Source of the DNA: a virus
IMG/VR virus record: IMGVR_UViG_3300049927_000012
Coordinates: 1-38,417 of that record
DNA length: 38,417 nucleotides
Reading direction: 5' to 3' (one strand)
The notes beneath the pieces are model-generated. The model was not told the DNA's origin. It was given only the letters and a program-made list of their open reading frames with translations, and searched no databases. Positions 1-38,417 of the stretch are shown one piece after another; position 1 is the stretch's first letter, and every line of letters starts with the position of its first letter. A program made the position numbers and the translations under genes.

Positions 1-285
1 CGCAGGTTGGCGCCGCGCAGGTTGGCGCCGCGCAGGTCGGCGCCGCGCAGGTCGGCGCCGCGCAGGTTGGCGTCGCTCAGGTCGGCGCCGCTCAGGTTGG
101 CGTCGCGCAGGTTGGCGCCGCTCAGGTTGGCGCCGCTCAGGTTGGCGCCGCTCAGGTTGGCGCCGCGCAGGTTGGCGTCGCGCAGGTTGGCGCCGCGCAG
201 GTCGGCGTCGCTCAGGTCGGCGCCGCGCAGGTTGGCGTCGCGCAGGTTGGCGCCGCTCAGGTTGGCGCCGCTCAGGTTGGCGCCG
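1..285 (-). repeat. 15-bp tandem repeat encoding pentapeptides (left part)
   Basis: Nineteen perfect-length 15-bp units differ only at three or four positions (CGC/CTC, GGT/GGC, GCC/GTC). They code for A-N/D-L-R/S-G/D on the minus strand. The array continues at 38219-38417. The window ends fall inside it, as expected when an assembly or linearisation breaks in a repeat. Confidence 0.95.
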
Positions 286-437
286 CTCTCGGCCGCAGTC
301 TCGAGCGCAGCACGCAGCCACAAGCCGCTTTCGAGACCCTCCGGCGCTTCGAAGGTGAACAGCACGCGAGTCGAATCCCAGCGGCTAAGTATGCGCACTT
401 GGCGCGAGGCGGCGCTGGGCGCCTGGGCTTCGGTCAT
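1..437 (-). CDS. Pentapeptide-repeat protein, N-terminal part (continues at 38417)
   Basis: This is the first gene of the leftward operon. Its start codon is at 437-435, behind an AAGGAGAG ribosome-binding site. A short N-terminal domain of about 50 residues with no motif I recognise is followed by at least 19 A(N/D)L(R/S)(G/D) repeats running off the window edge. The reading frame resumes at the right end, and the joined gene (one copy of the CGCA overlap) gives 325 codons, so the protein is about 324 aa with some 32 repeats. Pentapeptide repeats fold into a right-handed quadrilateral beta-helix with four repeats per coil, so about eight coils are expected. Some family members (Qnr, MfpA) mimic DNA and bind gyrase. 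Whether this one does is unknown. The long plus-strand frame across the repeat is a shadow. Confidence 0.9.
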
Positions 438-481
438 CTCTACTCTCCTTCGCGGCATCGAAGGGCGCCGCGTTGGAGATC

Positions 482-510
482 ATTAGACACGCATGTCCAA
501 CTCTTTGCAA
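482..510 (-). promoter_or_regulatory. Leftward sigma70-type promoter (PL)
   Basis: Read on the minus strand, TTGCAA (505-510) and TCTAAT (487-482) are separated by exactly 17 bp, a good match to TTGACA-N17-TATAAT. It lies 45 bp upstream of the pentapeptide-repeat start codon and would drive the whole leftward operon. A TGTCCAAC half-site lies in the spacer, suggesting repression by a protein bound there. Confidence 0.65.
493..502. promoter_or_regulatory. Operator-like half-site 1
   Basis: ATGTCCAACT lies inside the spacer of the leftward promoter. The same TGTCCAACT sequence recurs 25 bp away at 519-527, and its reverse complement occurs at 575-583. Repeated sites overlapping both divergent promoters are the usual pattern for a phage early repressor. 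The HTH protein encoded at 605 is the obvious candidate ligand, by inference. Confidence 0.45.
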
Positions 511-532
511 GACATATTTGTCCAACTTTACA
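505..532 (+). promoter_or_regulatory. Candidate rightward early promoter (PR)
   Basis: The palindromic TTGCAA at 505-510 can also serve as a rightward -35, with TTTACA (527-532) as a -10 after 16 bp. The -10 is only a fair match, so this is weaker than the leftward promoter. It would transcribe the HTH gene at 605 and the rightward early genes. Operator-like site 2 covers its spacer. Confidence 0.35.
518..527. promoter_or_regulatory. Operator-like half-site 2
   Basis: TTGTCCAACT directly repeats half-site 1 and is a perfect 9-bp inverted match (TTGTCCAAC/GTTGGACAA) to half-site 3. It sits between the candidate -35 and -10 of the rightward promoter. Confidence 0.45.
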
Positions 533-574
533 GAAATGTTTTAGGGGTACGTGTTTCCAAAAAGTTCTGGCTAT

Positions 575-590
575 GTTGGACAATTTTGTC
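575..590. promoter_or_regulatory. Operator-like half-site 3 with overlapping palindrome
   Basis: GTTGGACAA (575-583) is the inverted copy of half-site 2, and GACAA-TT-TTGTC (579-590) is a perfect short palindrome overlapping it. It ends 14 bp before the HTH gene start codon. A dimeric HTH protein could bind here and control its own synthesis. Confidence 0.4.
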
Positions 591-604
591 TTATCATGTG
601 GGCC

Positions 605-817
605 ATGAATACACGCGAACAACTGGCCGAGGCCCTTCGGGGCGTCAACGTCGCCAAACTGGCCCGGCACACCGGCATCGCTGAAAAGACGATCTATCGG
701 TTGCGCAATGGAGCCAACGATCCAACGCTCGGAACGGCGGAGCGACTGATTGCCGGCGCTGCCGAGATTAAGCAGGTGCCGAAGCCTGCGCCGGTCGACC
801 AGCAAGCAGCGGCCTGA
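605..817 (+). CDS. Small helix-turn-helix regulator (Cro/repressor-like)
   Basis: This 70-aa protein is first in the rightward unit. Residues about 10-36 (VAKLARHTGIAEKTIYRLRNG) form a lambda-repressor/XRE-type helix-turn-helix: AKLARHTGI as the first helix and turn, KTIYRLRNG as the recognition helix. There is no peptidase or oligomerisation domain, so it is Cro-sized. I chose ATG 605 over an in-frame start further upstream because the longer N-terminus would run through the operator palindrome and lacks HTH-family character. It sits directly downstream of a divergent promoter region with repeated TGTCCAAC sites, so autoregulation and control of the leftward promoter are likely, though not shown by sequence. 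Confidence 0.8.
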   Translation: MNTREQLAEALRGVNVAKLARHTGIAEKTIYRLRNGANDPTLGTAERLIAGAAEIKQVPKPAPVDQQAAA

Positions 818-819
818 GC

Positions 820-927
820 ATGCAGAACTTCTGGCGTGAACTCTGCGAGGGCGTTTCGGTGATCGTTGCCGTGGGAATCGTCATCGTCGCCTTCGTGGCG
901 ATCGGCTTCGCGATTGCGGGCTGCTGA
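820..927 (+). CDS. 35-aa single-pass membrane protein
   Basis: ATG 820 lies two bases after the stop of the HTH gene, so translation is probably coupled. The product starts MQNFWRELCEG and then has an almost uninterrupted hydrophobic stretch (residues 12-34, rich in V, I, A and F) ending in GC. It is one transmembrane helix with almost no soluble part. It is the first of three tandem mini-genes joined stop-to-start. Function is unknown; superinfection exclusion or membrane stress are possibilities only. Confidence 0.55.
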   Translation: MQNFWRELCEGVSVIVAVGIVIVAFVAIGFAIAGC

Positions 928-1062
928 ATGGCCCGCGATCCTGCCACCAACGTGATCCGCGACTTCGGCTGGCTGATGGTCGCCGTGTTCATCTGCTCCG
1001 CGGCTCTCGCATGCCTGGGACTGTGGGGCTTGTGGCACCTCGTGCTCTGGCTGGTGGCTTGA
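928..1062 (+). CDS. 44-aa single-pass membrane protein
   Basis: The start codon directly abuts the previous stop (TGAATG). After a polar N-terminus (MARDPATNVIRDFG) there is one long hydrophobic segment from about residue 15 to the C-terminus, rich in W, L, V and A. No Shine-Dalgarno sequence is evident, which fits translational coupling. The product is not a recognised family member. Confidence 0.5.
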   Translation: MARDPATNVIRDFGWLMVAVFICSAALACLGLWGLWHLVLWLVA

Positions 1063-1179
1063 ATGCGCCGCTACGTCGCCGCCTTCGTTGCCGTGCTGCT
1101 CATCGCGCTCGGTTCCGCCGCATATCTGACCGCCGGGCCGCGCGATGCGCTGCTCACGGCGCTTGTGGTGGGCCAGTAG
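1063..1179 (+). CDS. 38-aa membrane or exported mini-protein
   Basis: It abuts the preceding gene (TGAATG). The sequence MRRYVAAFVAVLLIALGSAA resembles a short signal peptide or signal anchor (positively charged n-region, hydrophobic core, small-residue AxA-like end), followed by 18 mixed residues. No homologue comes to mind. The stop is again abutted by an ATG (TAGATG) opening a 53-codon frame that I do not accept as a gene. Confidence 0.45.
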   Translation: MRRYVAAFVAVLLIALGSAAYLTAGPRDALLTALVVGQ

Positions 1180-1261
1180 ATGGCGCATCACAGCTTCCTC
1201 CCGGCGAGCGCTTGCTTGATCAGGCGCAGTAGCAGCGCTTGCGCCGCGGCGCGGGCCCATT

Positions 1262-1303
1262 CGATGTCGTGTTGCGAGTTCATGGACGCATCGTCTTTTT
1301 TTT
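1262..1303 (+). terminator. Candidate rho-independent terminator
   Basis: CGATG-(T)-CGT pairs with ACG-CATCG around a 15-nt loop (stem arms 1262-1270 and 1286-1293), followed by TC and eight T residues (1296-1303). The stem is modest, with one bulge and a large loop, so termination may be partial. The 174 bases between 1180 and 1353 hold no convincing gene. Confidence 0.4.
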
Positions 1304-1353
1304 GGCCGAAACGGTCTTCCCTCAGCGACCCTAGAACTTAGGACAGCCCCGAA

Positions 1354-1737
1354 ATGAACACCGGACGCCTCTTCTACGAGGACAAATTCGACGCTCTGCA
1401 GACCATGGTTGGCGAGAGCGGCAAGGGCTTCAAGGCGTGCGCCGCGTACCTGTGGCCGGACCTGAAGCCAGAGACGGGCTACGCCAAGCTCAAGGACTGC
1501 CTGAACGCCAACGGCAGCGAGAAGCTGAAGTTCGGCCAGGTGCTCGTGCTCATGGCGTTCTGCGAGCGCTACGACCCGCTGCTCTACCTCTGCGACGAGA
1601 CGCTGCACGCGCGGCCGGACCGCAAGACCGTCGACGACGAGTCCGTGAAGCTCGTCGAGGTCATCGGCGCTGCCGCGTCGACGCTGAACAAGGCGATGGC
1701 GCAGCTCGAGCGGTTGCAGGGGAGGGCGACAGCGTGA
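1354..1737 (+). CDS. Conserved phage early protein, possible regulator (127 aa)
   Basis: A 127-aa soluble protein. The region GYAKLKDCLNANGSEKLKFG (about residues 42-61) followed by a helical stretch and DPLLYLCDE resembles a protein common in Burkholderia and related phages near the replication genes. The overall layout (a one-helix-turn-one-helix region, then a C-terminal helix) recalls small phage regulators of the CII/CP76 kind, but I see no decisive motif. The start is ATG 1354, with AGGA nine bases upstream. It overlaps the next gene by four bases (GTGA). Confidence 0.75.
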   Translation: MNTGRLFYEDKFDALQTMVGESGKGFKACAAYLWPDLKPETGYAKLKDCLNANGSEKLKFGQVLVLMAFCERYDPLLYLCDETLHARPDRKTVDDESVKLVEVIGAAASTLNKAMAQLERLQGRATA

Positions 1738-2555
1738 AGTGGTCTGCCTTCTCAACTGCTGTTGAAGAGCTCGCCGAGCAGCAGCCTCGCGTGAGTCGCT
1801 TGCTGTCGCTTGCGCAGCGCTTCTACTTGCCCAGCGCAGTCGACATGATCGTCAACAAGAGGCATGTCGACCTCTTCGAGTGCTACCAGTTGCCGTTCGA
1901 CTGTGTCGCGGTCCTCACGGAGACAAAGCTCGATGGGCTGCCGACGCAGTGCATTGCGCTTGCCGTCGCGGTAGACGGCGCCACGAATGCCGCTGAACGC
2001 GTATGCCGCCCTGAATCGGTTCCGATCGATGCATGGTTGACGATCTTCAGCATCGTTCTTCAGCCTTCAGACGGGCGCTGGAAATTCCACGGAAGCGTCA
2101 TGTTGGCGAAGGACGCCGAGGGCCTAAAAACATACCTCCAAGACATACCTGGCGTGCGGGCGCTTCTTGAGCAATATGACTTAGAACGCCTGGTTCGCGA
2201 GTTCGAACCAGACACGCACATCATCACGACGCTGTGCGTCATGTTGTCGTTGAAGAACTCGAAAACCTGTCGAGTTGCTGCGCCTGTCAAAGTCAATTCC
2301 AAACGAGCAAGGAATGGGCGAGCGCCACTCCTCGACTACCACGTTCTGAGCGTGGACGGTGAAGTCTGGGATCGATCTGAATCGGCGCTAGGCAGTGGGA
2401 CCGGGCTGCGGTCACACCTACGCCGCGGGCATATCAGAAGACTTGGCAACGGACACCGCGTTTGGGTGCGACAAGCCTACGTCCACGGATCGAAGGACGG
2501 CTTCGTATCGAAGGAATATGACGTCGACGTGGCGGGGAAGGGGTGCGATCAATGA
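1734..2555 (+). CDS. Conserved hypothetical phage protein (273 aa)
   Basis: It starts with GTG 1734 inside the previous stop (GTGA), preceded by a GGGGAGGG ribosome-binding site. The C-terminus (HLRRGHIRRLGNGHRVWVRQAYVHG split around residues 235-260) is a highly basic motif seen in many unrelated phages. It suggests nucleic-acid contact, but no function is established to my knowledge. Parts of the gene (about 2100-2300) use noticeably more A/T than the neighbours, hinting at a separate origin. Confidence 0.75.
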   Translation: MKWSAFSTAVEELAEQQPRVSRLLSLAQRFYLPSAVDMIVNKRHVDLFECYQLPFDCVAVLTETKLDGLPTQCIALAVAVDGATNAAERVCRPESVPIDAWLTIFSIVLQPSDGRWKFHGSVMLAKDAEGLKTYLQDIPGVRALLEQYDLERLVREFEPDTHIITTLCVMLSLKNSKTCRVAAPVKVNSKRARNGRAPLLDYHVLSVDGEVWDRSESALGSGTGLRSHLRRGHIRRLGNGHRVWVRQAYVHGSKDGFVSKEYDVDVAGKGCDQ

Positions 2556-2854
2556 AGCACGCCTTCGCCTCGCACCTGGCCGGCCGGATGCTGCCGGGCC
2601 TGTTCACCTACCTCGGCGTCGGCAAGAAGGAACGCTTCCCCGGCGATCCGTGGCCGCATCTGAACTCCGCGCCGGCCTGGTATTGGATGCACTCCACGGG
2701 CTGCAGCGCGGGGCTGTATCGCAGCCGCCCGGTCGCTCGCCAGGCATTCCCCGCCGACCTCGACGCGCTCTTCGTGAGCATGCCGGCGGCGCGGCCCAAT
2801 CAACCTCGAGCAGCTGCGATTCAGCCGGCGCTCTTTCCGGAGACACGCGCCTAA
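2552..2854 (+). CDS. Hypothetical protein (100 aa)
   Basis: ATG 2552 overlaps the upstream stop (ATGA) and its own stop overlaps the next start (TAATG), so it sits in a translationally coupled chain. The sequence has several W, C and H residues (WPHLNSAPAWYWMHSTGC) but no motif I can assign. The C-terminus ends QPALFPETRA. Confidence 0.65.
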   Translation: MKHAFASHLAGRMLPGLFTYLGVGKKERFPGDPWPHLNSAPAWYWMHSTGCSAGLYRSRPVARQAFPADLDALFVSMPAARPNQPRAAAIQPALFPETRA

Positions 2855-3390
2855 TGGCCACTCGACGCACCACCATCAGCAAGAAGCGCCGATTCGACAT
2901 CTTCAAACGCGACGGTTTCGCGTGTCAGTACTGCGGCGCCACGCCGCCCAGTGTCGTGCTGCACCTGGACCATATCGTCGCGCTCGCGAACGACGGCGCC
3001 AACGACGACGACAACCTGGTGACGTCCTGCGAGCCCTGCAATCTTGGCAAGGGCGCGCATCCCCTAACGGCTGTTCCGCAGTCGCTCGCCGATAAGGCTG
3101 CGGAGGTTTCCGAGCGCGAGGCGCAGCTTCTGGGCTACCAGGAAGTGCTCGAGGCCCGGCGCCAGCGCATCGAGGACGAAACCTGGCGCGTGGTCGAAAT
3201 CATGTTCCCCGGCTGCAGCGAGAAGGGCCTGTCACGCGACTGGCTGCGCAGCACGCGCAACTTCATCGAGAAACTGGGGCTCTATGTCGCGCTGGAGGCC
3301 GCCGACATGGCCGCCGCGCGCACCTACTCGAACGATCGGCGCTTCCGCTATTTCTGCGGCATCTGCTGGAACAAAGTCAGGGCCGACTGA
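2854..3390 (+). CDS. HNH endonuclease
   Basis: A 178-aa protein with a canonical HNH nuclease in its N-terminal half: zinc-binding C24-x2-C27 and C59-x2-C62, and the H37-L-D-H40 ... N54 ... C-E-P-C-N63 core. The family makes metal-dependent cuts in DNA. In phages such proteins act as nicking endonucleases near packaging genes, as homing enzymes, or in recombination. Here it lies upstream of the replication initiator rather than beside the terminase, so a replication or recombination role, or a free-standing selfish role, are both possible. The C-terminal half (residues 75-178) is helical and unassigned. Confidence 0.9.
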   Translation: MATRRTTISKKRRFDIFKRDGFACQYCGATPPSVVLHLDHIVALANDGANDDDNLVTSCEPCNLGKGAHPLTAVPQSLADKAAEVSEREAQLLGYQEVLEARRQRIEDETWRVVEIMFPGCSEKGLSRDWLRSTRNFIEKLGLYVALEAADMAAARTYSNDRRFRYFCGICWNKVRAD

Positions 3391-3391
3391 A

Positions 3392-4348
3392 ATGGCACGC
3401 GCACGCAATATCAAACCCGGGTTCTTCAAGAACGAAGACCTCGCCGAATGCTCTGCATTCGCGCGCCTGTGCTTCGCTGGTATCTGGACTCTTGCCGACA
3501 GGGAAGGGCGCCTTGAGGACCGGGCCAAGCGCATCAAGGGCGAGCTGTTCGCCTACGACTCGGTCGAGGTCGAGCCACTGCTCCAGGAGCTCGCGCGCTA
3601 CGGCTTCATCCTTCGCTACAAGGACAAGGCCGGCCTCGGAATTATCCAGGTTCTGGAGTTCCGCAAACACCAAACGCCTCACTTCAAGGAAGCAGAAAGC
3701 ATCCTTGCATCACCACAAAGCCTAGGGCTTTTGCCTGATGCATCAAACAAAAACCCAGGACTATGCGGTGATTCAAAGGGCGCAAAGACTGAGGCAAGCC
3801 CAGGGATTGAAGGGCAAGAGTATCGATTCAATGAGGGGTCAGCCGCCCCTGATTCTCTGATACCTGATTCTCTGATACCTGATACCGGATACCGGATACC
3901 TGATTCCCTTCAAGGGCAGGAGTCGCCTTCGGCGTCGCCACCCCCGGCCACGCCGAAGAAGCCTCCCATTCCCAAGCCCGACGACGTCTCCGACGAGATC
4001 TGGTCGGACTGGTGCCAACTCCGTCGGCAAAAGAAGGCCACGGTCACGGCCACTGTGCTGCGCGGCGCGCGGTATGAGGCGACCAAGGCGAGCCTGACGC
4101 TCGAGCGATTCCTGGCGATCTGGTGTCTGCGTGGCTCCCAGGGACTCGAAGCATCGTGGTTGACACCGACCGAACGCACCAACAGCCACGCCCAGCACCA
4201 GCCCGAATCCTTCCGCGAGCGCGACGAGCGCCTTGCAGCCGAGAAAGCATCCGCCTTCATGGGCAAACCCACCCCGACGCGACGCGCCGGCCAATCCGAT
4301 TTCATCGACGTGGAGACTCGCGATGTCACTCCCCGACAACTGGGTTGA
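3392..4348 (+). CDS. Replication initiator-like protein (lambda O/DnaD-type layout)
   Basis: A 318-aa protein. Residues 1-100 (ARNIKPGFFKNEDLAEC, FAGIWTLADREGRLEDR, LARYGFILRYKDK, FRKHQTPHF) match the winged-helix N-terminal domain found in phage replisome-organiser proteins. Residues 105-215 are a low-complexity linker, including repeated PDSLIPDSLIPD and a proline-rich run. The C-terminal part (DEIWSDWCQLRRQKKA onward) is helical and similar to replication-protein C-termini. Like lambda O, the DNA-binding domain comes first and the linker is coded by repeated DNA that could be the origin. ATG 3392 follows the HNH stop by one base. Confidence 0.75.
   Translation: MARARNIKPGFFKNEDLAECSAFARLCFAGIWTLADREGRLEDRAKRIKGELFAYDSVEVEPLLQELARYGFILRYKDKAGLGIIQVLEFRKHQTPHFKEAESILASPQSLGLLPDASNKNPGLCGDSKGAKTEASPGIEGQEYRFNEGSAAPDSLIPDSLIPDTGYRIPDSLQGQESPSASPPPATPKKPPIPKPDDVSDEIWSDWCQLRRQKKATVTATVLRGARYEATKASLTLERFLAIWCLRGSQGLEASWLTPTERTNSHAQHQPESFRERDERLAAEKASAFMGKPTPTRRAGQSDFIDVETRDVTPRQLG
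3848..3910. repeat. Iteron-like direct repeats, candidate replication origin
   Basis: CCTGAT(T/A)C occurs at 3848, 3863, 3878 and 3899 (spacings 15, 15 and 21). The first two are full 15-bp repeats (CCTGATTCTCTGATA), and CCGGATA is duplicated between the third and fourth. The array lies within the initiator-like gene beside a more A/T-rich stretch (about 3700-3840), which includes an ATTGAA/TTCAAT inverted repeat. This is the arrangement of the lambda origin inside gene O. Origin activity is an inference. Confidence 0.5.
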
Positions 4349-4778
4349 CCAGCTGTTCTCGAAGCTCACCCTAACCTACGGCCAAGCCTTCATGCGCCAG
4401 TACGACGGCCTACCCCTGGACGAGGTCAAGGCGAACTGGGCGCACGAGCTCGGGTGCTTCGCGCAGTCGAAGGACGCGATTCGCTACGGCCTCGAGCGCC
4501 TGCCGACGGATCGGCCGCCCAACGTGCTGCAGTTCCGCGTGCTGTGCAATCGCCCCACCGAGCACGACACGAAGACGCTGCGCCTTCCCGCGCCGCCCGC
4601 CAACCCGGAGATCGCCGCACGCATTCGCGCCGCCTTCAAGCGCCCGCTGCAGGAGATTCAGCCCAAGGACTGGGCGTGGAAGCTGCGCGGCCGCGAACTC
4701 GGCGGCGAGAAGCTGACCGCATACCAGCACCAGTGCTGGCGTGATGCGATTGGCAGTGACCTGGCGGAGGCTGCATGA
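4323..4778 (+). CDS. Possible helicase-loader-type replication protein (151 aa)
   Basis: It begins inside the end of the initiator gene (26-bp overlap) and ends in a 4-bp overlap with the next gene. The sequence (DNWVDQLFSKLTLTYG near the N-terminus, LPTDRPPNVLQFRVLCNRP centrally) matches a family that regularly follows initiator genes in phages of this type, in the position of lambda P. That position suggests recruitment of the host replicative helicase. No catalytic motif is present, and the role is inferred from context. Confidence 0.6.
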   Translation: MSLPDNWVDQLFSKLTLTYGQAFMRQYDGLPLDEVKANWAHELGCFAQSKDAIRYGLERLPTDRPPNVLQFRVLCNRPTEHDTKTLRLPAPPANPEIAARIRAAFKRPLQEIQPKDWAWKLRGRELGGEKLTAYQHQCWRDAIGSDLAEAA

Positions 4779-4954
4779 CTGAACCCTGCCGCACCGCATG
4801 CCCCGCCGACGACTGCGCCGGCCGCTCATTCCCGCCTGACTGTCGCACCAACCCCGCAACACGCGAACTTCAACTCCGCGCCCACGAGCAGCAGAAGCGC
4901 CAGGAACGTGAGTTCGCATTCGAGCGCCGGCAACCGACCGAGGAATTCGCATGA
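4775..4954 (+). CDS. Small cysteine-containing protein (59 aa)
   Basis: ATG 4775 overlaps the preceding stop (ATGA), and the next gene starts in its own stop (ATGA). The N-terminal half carries four cysteines (C5, C9, C14, C23) with spacing that could bind a metal. The C-terminal half is a charged helix (ELQLRAHEQQKRQEREFAFE). Function unknown. Confidence 0.6.
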   Translation: MTEPCRTACPADDCAGRSFPPDCRTNPATRELQLRAHEQQKRQEREFAFERRQPTEEFA

Positions 4955-5136
4955 TCCCGCTGCGCGCTACCGTCAAGGGCGACACCCTGACCACGCAGAC
5001 CTTCGCCTGCAGTCGCTGCCACCAGGGCAGCCCACAGGCCGGCTCTGGCTGGATCCGCGTTCGCGGCATGCGGGTGCATGTGTGCGCCGCGAATCTGTCG
5101 CGTGCTACGCGCGCGCATTTACCGGAGGTTGCATGA
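4951..5136 (+). CDS. Small zinc-ribbon-like protein (61 aa)
   Basis: Starts at ATG 4951 within the previous stop. The CSRC pair at residues 20-23 and a single later cysteine in HVCA may form a partial zinc site. Such tiny one-zinc proteins are common in phage replication regions. No function is known. Confidence 0.6.
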   Translation: MIPLRATVKGDTLTTQTFACSRCHQGSPQAGSGWIRVRGMRVHVCAANLSRATRAHLPEVA

Positions 5137-5342
5137 GCACCAAAACCCCGGGCGTGTACAGGCGCCTGATCGCATTCTTCGAGGCCAACCCCGATGAGGA
5201 ATTAACGCGGGCCGACATCATCGTGAAGTTCGACGCAAGCACCAAGAACGTCGATGCCGCGCTGAGTCGCGCGCGGCTTGAGAGGCGCATTGAATCCGTG
5301 CATGCGTACCGGGTGCCGGTCATGAAACGGGGGGCGAAATGA
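5133..5342 (+). CDS. Small winged-helix-like protein (69 aa)
   Basis: ATG 5133 has an excellent GGAGG ribosome-binding site within the previous gene's 3' end. Residues 1-60 (YRRLIAFFEANPDEELTRAD, then SRARLERRIESV) read as a compact winged helix: helix, ELTRADI turn, recognition helix (KNVDAALSRARLERR), then a basic tail. It probably binds DNA. It overlaps the resolvase gene by four bases. Confidence 0.65.
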   Translation: MSTKTPGVYRRLIAFFEANPDEELTRADIIVKFDASTKNVDAALSRARLERRIESVHAYRVPVMKRGAK

Positions 5343-5785
5343 TCCAAGTCATCATCCCCGGCCAGCCCCAAGCGAAAGGCCGCGCCAAGATCGTCAAGAT
5401 CGGCGGCTTCTCGCGCATGGCCACGCCAGCGAAGACGGTCGCCTACGAAGGCCTCGTCGCCCTCTGCGCCCAGGAAGCGCTGCGCGGCGCCCCGCTGTTC
5501 GACGGCCCGGTGCGCGTGCGCATGAACCTCTGGTGCCAGACGCCCAAGAGCCTGACGAAGCGCGAGCGCGCGGACATCGCCACCGGCGCCAAGCGGCCGA
5601 CCACGAAGCCCGACATCGATAACGTCGTGAAGGCCATCTTCGACGGCTTCAACGGCGTGCTCTGGCGCGATGACGTTCAGGTCGTGGAGCTCACCGTCTC
5701 CAAGCACTACGCCCCCAACGCGCCGAGCGTCGTGGTCAACGTCGAGAGCATCGTGGTGGCGGACTTGATCGCGGAGACTGCATGA
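5339..5785 (+). CDS. rusA: RusA-family Holliday-junction resolvase
   Basis: A 148-aa protein, close to the 120-150 aa usual for RusA enzymes. It has the N-terminal GQPQAKGRAK segment, a TP-KT-YE motif (residues 29-37), the catalytic KPDIDN (D92 and D94) with K98 and D102, then NGVLWRDD-VQV (D111, D112) and K122. RusA dimers cut four-way junctions made during recombination and replication, preparing branched phage DNA for packaging. It is coupled to both neighbours by ATGA overlaps. The RecE-like exonuclease in the leftward operon is the likely partner pathway. Confidence 0.93.
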   Translation: MIQVIIPGQPQAKGRAKIVKIGGFSRMATPAKTVAYEGLVALCAQEALRGAPLFDGPVRVRMNLWCQTPKSLTKRERADIATGAKRPTTKPDIDNVVKAIFDGFNGVLWRDDVQVVELTVSKHYAPNAPSVVVNVESIVVADLIAETA

Positions 5786-6000
5786 CATGCCTGGACTGCG
5801 ATCTCGCCGCGAAGAAGCGGCACCACGGCTTTCGCTCCGGCTGCCAAGGCTGCGCAGCCCGCTCGTTGGTGCGCAGCCCGCACTGGCGCCGCGTGCAGGC
5901 TGCAGGCGTGCAGGACAGGCCCTACCGCGCCGCGCTGGCTCAGTTCGGGCTGACACACGAGCAGGTCAAGGCTGCCGCGGCTGCGGACAAGGCGAGCTAG
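5782..6000 (+). CDS. Small zinc-finger protein (72 aa)
   Basis: Starts in the resolvase stop (ATGA). CLDC (residues 3-6) and CQGC (residues 21-24) make a four-cysteine zinc site, followed by a basic SLVRSPHWRRVQAAG helix and a C-terminal helix (QFGLTHEQVKAAA). Probably a nucleic-acid or protein adaptor; exact role unknown. Confidence 0.7.
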   Translation: MTCLDCDLAAKKRHHGFRSGCQGCAARSLVRSPHWRRVQAAGVQDRPYRAALAQFGLTHEQVKAAAAADKAS

Positions 6001-6002
6001 TC

Positions 6003-6152
6003 GTGACCCTGACGCTCGTCCCCAAGGGCCGCGGTAACTGGCGCCGCATGACGATGACCGTCGAGGACGAGCGCGGCGGCCTGGTCATCCTCGCCGGGCA
6101 AACCCTCACGCTGGGCGGCATCGTCTGGCGGATCACGAAAGTTGAACCATGA
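6003..6152 (+). CDS. Small conserved phage protein (49 aa)
   Basis: Uses GTG 6003, two bases after the previous stop. The sequence is a short all-beta protein (TLTLVPKGRGNWR near the start, ILAGQTLTLGGIVWRITKVEP near the end) of a type I recall in other phages at this position. No function known. Its end overlaps the next gene by four bases. Confidence 0.65.
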   Translation: MTLTLVPKGRGNWRRMTMTVEDERGGLVILAGQTLTLGGIVWRITKVEP

Positions 6153-6538
6153 CCATGAAGCCCGTTCCCTGCCTCAAGTGCGCCGGTGGCGGCATCGTCG
6201 ACTTCGACCACGCCAGGCCCGGCCACCTCATCCCCGCATGCCCGTCATGCCTGGGCTCAGGACTGCTCGACGCCGATCCGTCGCCGCCGTACCGCGCCGC
6301 CTGGCTGGTGGGCTCGCGCTTCGTTGTGCGCCTGACTGTCGAACTGCCGCTGAAGGAGTACCACGAGCTGAACACCGACTGGTACCCGTTCTATCCGCCG
6401 AAGCAGGGCAAAGGCATGCTGCGCACTGCGGAGAAGCGCGACCACCATGCCGGCATCACCGCGGCGCTGCAGCAGCTCAAGGAGCTGACCGGGGCGCGCG
6501 GCGACTTCTCCGTGACGACGGCTGACGAAAGGCATTGA
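6149..6538 (+). CDS. Zinc-ribbon protein with DnaJ-like CxxCxGxG motifs (129 aa)
   Basis: Residues 8-38 contain CLKCAGGG and CPSCLGSG, a pair of CxxCxGxG-type knuckles like the DnaJ zinc centre, which probably bind one zinc. The remaining 90 residues are mixed alpha/beta (WLVGSRFVVRLTVELPLKEYHELNTD split across 50-75). There is no J-domain. The start is ATG 6149 by overlap with the preceding stop. Function unknown. Confidence 0.75.
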   Translation: MTMKPVPCLKCAGGGIVDFDHARPGHLIPACPSCLGSGLLDADPSPPYRAAWLVGSRFVVRLTVELPLKEYHELNTDWYPFYPPKQGKGMLRTAEKRDHHAGITAALQQLKELTGARGDFSVTTADERH

Positions 6539-6540
6539 GC

Positions 6541-6816
6541 ATGCTCCCCATCGACTGGCCCAAGATCATCGAGGAAATCGCCGACCGGCTCGGCGAGGAA
6601 GACCCTGTGTGTCCGGGCCAACGCATCCCCTGCAGCGGGCGCCCGCTCGCGGCCCAGCTCAGCCAGCCGCGCTCCACGCTGCAGGGGTGGATCGACGGCA
6701 GTGAGCCGAAGCACGCCGACGGCGAGGCGCTGCTTGATCGCTGGTCTCAGCTCACTGGGAAGGCACGCATCTTCGCGCCCAGGGAACAGCGCTCGCTGTC
6801 GGCTGCGAAGCTGTAG
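6541..6816 (+). CDS. Helix-turn-helix protein, candidate late-gene regulator
   Basis: This 91-aa protein begins MLPIDWPKIIEEI, a signature of phage HTH proteins. The segment LAAQLSQPRSTLQGWIDGSEP (split about residues 37-57) is the HTH with a typical recognition helix and wing, then a helix (GEALLDRWSQLTG). It is the last early gene, and the first copy of the bipartite GGACTGGAWTCC element starts 2 bp after its stop. That makes it a natural candidate for the protein recognising that element. ATG 6541 is preferred over TTG 6535. Confidence 0.7.
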   Translation: MLPIDWPKIIEEIADRLGEEDPVCPGQRIPCSGRPLAAQLSQPRSTLQGWIDGSEPKHADGEALLDRWSQLTGKARIFAPREQRSLSAAKL

Positions 6817-6817
6817 C

Positions 6818-6851
6818 GGACTGGAATCCGGCCAGCGCGGCGGCTGACCAT
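6818..6851 (+). promoter_or_regulatory. Bipartite late-element copy 1
   Basis: GGACTGGAATCCGGCC, then 12 bases, then GACCAT. The same layout recurs at 11956 and 25896. It lies in the only gap between the early genes and the virion module, 38 bp before ATG 6890. The GGAATCC core is palindromic. GGAATC to GACCAT is 17 bp apart, like a -35/-10 pair with a non-consensus -35, as expected of an activator-dependent promoter. Confidence 0.5.
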
Positions 6852-6889
6852 GCCGGCCTACTGCCACCCAGCACGCATAGGAGCGCCGC

Positions 6890-7270
6890 ATGTCCCGATC
6901 TTCCGCCCTCAAGGTTCAAACGCCGGGCGCTCCGCCCGAGGCTGGCACCACCCAGCCCGCACAGGAGCAGGACTCGGACGAGGACCAGACTCGTGACCTC
7001 ACGGCGGGCGCAGACGACGTCGACGCCCTGAAGCGCAAGCTCACCGCCCTCGAAGCCAAGAACGCCGAACTGCAGGCCGACCTCGCGAGCAAGGCGAAGT
7101 CCAGCATCATCTACGAGCCCGAGACGCCGCACGGCAAGCTGCGCTTGGCCGCCAGCGATACCGGTACCATGACCGTCGCTGCGGTGTCGGCGGCCATCAA
7201 AAATGGCAAGCTCGCCGAGCCGATCACGAACTACCTCTGCGCCGACGGCCACTACTGCCGGCGCGGCTGA
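6890..7270 (+). CDS. Virion-module hypothetical protein with coiled coil (126 aa)
   Basis: The first gene after the early/late gap, with ribosome-binding site AGGAG. Residues 1-42 are disordered, acidic and Q/P-rich; residues 43-70 (ALKRKLTALEAKNAELQADL) are a coiled coil; the C-terminal 55 residues form a small beta-rich domain ending CADGHYCRRG. Position before the portal suggests a head-assembly or minor virion role, not shown by any motif. Confidence 0.65.
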   Translation: MSRSSALKVQTPGAPPEAGTTQPAQEQDSDEDQTRDLTAGADDVDALKRKLTALEAKNAELQADLASKAKSSIIYEPETPHGKLRLAASDTGTMTVAAVSAAIKNGKLAEPITNYLCADGHYCRRG

Positions 7271-7282
7271 TCCGGGGTCATC

Positions 7283-7723
7283 GTGGGCTGGTTCAGCGGA
7301 AAAACCTTCGGCGTCCTGGCGGCCCTCGGCCCGATCCCGGCCATGATGTCGGTGCAGCACGACGCGCAGAAGGAACAGGCCGCGGCTCTGCGGTCGATGC
7401 ACGACGAGGACGCACGCAAGGCGGCCGAGGCTGAGACGGGCGCCGCTGTTGCAGCCAACGCCCAGATCGCCGAGTCGAAGCGCCGCCGCCGGTCCAGCGC
7501 GCTCGGCCTAGGCGATGACAGCGCAACGGACACGCTCGGTGCGCCCACCGGGGCACTGGCGGGCGGCGCATCCGCAGCGTCTCGCTCGCTGGCCGCGTAC
7601 TACAGCGGCGGCACCAGCTACGGCGGCACGGCACTCGGTGCAGGCGCCAGCGTGAGTTCTGGGCCGCGTCTGTCCTACGGCGGCGGCGGTGGCCGCGCCC
7701 CGACCTCGAGCAAGGTGGTCTGA
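7283..7723 (+). CDS. Putative minor virion protein, Gly/Ser/Ala-rich (146 aa)
   Basis: Reads from GTG 7283 (MGWFSGKTFGVLAALGPIPA), a hydrophobic N-terminus followed by a charged helix (residues 24-70, rich in A, E, K and R). A low-complexity C-terminal half (S/G/A with repeated Y-GG) ends next to the portal gene. It looks like the small hydrophobic plus glycine-rich proteins seen upstream of podovirus portals. Function unknown. A later ATG could be the true start. Confidence 0.6.
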   Translation: MGWFSGKTFGVLAALGPIPAMMSVQHDAQKEQAAALRSMHDEDARKAAEAETGAAVAANAQIAESKRRRRSSALGLGDDSATDTLGAPTGALAGGASAASRSLAAYYSGGTSYGGTALGAGASVSSGPRLSYGGGGGRAPTSSKVV

Positions 7724-7725
7724 GC

Positions 7726-9327
7726 ATGGCCGCCTTCGCCAACCTCAAGCGCCGCCTGACCAGGCTCAAGACCCTGCGCCAGCCTCACGAGCAGGTCTGG
7801 CGCGATTGCTTCGACCACTCGTGGCCGATCCGCGGCTCCGGCCTGCAGAGCAGCTCCCCGCTCGACGCGCAGCAGGCCATGGATCGCAAGGCCCGCCTAC
7901 TGCACAGCGTTTCCACGGACGCCGCACGCACGCTGGCCGCCGCCATCGTCTCCGGCGCCGTTCCGCCAAGCTCGGTCTGGGCGTTGCTGGACGTGACCGG
8001 CGCCGACCCCGATGCACTGACCTGGCTCGAGGACAAGGGCAAGCAGCTACACGAGGAAATGCACGCCAGCACCTTCGACGCTGCGGCGATCGAGTGCGCC
8101 ATGGATCTGGTCGCCGGCGGCTGGTTCGCGCTGTACGTCGATGTCGACCGCAAGATCGGTGGCCTGACGTTCACGCAGTGGCCGCTTGCCAGCGTCTATG
8201 CCGCAACCTCGAAGGCTGGCGGCCTGGTAGACACGGTGTTCCGCGAGTACGTGCTGACCGCCGAGCAGTGCATGACGGAGTTCGGCGCCGACAAGGTTTC
8301 GGGCGACGTGCTGAAGAAGTTCAACGCCGATCCGGACACGCCCGTCACGATCTGCCACGCGATCTACCCGCGCGCCATGTACGTGGTCGGCTCGCGTCTG
8401 GCGCGTAACCTGCCGATCGCGAGTTGCCACTTCGAGGTCGAGTCCGAGCACGAGCTGCGCGAGAGCGGCTATCACGAGATGCCGGTGATCGTGCCGCGCT
8501 GGACGGTGATCCCCGACAGCGTCTATGCCGTTGGCCCGATGTTCGACGCGCTGCCAGATGCGCGCGAGCTCAACGCATTCCTGGGCATGGATAAGATGAA
8601 CAGCGAGCTGGCCGTGGCCGGCATGTGGATCGCCGAGGACGACGGCGTGCTGAACCCGCGCACCGTCAAGGTCGGCCCGCGCAAGGTCATCGTAGCCAAC
8701 AGCGTCGACTCGATGAAGCTACTTTCCGCCGGCGGCAACTGGCAGTTGGCCAGCGAGCGCATCGCGCAGTACGAGGGATCGATTCGTCGCACGCTGATGG
8801 CTGATCAACTGCAGCCGATGGATGGTCCGTCGATGACGGCCACCGAGGTGCACGTTCGCGTGAGCATGATTCGCCAGCTGCTCGGCCCGATCTACGGCCG
8901 CCTGCAGGCTGAGTGGCTTGCGCCGATGGTCGAACGCTGCTTTGGGCTGATGTTCCGCGCTGGCCTGTTCGGTCAGGCGCCGGACGCTCTCGGTGGCCAG
9001 AGCTTCCGAGTTCGCTACAACAACCCGCTGGCGCGCGCTCAGAAGTCCGACGACGTGGGAGCGATCGAGCGCCTGAACCAGAACATCACGCTCATCGCCC
9101 AGATCGCGCCCGAAGCAAAGGACGTCGTCGACTTCGACGAGCAGACCCGCACGCTGGCCGAATCGCTCGGTGTTCCGCTCAGCACCATGCGCACGCCCAA
9201 GCAACTCGACGCCTTCCGCAAGGCTCGCGCCGATCAGCAGGCCGCGCAGCAGCAGCAGGCGCAGAACCAGCAACTTGAAACGATGGCCGCTGACGCGCAG
9301 AACCAGCGCTCTGTCAAGGCCGCTTGA
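7726..9327 (+). CDS. Portal protein (T7 gp8-type head-tail connector)
   Basis: 533 aa, almost the length of T7 gp8 (536). The N-terminal region (RLKTLRQPHEQVWRDCFDHS, residues 10-29) and RKARLLHSVSTDAARTLAAA (about 54-73) are family hallmarks, followed by the central clip/stem domain and a glutamine-rich disordered C-terminus (QQAAQQQQAQNQQ). Twelve copies form the ring at the unique capsid vertex through which DNA is packaged and ejected. The upstream stop is two bases away. Confidence 0.93.
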   Translation: MAAFANLKRRLTRLKTLRQPHEQVWRDCFDHSWPIRGSGLQSSSPLDAQQAMDRKARLLHSVSTDAARTLAAAIVSGAVPPSSVWALLDVTGADPDALTWLEDKGKQLHEEMHASTFDAAAIECAMDLVAGGWFALYVDVDRKIGGLTFTQWPLASVYAATSKAGGLVDTVFREYVLTAEQCMTEFGADKVSGDVLKKFNADPDTPVTICHAIYPRAMYVVGSRLARNLPIASCHFEVESEHELRESGYHEMPVIVPRWTVIPDSVYAVGPMFDALPDARELNAFLGMDKMNSELAVAGMWIAEDDGVLNPRTVKVGPRKVIVANSVDSMKLLSAGGNWQLASERIAQYEGSIRRTLMADQLQPMDGPSMTATEVHVRVSMIRQLLGPIYGRLQAEWLAPMVERCFGLMFRAGLFGQAPDALGGQSFRVRYNNPLARAQKSDDVGAIERLNQNITLIAQIAPEAKDVVDFDEQTRTLAESLGVPLSTMRTPKQLDAFRKARADQQAAQQQQAQNQQLETMAADAQNQRSVKAA

Positions 9328-9344
9328 TTCCACAGGAGGCCACC

Positions 9345-9659
9345 ATGCCCGGTCCTATCGCAAAAGGTTCTTTCGACAGCGGCAACGCGACGGTCGGCTC
9401 TGCCAACGTAGCCGGCGAGGTCATGTGCACGCCCACCGGGGTGACTAGCATGAAGCTCACGCTCACCGGCCTGGACGCCTCGAACACGGTCAAGACGCAG
9501 AAGCGCACGGCCGGCGGCGCGTTCGCCGACCAGACCACCTACAACTCGAACCAGGCCGCGGTTGGCGTGACCGTCGCAGCGGGCGAGGAATGGCGGGTCG
9601 TCTGCATCACGCAGCAGGCGATCAAGGAAATCCAGTACACCCTTTCCTGCGAGAGCTGA
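9345..9659 (+). CDS. Putative small virion beta-protein (104 aa)
   Basis: ATG 9345 has a perfect AGGAGG site. The composition is all-beta (alternating V/T/S, almost no long helices), typical of a decoration or minor head protein. It lies between portal and scaffold, where T7 has no equivalent, together with the next gene. No family identified. Confidence 0.65.
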   Translation: MPGPIAKGSFDSGNATVGSANVAGEVMCTPTGVTSMKLTLTGLDASNTVKTQKRTAGGAFADQTTYNSNQAAVGVTVAAGEEWRVVCITQQAIKEIQYTLSCES

Positions 9660-9663
9660 AGCC

Positions 9664-10770
9664 ATGACCATCGACGCGAATTCCGTCTCTTCCGCGCTGG
9701 CAGTGCTGGGCGCATCCGGCTGGGTTGCGACGACGCTGGCGCCCGTTCCGTCCGTTGTATCGGCAATCGGTGGCTATCAGCAATCCATCACGCCACTGCC
9801 CAGCATTCTGCTGTCGGACAACTTCAACGGCACGACGATCGACACGACGAACCGGTGGGTGACACCTGTCACGGCCGGCACGGGCACGATGACGCAAGCT
9901 ACGGGCGGCCTCATCGCCACAACCGGCACGACGGCCAGCAACGCCGCGGCTATCACCAGCATCGAGACGTTCGAGCCCAACATCGGAAATCTGGTCGGCG
10001 GCACGCTCCTGAGCATCGAAGCCGCACCTGGCCTCAACACGAACCGATGCTTTGGCTTCTACACCCGGCCTGGCAGCTTCACAGCTGCCACGCCGGTGCA
10101 GGACGGCTACGTGTGGGAGTTCGACATCACGGGCACGTTCGGCGCGAGCATCTACAGCGGCGGCACGCGGGTCTTCCGCCAGGTCTTCCCGATCAACGGT
10201 GCAACCTTCCTGCCTGTGAGCATTTCGTACCAGGGCCTGAACGTCCAGTTTTTCATCAACGACTTCACGCGGCCTGCGATCACCATTCCGCTGCTGCAGC
10301 CCAGCACGCTGAATCTGCCGCTCGGATTCCACTGCATCAACCACACTTCGGTTCCGGCAGCCGCGCCGACGTGGAGCATGAGTGGTGCCGCAGCGCTGGA
10401 CAACTCGGGCGCGCTGGACACCTACTTCAACGGCCAGACCCTGTCGCGCGTTCGGCTTCCCAGCGTCTTCATCCCGCTCAACGCCGTGTCGATCGCTTCC
10501 GAGGCGACCATCTGGACGCCCGCTTCCGGCAAGCGCTTCCGCCTCATGGGCTTCGTGCTCGAAAGCGGCACCGTTGGCGGCAATGTGCTGCTCAAGGACA
10601 ACACAGGCGGCACGCTCAAGCTGGTCATCCCGTTCGGCGCGGCCGGCTCGGTGATCCAGTCTGTTCCCATGGGCAACGGCATCCTGAGCGCTGCGGCAAA
10701 CAATGTCCTTACGGCGACGGGCGGTGCGACGCAGACGCTTAGCGGGTACGTGTACGGAACGGAAGAATGA
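9664..10770 (+). CDS. Putative virion surface protein, beta-rich (368 aa)
   Basis: The first 50 residues are hydrophobic; then LLSDNFNGTTIDTTNRW (about 49-65) opens a jelly-roll/lectin-like beta-sandwich, as in concanavalin-like phage proteins. The last 110 residues form a second beta domain (PASGKRFRLMGFVLESG). This two-domain layout suggests a head fibre or decoration protein that could bind cells or surfaces. It overlaps the next gene by four bases. Confidence 0.6.
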   Translation: MTIDANSVSSALAVLGASGWVATTLAPVPSVVSAIGGYQQSITPLPSILLSDNFNGTTIDTTNRWVTPVTAGTGTMTQATGGLIATTGTTASNAAAITSIETFEPNIGNLVGGTLLSIEAAPGLNTNRCFGFYTRPGSFTAATPVQDGYVWEFDITGTFGASIYSGGTRVFRQVFPINGATFLPVSISYQGLNVQFFINDFTRPAITIPLLQPSTLNLPLGFHCINHTSVPAAAPTWSMSGAAALDNSGALDTYFNGQTLSRVRLPSVFIPLNAVSIASEATIWTPASGKRFRLMGFVLESGTVGGNVLLKDNTGGTLKLVIPFGAAGSVIQSVPMGNGILSAAANNVLTATGGATQTLSGYVYGTEE

Positions 10771-11021
10771 ACGAACTGCGGCCGGATGCTGACACTTACG
10801 CGCGAGTATTCGAAGGGCACCACGAGGGCGTTCTGATCCTCGAGGACCTGACCCGACGCTTCGGCGGCGCGCTGTTCGTCAAGGGTGGGGAGGAAGGGCG
10901 CAGGCAGACCGACTTCAACCTCGGCCGGCGCTCGGTGCTCGACTTCATCCTCGGGCAGATCAACCAGTCGAACAACGTCGCGCCACCCGACGACGACCAA
11001 GATTCCCCACCCGCCGGCTGA
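10767..11021 (+). CDS. Bbp19-like structural-region protein (84 aa)
   Basis: The sequence YARVFEGHHEGVLILEDLTRR (split across residues 11-31) and GRRSVLDFILGQI match the small protein family named after Bordetella phage Bbp19, found between portal and scaffold genes in many podoviruses. It is soluble and alpha-helical with an acidic tail. The role is undefined. A terminator overlaps its last codons. Confidence 0.75.
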   Translation: MNELRPDADTYARVFEGHHEGVLILEDLTRRFGGALFVKGGEEGRRQTDFNLGRRSVLDFILGQINQSNNVAPPDDDQDSPPAG

Positions 11022-11033
11022 TGCCGGCTTTTT
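11013..11033 (+). terminator. Rho-independent terminator before the scaffold gene
   Basis: GCCGGC-TGAT-GCCGGC followed by five T residues. The 6-bp GC stem overlaps the stop codon of the preceding gene. It would reduce read-through from the portal-side genes into scaffold and capsid. Confidence 0.75.
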
Positions 11034-11048
11034 CCTTTGCGAGGCACC

Positions 11049-11948
11049 ATGAGTGACGTTCTCAACCCTCCCGCGCCGGCTCCTGTCGAAGTTCCTGCGG
11101 CTCCTCCCGCCGCCCCGGCCACTGCACCCGCCGCTGCCGCTCCTGCGCCTGCTAGCGCGCTCACGGCGCCTCCGGCGCCTGCAGCGGCGAGCCCGTCGCC
11201 TGCGCCTGCGCCGGAAGCGCTGCCGGTCATCCCGGACAAGTTCGTCGTCAAGGACGCAACCGGTCAGGTCGACCACGCCGCCACGGCGCTGAAGATCGCC
11301 GGCAGCTACGCCGGCCTGGAGAAGCGCCAAGGCTCCGGCGAGATCCGCCCCGAGACCGTCGAAGGCTACAAGGTCAACGTGCCCGAAGCGCTGAAGGACC
11401 AGGTCAGCGCCGAAACCTTGGGCAAGGACGCGTCGTTCCAGACCTTCCTCGGCGCCATGCACGCAGCTGGCGCATCGCAGAAGGTGCTCGACGTGGCCGT
11501 GGCCGAGTTCCTTTCCAACGGCGGCCACGCCCCCGATCCGTCCATGCAGATGGCCAACTGCGTGTCGACGCTGCGCAAGGGCGACGGCTGGCAGACGCAG
11601 GCGCAGTACGACGCGCAGATCGGCCTAGCCTTCAACGCCACCAAGAGCTTTGCCGAAAAGGCTGGCGTGAGCATGGACGACATCGCCAAGGCGGGCCTGA
11701 ACAACAACGCCGCCTTCATTCGCATCATGGCGGCGATCGGCCCCGAGCTGGCCGAAGACCGCGGCGCATCGCCCGAGGCGCAAGCGCAGATCCAGGGCAA
11801 CCTGGACACGCTGATGGCAGACCCGGCCTACCTGAACCAGAACCACCCGAAGCACTCGACGCTGGTAGCGCAGGTCGAAACGCTGACGAAGCAGCAGGTT
11901 GGTCAGCGCTCGGTTGCGGCAGGCATGTCGCACACGTTCAAGTCCTGA
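11049..11948 (+). CDS. Scaffolding/capsid-assembly protein
   Basis: 299 aa, near the size of T7 gp9 (307). The first 65 residues are almost entirely Ala, Pro and Val (disordered); the middle (FVVKDATGQVDHAATALKIA) and the helical C-terminal half fit podovirus scaffolds, which line the inside of the procapsid and leave before DNA packaging. Directly precedes the major capsid gene. I chose ATG 11049 (GAGG site) over an in-frame start 12 bp upstream. Confidence 0.85.
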   Translation: MSDVLNPPAPAPVEVPAAPPAAPATAPAAAAPAPASALTAPPAPAAASPSPAPAPEALPVIPDKFVVKDATGQVDHAATALKIAGSYAGLEKRQGSGEIRPETVEGYKVNVPEALKDQVSAETLGKDASFQTFLGAMHAAGASQKVLDVAVAEFLSNGGHAPDPSMQMANCVSTLRKGDGWQTQAQYDAQIGLAFNATKSFAEKAGVSMDDIAKAGLNNNAAFIRIMAAIGPELAEDRGASPEAQAQIQGNLDTLMADPAYLNQNHPKHSTLVAQVETLTKQQVGQRSVAAGMSHTFKS

Positions 11949-11955
11949 AACCCCT

Positions 11956-11989
11956 GGACTGGATTCCGTCCAGGCCGCCGCGCGACTAT
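11956..11989 (+). promoter_or_regulatory. Bipartite late-element copy 2 in the capsid leader
   Basis: GGACTGGATTCCGTCC, then 12 bases, then GACTAT, matching copies 1 and 3. CTGGAC/GTCCAG also forms a 6-bp stem here. The element begins 8 bases after the scaffold stop. The 186-base gap (11949-12134) holds this element and otherwise no convincing gene, so it is probably the leader of the capsid mRNA. Confidence 0.5.
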
Positions 11990-12134
11990 GCCCGCCAATC
12001 GGCCCGCATGGCGCGCGGACAACCGGATCGACAAGCCCGTCATGGCCGCGGTAGCCGGCGACACCATGACGTAGCTCGGGCCTCGAGAGAGACAACCCGG
12101 AGGCGAACACATCGTTCAACTTCGGAGTCCTAAA

Positions 12135-13028
12135 ATGAGCTTCACGATCCCCGAAAACTTCGTGGTGCAGTTCGCGAACAACTTCCGCACGCTGTACCAG
12201 CAACGCCAATCCCGCTTCCGTCCGTGGTGCCAGATCGAATCGGGAATCACTGGCCAGTCCAAGAGCGTCGAGCGCATGGGCAAGGCCGAAGCCTACGACA
12301 TCACCAGCCGCCACGCGGACACCAAGTTCGTGGAAGTGCCGCACTCGCGCCGCTGGATCGACCTCCAGGACAAGGGCTGGGCCGAGCTGATCGACAAGCT
12401 CGACAAGGTTCGTCTGCTGGCCGACCCGACCAACGGTTACGCGATGCTCGCCAACGCCGCGCTGAACCGCCAGATCGACGACCTGATCCTGACCGCAGCC
12501 CGCGGCAACGCGCGCACGAACGCCGGCCTGGCCGCGTTGCCGTCGACTCAGAAGATCGCGGTGGGCGGCTCGAACCTGACGCTGGCCAAGCTGCTGACGA
12601 CAAAGGAAATCCTCGACTCCAACGAAGTCGACGACGACGCCAGCATGCAGGCCGACGGCCAGAGCGCCACCGAGCAGAGCGCGCGCGTGATCGCCGTCAA
12701 CGCCAAGATGCTGACCAACCTGTACGGCACGACGGAAATCAAGTCGGTTGACTACAACTCGGTGAAGGCTCTGGCCCAAGGCCAGATCGACACCTTCCTC
12801 GGCTTCAAGTTCGTTCGCAGCGAGCGTGTCGCCAAGGACGCCACTGCCACCACCGGCTATGCCGTTGCGTGGTCGCGGAGCTGCGTTGCGCTTGGCATTG
12901 GCCAGGACATCAATTCCTCGGTCGACCGCCGCCCGGACAAGAACAATGCCTGGCAGGTCTTCGCCGACATGTCCATGGGCGCCACCCGCCTCGAAGACGA
13001 AGGCGTCGTCGAAATCGCCTGCGCCTGA
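12135..13028 (+). CDS. Major capsid protein
   Basis: 297 aa. The sequence NFVVQFANNFRTLYQQRQSR near the N-terminus and YDITSRHADTKFVEVPHSRR later match the podovirus-type HK97-fold capsid family (Phage_capsid_2). No N-terminal delta domain is obvious, fitting the separate scaffold gene upstream. Hundreds of copies form the icosahedral shell. A GGAG site lies nine bases before ATG 12135, and the leader contains the bipartite element. The next gene encodes a partner head protein. Confidence 0.93.
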   Translation: MSFTIPENFVVQFANNFRTLYQQRQSRFRPWCQIESGITGQSKSVERMGKAEAYDITSRHADTKFVEVPHSRRWIDLQDKGWAELIDKLDKVRLLADPTNGYAMLANAALNRQIDDLILTAARGNARTNAGLAALPSTQKIAVGGSNLTLAKLLTTKEILDSNEVDDDASMQADGQSATEQSARVIAVNAKMLTNLYGTTEIKSVDYNSVKALAQGQIDTFLGFKFVRSERVAKDATATTGYAVAWSRSCVALGIGQDINSSVDRRPDKNNAWQVFADMSMGATRLEDEGVVEIACA

Positions 13029-13061
13029 TCGCGGCCGGCTCAACCATCACAGGAGCAAGAC

Positions 13062-13766
13062 ATGGCAAATTTCATCGCCGACCTGCAGACCACGCTCGAC
13101 GGCCCGGCCAACGGCTTTCCGCCCACGACGCGCACGAAGGTCAACCGACAGAACGGCCGCATCCGGTATTTCGACGCGGTCTACCGCGCGCCGGCATCCG
13201 GCACCGCGCCGGCCATCGGCGACAAGATCATCTGGGGCAAGCTGCCGACCGGCGCGCGCATCCTCGGCCATCTGTCGCGGCTGGACTTCAACACTGGAAC
13301 GGCGTCGTCCACGTTGAACCTGGGCGACCAGTTCCAGGCGGCGCGTCACCTGGCGGCGACCTCGGTGGCGGCCACCGGCAACGCGACGCCCAGCGTGGCA
13401 GTGTTCACCAACACCACCACGGCGGATGTGACGATCAGCAGCGCCACGCTGACGAACGTCAAGGGCCTGGGCGGCTACACTGTGGGAGGCATCGTCACCG
13501 GCACCGGCATCCCGACGGCGACCTACGTGGTGTCGGTCGACAAGTACGCCAAGAGCGTCACGCTGTCAGCCGTTGCCACCGCGACCAACGCCGCGGTGAC
13601 GATCACGTCGTACGGTGCGCCGTTCGAAACCAGCGACGACACGTCGAACGTCAACAACGGGTACGCCTCGACGACCGACGACTGCACGCTGATCTCCGTG
13701 GTTGCCGGCGCCCAGATCGCCAACAACCAGATGCTGTCGCTGCAGATCGCCTACGTTTGCGATTGA
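13062..13766 (+). CDS. Head decoration/minor head protein (234 aa)
   Basis: Follows the capsid gene with an AGGAG site. The core (TTRTKVNRQNGRIRYFDAVY, GDKIIWGKLPTGARILGHLS) is a family found just after the capsid gene in similar phages. Residues about 100-190 hold an inserted module (GGIVTGTGIPTATYVVSVDK, SVTLSAVATATNAAVTIT) of a beta fold common in phage surface proteins. The insertion makes this longer than plain family members, which suggests an added surface-exposed domain. Confidence 0.75.
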   Translation: MANFIADLQTTLDGPANGFPPTTRTKVNRQNGRIRYFDAVYRAPASGTAPAIGDKIIWGKLPTGARILGHLSRLDFNTGTASSTLNLGDQFQAARHLAATSVAATGNATPSVAVFTNTTTADVTISSATLTNVKGLGGYTVGGIVTGTGIPTATYVVSVDKYAKSVTLSAVATATNAAVTITSYGAPFETSDDTSNVNNGYASTTDDCTLISVVAGAQIANNQMLSLQIAYVCD

Positions 13767-13772
13767 CCGAAG

Positions 13773-13789
13773 ACGCCCTCCCCGGGCGT
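13773..13789 (+). terminator. Stem-loop after the head-protein gene
   Basis: ACGCCC-TCCCC-GGGCGT, a strong short hairpin 6 bases after the stop codon, without a T-tract. It is probably an mRNA-stabilising or processing structure in front of the true terminator at 13801. Confidence 0.45.
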
Positions 13790-13800
13790 TGATCTCCACG

Positions 13801-13826
13801 AGGGGGGCCTGACGGCTCCCCTTTTT
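13801..13826 (+). terminator. Rho-independent terminator after the capsid/head genes
   Basis: A 9-bp stem (AGGGGGGCC with GGCTCCCCT, one G-T pair), TGAC tetraloop and a T5 tract. With the terminator at 11013 it brackets scaffold, capsid and head protein as a unit, the genes needed in highest amount. Confidence 0.8.
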
Positions 13827-13840
13827 CGTTGAGGCCTCCA

Positions 13841-14440
13841 ATGACTGCCAGCGTCGTCTCCATCTGCTCCAACGCGCTCCTGATGCTCGGCGCGCAACCG
13901 ATCAACGACCTGACGGAGAACACCGACCGCGCCAGGCTCGCGTCCAACCTGTTCGAGCCGGTGCGCAACTACGTGCTGCGCCGCCACCCGTGGAACTGCG
14001 CAACCACGCGCGTGGCCTTGGCCCCCGACGTGACAGCGCCAGCGTTCGACTGGTCCTACCAGTTCACGCTGCCCGCCGACTTCATGAAGGCGCTGTCGGT
14101 GGGCGAAGAAGGCTGTGAGGTCGACTACAAGATCGAGAGCGGCAAGCTCCTATGCGACGACAACCCGGCCCTGTTCCGGTACATCTGGCGCAACGAGAAC
14201 CCGGCCACGTGGGACGACATGCTCGTGTGGGGCATGACGATGTCGATGAAGGCGGCGTTCGCCTACCCGATCACCCAGTCGACGTCGCTCGAGCAGTTGA
14301 TCGAAGGCGCGCTGGTCGATGTGCTGCGCCAGGCCCGCGCGGTTGACGGCCAGGACGGCACGCCCGACACGCTCGGCGACTCGCCGCTGCTGCAGGCGCG
14401 CATGGGCGCCGGCTGGAAATCCAACCGCCGCTGGAGCTGA
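13841..14440 (+). CDS. Tail tubular protein A (T7 gp11-like)
   Basis: 199 aa, like T7 gp11 (196). Signature residues: SICSNALLMLGAQPINDLTE at the N-terminus, YVLRRHPWNCATTR (about 47-60), and a C-terminal helix. Twelve copies dock below the portal and form the upper tail. GAGG lies six bases before ATG 13841; an in-frame ATG four codons upstream is rejected because it lies right behind the terminator T-tract. Confidence 0.9.
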   Translation: MTASVVSICSNALLMLGAQPINDLTENTDRARLASNLFEPVRNYVLRRHPWNCATTRVALAPDVTAPAFDWSYQFTLPADFMKALSVGEEGCEVDYKIESGKLLCDDNPALFRYIWRNENPATWDDMLVWGMTMSMKAAFAYPITQSTSLEQLIEGALVDVLRQARAVDGQDGTPDTLGDSPLLQARMGAGWKSNRRWS

Positions 14441-14443
14441 TCC

Positions 14444-16906
14444 ATGCCGCGCCTCAGCCTCGTCCAGACCAACTTCACGAGCGGTGAACTCAGCCCGCAG
14501 GTCCAGGGCCGCACCGACGTCGACCGCTACAACAACGCGGCGCGCAGCCTCATCAATGCCTACCCCAAGCTGTTCGGCGGCGCGCGCCGGCGCCCAGGCT
14601 CGCGATACAACGCGCCGGCCAAGATCGCGGCGAAGAAGGGCCGACTGATTCCGTTCGTCGTCACGCGCGACCTGGCCTACATGCTGGAGTTCGGCGACAG
14701 CTTCCTGCGGATCTGGCCGAAGGGCGGCGGCGCGTTGATCCTCGAACTCGCCACCAGCTACACCGAATCGATGCTGCCCGACATCGACTTCGCCCAGGGT
14801 GCGGACACCATGTTCATCGCGCACCCGTCCGTGCCGATCCAGCGCCTGCGCCGCTTCAGCGCCTCGCTGTTCGATCTCTCGGCCGCGCCCTTCACTACCA
14901 CGCCGTTCGACGAGCAGGGCTACACGCCCGCAGCGTCGCTCACACTCTCGCTTGCCACGGTAGGCACGGGGCGGACGGCCACCGCGAGCGCGGGCGTGTT
15001 CCTGCCCAGCGACGTCGGCCGGCAGCTGGTGAGCGATGCTGGCCTGGGCATCGTCACCGGCTACACCTCGGCCACCGTCGTGACATTCGACATCACCATC
15101 GCGTTCGCCGGCACCGCGATCGCATCGGGCGCGTGGTACTTGGACAGCTCGCCACAGGCCATCATCGTTCCCTCTGCCAAGGATCCGGTCGCCTCGAGCA
15201 TCACGCTGATTGGCGCACTGTCGCGCGCGGCCAGCGTCACGCTTTCCGCGAAGACGGGCGCGGGCATCACTGTCACGGCGTCGGCCTCCGTGTTCGTTGC
15301 TGGCGATGTGGGCAAGCAGTTCTTCGCCGACAGCGGCGTGGCCACCATCACGGCCCAGGGCGGCACGACGCTGACCATCACCATCACCACCGACTTCGCC
15401 AGCCTGACCTACGCCGCGGGCGGCTACGGGCTCACGGACAGTGTGTGGCGATCGACGGACGTTGGAAGCTACGTGCGCGTCAATGGCGGCCTAGCCAAGA
15501 TCACAGCCTTCACGTCGGCCAGCAAGGTCAGCGCCACGATCATCACTGCGCTCACCAGCATCGTCGCCTCCCCGCCACTAGCCTGGACGCTGGAGACGCC
15601 GGTGTGGAGCGCGGCCAACGGCTACCCGCGCACGCTGACGCTGCACGAACAGCGCTTAGTGGCGGCCGGCAGCACGAAGTATCCGCAGACGATTTGGGGT
15701 AGCGTGACCGGTGTTTATCTGGACTTCACCAAGGGCACGAACGACGACGACAGCTACAGCTTCACCATCGCCGCCGACGAGGTCAACCCGATCAGCTACG
15801 TGGCCTCGCTGCGCAACATGGTGGCCCACACCTACGGCGGCGAGTTCAGCCTACAGGGCGGTGTCGAGAAGCCGATCACGCCCACGAACGTGCGCATCCG
15901 GCCGGAATCCGCCCACGGGTCGAAAGGGGTGCGCCCGATCACCGTCGGCAAAGAATCGATCTTCGTGCAGCGCGCAGGCCGCAAGGTACGTGCCATGGGG
16001 TACCGCTACGACGTCGACGGCTACCAGGCGCCTGACCTCTCGGTGCTGGCCGAGCACATCACGACCACAGGCGTCGTTGGCATGACCTACCAACAGGAGC
16101 CCGACACACTCGCCTGGATGTGGCGCACCGACGGCGCGATGCTGAGCTGCACGCTCGACCGCGACCAGTCCGTCATCGGCTGGGCCAAGCACTACACCCA
16201 GGGCGCGGTTGAATCGATGGCCACGATTCCGAACGGCGACATCGACGAGACATGGCTGCTGGTGCGCCGCACGGTCAACGGTGCGACGGTACGCTACCTC
16301 GAAATCCTGGACGACAGCTTCAAGCCGATATTGCCCGGAGTGGCTTACACCGGGTATCCGCCGGCGCCCGTGGACACGCTCTATGGCTACACCGTTGACT
16401 GCGGCTTGTCGTTCGACAACGTCTCAGGACAGCAGGCGTTCAGCGTGCCGCACCTGGCCGGCTGCACAGTGGACATCGTCGCCGACGGCGCGGTGCAGCC
16501 GCAGCAGATCGTCGCTGTTGATGGCTCGCTGACGCTGGCGCGCAAGAGCTACCGCACGCTGATCGGGCTGCACTTCCGCAGCGAGATCGGCATGCTCACG
16601 CCGGAAACCGGGACGGGCACCGGCACCGCCCAGGGCAACAGCATGCGCACCGGCGAGATCACCGTGCGTTTCATCGACACGCTGGGCGCACTGGTGCTCG
16701 ATGGCGACGGCCGCGAGGTGGGTGAACTGTCGTTCCGCCAGTTCGGCATCGGCATCCTCAACAAGCCGCCGGCCCTGTTCACCGGCCTGAAACGTATCGA
16801 AAAGCTCGGCTGGGAGCGCGGGCGCGACGAAATCACCATCGTGCAGGACCAGCCGCTGCCGATGCAGGTGCTGTCGGTCATGCGCAAGTACACGGTCAAC
16901 GACTAG
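14444..16906 (+). CDS. Tail tubular protein B / tail nozzle (T7 gp12-like)
   Basis: 820 aa (T7 gp12 is 794). It opens with QTNFTSGELSPQVQGRTDVD and YPKLFGGARRRPGSRY, typical of gp12-type nozzle proteins; YPRTLTLHEQRLVAAGSTKY and TIWGSV are the conserved central block. Between the two lie three related beta modules, each with a V-x(4)-DVG core (about residues 184, 282 and 332), inserted into the nozzle body. Six copies form the tail tip through which DNA and ejection proteins pass. Confidence 0.9.
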   Translation: MPRLSLVQTNFTSGELSPQVQGRTDVDRYNNAARSLINAYPKLFGGARRRPGSRYNAPAKIAAKKGRLIPFVVTRDLAYMLEFGDSFLRIWPKGGGALILELATSYTESMLPDIDFAQGADTMFIAHPSVPIQRLRRFSASLFDLSAAPFTTTPFDEQGYTPAASLTLSLATVGTGRTATASAGVFLPSDVGRQLVSDAGLGIVTGYTSATVVTFDITIAFAGTAIASGAWYLDSSPQAIIVPSAKDPVASSITLIGALSRAASVTLSAKTGAGITVTASASVFVAGDVGKQFFADSGVATITAQGGTTLTITITTDFASLTYAAGGYGLTDSVWRSTDVGSYVRVNGGLAKITAFTSASKVSATIITALTSIVASPPLAWTLETPVWSAANGYPRTLTLHEQRLVAAGSTKYPQTIWGSVTGVYLDFTKGTNDDDSYSFTIAADEVNPISYVASLRNMVAHTYGGEFSLQGGVEKPITPTNVRIRPESAHGSKGVRPITVGKESIFVQRAGRKVRAMGYRYDVDGYQAPDLSVLAEHITTTGVVGMTYQQEPDTLAWMWRTDGAMLSCTLDRDQSVIGWAKHYTQGAVESMATIPNGDIDETWLLVRRTVNGATVRYLEILDDSFKPILPGVAYTGYPPAPVDTLYGYTVDCGLSFDNVSGQQAFSVPHLAGCTVDIVADGAVQPQQIVAVDGSLTLARKSYRTLIGLHFRSEIGMLTPETGTGTGTAQGNSMRTGEITVRFIDTLGALVLDGDGREVGELSFRQFGIGILNKPPALFTGLKRIEKLGWERGRDEITIVQDQPLPMQVLSVMRKYTVND

Positions 16907-16915
16907 GAGCGGTTC

Positions 16916-17461
16916 ATGTGGATGCAGATTTTCGGTGCAGTTGCCCAAGGCGGCGGCAAGATGATGTCGAGCGCGAGCAGCTATGCCAACGTCAAGCAGA
17001 CTGCCGACCAGGAGCTGTACGACGCCGACGCAGCCGAGAAGCAGGGGCAGAACCAGGCGGCACTCATCCGCCGCGCCGGAAAGCGCGTTCTCGGCCAGCA
17101 GCGCGCCGGCTACGCGGCCTCCGGTGTGCAGGTTGGCGAGGGCAGCGCTGGTGAGGTTGAGCGCGAGACGGTAGTCGACACCGAGCACGACGCCTTCCAG
17201 GCGATCCTGAGCGGCCAGCGTCAGGCGCTCGCGCTGCGCACGCAGGCCAAGCTGCAGAAGATACAAGGCAAGGCCGCGCTGACATCCACACTGATCGACC
17301 CGCTGATGTCAGGCGGCGGCGCTGGCAACGTGATGTCGGGCTGGAAGACCTATAAGCCAACCTACAACAGCCAGGCGGCGCAATCGGTCGGGATGGGTGG
17401 CGGCAGCGGATCCTATGGCTATACCGGCTCCGACACCTTCGACAACTCGAACATGGGCTGA
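16916..17461 (+). CDS. Internal virion protein (T7 gp14-like)
   Basis: 181 aa (T7 gp14 is 196). Residues 20-135 are helical (QTADQELYDADAAEKQGQNQ, GKRVLGQQRAGYAASGVQVG, then QRQALALRTQAKLQKIQGKA), the pattern of podovirus ejection proteins that form the outer-membrane part of the DNA-injection channel. The C-terminal 40 residues are Gly/Ser/Tyr-rich. It follows the nozzle gene, as in T7. Confidence 0.8.
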   Translation: MWMQIFGAVAQGGGKMMSSASSYANVKQTADQELYDADAAEKQGQNQAALIRRAGKRVLGQQRAGYAASGVQVGEGSAGEVERETVVDTEHDAFQAILSGQRQALALRTQAKLQKIQGKAALTSTLIDPLMSGGGAGNVMSGWKTYKPTYNSQAAQSVGMGGGSGSYGYTGSDTFDNSNMG

Positions 17462-17464
17462 TCC

Positions 17465-19531
17465 ATGGCAACCATTCCCCGCACCGGACCTGACCTGAGC
17501 ATCGGAGGGCGCATCGCCGCGCCAGCCCCGGACGTCAACCCCGGCATCATCGACGTCGCCGGGCGCGCGCTCCAGAACGCAGGTGGCGCCCTGACCGAGG
17601 TGGGCGGCGACATTCGCGCCGAGCACGACAGGCGCGCGCACATGGACATGCTCTACGCGCAGCAGACGCGCGCCGCGGCGATCGACGCGCAGAGCATCAC
17701 CGCGCTCACCACGGGCCGGGACCAGTTGGCCGATCTGCACGACACGATCACGCAGGGCGTCATCGACGGCAGCGTGCCCAAGGATGGCGCGGAAGCGGCC
17801 TACGCCTCGAAGTCGCGCGAGCTTCTGGACAATGTCGACCAGAACCTGCCGCAGGAGGCGCGCAACCGCGTGACCGCTCAGCTCGGCGGCGATGCCGCGC
17901 GCTTCGGCAACACGGTACGCCGCGCAGTCACGCAGCGTGATCGCATGGATGTCACGTCGGGCATCGGCCAGACGCTGGAGAACCTGCAGCGATCGTTCGC
18001 CGCCGACCCAGAGGGCGCGACGAAGCAGGCCGTGGACACGGTCGACGCGCTCGGGCCGCACTCGACGCTGACGCCGGAGCAGCAGACCAAGACGAAGCAG
18101 GCTTGGAAGGAGAACACACAGTACACCACCGGCTACGGACTGGTGACCGCCGGGCGCAACGACCGCAAACAGCTCGACCTGGCCGAGGGCGTCATCACCG
18201 ACGGGTTGCCCGACCTCGACCCGCAGAAGCGCGCCCAGCTCCTGCGCGAGGTCGAAACGTCGCGGATGCATCTCGACCAGAAGGACGAGATGGCCGTCGC
18301 GCGCGCGCAGCGCGAGTGGGAGCGCCTCATGAAGCAGGCGGAAACCTCCTACAACGTGATGCAGGGCATGGCCGACAAGGGCACGCTGCTTGATCCGCAA
18401 TACACCCAGCAGGTGATGCAACTGACCGCCGGAACGCCGTACCAGGCCGGCGTCGTGGCCCTCGCCAAGCAGGCCAAGGACGGCGCCGGCTGGGCCGCGC
18501 AGCCGATCTCGTCGCAGCTTGCCGCGCTCGATCAGGTCAACAGCCAGATAGCGACCAATGGCCGCACACCCGAACTCGACGCGCGCAAGAATCAGCTCGA
18601 GAAGATCACGAACGGCAGCATCGCCGACGTGAAGCGCGACCCGATGCGCGCCGGCCTGGAGCGCGGCGTGATCACCGACCTGCAGCCGATGGACTGGAGC
18701 CACGGCATGCCCGGTGTCGTGGCGCAGATACAGCAGCGCCTGCCCGGCGCGCAGCGAGTGGGCATGTGGGCCGGTCAGCCGGTGTCTCCGCTGACGGCCG
18801 ACGAAGCCGAGCACCTGCAGGGCGCGCTCTCCGCGCTGGCGCCGAAGGATCGCTCCACCATGATCGCCAGCATCGCCACGTCGATCGGCCCGCAGGCGTC
18901 CCAGGGCCTGGCCGCGCAGATGGATCCGAAGGACAAGGCGCTGGGGCTGGCGTTCGGATACGCCGGCATGCAAACCACTTTCGGGCGCTACACCTCGGAG
19001 CTGGTGCTGGCGGGCCAGAAGGCCAAGGCGGACGGCACCAGCACGAAGGGAGAGAAGTCGCCCGACCTCAAGGTGTCCGGCTGGCAGGCCTACATCACGG
19101 ACGAGCTCGGTGGCGCGTTCCCGGCCGAGACGCAGAACACCCAGGTTCGAGACGCCGCGGTGCTGATCGCGCACGCCATCGCGGCCGAGAAGGGTGGCGA
19201 ACTGTCCAAGGACGACATGAATCGCGCGGTCACGCTCGCCTCAGGCGGCCCGGTCGTCGACCTGAACGGCCGCAAGGTGCCGCTGCCGGCCGGCATGGAT
19301 GAGGGCATGCTGCAGCGCCGCCTGAAGGGCGTCAGCCCGCAGGAGCTGTCCGCGCAGGCGCCCGGCGGTCAGGTGATCGCTGGCGGCGTGCCGATGTCGC
19401 TGGCCGACTTCACCCACAGCCTGCCCGGCCAGCAGTTGCTCTACGCTGGGCCCGGCAAGTACGCGGTCATCGTCAGCGGTCGGCCGGTGAAGAGCACCGA
19501 CGGCAAGAACATCCTGATCGGGGTGCAGTGA
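17465..19531 (+). CDS. Internal virion protein (T7 gp15-like)
   Basis: 688 aa (T7 gp15 is 747). Almost entirely alpha-helical after a proline-rich N-terminus (PRTGPDLSIGGRIAAPAPD), with long Q/E/K-rich helices, as expected of the periplasm-spanning ejection protein. It has no enzymatic motif. Sits between the gp14-like and the gp16-like proteins, in the T7 order. Confidence 0.8.
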   Translation: MATIPRTGPDLSIGGRIAAPAPDVNPGIIDVAGRALQNAGGALTEVGGDIRAEHDRRAHMDMLYAQQTRAAAIDAQSITALTTGRDQLADLHDTITQGVIDGSVPKDGAEAAYASKSRELLDNVDQNLPQEARNRVTAQLGGDAARFGNTVRRAVTQRDRMDVTSGIGQTLENLQRSFAADPEGATKQAVDTVDALGPHSTLTPEQQTKTKQAWKENTQYTTGYGLVTAGRNDRKQLDLAEGVITDGLPDLDPQKRAQLLREVETSRMHLDQKDEMAVARAQREWERLMKQAETSYNVMQGMADKGTLLDPQYTQQVMQLTAGTPYQAGVVALAKQAKDGAGWAAQPISSQLAALDQVNSQIATNGRTPELDARKNQLEKITNGSIADVKRDPMRAGLERGVITDLQPMDWSHGMPGVVAQIQQRLPGAQRVGMWAGQPVSPLTADEAEHLQGALSALAPKDRSTMIASIATSIGPQASQGLAAQMDPKDKALGLAFGYAGMQTTFGRYTSELVLAGQKAKADGTSTKGEKSPDLKVSGWQAYITDELGGAFPAETQNTQVRDAAVLIAHAIAAEKGGELSKDDMNRAVTLASGGPVVDLNGRKVPLPAGMDEGMLQRRLKGVSPQELSAQAPGGQVIAGGVPMSLADFTHSLPGQQLLYAGPGKYAVIVSGRPVKSTDGKNILIGVQ

Positions 19532-21222
19532 TGCCGTTCGATGATCTGTACCAGAACGACACGAACGCCGCTATCAATGCGATGGACCTGCGGCCCGCGG
19601 CGCCGGCGCAGAACCAGCGCAGCGCCTGGAGCGCGCCGTGGCGGGCGGTGAAGGCCGCCGCGGCTGATGTCGCCGGCAGCATGGCCGACCTGGGCAAGTC
19701 CTACGCCGCGGCGTCTGCGATGACGCTGGAGTCCGATCCGATCGCGCGCCAGACCATGGATCCGCAGTACCTGCACGAGGGTGCCGAGGAAGGCCGGCGC
19801 CAGATCTCCACGGGCGAGGCCATGACGTCGGAGATCGGCCAGGTGGCGCGCAACTACTCGCGCTCGCTACGACCTGACCCGATGACGGCCGGAACCGCGG
19901 AGAAGGTCATCTTCGGCGTCATGCGCCCGGTGTCCAAGCTGGTGGCGGGCGGCATGCTAGCGGGCCCGTTCGGCATCGTCGGCGCCGCCGGCGAGGAAGG
20001 TCTGACCACGTCGGACGACCTGCGCGCAGAGGGCGTGGACTTCGCGACCCGAGCCAAGATCGGCAGCCTGACGGCGGGCGTGACGGCGGCGACGGCCTTC
20101 GCGCCGCTCGCTGGCCCCACGCTCAGGGCGACCGCCGCGCTGTACGTGGCCGGCGGTCCGGGCGCGTTCATGGCGCAGCAGGCCGCCACGCGCGCGATCC
20201 TCGAGCACGCGAACTATCCCGACCTGGCCAAGCAGTACGACCCGCTCGACCCGGTAGGCCTGGCGGTGTCGGCGCTGATTCCGCTGCCGTTTGCGGCGCA
20301 CGGCGCGATGCGGGTCGCTGGTTCTACGCGAGGATCGGTTACCCCCGTCCACGCTCCAGACGGCGTTGTCGACGCTGCGCTGACGCACAACCTGACGGTG
20401 CAGGCCGACCAGCACGCCGCGATCGATCCGGTGTTGGCGGGCACGGAGATGGCCGACAACATCGCCAGAGAGCGAGCACCACAGGCCGTTCCACGTGAAA
20501 CCGCGACGGCTATCGAACGCAACACGGTTCGCGTCGTCAAGAAGGAGGACGGCAGCCTCGACGTGGAGGCGACCCTTGCGAATCTGCCGCCGGTAGCCGA
20601 TGGCGAAGTGCGTCTGTTTCGCGGCGAGTCGCCAACCTCCAAGTTCAGCGACGTCTTCAATCCTGAAGCGCTGACAAGGCACCGCGCATCGGACATTCCA
20701 GGCCAGCGCTATTCCACTGAGCTGTCCGTCGCCGACTACTACCGGGACGCCTACGACGAAAACCGCGACGCCTCAATCCACTACATCGACGTGCCCGAGG
20801 CTGTCGCAGAGCATGGGCGTGTCAGCGACGACGAGATCAAGGTCGACCTCAACGCCGTGAACCAGCGCCGAGCGCGCGGCGACATGACGCCACCACCGAA
20901 GCGCGCTGCTGACACCGAAACTCCAAGCGCCGCCAAGACGGCTTCGGCGCTCGACCAGAACCGTCTCACCGGCGCGGAGGCGCCGCCCGGCGCCGTCAAG
21001 GCCGACCCGGTGCAGCAAGTCGTTCATAGCCGCGTTTCTCAGCTCGAAGCCTTCGCTGGCGACATGCCGGTGCGCGTCGATGATGCGGGCAAGACGGCGA
21101 CCGTCAGCGACGAGATCGCGCGCATCAAGCAGGAGGTCAACGAGGGCACCGACACCGAGCTCGGGCACCAGGACGCCGACCTGCTACGAGTCGCCGCCGA
21201 GTGCGCGCTGTCGCTCAGCTGA
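19531..21222 (+). CDS. Internal virion protein with ADP-ribosyltransferase-like segment
   Basis: 563 aa, in the place where T7 has the N-terminal part of gp16. Residues 115-260 hold three hydrophobic segments (VAGGMLAGPFGIVGAAG; TAGVTAATAFAPLAG; LAVSALIPLPFAA) that could insert into the inner membrane. Residues 355-445 look like an ADP-ribosyltransferase of the R-S-E type: R364 in LFRGES, S395-T396 in YSTELSVADYY, then IHYIDVP and an acidic site at D433-D434-E435. Codon use there is less GC-rich than around it. No lytic transglycosylase motif is seen. I prefer ATG 19531 over the GTG one codon earlier. Activity is unproven. Confidence 0.7.
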   Translation: MPFDDLYQNDTNAAINAMDLRPAAPAQNQRSAWSAPWRAVKAAAADVAGSMADLGKSYAAASAMTLESDPIARQTMDPQYLHEGAEEGRRQISTGEAMTSEIGQVARNYSRSLRPDPMTAGTAEKVIFGVMRPVSKLVAGGMLAGPFGIVGAAGEEGLTTSDDLRAEGVDFATRAKIGSLTAGVTAATAFAPLAGPTLRATAALYVAGGPGAFMAQQAATRAILEHANYPDLAKQYDPLDPVGLAVSALIPLPFAAHGAMRVAGSTRGSVTPVHAPDGVVDAALTHNLTVQADQHAAIDPVLAGTEMADNIARERAPQAVPRETATAIERNTVRVVKKEDGSLDVEATLANLPPVADGEVRLFRGESPTSKFSDVFNPEALTRHRASDIPGQRYSTELSVADYYRDAYDENRDASIHYIDVPEAVAEHGRVSDDEIKVDLNAVNQRRARGDMTPPPKRAADTETPSAAKTASALDQNRLTGAEAPPGAVKADPVQQVVHSRVSQLEAFAGDMPVRVDDAGKTATVSDEIARIKQEVNEGTDTELGHQDADLLRVAAECALSLS

Positions 21223-21391
21223 GGATGGCCGACAGCAGCAGGGCCACCAGAACCAGCGCGAGAGTCAGAACGGCCCAGATTTTCACGTAGCGCATAGCGC
21301 CGCGCCAGTTGCCAGCGGCGCCCAGTCCGGCGAGCATCAGCACCGCGAGCGCGGTAAGCGCAAACCAGACGACAGGAAGGAAACGACCCAT
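21215..21391 (-). CDS. Antisense two-helix membrane protein (58 aa)
   Basis: On the minus strand, ATG 21391 to stop 21215 encodes MGRFLPVVWFALTALAVLML, a GNWRG turn, then a second helix (KIWAVLTLALVLVALLLSAI). Two transmembrane segments with a basic loop make it look like a small holin or other membrane protein. It fills the 167-bp gap between two large plus-strand genes exactly, its start sharing CCATGG with the next plus-strand start. The plus strand has no plausible gene in the gap. The ribosome-binding site is weak and no promoter is obvious, so it is uncertain. Confidence 0.5.
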   Translation of the reverse strand: MGRFLPVVWFALTALAVLMLAGLGAAGNWRGAMRYVKIWAVLTLALVLVALLLSAILS

Positions 21392-23927
21392 GGCAATCGA
21401 CCCGAAGTGCGCCGCAGCAGTCCGAGCCGCGGCGGCAGGCCGCAAGCTCAGCGGCGATAAGCTCAACACGCTGAGCAACGCACTGGATTCTGCGGCCCGC
21501 GACCTCGCCCGGCAAGACCCGCCTCGCTGGCGCGCGCTCACGCGCGACCAGCGCATGGCCGAGGCCTTGGACAAGGCCATGGCCGACGTTCATGGCGAGG
21601 CCACCCTGAAGGAGCACCGCGCCAACCTGCAGCTTTTACGCGCATCGGAGACGGATGCCCGCATCGCCGAGCAGATGCGCCTGGGCAAGACGACGCGGTC
21701 AACGGCGCAGGTTCGCGACATCGAGAACACCATCGACTACGGACACTCCGTTCGCGATGAGGCGATCTCGGGCCTGAAAGATCTGGTCGACGCCGCAGAA
21801 TCGAAGGACGGCACCGGCAAGCTGAGAAACCTCGGCATGCGCATCTTCGACCTCGACAATCCGATGATGACCGCCGACATCGTGCGCGAGATCTTCAAGT
21901 CCGCCGATGGCAGCACCGGCAGCGCGGAGGCCCGGGCCGCGGCGCGCGCCTGGTTGGACACCATCGAGGGCATGCGCCAGCGTTTCAACGCCGCCGGCGG
22001 CAACGTCGGGAAGCTCGCCTACGGCTATCTCTCGCAGGCGCATGACGCGGTGCGCGTGGCCGCCGCCGGCGCGGAGGCATGGGCCGCCAAGGTACTGCCG
22101 CTGCTCGATCGCCGCCAGTACCTGAAGGAGGACGGCGCGCTGATGAACGACGGCGAGGTGCTGGACCTGCTGCGCGCCGCGCACGACACGATCGCCACCG
22201 GTGGCCAGAACAAGACGCTGCCCGGCCAACCCAAGGGCACCGGCGCGCGCGCCAACCGCGGCAGCGAGGGCCGCGTGCTGCACTTCAAGAACGGCGACGC
22301 CTGGATGGCCTACATGGACGACTTCGGCGAGGGCTCGCTGTACGACGCGATGATGGGCCACATCGGCTCCATGGCCCGCGACATCGCCCTCGTGGAGCGC
22401 TACGGCCCGAATCCGGCGCAGGTCTTCAAGCTGCAGAACGACCTCTCCGAACGCGCCGACGGCAAGGGAACCCTCGCCAACCGAACCATGGGCAACGTGC
22501 CGCAGGCGTACTGGGACATCGCCACCGGCGTGACCGGATCGCCCGAGAATCGGCTCATTGCGCGCGTCGGCGCAGACATGCGCAACATCCAGACCGCTGC
22601 CAAGCTGGGCGGCGCCGTGCTGGCGTCGACCGCTGACGTGGGCACGATCGCCTCGTCGATCCACTACAACCGCCTGGACTACTTCCGGATGCTGTCCAAC
22701 ATCGGTCGGCGGCTCAAGCCCGGCAGTGATGAGCGCGACTTCCTGCAGGCGCACCAGGTGATCGCCGAATCGCTGACCAGCACGCTCAACCGCTGGACGG
22801 GCGACAACATGACGCACAGCCTGACCGGGCGCGTCGCCGCTTCGGTGATGAAGCTGTCGCTGATGAACGCCTGGACGGACGGATTGCGCGGTGCGTTCTC
22901 GGCCACCATGATGCAGGGATTCGCGAAGAAGCTCGGCAAGGCCTGGGGCGAGCTCGACGAGTGGGACCAGTACCTCATGGGCCGCAAAGGCATCACCGAG
23001 GCCGACTGGAACATCATCAGCCAGTCGGCGCCGGCGGAACGCAGTGGCCAGCAGTACCTGAGCGCGGCTGAGGTGCGCAAGATCGACGCCGAGGGCGCAC
23101 AGCAGGCAGCCAGCAAGTGGGCTGCGTTCGTCAGCGACGAGTCGCAGTTCGCCGTGCTGAACCCGGACGCGGCCACGCGCGCAATCGCCACCGGCGGCGG
23201 GATGCCGGCCGGCACACTGCGCGGCGAGGCGGCGCGCTCCATCGCCCAGTTCAAGAGCTTTCCCATCGCCATGCTGACGCGCCACTGGCGCCGCATCCTC
23301 GAGACTCCACAGGGCCTGGAGGGCGCGCCGACAGGCTACGGGGCGAAGACTGGCGCCGGCGCCGTGGTCAATCGCGTGGCGGGCCTGGCCGCGCTCAATG
23401 TCACGCTGATGATGCTCGGCGCCATCGTGATGCAGAACAAGGCGCTGGTGCTGGGCAAGGATCCCTACGACATGACCGATGGGAAGTTCTGGGCACGAGC
23501 CCTGACCCAGGGTGGTGGCCTCGGCTACGTCGGCGATCTGCTGTTCAAGGATCCGACCGACCAGCGTGGAAACACCTACGAGCAGGCCGCGGGCGCCGCG
23601 TTCGGGCCGGTGGCTGGCGCCGCATCCGGCCTGGTGATGGATCTCGGCTTGGTCAACGCGTGGGAACTGGCGAAGGGCAAGACCACGCACGCGGGAGCAG
23701 AGGCAATTCGGTGGGTTAACGGACAGCTCCCCTACGTCAGCCTCTGGCAGGTGCGCGCGCTGTGGGAGCGCGCATTCCTGTTCCAGGCGCAGGAGGCAGT
23801 GAGCCCGGGCTACTTGAGCCGCATGATGCAGCGCGCTCAGCACGACTGGCACCAGGGCTACTGGGCGCCGCCGGATCAGGTGGTTCCGGAGAGGGCTCCC
23901 GATTTCGGCAAGGCTGTCGGACAATAG
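21390..23927 (+). CDS. Large internal virion protein (T7 gp16 C-terminal-like)
   Basis: 845 aa, helical, with conserved ejection-protein features near the end (SIAQFKSFPIAMLTRHWRRI, about 614-633) followed by hydrophobic segments (LAALNVTLMMLGAIVM; AAFGPVAGAASGLVMDLGL). Together with the 563-aa protein upstream the length (about 1,408 aa) approximates T7 gp16 (1,318 aa), suggesting one protein split in two. The start at ATG 21390 has a GGAAGG site. It is the probable inner-membrane component of the ejection channel. Confidence 0.8.
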   Translation: MAIDPKCAAAVRAAAAGRKLSGDKLNTLSNALDSAARDLARQDPPRWRALTRDQRMAEALDKAMADVHGEATLKEHRANLQLLRASETDARIAEQMRLGKTTRSTAQVRDIENTIDYGHSVRDEAISGLKDLVDAAESKDGTGKLRNLGMRIFDLDNPMMTADIVREIFKSADGSTGSAEARAAARAWLDTIEGMRQRFNAAGGNVGKLAYGYLSQAHDAVRVAAAGAEAWAAKVLPLLDRRQYLKEDGALMNDGEVLDLLRAAHDTIATGGQNKTLPGQPKGTGARANRGSEGRVLHFKNGDAWMAYMDDFGEGSLYDAMMGHIGSMARDIALVERYGPNPAQVFKLQNDLSERADGKGTLANRTMGNVPQAYWDIATGVTGSPENRLIARVGADMRNIQTAAKLGGAVLASTADVGTIASSIHYNRLDYFRMLSNIGRRLKPGSDERDFLQAHQVIAESLTSTLNRWTGDNMTHSLTGRVAASVMKLSLMNAWTDGLRGAFSATMMQGFAKKLGKAWGELDEWDQYLMGRKGITEADWNIISQSAPAERSGQQYLSAAEVRKIDAEGAQQAASKWAAFVSDESQFAVLNPDAATRAIATGGGMPAGTLRGEAARSIAQFKSFPIAMLTRHWRRILETPQGLEGAPTGYGAKTGAGAVVNRVAGLAALNVTLMMLGAIVMQNKALVLGKDPYDMTDGKFWARALTQGGGLGYVGDLLFKDPTDQRGNTYEQAAGAAFGPVAGAASGLVMDLGLVNAWELAKGKTTHAGAEAIRWVNGQLPYVSLWQVRALWERAFLFQAQEAVSPGYLSRMMQRAQHDWHQGYWAPPDQVVPERAPDFGKAVGQ

Positions 23928-23930
23928 GCC

Positions 23931-24329
23931 ATGCGACAAGACCAGTACCAACGCCTGCAGGAGCTCGAGGAAAAGCTCGTCGATGTCTTCCTGTTCGAAG
24001 CCGACCCGGCGAAGTGGCCCGGCGCGGGCATCGAGCCGAACGCGATGGATCGCGACACGCGCGGCGACCGCTACTGGTGCAAGAAGAATCCGGCCGCAAC
24101 GCTGGCGCTCGCGATACGCGTGCAGGGCCTGATCCACCAGACCCAACAGCTCGGCGACACGCCGCCCCCTGGCGCGCCGGTGACCACGACCGAGCAGAGC
24201 GACGAAGAGGCAATGCACATGGACAGCGAAATCGCACGATATGAAAAGCAGGCGGCAGCGCTGCTGGACACGATGACGCGAGCCGGGCAGAAAGCGGCAT
24301 TCGATGCCCGCGCCAAGCCCAAATCCTGA
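23931..24329 (+). CDS. Putative small terminase subunit (132 aa)
   Basis: Three bases after the preceding stop and overlapping the large terminase gene by 26 bp. The N-terminus (RQDQYQRLQELEEKLVDVF) is a long helix, then RDTRGDRYWCKKNPAATLAL, a block I recall in proteins directly upstream of large terminases in related phages. The C-terminal 50 residues are another helix. Size and position fit a DNA-recognition (small) subunit like T7 gp18. No classical HTH is obvious. Confidence 0.65.
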   Translation: MRQDQYQRLQELEEKLVDVFLFEADPAKWPGAGIEPNAMDRDTRGDRYWCKKNPAATLALAIRVQGLIHQTQQLGDTPPPGAPVTTTEQSDEEAMHMDSEIARYEKQAAALLDTMTRAGQKAAFDARAKPKS

Positions 24330-25974
24330 ACGCACCTTCCTCGCGTTCTTCCTGGCATGGGCGCAGGTGCAGGGCTGGTCCGTGCCGATGCTGCACGTGT
24401 GGGTCTGCCACTGGCTCGACACCTGCGACGACTCCGAGCGCGTGCTGCTGGTCTTTCGAGGCGCGGCGAAGTCGACGATCTATGCCGTCTTCAAGGCGTT
24501 CAAGCTCTGGAAGAACCGGTCGCATCGGTCGCTGATCTGGTCGGCCGACAACGACACTGCAGGCATGCTCACCGCCGACACGCTCAACGTCCTGAGAAAT
24601 CATCCATGGTGCGGCGGCATGCTGCCAAGGAACAAGCCCGGCGCGCGGCGCTTCTGGGTGCTGGGTGCGCGCGACGCCCGCAACGCGTCGATGCGTGCGG
24701 TGGGCGTGAACACGAACGCCACCGGCGCACGCGCGGACGACGTCGACTTCGACGATTGCGAGGTAGCCGGCAACGTCGAGACCACGGAGGCCCGCGCGAA
24801 GCTGCGCCACCGGATCAGCGAGTCGACGCACATCGCCGTGCCCGGCGGCCAGAAGACCTACATCGGCACGCCGCACACCCACGATTCGATCTACATCGAG
24901 CGCGTAGCCGGCGGTGCGGCGCTGCTCAAGATCGCACTTTTCGAGCATTCGGCGCGGTTCACAAAGGACGTCAACAAGCGCACACGCTACCCGTTCCCGC
25001 ACCCGGTCGGGGATGATGGCCTGTACGTCATGGCCGGCATCTACAAGTCGGCGCGCATGCTTCAGGATGGCATCGACTACACCCGCGCCGGCGCGGAGAT
25101 CGTCTTCCGCGAGCCGCCCGACTGCGTCTTCGACATCGCCTCGAAATGCAACTGGCCCGAGCGCTTCACCCGCACTGAGATCGCCAAGCGCCGCAAGGAA
25201 ACGCTGACATTCAACGCCTGGGATTCGCAGTACCTGCTTGAGGCCAAGCCGCTGACGGAGGTGCGTTTGGACCCGTCCAGGCTGAAGGCCTACGCTGACG
25301 AGCCTATCCTTAAGCGCTCCAACCGTGAGCTGGGGATGTGGCTTGGCCAGGTGCGCATCGTCGGCGCGGCGTGCCGCTGGGATCCGTCGAGCGGAAAGCT
25401 CAAGAGCGACGTGTCCTCGCTGTCGGTCATCCTGCAGGACGATCTGGGCCGCCGCTACTGGCATCGCGCGATCGCGCTTGAAGGCGACGTGGCGATCTTC
25501 GATGAAGACGGCAAGACGATCACCGGCGGCCAGGTCATGGGTATCGTTCGCGCGGTCAAGGCGCTGCATCTACCTCGCGTCAGCGTCGAAACCAACGGCA
25601 TCGGCGGCTTCGCGCCCACGGTGCTCAAGGCCGCGCTGAAGCAGAGCCGCCTGCGCTGCGGCGTAACCGAGATCCAGAGCACCGACAAAAAGAACAAACG
25701 CATCCTCGAGGCGTTCGAAGACCCGCTGGCATCCGGGACCCTGTGGGCGCACACGTCGGTGATCGACGGCGACGCCTGGGAGCAGATGCGCGACTGGAAC
25801 CCGGCCATCAAGGATCAGCCTGACGACCACCTCGATTCTGGGGCTGGCGCCATCACGGAGACGCCGGAGCGCATCGGGCGGCTGGCTGATGCTGTGGACT
25901 GGAATCCGTCCGGTGGCCGAGACGACGATTGGCGCCCAGCAGGGGGCATGCACGAGGTGGAGCTGGAAAGCTGA
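24304..25974 (+). CDS. terL: Large terminase subunit (packaging ATPase/nuclease)
   Basis: 556 aa (T7 gp19 is 586). A Walker A-type loop FRGAAKST occupies residues 51-58; GARADDVDFDDCE (141-153) is the Walker B region with the catalytic carboxylates; GTPHTHDSIY (about 184-193) is a coupling-motif region. The C-terminal half carries the RNase H-like nuclease, with FDEDGKTITGG, VETNGIGG and a final GAGAITETPERI. It docks on the portal, pumps DNA into the head and cuts concatemers. As in T7 it lies after the internal virion genes, not before the portal. Confidence 0.92.
   Translation: MPAPSPNPERTFLAFFLAWAQVQGWSVPMLHVWVCHWLDTCDDSERVLLVFRGAAKSTIYAVFKAFKLWKNRSHRSLIWSADNDTAGMLTADTLNVLRNHPWCGGMLPRNKPGARRFWVLGARDARNASMRAVGVNTNATGARADDVDFDDCEVAGNVETTEARAKLRHRISESTHIAVPGGQKTYIGTPHTHDSIYIERVAGGAALLKIALFEHSARFTKDVNKRTRYPFPHPVGDDGLYVMAGIYKSARMLQDGIDYTRAGAEIVFREPPDCVFDIASKCNWPERFTRTEIAKRRKETLTFNAWDSQYLLEAKPLTEVRLDPSRLKAYADEPILKRSNRELGMWLGQVRIVGAACRWDPSSGKLKSDVSSLSVILQDDLGRRYWHRAIALEGDVAIFDEDGKTITGGQVMGIVRAVKALHLPRVSVETNGIGGFAPTVLKAALKQSRLRCGVTEIQSTDKKNKRILEAFEDPLASGTLWAHTSVIDGDAWEQMRDWNPAIKDQPDDHLDSGAGAITETPERIGRLADAVDWNPSGGRDDDWRPAGGMHEVELES
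25896..25929 (+). promoter_or_regulatory. Bipartite late-element copy 3 inside the terminase 3' end
   Basis: GGACTGGAATCCGTCC, 12 bases, then GACGAT, the same spacing as copies 1 and 2. It lies within the terminase reading frame (VDWNPSGG), 77 bp before the tailspike gene. Because it is also coding, chance cannot be excluded. Confidence 0.4.
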
Positions 25975-25982
25975 CCACTGGC

Positions 25983-26001
25983 CCTCGCAGCAAACGCGAG
26001 G
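25983..26001 (+). promoter_or_regulatory. Hairpin covering the tailspike ribosome-binding site
   Basis: CCTCGC-AGCAAAC-GCGAGG, a perfect 6-bp stem. The GAGG serving ATG 26007 is in the right arm, so the hairpin hides the ribosome-binding site when formed. It could lower or time tailspike translation. Confidence 0.5.
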
Positions 26002-26006
26002 CGCCA

Positions 26007-28265
26007 ATGACTGTCCCGGTCCAGACCCCCACCCAGAGCAGCACGGCCAACGGCGTCACGACGAGCTTTCCGTACGCGTTCACGATCCTTCTGGCGTCGG
26101 ATCTTGTCGTCGAAGGCGTGTTCGGTGCCATCACGACGACCTATACCTACGGTGTCGACTACACGCTGACCGGCGTTGGAACCGCAGCCGGCTCCGTCGA
26201 GTTTGCGATTTCGCCAGTGAATGGGACCCTCATCACGCGCTACCGCGACTTGCAACTCAAGCGCGATACTGATTACCAGAACAACGGCGACTTGCTGACA
26301 GACACGCTGGACTCCGACTTCGACCGGGTCTGGATGGCGCTGCAGGACAACGACCAGGCCGGAAATCTCGCGCTGCGGGTTCCGGAATCCGGCGGTGTCA
26401 CGGTGCTTCCGGTGGCAGCTTTGCGTGCCGATCGGATGCCTGCATTCAATGCGGCGGGCGATGCAATCGTCACCCCGTTCACCGCCACGCAGTTGTCCAG
26501 CGCCATCGCCTCTGCCTACGCAGCAGGCACAACGGCCGACGCCATCATCTACCTGTCTGCAGGCCCCGGCGCTGCGCCGATCTCGCTGCAGGCCTACCTT
26601 AGGCTCGGGCTCACGTTCCCCGAATCCTGCGGAGCCATCGGAGACGGCGCCTACCACCCGCTGTCCGGGTTCTTCTCGACGCTGGTGGCGGCCCAGGCGG
26701 TGTACGGCGCTGCGGCCGCCGTTGCTCTGAGCGACGACATCGACGGCGTCGTGATCCAGTCGATGCTGAACAACGGTATCCAGGTTCAATTGCGCGCGGG
26801 CGGCAGGTATCAGACAACCCGCGGAATCCAACTTCTGACGGGCTCAACCCTGATCGGCGCCAAGCGCTGGGCTGCGGCTGCTTCGACGATGAAGTACGTC
26901 GGCACGTCGACGCTCACTTACTCCGGCGCCGGCGGGGCTAACAGCTATGTCGTGCTGGCATCGACTCAGCCCGTTGGCATTCTGCCGACGGATACGAGTA
27001 CGCGAGCGCTGCAGAACTGCACCTGCAGGAATTTCACGATCGATGGCAACGATACCGCCTGGTATCCCCTGATCGAGATCCGCGCCGCCGAGGGCAACGA
27101 CTTCTCCGACCTGACGATCACGAACGGCCGCGTCTGCCACAACGTGATGGAGCTTGGCTTCGTCACGGGATCCGACCGCCGCATGATCTTCCTGGGTCGC
27201 GGCGCCGGCCTGTGGTCTGGCAAGGACGTGTGGAGCTGGGCCGTCACGACCACGGATGATCAAATCTCGATGAAGGACTGGTTCGTCAACTACATCGGTT
27301 GCGACCAGTCCGCGAACCCACTCAATCAGTTCGTGGACAGCGGAGGCTCTGCGCCAACCTCGTCGACCACCGACGTCGAGTGCGGCATGTCGATCTACGG
27401 CGCGCGCGCGATCCGCTTCATCAATTGCCAGATCAGCCAGTGCAGCGGCATTGCGTTTGTGGCGCAGCCGACATTGACCGGCCCCATCGTCGTAGATGGT
27501 GGCTACATGGAGTTCAATGGACGATCGAGCGGCGCATCGCAGCACTGGTCGACATGGACGAACACGGTGGTTGGCAGCGGCCCCGTGATCTTTCGCGAAG
27601 TCAGCTTCTCCGGTACGGCACCAGCGCATCGCATCACCGGCACGGCCCCGTCGCGAGTCGAGCGTGGCGTGCTGTTCGAGAACTGCCCACTCATGGGCAC
27701 CGTGTTCGCCGATCATTCGAACTGGAATGCGGTTCGATGCGACCAGACGATGGTCGTGACAGGCAGTGCGCCGCAGAGCGCGATTTTCACCCCCGCCGGC
27801 GTGCAATTTGGCGTAGCCACCGGCGACGCTCGGCTTTCGGTCTACCGCGAAGGCGTGACGGGTGCGGTCGCACTCGCCGGCGCGACTGTCGCTGGAACGG
27901 GCTGGACGTACAACGCCAGCAACACATTCCTGCACTGGACGCGTGTCGGCCGGCAGGTGACGTTCGGCGGAAAGATCACGCTCACCGCCAAGAGCGGCAC
28001 AGCCACGGGCGGCATCCTGATCACGGGCCTGCCGTTCAACGTCAAGACCGGGCAGGGATACAACTCGGCGATTGCCACCTCGGCCGTCTCCACGTTGACC
28101 TCTACGGTCGTCTCGCTGACGGGCCAGGTGGTACAGGCATCGACCACGATTGCGCTGTACCTGCGCACTGCTGCGGCAGCGTCCGAGACGGCGGTGGCGC
28201 TCGCTGACCTGGCGAATACGACTTCCTTCTCCTTCTCTGGCTCCTACGTGACGGATGACGCCTGA
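26007..28265 (+). CDS. Tailspike/tail fibre with T7-gp17-like N-terminus
   Basis: 752 aa. Residues 1-150 (PTQSSTANGVTTSFPYAFTI, YRDLQLKRDTDY, DTLDSDFDRVWMALQDNDQA) are the T7 gp17 N-terminal domain that anchors fibres to the tail. From about residue 210 (CGAIGDGAYHPLS) the sequence has the pectate-lyase-type right-handed beta-helix seen in tailspikes, which often degrade capsular or O-antigen polysaccharide. The C-terminal 110 residues are a beta-sandwich. It is the host-range determinant. Its catalytic residues cannot be assigned. Confidence 0.88.
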   Translation: MTVPVQTPTQSSTANGVTTSFPYAFTILLASDLVVEGVFGAITTTYTYGVDYTLTGVGTAAGSVEFAISPVNGTLITRYRDLQLKRDTDYQNNGDLLTDTLDSDFDRVWMALQDNDQAGNLALRVPESGGVTVLPVAALRADRMPAFNAAGDAIVTPFTATQLSSAIASAYAAGTTADAIIYLSAGPGAAPISLQAYLRLGLTFPESCGAIGDGAYHPLSGFFSTLVAAQAVYGAAAAVALSDDIDGVVIQSMLNNGIQVQLRAGGRYQTTRGIQLLTGSTLIGAKRWAAAASTMKYVGTSTLTYSGAGGANSYVVLASTQPVGILPTDTSTRALQNCTCRNFTIDGNDTAWYPLIEIRAAEGNDFSDLTITNGRVCHNVMELGFVTGSDRRMIFLGRGAGLWSGKDVWSWAVTTTDDQISMKDWFVNYIGCDQSANPLNQFVDSGGSAPTSSTTDVECGMSIYGARAIRFINCQISQCSGIAFVAQPTLTGPIVVDGGYMEFNGRSSGASQHWSTWTNTVVGSGPVIFREVSFSGTAPAHRITGTAPSRVERGVLFENCPLMGTVFADHSNWNAVRCDQTMVVTGSAPQSAIFTPAGVQFGVATGDARLSVYREGVTGAVALAGATVAGTGWTYNASNTFLHWTRVGRQVTFGGKITLTAKSGTATGGILITGLPFNVKTGQGYNSAIATSAVSTLTSTVVSLTGQVVQASTTIALYLRTAAAASETAVALADLANTTSFSFSGSYVTDDA

Positions 28266-28570
28266 TGGATGCACAGCACCTTCTCGAAGATCGCCGCGAC
28301 CCAGACGCGCCGGTCACGCGCTCCGACTTGGCCAACGTGCAGCGCCAGCTCGCCAGCGGCGACCTTCGCATGAACGCGATCGAGTCCGAGTTGCGCAACA
28401 ACACTTCGCTGACCGCGGACGTGAAGGCGCTGCTCGACGCCGCTCGGGTGGGTCTGAAGGTGATTGGCTGGCTGGGCACTGCAGCCGTCTGGGCTGGAAA
28501 GATCGCGGCCGGTGTCGGGGCGCTGTACGCAGCGTGGCAATTGATCCGACACGGTGCGCCGCCGAAATGA
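28265..28570 (+). CDS. Putative holin-like membrane protein (101 aa)
   Basis: Starts by TGATG overlap with the tailspike stop. Residues 18-60 are an amphipathic coiled coil (RSDLANVQRQLASGDLRMNA); residues 65-92 contain one hydrophobic helix (GLKVIGWLGTAAVWAGKIAA), with a basic tail. A single C-terminal helix after a coiled coil resembles XhlA-type lysis accessory proteins. First gene of the lysis cassette. Confidence 0.6.
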   Translation: MDAQHLLEDRRDPDAPVTRSDLANVQRQLASGDLRMNAIESELRNNTSLTADVKALLDAARVGLKVIGWLGTAAVWAGKIAAGVGALYAAWQLIRHGAPPK

Positions 28571-28758
28571 CTCCCGATCTAGAGCGCGATCCCATAAGCC
28601 GCGCTGACTGCCGGCGCGCCCTCATGACGCCGCCGCCTCAGCCGCCATCCTATGCCCCGCACCTCACGCTCGACGCGCGCCGGCTGCGCATGCTGATGGA
28701 GTGGGATTCGATCGAAGCACTGAAGCTGGCCAAGGCGGCCGGATTGGAAAAACGATGA
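28567..28758 (+). CDS. Small hypothetical protein of the lysis cassette (63 aa)
   Basis: Coupled to both neighbours by ATGA overlaps. The N-terminal half is proline-rich (MTPPPQPPSYAP); the C-terminal half is one helix (LDARRLRMLMEWDSIEALKL). No membrane segment or motif. Function unknown. Confidence 0.6.
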   Translation: MTPDLERDPISRADCRRALMTPPPQPPSYAPHLTLDARRLRMLMEWDSIEALKLAKAAGLEKR

Positions 28759-29195
28759 ACCTGATCGACAAAATCATCCGCCTCGAGGAGGACCGCAAGT
28801 ACGCTGCCTATCCCGATCCGCTGACGAACGCCGAGCCGTGGACGATCGGCGAGGGCCACACGGGCCGCGAGGTGCACAAGGGCTTGACCTGGTCGGATGC
28901 GCAGATCGACGCAGCCAAGGCGACCGACATCCTGCACGCCACCAACGGCTGCCAGGCGCATTTCCCGTGGTTCAACGACCTGGACGACGTGCGGCATGCC
29001 GTGATGGTGTCGCTGGCATTCCAGCTCGGTCTGTCGCGGCTGCTCGGCTTCGTGCGCTTCCTCGGCGCGATGCGCGACCAGCGCTGGCCGCAGGCGGCGG
29101 GCGAGTTGCGGGATTCTCTGGTCTATCGGCAGGCGCGTCTACGTATCGAGCGCGCCGCGCGCGCCATCGAAACCGGAGAGCAGCAATGGGGCTGA
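28755..29195 (+). CDS. Endolysin, T4-type lysozyme (muramidase)
   Basis: 146 aa. The catalytic E-D-T triad of T4 lysozyme is readable as E11 (RLEED), D21 (YPDP) and T30 (WTIGEGH). The following helical lobe (VRHAVMVSLAFQLGLSRLLG) is conserved. It cleaves peptidoglycan N-acetylmuramic acid-N-acetylglucosamine bonds at the end of infection. No signal or signal-anchor sequence is visible, so it needs a canonical holin for release. Confidence 0.93.
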   Translation: MNLIDKIIRLEEDRKYAAYPDPLTNAEPWTIGEGHTGREVHKGLTWSDAQIDAAKATDILHATNGCQAHFPWFNDLDDVRHAVMVSLAFQLGLSRLLGFVRFLGAMRDQRWPQAAGELRDSLVYRQARLRIERAARAIETGEQQWG

Positions 29196-29410
29196 AGCTC
29201 GTCGACAACTGGAAGCGCGCCCACCGCATGATCAGCGTGCAACTCTGCGCCATCACGGCGGCTCTACAGGCGGCTTGGCCTTCGATACCGGAAGACCTGA
29301 AGGTAGCACTGCCCGCCGGCCTGGTGCACTGGGTGTCCATCGTGCTGCTGGGTGCCGCCGTCGTCGGTAGGTTGCTGGATCAAGGTAGCGTAACGGAGCC
29401 GAAGCCGTGA
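29186..29410 (+). CDS. Putative holin (DUF7940-like, 74 aa)
   Basis: Overlaps the lysozyme 3' end. The sequence KLVDNWKRAHRMISVQLCAI followed by ALQAAW, then a second hydrophobic stretch (LVHWVSIVLLGAAVVGRLL) and LDQ is a family common in lysis cassettes beside endolysin genes. Two short transmembrane segments and a charged tail fit a small holin. The assignment rests on resemblance and position. Confidence 0.65.
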   Translation: MGLKLVDNWKRAHRMISVQLCAITAALQAAWPSIPEDLKVALPAGLVHWVSIVLLGAAVVGRLLDQGSVTEPKP

Positions 29411-30003
29411 ACCTCGAACCTGAAGCAGACGCCGCCCTGAAGTTCATGGAAGATCGCGCCGCTGGTCTGTCGCTGCGCACGAAACTGATCGCGGCCGCCT
29501 GCGTGCTGGCGCTGCTGGGGCTAGCCGCCTTCGCCTACTGGCCTGCCAAACCCATCCACGAGGAAGTGAAGGCCACCCCGCAGGCACGCCACGACGACGG
29601 CAGCGTGACGGCAGCGCAGGCCCCCGACGCGCACCCGCCGGCGCCGAAGATGGTCCTGCCGCGAGGCTCCGTTCGCGAGCGCGCCGGCAAGATCGTCGCG
29701 CACCAGGCACCCGGCGCGTCGAGCGTGGAGATCGACACCGAGTTCGTGCGCATCGGCAACCGGCGCGAGCTGCACGTCACCAGCCCGGACGGCACGATCG
29801 ACACGGCGGTGGATATTCCAATCACTCCTGAATTGATCCCGCCACCAAAACATAATTGGGCGGCTGGGATTTCATATCACGCTGACCGAGCTATCGGGGC
29901 ATGGATTGACCGCGATATTGGGAGACTGCGTGTTGGCGCTGAACTTGCAAAGGCGCCGACCGGGAAGTTTCAGGCAGAAGTCAGGGTTGGATTTGTCTTC
30001 TGA
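29407..30003 (+). CDS. Membrane-anchored periplasmic-type protein, spanin candidate (198 aa)
   Basis: Starts with GTG 29407 in the previous stop (GTGA). Residues 23-44 (RTKLIAAACVLALLGLAAFA) form one N-terminal membrane anchor; residues 48-90 are a proline-rich linker; the rest is beta-rich, ending with a FxAEVRVGFVF-type strand. An anchor plus periplasmic domain at the end of a lysis cassette suggests a spanin-like role linking inner and outer membrane, but no Rz1-like lipobox gene is found. The last 170 bp are less GC-rich than the rest. The stop abuts the oppositely oriented next gene. Confidence 0.55.
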   Translation: MNLEPEADAALKFMEDRAAGLSLRTKLIAAACVLALLGLAAFAYWPAKPIHEEVKATPQARHDDGSVTAAQAPDAHPPAPKMVLPRGSVRERAGKIVAHQAPGASSVEIDTEFVRIGNRRELHVTSPDGTIDTAVDIPITPELIPPPKHNWAAGISYHADRAIGAWIDRDIGRLRVGAELAKAPTGKFQAEVRVGFVF

Positions 30004-30276
30004 TCAACGCAGCCTGGATGCAGCGTTCGCTTTGCGGATGACAGAGGCCAATTGCCGCTCAGCCTCGGCGGAAGGCGTGTCGTCGGGGCATTCGTGGAGC
30101 GTGAACCCCGCGTAGCCTGCCGAATGGATCAGGGCTGCGGCGAAAATCAACTTCCCGGCTTGGGTATCGAGGTCGTTGAAATCGCCAGTAACGGATTCTC
30201 CATCGCCTTCGATGCGCCAGCCCTTCAGCTCGACGCTACGCACAATGCAGGTGCCGATTCGAGTTACGCGGATCAT
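30004..30276 (-). CDS. Hypothetical phage protein, end of leftward operon (90 aa)
   Basis: ATG 30276 overlaps the preceding gene's stop (ATGA) and follows a GGGAAGGG site. The first half is beta-rich (TCIVRSVELKGWRIEGDG), the second helical (DTQAGKLIFAAALIHSAGYA). No motif recognised. It ends head-on against the plus-strand gene, with both stop codons in TGATCA (30001-30006). Confidence 0.7.
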   Translation of the reverse strand: MIRVTRIGTCIVRSVELKGWRIEGDGESVTGDFNDLDTQAGKLIFAAALIHSAGYAGFTLHECPDDTPSAEAERQLASVIRKANAASRLR

Positions 30277-30551
30277 GCGCCCTTCCCCGTCTTCGCTGCG
30301 CGCACCTTGCCTGCGCGAACCCATCGAGCGATTCCCAATTTGCAGGCGCTCGTCAGGCACACGCCGTTTGCCATGCCGCGGTGAGTCTGGCGGCGCTCGC
30401 AGCCACAGAAGCATCGCCGTCTGCTCGACGAAGGAAGCGGCTCGCTGTAGCGAACATGCGCCGCCGCCGATCCGTGCTGGCCCCAGTCTTCCGTGCCGCC
30501 CTTCATGGCCGCTTTGAGCGCCGGTCGGCTGAGTTTGCTCAGGTCAACCAT
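30273..30551 (-). CDS. Small cysteine-containing basic protein (92 aa)
   Basis: A GGAG site lies eight bases before ATG 30551. The sequence has C-F-C-G-C-E around residues 47-52 and a later C pair (NGVCLTSACKLGIARW), with basic residues throughout, suggesting a zinc-binding nucleic-acid protein. Overlaps both neighbours. Function unknown. Confidence 0.65.
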   Translation of the reverse strand: MVDLSKLSRPALKAAMKGGTEDWGQHGSAAAHVRYSEPLPSSSRRRCFCGCERRQTHRGMANGVCLTSACKLGIARWVRAGKVRAAKTGKGA

Positions 30552-30873
30552 GATTCGTCTCCGTCTTAGCTGCGAGCGCCCGGTCGTCCTCGATCAGATC
30601 GAACACTTCGGCCATGGTTCGATAGGTGCCGCGAGGCGTCACGACACCTTGCCCATCCAACGCAGCCTCCCTGGCTCCGTCAGGAGCGCGGCGAGAGGCT
30701 TCCTGCCAGCCCGTCCATGCGTTGTTCACGGCGCTGTTTCTGTAGTGGATGTTCGCGCCGCTGCCGAAGGTGCTCAGGTCGCCGCATTCGCGCGCGATCC
30801 AAGCCTCGAACGCCTCCCGGCTCGCTGCCTCGGGGCTGGTGTTCATCGATGCGGGGGTGGGGGTGTTGGTCAT
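30544..30873 (-). CDS. Ead-like hypothetical protein (109 aa)
   Basis: The block EAFEAWIARECGDLS plus NNAWTGWQEASRR is common in small early-region proteins of Burkholderia and enterobacterial phages. The N-terminus is low complexity (TNTPTPASMNTSPEAAS). A GAGG site lies seven bases before ATG 30873. No known activity. Confidence 0.7.
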   Translation of the reverse strand: MTNTPTPASMNTSPEAASREAFEAWIARECGDLSTFGSGANIHYRNSAVNNAWTGWQEASRRAPDGAREAALDGQGVVTPRGTYRTMAEVFDLIEDDRALAAKTETNHG

Positions 30874-31295
30874 GCTGGAACCTCACATTCATCCGGCACG
30901 TCAAAGAATCCGAGCTGCCCCTTCCATGGCCGGAAAGGCAGCGGTTGCGGGTCGCGAAGAAGGAAGCCGTACTCGCCGACGAACCACGGCGATGCGCAAA
31001 CGGACACGCAGTCGACGATCTCGACGGAGCCGATGATCCCGCCCCGCGGCAGGTCTTCAAAAGAGAAGCCGAGCTCGCGGAGCGTGGTCATCTTGGCCCC
31101 GTCACGAGGCTCGGCTGCTTTGATGGCGCAGACGGCGAAGTCGATGGCGTCTTCGTGCTCGCCGCGCGTCATGCCCTTGGCGGCATGGATCAGGATGCGG
31201 CCTCGGAATCGCGTCGGCCAGCAGCGATTCTCCACGTCCTTACCTGCCTTGAGAATGAGGCTGGCCCACGGCTGTCGAATGCTCAGCGCTTTCAT
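30870..31295 (-). CDS. ASCH-domain protein
   Basis: 141 aa. KALSIRQPWASLILKAGKDV then ENR-x-W-x-T-x-x-RG-x-x-x-IHA (residues 2-38) is the signature of the ASCH/PUA-like fold. Members bind RNA or modified bases, and YqfB-type members hydrolyse N4-acetylcytidine. Phage copies may handle modified nucleotides or host RNA. A GAGGGG site precedes ATG 31295, and ATGA overlaps join it to both neighbours. The reaction here is not determinable from sequence. Confidence 0.85.
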   Translation of the reverse strand: MKALSIRQPWASLILKAGKDVENRCWPTRFRGRILIHAAKGMTRGEHEDAIDFAVCAIKAAEPRDGAKMTTLRELGFSFEDLPRGGIIGSVEIVDCVSVCASPWFVGEYGFLLRDPQPLPFRPWKGQLGFFDVPDECEVPA

Positions 31296-32062
31296 TGCTG
31301 CCCCTCTGCCTTGGTGGCCATAGCTGCACGGCCGATGGTGACGGCTTGGCAGATGAAATCCTCGGTGCTGTCGCAGTCATGGACTTGAATGTCTTCACCC
31401 TCCGGGTCGCGGAATGAGAGCGACCAGTCGCCGGGGCTGCATTCGAGGATCACACGGTAGCCCTCCGGCATGTGTTCCTCGATCATCATCTGAGCCTCGT
31501 GCCACTTGCGCCACTTTCGGGCGTCGTCGAATTCCCTGCCGTGCTGGTGTTTGAAATGCTGGTACGCCTCATCCCGGGCCGCTGCCTGAGTAGCGGTAGC
31601 CTGAGCGGCGAGCGCGTCGATAGCGGCATCGAAGGCGCGTTGTTGATGCTCGAACGGCGCGTTCGCGAAGAACAGTCGCTTGCACTCGGCTGCGTTTTCG
31701 AGCGGTGCCGGCTTCGCAACCTTGAGGGCAATGTGCTCTTCAAGCGAGACTTGGTCGCGATACCAGTCGGCGTCGTCGTGTACGTAGCCAAACCGGACAC
31801 AGAGCGAGCGATGGAAGTTCTTGAAGCTCGTGCGCAAGAAATCGGCATCATGCTTCGCCGCATCCCTCTCGCGCTCCAGCTCCGCAACCCTGGCTTGGGC
31901 GTCGGTGAGGCGGACGAGTGGGATCGTGTATTGCGACGGGTAGAACGAGTTTTTCTCCCAGGCCTTCTGGCTGATGTAGCTGTGCCCGTCTTCGTCGGCT
32001 TGCCACGCCACCACCGGCAGGCTGTCTGCTTGAGGTGCGGAAGGTGTGGGGTTGATGGGCAT
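31292..32062 (-). CDS. Ead/Ea22-like coiled-coil protein (256 aa)
   Basis: I chose ATG 32062, which overlaps the upstream stop (ATGA), over a far-upstream in-frame start. The order is: N-terminal domain (PVVAWQADEDGHSYISQKAW), a coiled coil (LTDAQARVAELERERDAAKH, about 53-75), then a C-terminal domain (WHEAQMMIEEHMPEGYRVIL; FRDPEGEDIQVHDCD). The mosaic layout resembles variable Ead/Ea22-type proteins of lambdoid phages, whose function is unknown. Confidence 0.65.
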   Translation of the reverse strand: MPINPTPSAPQADSLPVVAWQADEDGHSYISQKAWEKNSFYPSQYTIPLVRLTDAQARVAELERERDAAKHDADFLRTSFKNFHRSLCVRFGYVHDDADWYRDQVSLEEHIALKVAKPAPLENAAECKRLFFANAPFEHQQRAFDAAIDALAAQATATQAAARDEAYQHFKHQHGREFDDARKWRKWHEAQMMIEEHMPEGYRVILECSPGDWSLSFRDPEGEDIQVHDCDSTEDFICQAVTIGRAAMATKAEGQQ

Positions 32063-32424
32063 CACGCCTCCCCATCCGTCGCCGAGCCTTGCGCGCCCTT
32101 CGGGATGGCGGGCTGCATTGGGGGTGAGGCGGCGAGAGCGGAAGCGCGTCGCGTCACGGCTATCAATTCCGCATAGCGCGCAGCGAAGCACTCGGTTGCG
32201 CTCCACCCGTGATCCATGAAAGCACCTTGCGCGTAGGTAGCCCAAGACTCGGTCAGCGTCGTTGGCATCAGAATCCACCCAGCCGGCTCGCCCTGGGTCT
32301 GCGCACGCGCGGCTCGGTCGGCTGCGAGGTAGGCGTGCATCTGGTCTCGCCATGCTGCAATTGACGACCATTCGGGCTCAGGCAGCGGCGGAAACTCCAT
32401 CGCCTCGGTGGGTGCTTGGCTCAT
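32062..32424 (-). CDS. Hypothetical phage protein (120 aa)
   Basis: ATG 32424 has a GGAGAAG site. The protein opens SQAPTEAMEFPPLPEPEW, then AAWRDQMHAYLAADRAARAQ, a type of short early-region protein frequent in Burkholderia phages. A C-terminal helix (ATECFAARYAELIAVTRRAS) follows. Coupled to both neighbours. Role unknown. Confidence 0.65.
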   Translation of the reverse strand: MSQAPTEAMEFPPLPEPEWSSIAAWRDQMHAYLAADRAARAQTQGEPAGWILMPTTLTESWATYAQGAFMDHGWSATECFAARYAELIAVTRRASALAASPPMQPAIPKGAQGSATDGEA

Positions 32425-32612
32425 CGCACTTCTCCATGGTTCGCGCGCATATCGGGCGGATAGCGCAGCCATTCGTTCTTGCCGTTGGCGATGCTCTGAA
32501 GGAACTCGTTGCCTTGAGGGTGAGTGCGAAGCTCCCAGGCCTTTTCCATTTCGATGAGCCGCGCGATTTCAGCGTGCGCCGCTTCGATACGCTTGAGGAT
32601 TGCCGCTCTCAT
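32421..32612 (-). CDS. Small helical hypothetical protein (63 aa)
   Basis: ATG 32612 with an AAGGAAG site. Residues 1-28 form one helix (AILKRIEAAHAEIARLIEME); the rest (WLRYPPDMRANHGEVR) is short and polar. Joined to both neighbours by ATGA overlaps. No known family. Confidence 0.65.
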   Translation of the reverse strand: MRAAILKRIEAAHAEIARLIEMEKAWELRTHPQGNEFLQSIANGKNEWLRYPPDMRANHGEVR

Positions 32613-33559
32613 GGTGCTTCCTTCGCAGCGGGAGGGGTGGTGATGCCATGGGCGGCTTCGATGGCGCGAACGATGCGGAGACGCCCAGCACCAGACCAAG
32701 GTGCCGCGTCCTGCCAAACGGGCAGCATCTCGCATTCCAGTTGCGTCAGCGGCTCTCGCGCTACCTGGGGAGCGGACTGCGCTGTCGCGGATGGGGGTGC
32801 GGCGCGGCGTTCGATCATGTCGGCGATTCGCTGCGCCGCCGATTCCCATTCGGGTAGCGTGCAGGGCCGGCGTTCTTGCATGATTGCGCCGTAGATCAAC
32901 TTCCACAGGGGCAACCCATCACGGCCGGACACCGCCTCTGCCCGCGCTACCTGGGGCGGTTGCAGGGCTGCGGGTTGCGGGGGGGTGGCTGCGGCAAACG
33001 CAGCTTGCAAGCTCAGACGCGTAGCTTCGATAGGAGTGCCGTTGTGCCATTTGTCAGGCGCTTGATGCGCCGCATCAGTCTTGAACCAGTAGGCATCGTT
33101 AGCTGTGAGGTATGCCGCAATCATCGCGGGCGTCGGCTCGCTCGGCACCAGCACCATCCCCGGCTCCGCCTCCACTGCTACAGCCTGCCCGGCAAGGGAT
33201 GCGAGGCGAATAAGACCTGAAAGCACAGACCATTCACTGCCCAGCATGGCGCCGTGTCGGTGATACACGTCGAGCGCGATCCGCTGGGCTTCACGCTCGG
33301 CTTCGCTACTTGAGCATTCCAGCAGTTCAGCTTCCCATGCAGTGATCTCGGATTCCAATTCGGCAATCCGTTGCTCCTGCCCCCGGATGATGATGGCATT
33401 CGATTGCAACTCCGAGCGAACGTCCTCGCTCAAGTCCGCCACCACAGCCGGACTCCGACTTGCCGTCTCCGTATCCGGCGCTACGTACTTCTTGGCGTCG
33501 TCCTTTGTGCGGATCACCAGATCGCCGATGTGCTTCGTGTTGGATGCGGTCTTCGTCAT
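32609..33559 (-). CDS. Large mosaic early-region protein with coiled coil (316 aa)
   Basis: An AAGGA site precedes ATG 33559. Residues 55-90 are a coiled coil (RGQEQRIAELESEITAWEAE). Then comes PSEPTPAMIAAYLTANDAYW (about 140-160), a low-complexity Ala/Pro/Gln part, WKLIYGAIMQERR, and a C-terminal segment (LECEMLPVWQDAAPWSG). It looks stitched together from modules also seen in other variable phage early proteins. Function unknown. A GGGC-GGAA-GCCC hairpin lies just upstream. Confidence 0.65.
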   Translation of the reverse strand: MTKTASNTKHIGDLVIRTKDDAKKYVAPDTETASRSPAVVADLSEDVRSELQSNAIIIRGQEQRIAELESEITAWEAELLECSSSEAEREAQRIALDVYHRHGAMLGSEWSVLSGLIRLASLAGQAVAVEAEPGMVLVPSEPTPAMIAAYLTANDAYWFKTDAAHQAPDKWHNGTPIEATRLSLQAAFAAATPPQPAALQPPQVARAEAVSGRDGLPLWKLIYGAIMQERRPCTLPEWESAAQRIADMIERRAAPPSATAQSAPQVAREPLTQLECEMLPVWQDAAPWSGAGRLRIVRAIEAAHGITTPPAAKEAP

Positions 33560-33582
33560 GCTGTTCCTTGATGAATTTGGCA

Positions 33583-33594
33583 GGGCTTCCGCCC
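33583..33594 (-). promoter_or_regulatory. Intercistronic GGAA-tetraloop hairpin 1
   Basis: On the minus-strand transcript GGGC-GGAA-GCCC forms a stem closed by a GNRA-type tetraloop, 7 nt after the stop of the Gly-X repeat gene and upstream of the next gene's ribosome-binding site. A longer version occurs at 34316. There is no T-tract, so it is more likely an mRNA processing or stability element than a terminator. Confidence 0.4.
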
Positions 33595-33601
33595 ATCGGG
33601 T

Positions 33602-33949
33602 TTATTGGCCGTAGCCGTCGCCGGAGCCGGAGCCGGAGCCGTAGCCGTAGCCGTAGCCGGAGCCGGAGCCGTCGCCGTCGCCGTAGCCGTAGCCGTCGCC
33701 GTCGCCGTCGCCGTCGCCGGAGCCGGAGCCGGAGCCGTCGCCGTAGCCGTCGCCGTCGCCGTAGCCGTAGCCGTAGCCGGAGCCGTCGCCGTAGCCGTAG
33801 CCGTAGCCGTCGCCGTAGCCGTAGCCGGAGCCGGAGCCGTCGCCGTAGCCGTAGCCGTCGCCGTAGCCGTAGCCGGAGCCGGAGCCGTCGCCGTAGCCGT
33901 AGCCGTAGCCGTAGCCGGAGCCGTCCGTGAATACCTTATTTGTAGGCAT
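33602..33949 (-). CDS. Gly-Tyr/Gly-Asp/Gly-Ser dipeptide-repeat protein (115 aa)
   Basis: ATG 33949 has a perfect AAGGAGG site located in the 3' end of the DUF6948-type gene, so it is almost certainly translated. After MPTNKVFTD, virtually the whole protein is alternating Gly with Tyr, Asp or Ser (GYGYGDGSGSG patterns), ending in GYGQ. There is no hydrophobic core; it should be intrinsically disordered, tyrosine-rich and acidic. It resembles (G/S)Y(G/S) low-complexity domains only by composition. The array of 6-bp units can change copy number without frameshift. Function unknown. The plus-strand Ala-Val/Ala-Gly frame is a shadow. Confidence 0.8.
   Translation of the reverse strand: MPTNKVFTDGSGYGYGYGYGDGSGSGYGYGDGYGYGDGSGSGYGYGDGYGYGYGDGSGYGYGYGDGDGYGDGSGSGSGDGDGDGDGYGYGDGDGSGSGYGYGYGSGSGSGDGYGQ
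33605..33924. repeat. Hexanucleotide tandem array (GCC-NNN type)
   Basis: About 53 units of 6 bp, each GCCGTA, GCCGTC or GCCGGA on the plus strand, in blocks. They encode the Gly-X repeat on the minus strand. Prone to slippage and to assembly collapse, so the true copy number may differ. Confidence 0.95.
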
Positions 33950-34298
33950 TGATTGCCTCCTTGACGCCTGGCGCAGCGGGGATCAATTCGCACACGCCCG
34001 CCAGAGAAATCTGGGGGTTCATCGTGTCGAGCTTGCTGCCCGACTTGACGCCGTTCTGGGCCACACCCGACAGCGCAACGCCGTCCGCAGCCTTCCACGA
34101 CCAGAGCCGGCGAGAGTCCTTCAGGATGACGTTCTCTCCATCCGCGCTGACGACTTCGCCAGCGTGCACGCCTGCCGCATAGCAACGCGCGATCACGTAT
34201 TGGCCAACGAACGGATGCGGCTTCGCGCTTGCAATAGATGCTCCGAAGAGTGCGGCGAGTTGGCGGGCTTGGGCGATGGTCAGGTCTTCGATGTTCAT
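33936..34298 (-). CDS. DUF6948-type phage protein (120 aa)
   Basis: The sequence MNIEDLTIAQARQLAALFG, GQYVIARCYAAGVHAGEVVS, LKDSRRLWSWKAADGVALSG and a DTMNPQISLAG segment match a widely distributed family of unknown function in Burkholderia and Pseudomonas phages. It is a small beta-barrel-like domain. ATG 34298 has an AAGGAA site. Its final 14 bases overlap the start of the Gly-X repeat gene. Confidence 0.8.
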   Translation of the reverse strand: MNIEDLTIAQARQLAALFGASIASAKPHPFVGQYVIARCYAAGVHAGEVVSADGENVILKDSRRLWSWKAADGVALSGVAQNGVKSGSKLDTMNPQISLAGVCELIPAAPGVKEAINAYK

Positions 34299-34315
34299 GG
34301 TGTTTCCTTGGATTT

Positions 34316-34329
34316 GGGGCTTCCGCCCC
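34316..34329 (-). promoter_or_regulatory. Intercistronic GGAA-tetraloop hairpin 2
   Basis: On the minus transcript, GGGGC-GGAA-GCCCC, a 5-bp stem with a GNRA-type loop, lies 15 nt after the stop of the upstream gene and 17 nt before the next start codon. It is the longer form of the hairpin at 33583. Confidence 0.45.
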
Positions 34330-34344
34330 TGTTGGGTGGAGGGG

Positions 34345-34965
34345 TCAGGCCTCGCCGTGCTGGTCGACGAATTCACTGGTCGCATCCGACCCTTCGTCGC
34401 CCTTATCGAACAACGGACCAGGACTAGGCCCGCGCGTGCCGTCGATGACCAGATCCGTCTCGACGCGCTCCTGCTCCGGCGTCGGCGGATCGAAGCGGAT
34501 CATGAGCGCCTGGCCCTGCTTGCCGAACAGGTGCCCGGCCTCGTCCTCGTCGAAGTCGCTCGAGCTGATCTTGAACGACAGCGTGACCGTACCGCCGTCG
34601 AAGCACTCGGCGCGCCACGACTTGATTGTGCACGCCGAGATCACCATGTCCTCGCCGATGCCCCACTCGATGTAGAGCGTGCCGCCCTTGATCTCGGGAA
34701 CGCTGATCGGCAGCGCGCCGGTCAGCTGCTTCGTGCGCAGGACCGTCGTGGGCGGATCGATGTTCTCCAGCGCCTCGGTGTAGTCGTCGGCGACGCGATA
34801 GAACGCGTGGCGCAACGTCTCGCTGACCTTGTCCAGCAGCAGATTCGGGCCGGTGATGGACAGGCCCAGCGTCAGCGCGGCGACGTCGGCGGTGCCGTGC
34901 TTTTCGGTGCGCGCGGTGAAGCTGACAAGTTTGGCCTCGGTCGGATGGTCGATTCGAAAGATCAT
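34345..34965 (-). CDS. Conserved hypothetical protein of the recombination cluster (206 aa)
   Basis: ATG 34965 follows GGAGAA. Its sequence (MIFRIDHPTEAKLVSFTARTE; LTLGLSITGPNLLLDKVSET; VPEIKGGTLYIEWGIGED) is a protein I recall downstream of exonuclease/annealing genes in Burkholderiales phages. The N-terminal two thirds are beta-rich; the C-terminus is acidic. Membership of a DNA-recombination group is inferred from its neighbours only. Confidence 0.7.
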   Translation of the reverse strand: MIFRIDHPTEAKLVSFTARTEKHGTADVAALTLGLSITGPNLLLDKVSETLRHAFYRVADDYTEALENIDPPTTVLRTKQLTGALPISVPEIKGGTLYIEWGIGEDMVISACTIKSWRAECFDGGTVTLSFKISSSDFDEDEAGHLFGKQGQALMIRFDPPTPEQERVETDLVIDGTRGPSPGPLFDKGDEGSDATSEFVDQHGEA

Positions 34966-34993
34966 GCTTTTCTCCAGTGATTGCGGGAAGGGT

Positions 34994-35043
34994 GGGCGGG
35001 TGTCACATCCGATCGCAGCCCGTCACTGCGTCGGCACCCGCCC
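34994..35043 (-). promoter_or_regulatory. Long intercistronic hairpin
   Basis: GGGCGGGTG (34994-35002) pairs with CACCCGCCC (35035-35043), and CCGATCGC pairs with GCGTCGG inside it, giving a 16-bp stem with two bulges and an 11-nt loop. It occupies nearly all of the 86-bp gap between the KTSC gene and the next gene. No T-tract follows on either strand. It could be an attenuator, an RNase cleavage site or a DNA cruciform. Confidence 0.45.
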
Positions 35044-35051
35044 GTAGAAAA

Positions 35052-35291
35052 TCAGGCCGCGATGACGTCGCAGTCGAAGCGCCCGTGAACCTCGAACGCG
35101 AAATACTTGCCGGCGCTGGGCGCGTTCAGGAAGCTGTCGGCGACATCGGCCGGCACGTCGCGGTAGTTGCGAACCTTCGCGTCAGGCACGCCGGCGCGAT
35201 CCTTGAAGCGGACGACGAGCACCTGCTGAGTCGGGTCGTAGCCGATCGAGTGAATGCGGCTGCTGGTGGGGATCTCGCGCAGGTTGAACAT
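35052..35291 (-). CDS. KTSC-domain protein (79 aa)
   Basis: The full length is one KTSC domain: SSRIHSIGYDPTQQVLVVRF, then YRDVPADVADSFLNAPSAGK and YFAFEVHGRF. Here the family's K-T-S-C residues are replaced (TSSRIH; PSAGKYF is kept). KTSC is named after lysyl-tRNA-synthetase C-terminal-like sequences; its function is unknown, with RNA binding suspected. Starts in the upstream stop (ATGA). Confidence 0.8.
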   Translation of the reverse strand: MFNLREIPTSSRIHSIGYDPTQQVLVVRFKDRAGVPDAKVRNYRDVPADVADSFLNAPSAGKYFAFEVHGRFDCDVIAA

Positions 35292-35902
35292 CAGGCTGCT
35301 TCCTGCTGATCGCCAGTGGTCGCAGCCGGCGGCGCGGCAGCGCGCAACGCTTCGACCCTCGCCGCGTAGATGCCCTTCGCGCGCTCGATCTCGGACGGCA
35401 CCTTCAGACTGCTGGCCAGAGCCTTCGCCTTCTTCAGCGTCTCGCCGTTCGTCGCTGCCTCGATCGCAGCCAGCGCGCGCACCAGGTCGGGTGAGTCCTG
35501 CAGGATCTCGATCTCGTGCAACGCCTTCTTGCCCTTCGAGGCCGTCAGCGACACGCGGATGCCCTTCGGGTTGATGTCGGACATGCGCGAGATCCGGATT
35601 CCGCCGACGACCTCGCCGCCGAAGCGCACGTTCGGGTCGCAATAGAGCTCCATGGACTTGCCGATCCACTGCGTGGCGTCGTGGCCCCAGGCGTGCGCAA
35701 GGACCTTGCGCATGGTCAAACCGGGCTTGTACGGCCGGCCCTCTTCGCCCTCGTAGTGGACGGTCAGCGGCTGTTCCTTGCTGGCGCCGCCACGGACGTC
35801 GGACACCACGATCACGCGCGGGCCGCTGAGCAGCTGTTCACTGTTCAGCTGGTCGGATTTCGGCACGATGGTCGGCCGAATGTCGGTCACGTCAAAGGAC
35901 AT
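35291..35902 (-). CDS. Recombination-cluster protein next to the RecE-like nuclease (203 aa)
   Basis: Residues 1-45 are a beta-rich N-terminus (FDVTDIRPTIVPKSDQLNSE); GHDATQWIGKSMELYCDPNV with GGEVVGGIRISRMSD is a conserved block; the C-terminus is helical, Ala/Gln-rich and likely disordered. Proteins with this block typically accompany phage exonucleases and might bind or anneal DNA, but that is inferred from position. I chose ATG 35902 because the GAGG spacing is better than for the overlapping GTG at 35905. Confidence 0.65.
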   Translation of the reverse strand: MSFDVTDIRPTIVPKSDQLNSEQLLSGPRVIVVSDVRGGASKEQPLTVHYEGEEGRPYKPGLTMRKVLAHAWGHDATQWIGKSMELYCDPNVRFGGEVVGGIRISRMSDINPKGIRVSLTASKGKKALHEIEILQDSPDLVRALAAIEAATNGETLKKAKALASSLKVPSEIERAKGIYAARVEALRAAAPPAATTGDQQEAA

Positions 35903-36800
35903 CACTCACCTCGATTTCGTTGTTGCGGTTGGCATAGGCAGGGATATCCGCCAGTTGGTAGCCCGAGCCCGTGCCGTAGCTGGGCCAGGTGTCGGTCTTC
36001 AGGCAGTGCGCGTACAGCTCGCGCAGCTCACGCATCTCGTCGCGGCCCTGCTGCGCAAAGTCCTCGGGCAGCAGGTACGGCACTGCCAGCACCGGCGGGA
36101 CGCTGCTCACCGCGGCGAAGACGAACTCTTCGACCTTGCGGCCGGTGACGTGCTCGATGCCGTCGACGTAGTGCGCTTGCTGCCGGTGGTAGCCCATGCG
36201 CGCGACGGTGCGACCGAAGCCGCTGGGCGTGTCGTCCGCCGTGCTCTTGAGGTCGAGGGCGCGGATACGGTCCCTGCTGTCGTGGTGCAGGTGATCCGGC
36301 CGGGCCTTGCAGTAGATGCCGGTGTCCGGATCGGTCCAAAACACCGAGACTTCGCTGTCGCCAGTGCCTAGCAACGCCGCGATCTCCGGCTCAGCGGCCA
36401 GTGCGGCGAGCTGGGCCTGCGTGATGGCGTACTCGGCGGCCGTCACGATCTCGCGCATGCCGGCCGCGTGGTTGAACTGCGACCACCATTCCTTCGCTAA
36501 CGTGCTGTCTTCGTTCGATTTCTTCGCAGCCCACTGAGCCGGCGTCGGACGCTTCGGCGCATCCTCCGGCACGAAGATGTAGCGATCGTGCAGCGCGTGC
36601 GGCTCCAGGGCTGCGCAGTGGGCAAGCGAGCCGCACAGCATCGGCCGCGTCTGCTTCATCGGCGCACGGTTCTTGAAATGCCAGGGCGAGCGCGCTAGCA
36701 GCTTCATGTCGCTGTTGCTGAAGGCGTCGACGGCGAGGTATTGCTCGAACGGCATGTCGAGCACGAGGCCCATCGGGCGAAGGTCGGTGCGGGCGTTCAT
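35892..36800 (-). CDS. RecE/exonuclease VIII-like PD-(D/E)XK nuclease
   Basis: 302 aa. The C-terminal half holds the nuclease core: E150 in SEVSVFW, D169 in KARPD, D183-x-K185 in ALDLKST, and the Q/Y motif GYHRQQAHYVDG. The N-terminus (FSNSDMKLLARSPWHFKNR, about 27-45, and LCGSLAHCAALEP) is also standard for the family. These enzymes degrade one strand of double-stranded DNA 5' to 3' to give 3' tails for annealing. No RecT/Beta-like partner is recognisable; the next gene may supply that role. ATG 36800 is preferred over TTG 36806. Confidence 0.9.
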   Translation of the reverse strand: MNARTDLRPMGLVLDMPFEQYLAVDAFSNSDMKLLARSPWHFKNRAPMKQTRPMLCGSLAHCAALEPHALHDRYIFVPEDAPKRPTPAQWAAKKSNEDSTLAKEWWSQFNHAAGMREIVTAAEYAITQAQLAALAAEPEIAALLGTGDSEVSVFWTDPDTGIYCKARPDHLHHDSRDRIRALDLKSTADDTPSGFGRTVARMGYHRQQAHYVDGIEHVTGRKVEEFVFAAVSSVPPVLAVPYLLPEDFAQQGRDEMRELRELYAHCLKTDTWPSYGTGSGYQLADIPAYANRNNEIEVSDVL

Positions 36801-36802
36801 GG

Positions 36803-37012
36803 TCAATCGTTCTCGTGGTGGTGTTTTGGCATCCGCACGCAGTCGTCGCCGCTGTCGTGCCAGACGCCGCAGTAGGAGCAGTGCACGTCCATCGACAGCC
36901 GCTGCAGCTCCAGCTCGCGGCGGTCGTGTTCGGTGATCCAGGCCTCGTACGTCAGGCCCGCAGCCGCGGCCTTCGCCTCGATGCGCATGCGCTGCTGTTC
37001 ACCGACGGTCAT
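36803..37012 (-). CDS. Small zinc-binding protein (69 aa)
   Basis: The first 40 residues are one helix (GEQQRMRIEAKAAAAGLTYE). C45-x2-C48 and a C-terminal D-C segment with H/H residues (SGDDCVRMPKHHHEND) probably form a zinc site. GAGG precedes ATG 37012. It ends two bases before the exonuclease start. Confidence 0.65.
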   Translation of the reverse strand: MTVGEQQRMRIEAKAAAAGLTYEAWITEHDRRELELQRLSMDVHCSYCGVWHDSGDDCVRMPKHHHEND

Positions 37013-37263
37013 CGGAACCTCGGCGCGGTCAGGAAGGCCCAGAAGTCGGCGACGAACCAGCCAGCGCGGCGCAGGAGCGACGTCCGGTAGCAATAAATGG
37101 TCACTGGGACGACAGCGCGGCGCGCCGTCGGCTTGCCGGCGAACATCGACACGCTCGCGACCGGGTTCGTCGCGTCGCGGCCCTGGTGCAGCGTCTGCGC
37201 GGGCGTGGCCATCGTGTCGGGTTGGCCGGTGATGGCGACGAGGAGGCGGTGGAGGGCGGTCAT
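37009..37263 (-). CDS. Hypothetical protein (84 aa)
   Basis: Overlaps both neighbours by four bases. The C-terminal third (RRAGWFVADFWAFLTAPRF) is a hydrophobic/aromatic helix that might associate with the membrane. The rest (TGQPDTMATPAQTLHQGRDA) is polar. No family recognised. Confidence 0.6.
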   Translation of the reverse strand: MTALHRLLVAITGQPDTMATPAQTLHQGRDATNPVASVSMFAGKPTARRAVVPVTIYCYRTSLLRRAGWFVADFWAFLTAPRFR

Positions 37264-37541
37264 GCGGCGCTCCCGATGGCCTTGGCGATGGCGTCGCGGG
37301 CGAAGTCGCGGATCGCGGCGTCTTGGAAAGTGATGCCGTAGCCGCGCACGACCATCTGGAGTGCCTCCAGCAATTCCGGCGCGGCGGCGATCAGGCGGGC
37401 GTTGGCGTCCTTACGCTCGTGCCCAAGCCACATGCCCTCATAGGGCTCGTGGTTCAGGACTGCGTTGTCAGGCCCGGCGCCGAATAGGCCGCGGTGATGG
37501 TCCGCCCAGATCCACGGCCCCGGCGTGTGCTTCGCGCTCAT
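37260..37541 (-). CDS. HTPGPW-type phage protein (93 aa)
   Basis: It begins [20 protein letters not shown] and contains DANARLIAAAPELLEALQMV, two blocks found in a very common small phage family with no assigned function. ATG 37541 has a GGGAG site. Joined to the genes on both sides by ATGA overlaps. Confidence 0.8.
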   Translation of the reverse strand: MSAKHTPGPWIWADHHRGLFGAGPDNAVLNHEPYEGMWLGHERKDANARLIAAAPELLEALQMVVRGYGITFQDAAIRDFARDAIAKAIGSAA

Positions 37542-37879
37542 GCCCTGCTCCCGAAGTCCAGCATCAACATGCCCTCGAGATGCGCCGGCTTGCCCTGCAC
37601 CCGGCGAATCAGCGCCGCCAGGATCGCGCAGTCAGTCGGCCGGCCGGCGCGGTCTTGGCGCACCAGCATCGCTTCCGCTTCGACCAGCAGCTCGGCCAGC
37701 GGAAGCGCGTGGAATTCGGCGATCAGGTTACGCCGCGGGACGACGCAGGCGGCGAGGTGCATCGGCAGCAGGTCCACCGGCGGCCGCGGGTCGGGCAGCG
37801 AACACGGGATTGGCGCGAAGCGCTGGGCGTAGTCGCTGACGTCGTCCATCGCGGCTTCCTGTTCGGCGCGCGGGCTCAC
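37538..37879 (-). CDS. Hypothetical protein (113 aa)
   Basis: GTG 37879 overlaps the pentapeptide gene stop (GTGA) behind a GAGG site; an ATG at 37849 with AGGAAG is an equally good start, giving 103 aa. The sequence ([39 protein letters not shown]) is helical and soluble. Function unknown. Confidence 0.65.
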
Positions 37880-38417
37880 GATTGCACCTCGATGAACGTC
37901 GGGGCCGCGCCGCGCATCAACGCAACGAACTCGTCGATCCACTCGACAGCCAACTTCGATGCCGAGTTGTTCTCGGGCATATGGCCGCGCGAGATCGCGA
38001 AGAAGAAGTTCTCGGCCGGACGCGAGCTATTCGGCGTCAAACCGGAGCCGAGCGCGTCGAATTTCTCACCGCGTGCGTTCGCGATCGTGCCCACCAAGCA
38101 AGCACAAGCACCTTTGTAGACAGAACCGTCAACACGGCCCTCGACAAGCGCAAGGCGCAAATCGGCGATCTCTCGCGGCGCGCGCAGGAGAACGTCGAAG
38201 ACGTCGGCCTTGATGATGCTCAGGTCGGCGCCGCGCAGGTCGGCGCCGCGCAGGTCGGCGCCGCGCAGGTTGGCGTCGCTCAGGTTGGCGCCGCGCAGGT
38301 TAGCGCCGCGCAGGTCGGCGCCGCGCAGGTCGGCGCCGCGCAGGTCGGCGCCGCGCAGGTTGGCGTCGCTCAGGTCGGCGCCGCTCAGGTTGGCGTCGCG
38401 CAGGTTGGCGCCGCGCA
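37876..38417 (-). CDS. Pentapeptide-repeat protein, C-terminal part (joins 1-437)
   Basis: Contains at least 13 further pentapeptide repeats, then a 110-residue C-terminal domain: [69 protein letters not shown]. That domain is strongly conserved among phage pentapeptide-repeat proteins I recall and probably caps the beta-helix. The CACLVGT segment with two cysteines could be a binding or catalytic site; nothing more is known. The next gene starts in its stop (GTGA). Confidence 0.9.
38219..38417 (-). repeat. 15-bp tandem repeat encoding pentapeptides (right part)
   Basis: Thirteen full units plus CGCA. One unit reads GGTTAGC instead of GGTTGGC. The final 19 bases equal the first 19 bases of the window, so the overlap could be 4 or 19 bp and the true repeat number is uncertain. 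Confidence 0.95.

Follow-up and report, generated by a model that had tools for sequence, protein, structure and literature searches.

Does the element that occurs three times ahead of the late gene blocks of this virus act as a promoter, and which protein acts on it? The window (the whole stretch of DNA that was analyzed) is a virus record of 38,417 bp. A scan of the window retrieved exact matches to the 34-bp pattern at 6818 to 6851 (site A), 11956 to 11989 (site B), and 25896 to 25929 (site C), all on the plus strand and all where the original prediction had placed them. No further site in the window was within 3 mismatches of the pattern, and the pattern occurred in 0 of 100 dinucleotide shuffles of the window. 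A profile built only from eight other genomes put the same three sites on top, with 23.9, 23.4, and 19.7 bits. The next-best scores in the window were 17.7 and then 9.0 bits. The 34-bp element is real, because it is present in three exact copies with 0 expected by chance and because a profile from other phages ranks the same sites first.

Each copy consists of a 16-bp inverted repeat (the operator), exactly 12 bp, and a −10-like hexamer, NANNNT, without a −35 hexamer. Site A has the operator GGACTGGAATCCGGCC (6818 to 6833) and the hexamer GACCAT (6846 to 6851). Site B has the operator GGACTGGATTCCGTCC (11956 to 11971) and the hexamer GACTAT (11984 to 11989). Site C has the operator GGACTGGAATCCGTCC (25896 to 25911) and the hexamer GACGAT (25924 to 25929), which is part of the codons for DDWRP. 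The original prediction had described a palindromic GGAWTCC core separated by 17 bp from GACNAT. The symmetry is not confined to this core; it extends over all 16 bases, and the outer arms covary. The distance is 17 bp only when it is counted from the hexamer GGAWTC; from GGAWTCC it is 16 bp. A separate sequence at 1055 to 1070, TGGCTTGAATGCGCCG, is identical at 15 of 16 positions to the operator of a relative (G016, described below). It does not have a proper −10 and is possibly a chance match or a remnant.

The genes around the three sites are on the plus strand. Site A directly follows a small helix-turn-helix (HTH) gene of the XRE/lambda-repressor-like type (6541 to 6816), whose stop codon ends at 6816. 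The first gene of the virion block (6890 to 7270), which has homologs in relatives, begins 38 bp past site A. Site B is 145 bp upstream of the major capsid protein gene (12135 to 13028; PHROG 3437, E value of 3e-78). Site C is 77 bp upstream of the ATG at 26007 of the tailspike/tail fiber gene (26007 to 28265). These distances, the end of the HTH gene right before site A, and the intergenic position of sites A and B all agree with what had been claimed. Site C is located in coding sequence, near the 3′ terminus of the terminase large-subunit ORF (24304 to 25974; PHROG 38, E value of 1.5e-60).

The window contains genes for the portal, capsid, tail, terminase, and tailspike. Upstream of the HTH gene are genes for replication initiation and for a RusA resolvase, and an ExoVIII-like exonuclease is encoded on the opposite strand. 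Just 5′ of the HTH gene is a small ORF (6149 to 6538) with a weak Q-like and DnaJ zinc-finger-like match (E value of 0.025 for the Q-like PHROG). A megablast search of the window against named phages gave no match. The same 15-bp tandem repeat is present at both ends of the record (1 to 394 and 38128 to 38417), and its in-frame reading would be a pentapeptide-repeat-type protein. This suggests a circularly permuted or collapsed assembly break inside a repeat gene. A long array of 6-bp-multiple repeats (GCCGTC/GCCGGA/GCCGTA) was also found within an ORF at 33548 to 33973.

Related virus contigs were retrieved by capsid similarity (36 contigs), and portal-based searches retrieved 80 virus contigs and 42 loci in bacterial genomes. 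The layout is conserved. One site is past the HTH gene, one is about 180 bp before the capsid gene, and one precedes the tailspike gene from within the terminal (3′) part of the terminase gene. Closer relatives contain a diverged but recognizable element 173 to 188 nt 5′ of the capsid gene and a second element 4.4 to 7.9 kb further upstream, just past the HTH gene. In scans of whole records, the third copy was present in the relatives that reach that far, within the terminase 3′ end and 75 nt before the stop codon. A real promoter motif had been expected to recur upstream of these genes in relatives. It was found there, at the same three places, across a broad family of phages and prophages, and a failure of conservation was not seen.

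More distant relatives have a different sequence at the same places, and that sequence is common to the sites within each genome (e.g., TGGCTGGAWTCCGCCA, AGTCGGGAWWCCGACA, and GTCCCGGAYTCGGGAC). Sites A, B, and C all have TGTGAGGAACTTGGACA in G018, AGTCGGGAWWCCGAACG in G024, and NGGCGGGAWTYCGCCN in G030. Sites A and B have TGGCTTGAAWGCGCCA in G016 and TGACTGGAWTCCGTCA in G017; site C is outside both contigs. The element of the G018 and G021 clades has no obvious dyad. A genome-specific repeat common to a genome's own sites is the signature that one coevolving trans-acting binder would leave. In some Pseudomonas-type genomes and loci (L157, L159, G037, G039, G044, and G045), the operator is present a fourth time, between site A and the portal or capsid region. 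Around site C, the TPxRIG and DWRP motifs of the terminase are kept across clades. The amino acids beneath the copy vary by clade (VDWNPS, GKSVRNLD, TVGKPN, IGGNSP, and EMSRTRD), and the DNA matches each genome's own A/B element despite these differences.

Environmental phages have the three-site layout, as do prophages of Pseudomonas, Burkholderiales, Enterobacterales, Stenotrophomonas, and Thiobacillus. With a shared-word score of 13 as the minimum, the operator pair was retrieved from 80 genomes; a score of 13 is also common in shuffles, so that the excess rests on higher scores. This count is a lower bound, since several Pseudomonas loci have a visible B site and an A window that was missed. 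A 16-mer common to the A and B regions with at least 14 matches was present in 69 of 101 genomes versus 34 of 1,010 shuffles. AGTCGGGAWWCCGACA is the operator in Pseudomonas and, ending in C, also in Herbaspirillum. GGTCGGGAWWCCGACC is the operator in Serratia, Enterobacter, and Trabulsiella, and GTCCCGGAYTCGGGAC is the operator in a Thiobacillus MAG. The shared-word search retrieved no operator for the Acinetobacter prophages or for several Pseudomonas loci. It also did not score the pair in a Burkholderia dolosa prophage that contains the HTH gene and the capsid leader described below. The operator pair is present in L187 and L190, virus contigs that have an HTH of this kind.

In whole bacterial genomes of 3.3 to 6.3 Mb, the operator is present almost only in the prophage, with three or four copies per prophage. 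The Thiobacillus genome (3.3 Mb) contains exactly three perfect copies of the repeat, all on the prophage contig. Serratia marcescens contains three operators, all on the prophage contig. Herbaspirillum contains three in the prophage and one elsewhere, and Pseudomonas sp. WS 5079 contains four in the prophage and three elsewhere. The HTH gene, operators, and leader are all present in YeP5, an induced Yersinia phage (PMC6548840). In the Caballeronia prophage locus L297, Rfam models also identified a C4 antisense RNA and an int-alpA RNA at 1321 to 1410 and 2519 to 2585.

The downstream half of the element behaves as a −10. With no criterion placed on the hexamer, NANNNT was present at exactly 12 bases past the operator at 36 of 61 A sites and 38 of 61 B sites of distinct pairs. 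At every other spacing from 5 to 24, it was present at 0 to 8 of 61. In the registered set, the A at position 2 and the T at position 6 of the hexamer were both present at 57 of 60 A sites and 45 of 46 B sites; this set was selected for a hexamer at spacings of 11 to 13, and the unbiased figure is the count from the 61 pairs. The A at position 5 was never a selection criterion. It was present at 41 of 46 B sites versus 15 of 60 A sites, and the T at position 1 was present at 3 of 106 sites. B sites keep the A at position 5, A sites mostly do not, and the T at position 1 is rare, as if the strengths of the sites were tuned. At spacings of 16 to 18, TTGACA was matched at 4 or more of 6 bases at 3 of 106 sites. 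The original prediction had likened the element to an activator-dependent promoter. The fixed spacing of the −10 bears this likeness out, and activation is its probable meaning.

With the hexamer placed at −12 to −7, the operator would cover −40 to −25 and be centered at −32.5. Operator arm positions 3 and 14 covary (TA, GC, AT, and CG) and are complementary at 43 of 46 B sites versus 26 expected, which is what a symmetric dimer site should show. The −10 at site C is less certain than those at sites A and B because its T is shared with the conserved DW codons of the terminase. We also considered the 16-mer as an RNA hairpin with a bulged T. This reading was dropped in favor of DNA symmetry because the elements of other clades are plain palindromes that lie upstream of the −10.

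The HTH gene had been proposed as the candidate regulator. Its product matches PHROG 16553, annotated as a transcriptional repressor (E value of 3e-8), and, beyond that, only PHROG 17493. It had no significant relative in a PDB sequence search. The AlphaFold2 model is confident and mainly helical (pLDDT of 89.9 and pTM of 0.76). The top Foldseek matches of the model were mostly XRE proteins, including restriction-modification controller (C) proteins and 434 Cro; these matches were weak, with a best E value of 0.28 and none reaching 0.001. An HTH homolog is encoded directly 5′ of site A in the relatives of the window clade that cover the region. In many Pseudomonas prophages, a few hundred bases lie between the HTH gene and site A. 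The closer HTH set, used as a search query, gave 9 loci.

In a set of 50 HTH proteins that differ by more than 8%, the distances between the proteins correlated with those between the operators (Mantel r of 0.72, p of 2e-4). The partial Mantel correlation given portal distance was 0.40 (p of 2e-4) and the reverse correction left 0.16; partial tests of this kind are liberal, and the correlation between HTH and portal distances is itself 0.84. The genomes without a close HTH (G026, G029, and the Acinetobacter prophages) gave no shared operator. The candidacy of the HTH gene is strengthened by its conservation beside site A and by a divergence that tracks that of the operator, and its product, the small phage protein encoded next to the first copy, very probably binds there. 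We rejected a one-residue recognition-helix code (R to G, Q to A), which G014 contradicts and whose column associations follow phylogeny. No residue-base code could be assigned, because the columns with the best association also follow phylogeny.

We consider it likely that the three elements are activator-dependent late promoters that are read by the host RNA polymerase, with the HTH protein as the activator. The HTH protein, encoded by the last gene of the early/replication operon, would bind the 16-bp inverted repeat as a dimer. The bound dimer would replace the missing −35 and recruit polymerase to the weak −10. A promoter with a poor −10, no −35, and a dimer site in the −35 place should depend on an activator. 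Site A would turn on the head/portal block, site B the capsid/tail block, and site C the tailspike/lysis block. We infer dimer binding, activation rather than repression, the start sites, and the use of host polymerase from sequence.

The HTH protein, or a CI/Cro-like protein, may instead be a repressor that covers the −35 region of the late promoters. The name of PHROG 16553 agrees with this, and an operator over −40 to −25 is where a repressor would exclude sigma region 4. It is an unlikely explanation, however, as there is no −35 to block at nearly all of the 106 sites and the −10 is itself weak. A promoter with neither element should be silent unaided. In YeP5, the HTH gene lies past the primase gene and apart from the annotated repressor, and it is therefore expected to be off in the lysogen.

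It is rather improbable that another phage regulator binds the sites and that the HTH gene is merely nearby. In favor of this reading, the ORF at 6149 to 6538, with its weak Q-like match, precedes the HTH gene in the window. Its relatives are present in few of the genomes examined (L007 and L010), whereas the HTH gene accompanies the operator throughout. HTH divergence also tracks the operator better than portal divergence does, and the genomes without a close HTH gave no shared operator.

We give very little weight to the reading in which the whole 34-bp element is a promoter for a phage RNA polymerase or for an alternative sigma factor. The element is bipartite with a fixed spacing, and site A fortuitously fits the sigma-54 layout GG-N10-GC. 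By inspection, sites B and C do not fit this layout at −24/−12, and the window ORFs that were scanned include no gene recognized as a phage RNA polymerase or sigma factor. An inverted repeat whose arms covary fits a dimer. Between phages of similar hosts, the first half of the element varies and NANNNT stays, as expected of host sigma-70 with a phage activator. Site C does encode a part of the terminase beside the conserved DWRP motif, but terminase conservation as its only cause, with sites A and B as unrelated chance matches, is refuted: from clade to clade the encoded residues change, and the DNA keeps to the A/B element of its own genome.

The proposed HTH activator can be compared with known systems. 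T4 middle promoters contain a MotA box that is centered near −30 and replaces the −35 (PMC6755090). The likeness to T4 MotA/AsiA is that the box of a phage protein stands near −30 in the −35 place, upstream of the −10; here the center would be −32.5. The differences are the 16-bp inverted repeat, the weak −10, and the control of late genes. MotA also has a double-wing domain, whereas the protein here is a predicted helical XRE-like HTH protein. It had no MotA match in Pfam or PHROGs. No AsiA-like match was found among the window ORFs scanned, which include some of the small ORFs.

Lambda Q has a binding element between the −35 and the −10 and acts on paused polymerase, and the element of phage 21 is a direct repeat (PMC6606751). 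As with the Q proteins of lambda and 21, the candidate regulator here is encoded at the end of the early genes, with the late genes immediately after it, and the site is embedded in the putative late promoter. The site differs in being an inverted repeat that overlaps the −35 position, and there are three promoters versus the one pR′. The PHROG matches of the HTH protein show no homology to Q. The site of the Mu C protein is at or upstream of a non-consensus −35 (PMC4461284). Mu C is similar in that one small phage activator serves several late promoters with a poor −35 and −10. The HTH protein had no Pfam match up to an E value of 0.05, and no family search linked it to Mor/C.

C proteins such as C.Esp1396I, and likewise 434 Cro, are small XRE proteins that bind short inverted repeats and are among the weak fold neighbors of the HTH protein. 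They act on their own operon, in contrast to the three-promoter late regulon proposed here, and the relationship from the fold search is not significant. The best reading is that the HTH switch would be functionally like T4 MotA, would occupy the gene slot of lambda Q, and would belong to neither family.

Site B differs from sites A and C in having a conserved RNA of about 140 nt between the −10 and the capsid start codon. This structured 5′ leader lies at 11993 to 12134 on the plus strand and covaries strongly. Its fold comprises a pair of similar hairpin modules (GGCC-stem-GGAYAMCC), a hairpin in the middle, and another close to the ribosome-binding site. In 17 relatives, the 30-pair structure was formed in 94.9% of cells versus 88.0 ± 0.6% in shuffled versions and 28 to 39% in slid versions. 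Changes on both sides were present in 14 pairs versus 5.6 expected. With a covariance model, the leader was retrieved immediately 5′ of the capsid gene in prophages of Pseudomonas, Burkholderia, Caballeronia, Herbaspirillum, Stenotrophomonas, Thiobacillus, and Enterobacterales. It was present once per genome, even in whole bacterial genomes. Across 41 matches, 180 cells were changed on both sides versus 62 in shuffles, in an alignment that was fitted to the model and that includes a few weak matches (E values of 0.06 to 0.9), two of them on the other strand. The leader of the window and of six prophage loci matched no Rfam family. It may control the translation of the capsid gene or act on polymerase in a put-like manner.

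We found no description of these promoters, the regulator, or the leader in the open-access literature. The original prediction appears to be correct and more general than it was first put: a conserved three-promoter late regulon with a coevolving dyad operator and a strong candidate regulator. On balance, we favor the view that this is a late-gene switch new to the literature and that it is widespread among the podovirus-type phages and prophages of Proteobacteria. A single XRE-like protein of about 80 to 95 residues would take over the recognition of the −35 at three late promoters, including the one within the terminase gene. The capsid transcript would open with a structured RNA that has no Rfam family and that adds a layer of control of capsid synthesis at the RNA level. 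Many temperate phages, among them prophages of culturable Pseudomonas, Serratia, Enterobacter, and Burkholderia, are thereby assigned a putative mechanism of late transcription. The likely regulator gene is also named, and the simple rule of a 16-bp repeat, N12, and NANNNT would predict its targets in any member. The capsid leader is a new RNA family for study. The matched pairs of protein and operator, of which there are many, form a natural data set on how an activator and its sites change specificity jointly, with one site that is also under coding constraint.

Follow-up and report, generated by a model that had tools for sequence, protein, structure and literature searches.

A candidate R-S-E ADP-ribosyltransferase domain in the variable slot of a gp16-type ejection protein from an epsilon15-like phage

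The window analyzed here is the whole 38,417-nucleotide stretch of the IMG/VR virus record IMGVR_UViG_3300049927_000012, across which no tRNAs or Rfam families were found. The gene of interest starts at ATG 19531 (a GTG in the same frame, at position 19528, falls within the 3' end of the upstream gene) and lies among virion genes that keep the gp14-gp15-gp16-gp17 order of phages epsilon15 and BcepC6B. Its product contains a segment resembling ADP-ribosyltransferases (ARTs). The features of the gene and its neighborhood are as follows:

16916..17461, plus strand: upstream internal virion protein, ortholog of epsilon15 gp14 (phrog_418, 9e-22; BLAST to epsilon15 gp14, 1e-5)
17465..19531, plus strand: upstream ortholog of epsilon15/BcepC6B gp15 (BLAST to BcepC6B gp15, 3e-33; to epsilon15 gp15, 5e-6)
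19531..21222, plus strand: CDS of 563 aa, epsilon15 gp16-type ejection protein (phrog profiles, tblastn, synteny)
19531..20430, plus strand: conserved N-part, residues 1 to about 300, with hydrophobic stretches, PDP and GVD motifs, and QYDPLDP (BLAST)
20431..21015, plus strand: variable payload slot, residues about 301 to 495 (BLAST arms in relatives)
20551..20865, plus strand: ART-like segment, residues 341 to 445, with predicted strand beta1 EVRLFRGE, helix LSVADYYRDA, strand SIHYIDVP, and acidic DDEIKV (motifs, model with ART rows, profile and hhalign tests)
20620..20622, plus strand: R364, candidate NAD-binding arginine of strand 1 (sequence; hhalign global alignment onto the H of H-Y-D ARTs)
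20710..20718, plus strand: Y394-S395-T396, candidate strand-2 motif (sequence)
20827..20835, plus strand: D433-D434-E435, candidate [ED]-x-E catalytic acid (sequence; by-eye match to relative L061)
21016..21219, plus strand: conserved C-tail, residues 496 to 563, with invariant Cys558 (family alignment, BLAST)
21309..23927, plus strand: downstream virion structural protein, ortholog of epsilon15/BcepC6B gp17 (phrog_684, 2.5e-197; BLAST to BcepC6B gp17, 4e-173; to epsilon15 gp17, 1e-61)

In profile searches, phrog_1145, phrog_14422, and phrog_11561 matched the protein over residues 104 to 302, and tblastn linked it to BcepC6B gp16 (7e-15), SPN1S (5e-10), phiV10 (5e-8), and, weakly, epsilon15 gp16 (E = 0.1). 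By homology and gene order, the product is an ortholog of epsilon15 gp16 and BcepC6B gp16, of the ejection type. The first-pass annotation had placed it where T7 has the N-terminus of gp16; the ejection-gene position was upheld, and the T7 identity was replaced by the epsilon15/BcepC6B orthology on the basis of tblastn and synteny, the neighbors being orthologs of epsilon15 gp14, gp15, and gp17. The packaging/injection apparatus of epsilon15 includes gp15 and gp17/16 (PMC12391199), and this phage has been treated as having a gp16-like ejection protein (PMC8954989). The short-tailed phage described here probably packs its gp16-type protein in the head and ejects it into the bacterium.

Relatives of the protein differ mainly in the middle. 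N-part identity is 57 to 63% in the nearest ones, and seven close relatives from viral contigs have the N-part in common and, in most cases, the C-terminal tail, with a wholly different region in between. In a family set of 55 members, the N arm was detected by BLAST in 49 relatives, ending at residues 237 to 302, and both arms were detected in 21, at arm-to-arm distances of 10 aa (L017), 39 aa (L021), and up to 682 aa (L009). Three residues (G168, V169, and C558, the last encoded at 21202-21204) are invariant in all 55 members, including epsilon15 and phiV10; an alignment of the C-tail only (10 rows) was too divergent for scanning. Pfam domains in the 55 slots comprise SLT (13), ART-PolyVal (6), Zeta_toxin (4), ddrB-ParB (2), and YqaJ, GNAT, and RelA_SpoT (1 each), and 27 slots have no known domain. 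The ART-PolyVal domains, which are of the H-Y-D type, were profile confirmed in 6 of 54 relatives (L025, L039, L043, L046, L055, and L061). The slots of epsilon15, phiV10, and SPN1S contain no recognized domain, that of BcepC6B is a lytic transglycosylase, and that of Acinetobacter phage TPWB-05 combines a transglycosylase with ParB; other two-domain slots are found in L009 (zeta and ParB) and L182 (SLT and ParB).

On the N-part tree, SLT slots are clustered (3 changes for 13 rows), and ART-PolyVal slots require 6 changes for 6 rows, a number that shuffled labels also give. Members that are close in the N-part can have unlike slots, as in L025 (ART) versus L027 (none) and L055 (ART) versus L057 (YqaJ), and L026 (zeta) adjoins L077 and L080 (RelA, the L080 label being assigned by eye). 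This scatter and these pairs indicate that slot content turns over on a conserved carrier, and the near-empty slots of L017 and L021 imply that a gene of this kind can do without slot content. Comparison among relatives thus shows the gp16-type protein as a fixed N-part and C-tail around a slot into which different conflict-type enzymes of early infection are swapped, a context that strongly favors an effector domain in the slot of the present phage.

Several slots had further contents of their own. A RelA/SpoT-like domain occurs in L077 (2166-5207; PF04607, E = 6e-5), preceded by a ParB-like domain, and in L080 (2976-5204; by eye); it is possibly an ejected (p)ppGpp-type enzyme. In the slot of L059 (7213-7584), GNAT precedes a second ART-like stretch of the R type (KKLYRAVNGVD...ASWWTTD...IAVMDL) that matches no Pfam model, and the slot of L057 (5854-8676) contains an HExxH metallopeptidase-like stretch, recognized by eye, together with the YqaJ nuclease.

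The motifs reported in the first-pass annotation are all present in the 563-aa ORF, namely, LFRGE at residues 362 to 366, YSTELSVADYY at 394 to 404, IHYIDVP at 416 to 422, and DDE at 433 to 435. R364, S395-T396, and D433-x-E435 follow the order of R, then S-T, then [EQD]xE, and their R-S-E-like spacing (31 residues from R364 to S395 and 40 from S395 to E435) is short but plausible for an ART fold. By eye, the ART-PolyVal domain of L061 ends with GDDEFVVF at the strand equivalent to D433-D434-E435. A generic R-S-E pattern was recovered from 54 of 20,000 shuffles of residues 301 to 500 (0.27%) and from 5 of 646 real ORFs, T4 Alt and this protein among them. For the narrower pattern R...[YF]ST...A..[YF], 20,000 shuffles gave no occurrence, and the only other ORF to carry it, L135, had itself been retrieved with a related pattern. 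The base composition of the segment differs from its surroundings, as had been claimed, but the dip is modest: the GC content of residues 355 to 445 is 0.612 versus 0.71 for residues 1 to 300, which places the segment within the bottom 2.5% of 91-codon stretches from the structural genes, and GC3 falls only within the lowest 7.8% of equal stretches.

The profile search proposed along with the original annotation returned no Pfam or NCBIfam family for the segment at E values up to 10, PF03496 and PF18760 included. This result is weak evidence against an ART because T4 ModA, a proven ART that served as a control, also had no Pfam match (E up to 1). With an HMM of 11 H-Y-D ARTs drawn from relatives and Burkholderiales, the segment ranked 83rd of 10,001 (itself plus 10,000 shuffles, 82 of which scored higher) and 23rd against 1,107 ORFs, where 16 of those ahead were known ART carriers; the matched stretch is short (15 residues). 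With hhalign, 6 of 600 shuffles aligned as well as the segment in global mode and 4 of 600 in local mode. The global alignment, in an unprompted register, paired R364 with the ART histidine and YST with strand 2, and it matched VADYYRD and IHYIDVP to the helix and strand that follow, so that the strand-1 His of ART-PolyVal is replaced by R364.

Apart from the motif-selected L135, searches of 50,697 phage records, 72,556 plasmids, 399 Burkholderiales genomes, and viral contigs revealed no homologs of the segment: tblastn against the phages and plasmids gave nothing at an E value of 10, and neither a peptide scan of the viral contigs nor a PDB sequence search gave a match. Eight borderline matches in the 399 Burkholderiales genomes were all inspected and rejected as chance matches or out-of-frame ORFs, and a lead to phrog_18211 (E = 0.042, residues 383 to 424) was dropped because this family was found in 0 of the 399 genomes. 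Two degenerate DNA scans for RG..YST[DE]..A..Y yielded L135 as the only ART-like match, and its likeness is partly by construction because it was selected by motif. The L135 frame (5281-9471, minus strand) is open for 1,397 codons, its residue 1 is not a start, and its ART-like domain (LYRGF...NFSTDLSAAAYYSE...GTEEWVVFNRG) is recognized by no Pfam model.

Structure prediction and fold comparison, which had also been suggested, gave a divided answer. A guided model, built from a nine-row alignment that included ART rows, had a pLDDT of 61 overall and 71 to 87 over the first 30 residues, with a pTM of 0.53, and showed a strand-helix-strand arrangement with no coiled coil. Of its 28 PDB matches, 15 were ART-fold chains as counted from PDB descriptions (best E value, 2.4; none significant), and the model may have inherited this fold because its alignment includes ARTs. 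These chains comprise KptA/Tpt1, ParT, PARP10, PARP15, and IcmQ, the last being counted by its fold rather than by its description. Weak matches in BFVD include polyvalent proteins and a Mycobacterium phage protein annotated as an ADP-ribosyltransferase. The model predicted from the single sequence had a pLDDT of 38, gave junk matches, and did not resemble an ART.

Taken together, these observations suggest, on a modest balance of probability, that the segment is an active, compact, and divergent ART with an R-S-[D/E]xE site in the slot of a probably ejected protein; that it has an ART fold, whether catalytic or not, is the more probable claim. The initial description of an ART-like segment in an ejected virion protein is partly supported: the carrier is probably of the ejection type, the slot context favors an effector, and the ART identity itself is only suggestive. 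An ordinary structural linker or helical spacer with coincidental motifs is unlikely. Such a spacer would fit the filler-like slots of epsilon15, phiV10, and SPN1S, the chance rate of generic R-S-E patterns (0.3 to 1%), and the lack of homologs, but fewer than 1 in 20,000 shuffles produced the narrower pattern, the guided model is strand-helix-strand rather than coiled coil, enzymes are routine in the slot, and L017 and L021 indicate that a spacer of this length is not needed. It is also quite unlikely that the segment folds into an effector domain of a different, undescribed non-ART type: the variety of unrelated enzymes in the slot and the nonsignificant fold matches would agree with it, but the R/YST/[ED]xE order is kept and the weak fold matches are mostly to ARTs. 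Least likely is a decayed ART remnant that has lost catalysis and now only occupies the slot, for although the profile scores are low, the domain is shortened and lacks the GHDG region of ART-PolyVal, and slots without a known domain are common (27 of 55), R364, S395, and the [ED]xE acid are all present at plausible spacing, and the reading frame is open and shows no decay.

Among injected ARTs, T4 Alt is the prototype. Both Alt and the candidate ART have an R-S-E order in a protein delivered from the virion (probably so in this phage), with a proposed action at first host contact, but they have only motifs in common; Alt, an internal protein of a myovirus, is built differently and matches PF03496 (Alt/VIP2 clade), whereas the segment does not. 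The segment is similar to ART-PolyVal (PF18760, Tox-ART-HYD2; PMC5512222) in slot position, strand-helix-strand order, and the A-[DE]-x-Y helix motif and differs from it in having R364 for the strand-1 His and in lacking both the GHDG region and a PF18760 match (E up to 10). Epsilon15 gp16, BcepC6B gp16, and phiV10p19 have a homologous N-part and C-tail and the same gene order; the epsilon15 and phiV10 slots hold no recognizable enzyme and the BcepC6B slot holds a lytic transglycosylase, in contrast to the ART candidate here. Polyvalent proteins (Iyer et al. 2017) likewise lie among virion genes and include zeta, ART, ParB, RelA/SpoT, GNAT, and peptidoglycan hydrolase domains, but the gp16-type proteins are small and carry only one or two payloads, set between fixed arms, and the protein described here has one candidate effector domain, compared with the at least two per polypeptide that define a polyvalent protein.

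The commonest protein-modifying domain of polyvalent proteins is an ART of the H-Y-D type (PMC5512222), and only about 3% of siphoviruses and podoviruses are reported to carry ARTs (PMC9503650). R-S-E ARTs have been reported to be absent from polyvalent proteins. Epsilon15, phiV10, and BcepC6B are not mentioned in the main text of PMC5512222. The first-pass view that an injected toxin-like enzyme would be notable is overstated, since T4 Alt, an injected ART, and polyvalent ARTs have already been described (PMC5512222, PMC9503650); what is new is, at most, the presence of an R-S-E-type candidate where the ARTs of relatives are of the H-Y-D type.

In the favored reading, the N-part and C-tail would serve as delivery and assembly parts, and the protein, judging from its homology, would be released from the head after adsorption, either together with the DNA or before it. 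The slot domain would be placed where cytosolic NAD+ can be reached, and, by analogy with T4 Alt and polyvalent ARTs, it may modify some component of the host in favor of infection, a protein being the likeliest target. The range of slot enzymes argues that the carrier is exposed to both the periplasmic wall and the cytosol, because the transglycosylase needs peptidoglycan and the zeta kinase, RelA/SpoT, GNAT, and ART domains need cytosolic cofactors. We tentatively suggest, with some doubt, that the gp16-type protein serves epsilon15-like podoviruses as a natural carrier of payloads and delivers its slot enzyme into the host, in this case a minimal R-S-E ART. Slot enzymes requiring ATP, NAD+, or acetyl-CoA would then point to cytosolic exposure, and versions with a lytic transglycosylase would act on the periplasmic wall. 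If this is correct, T4 Alt-style R-S-E ARTs extend to podovirus ejection proteins, and a small, tractable ejectosome family with naturally empty and loaded versions could serve as a test system for asking whether ejection proteins deliver enzymes to the cytosol and which host functions are attacked at phage entry.

Elsewhere in the window, a pentapeptide-repeat protein on the minus strand (1-400 and 38128-38417) runs off both contig ends, and the record looks like a circular or permuted genome that was opened within the pentapeptide-repeat array. A low-complexity ORF at 33548-33973, also on the minus strand, encodes GYGYGDGSGSG repeats in 12- and 18-nt units.
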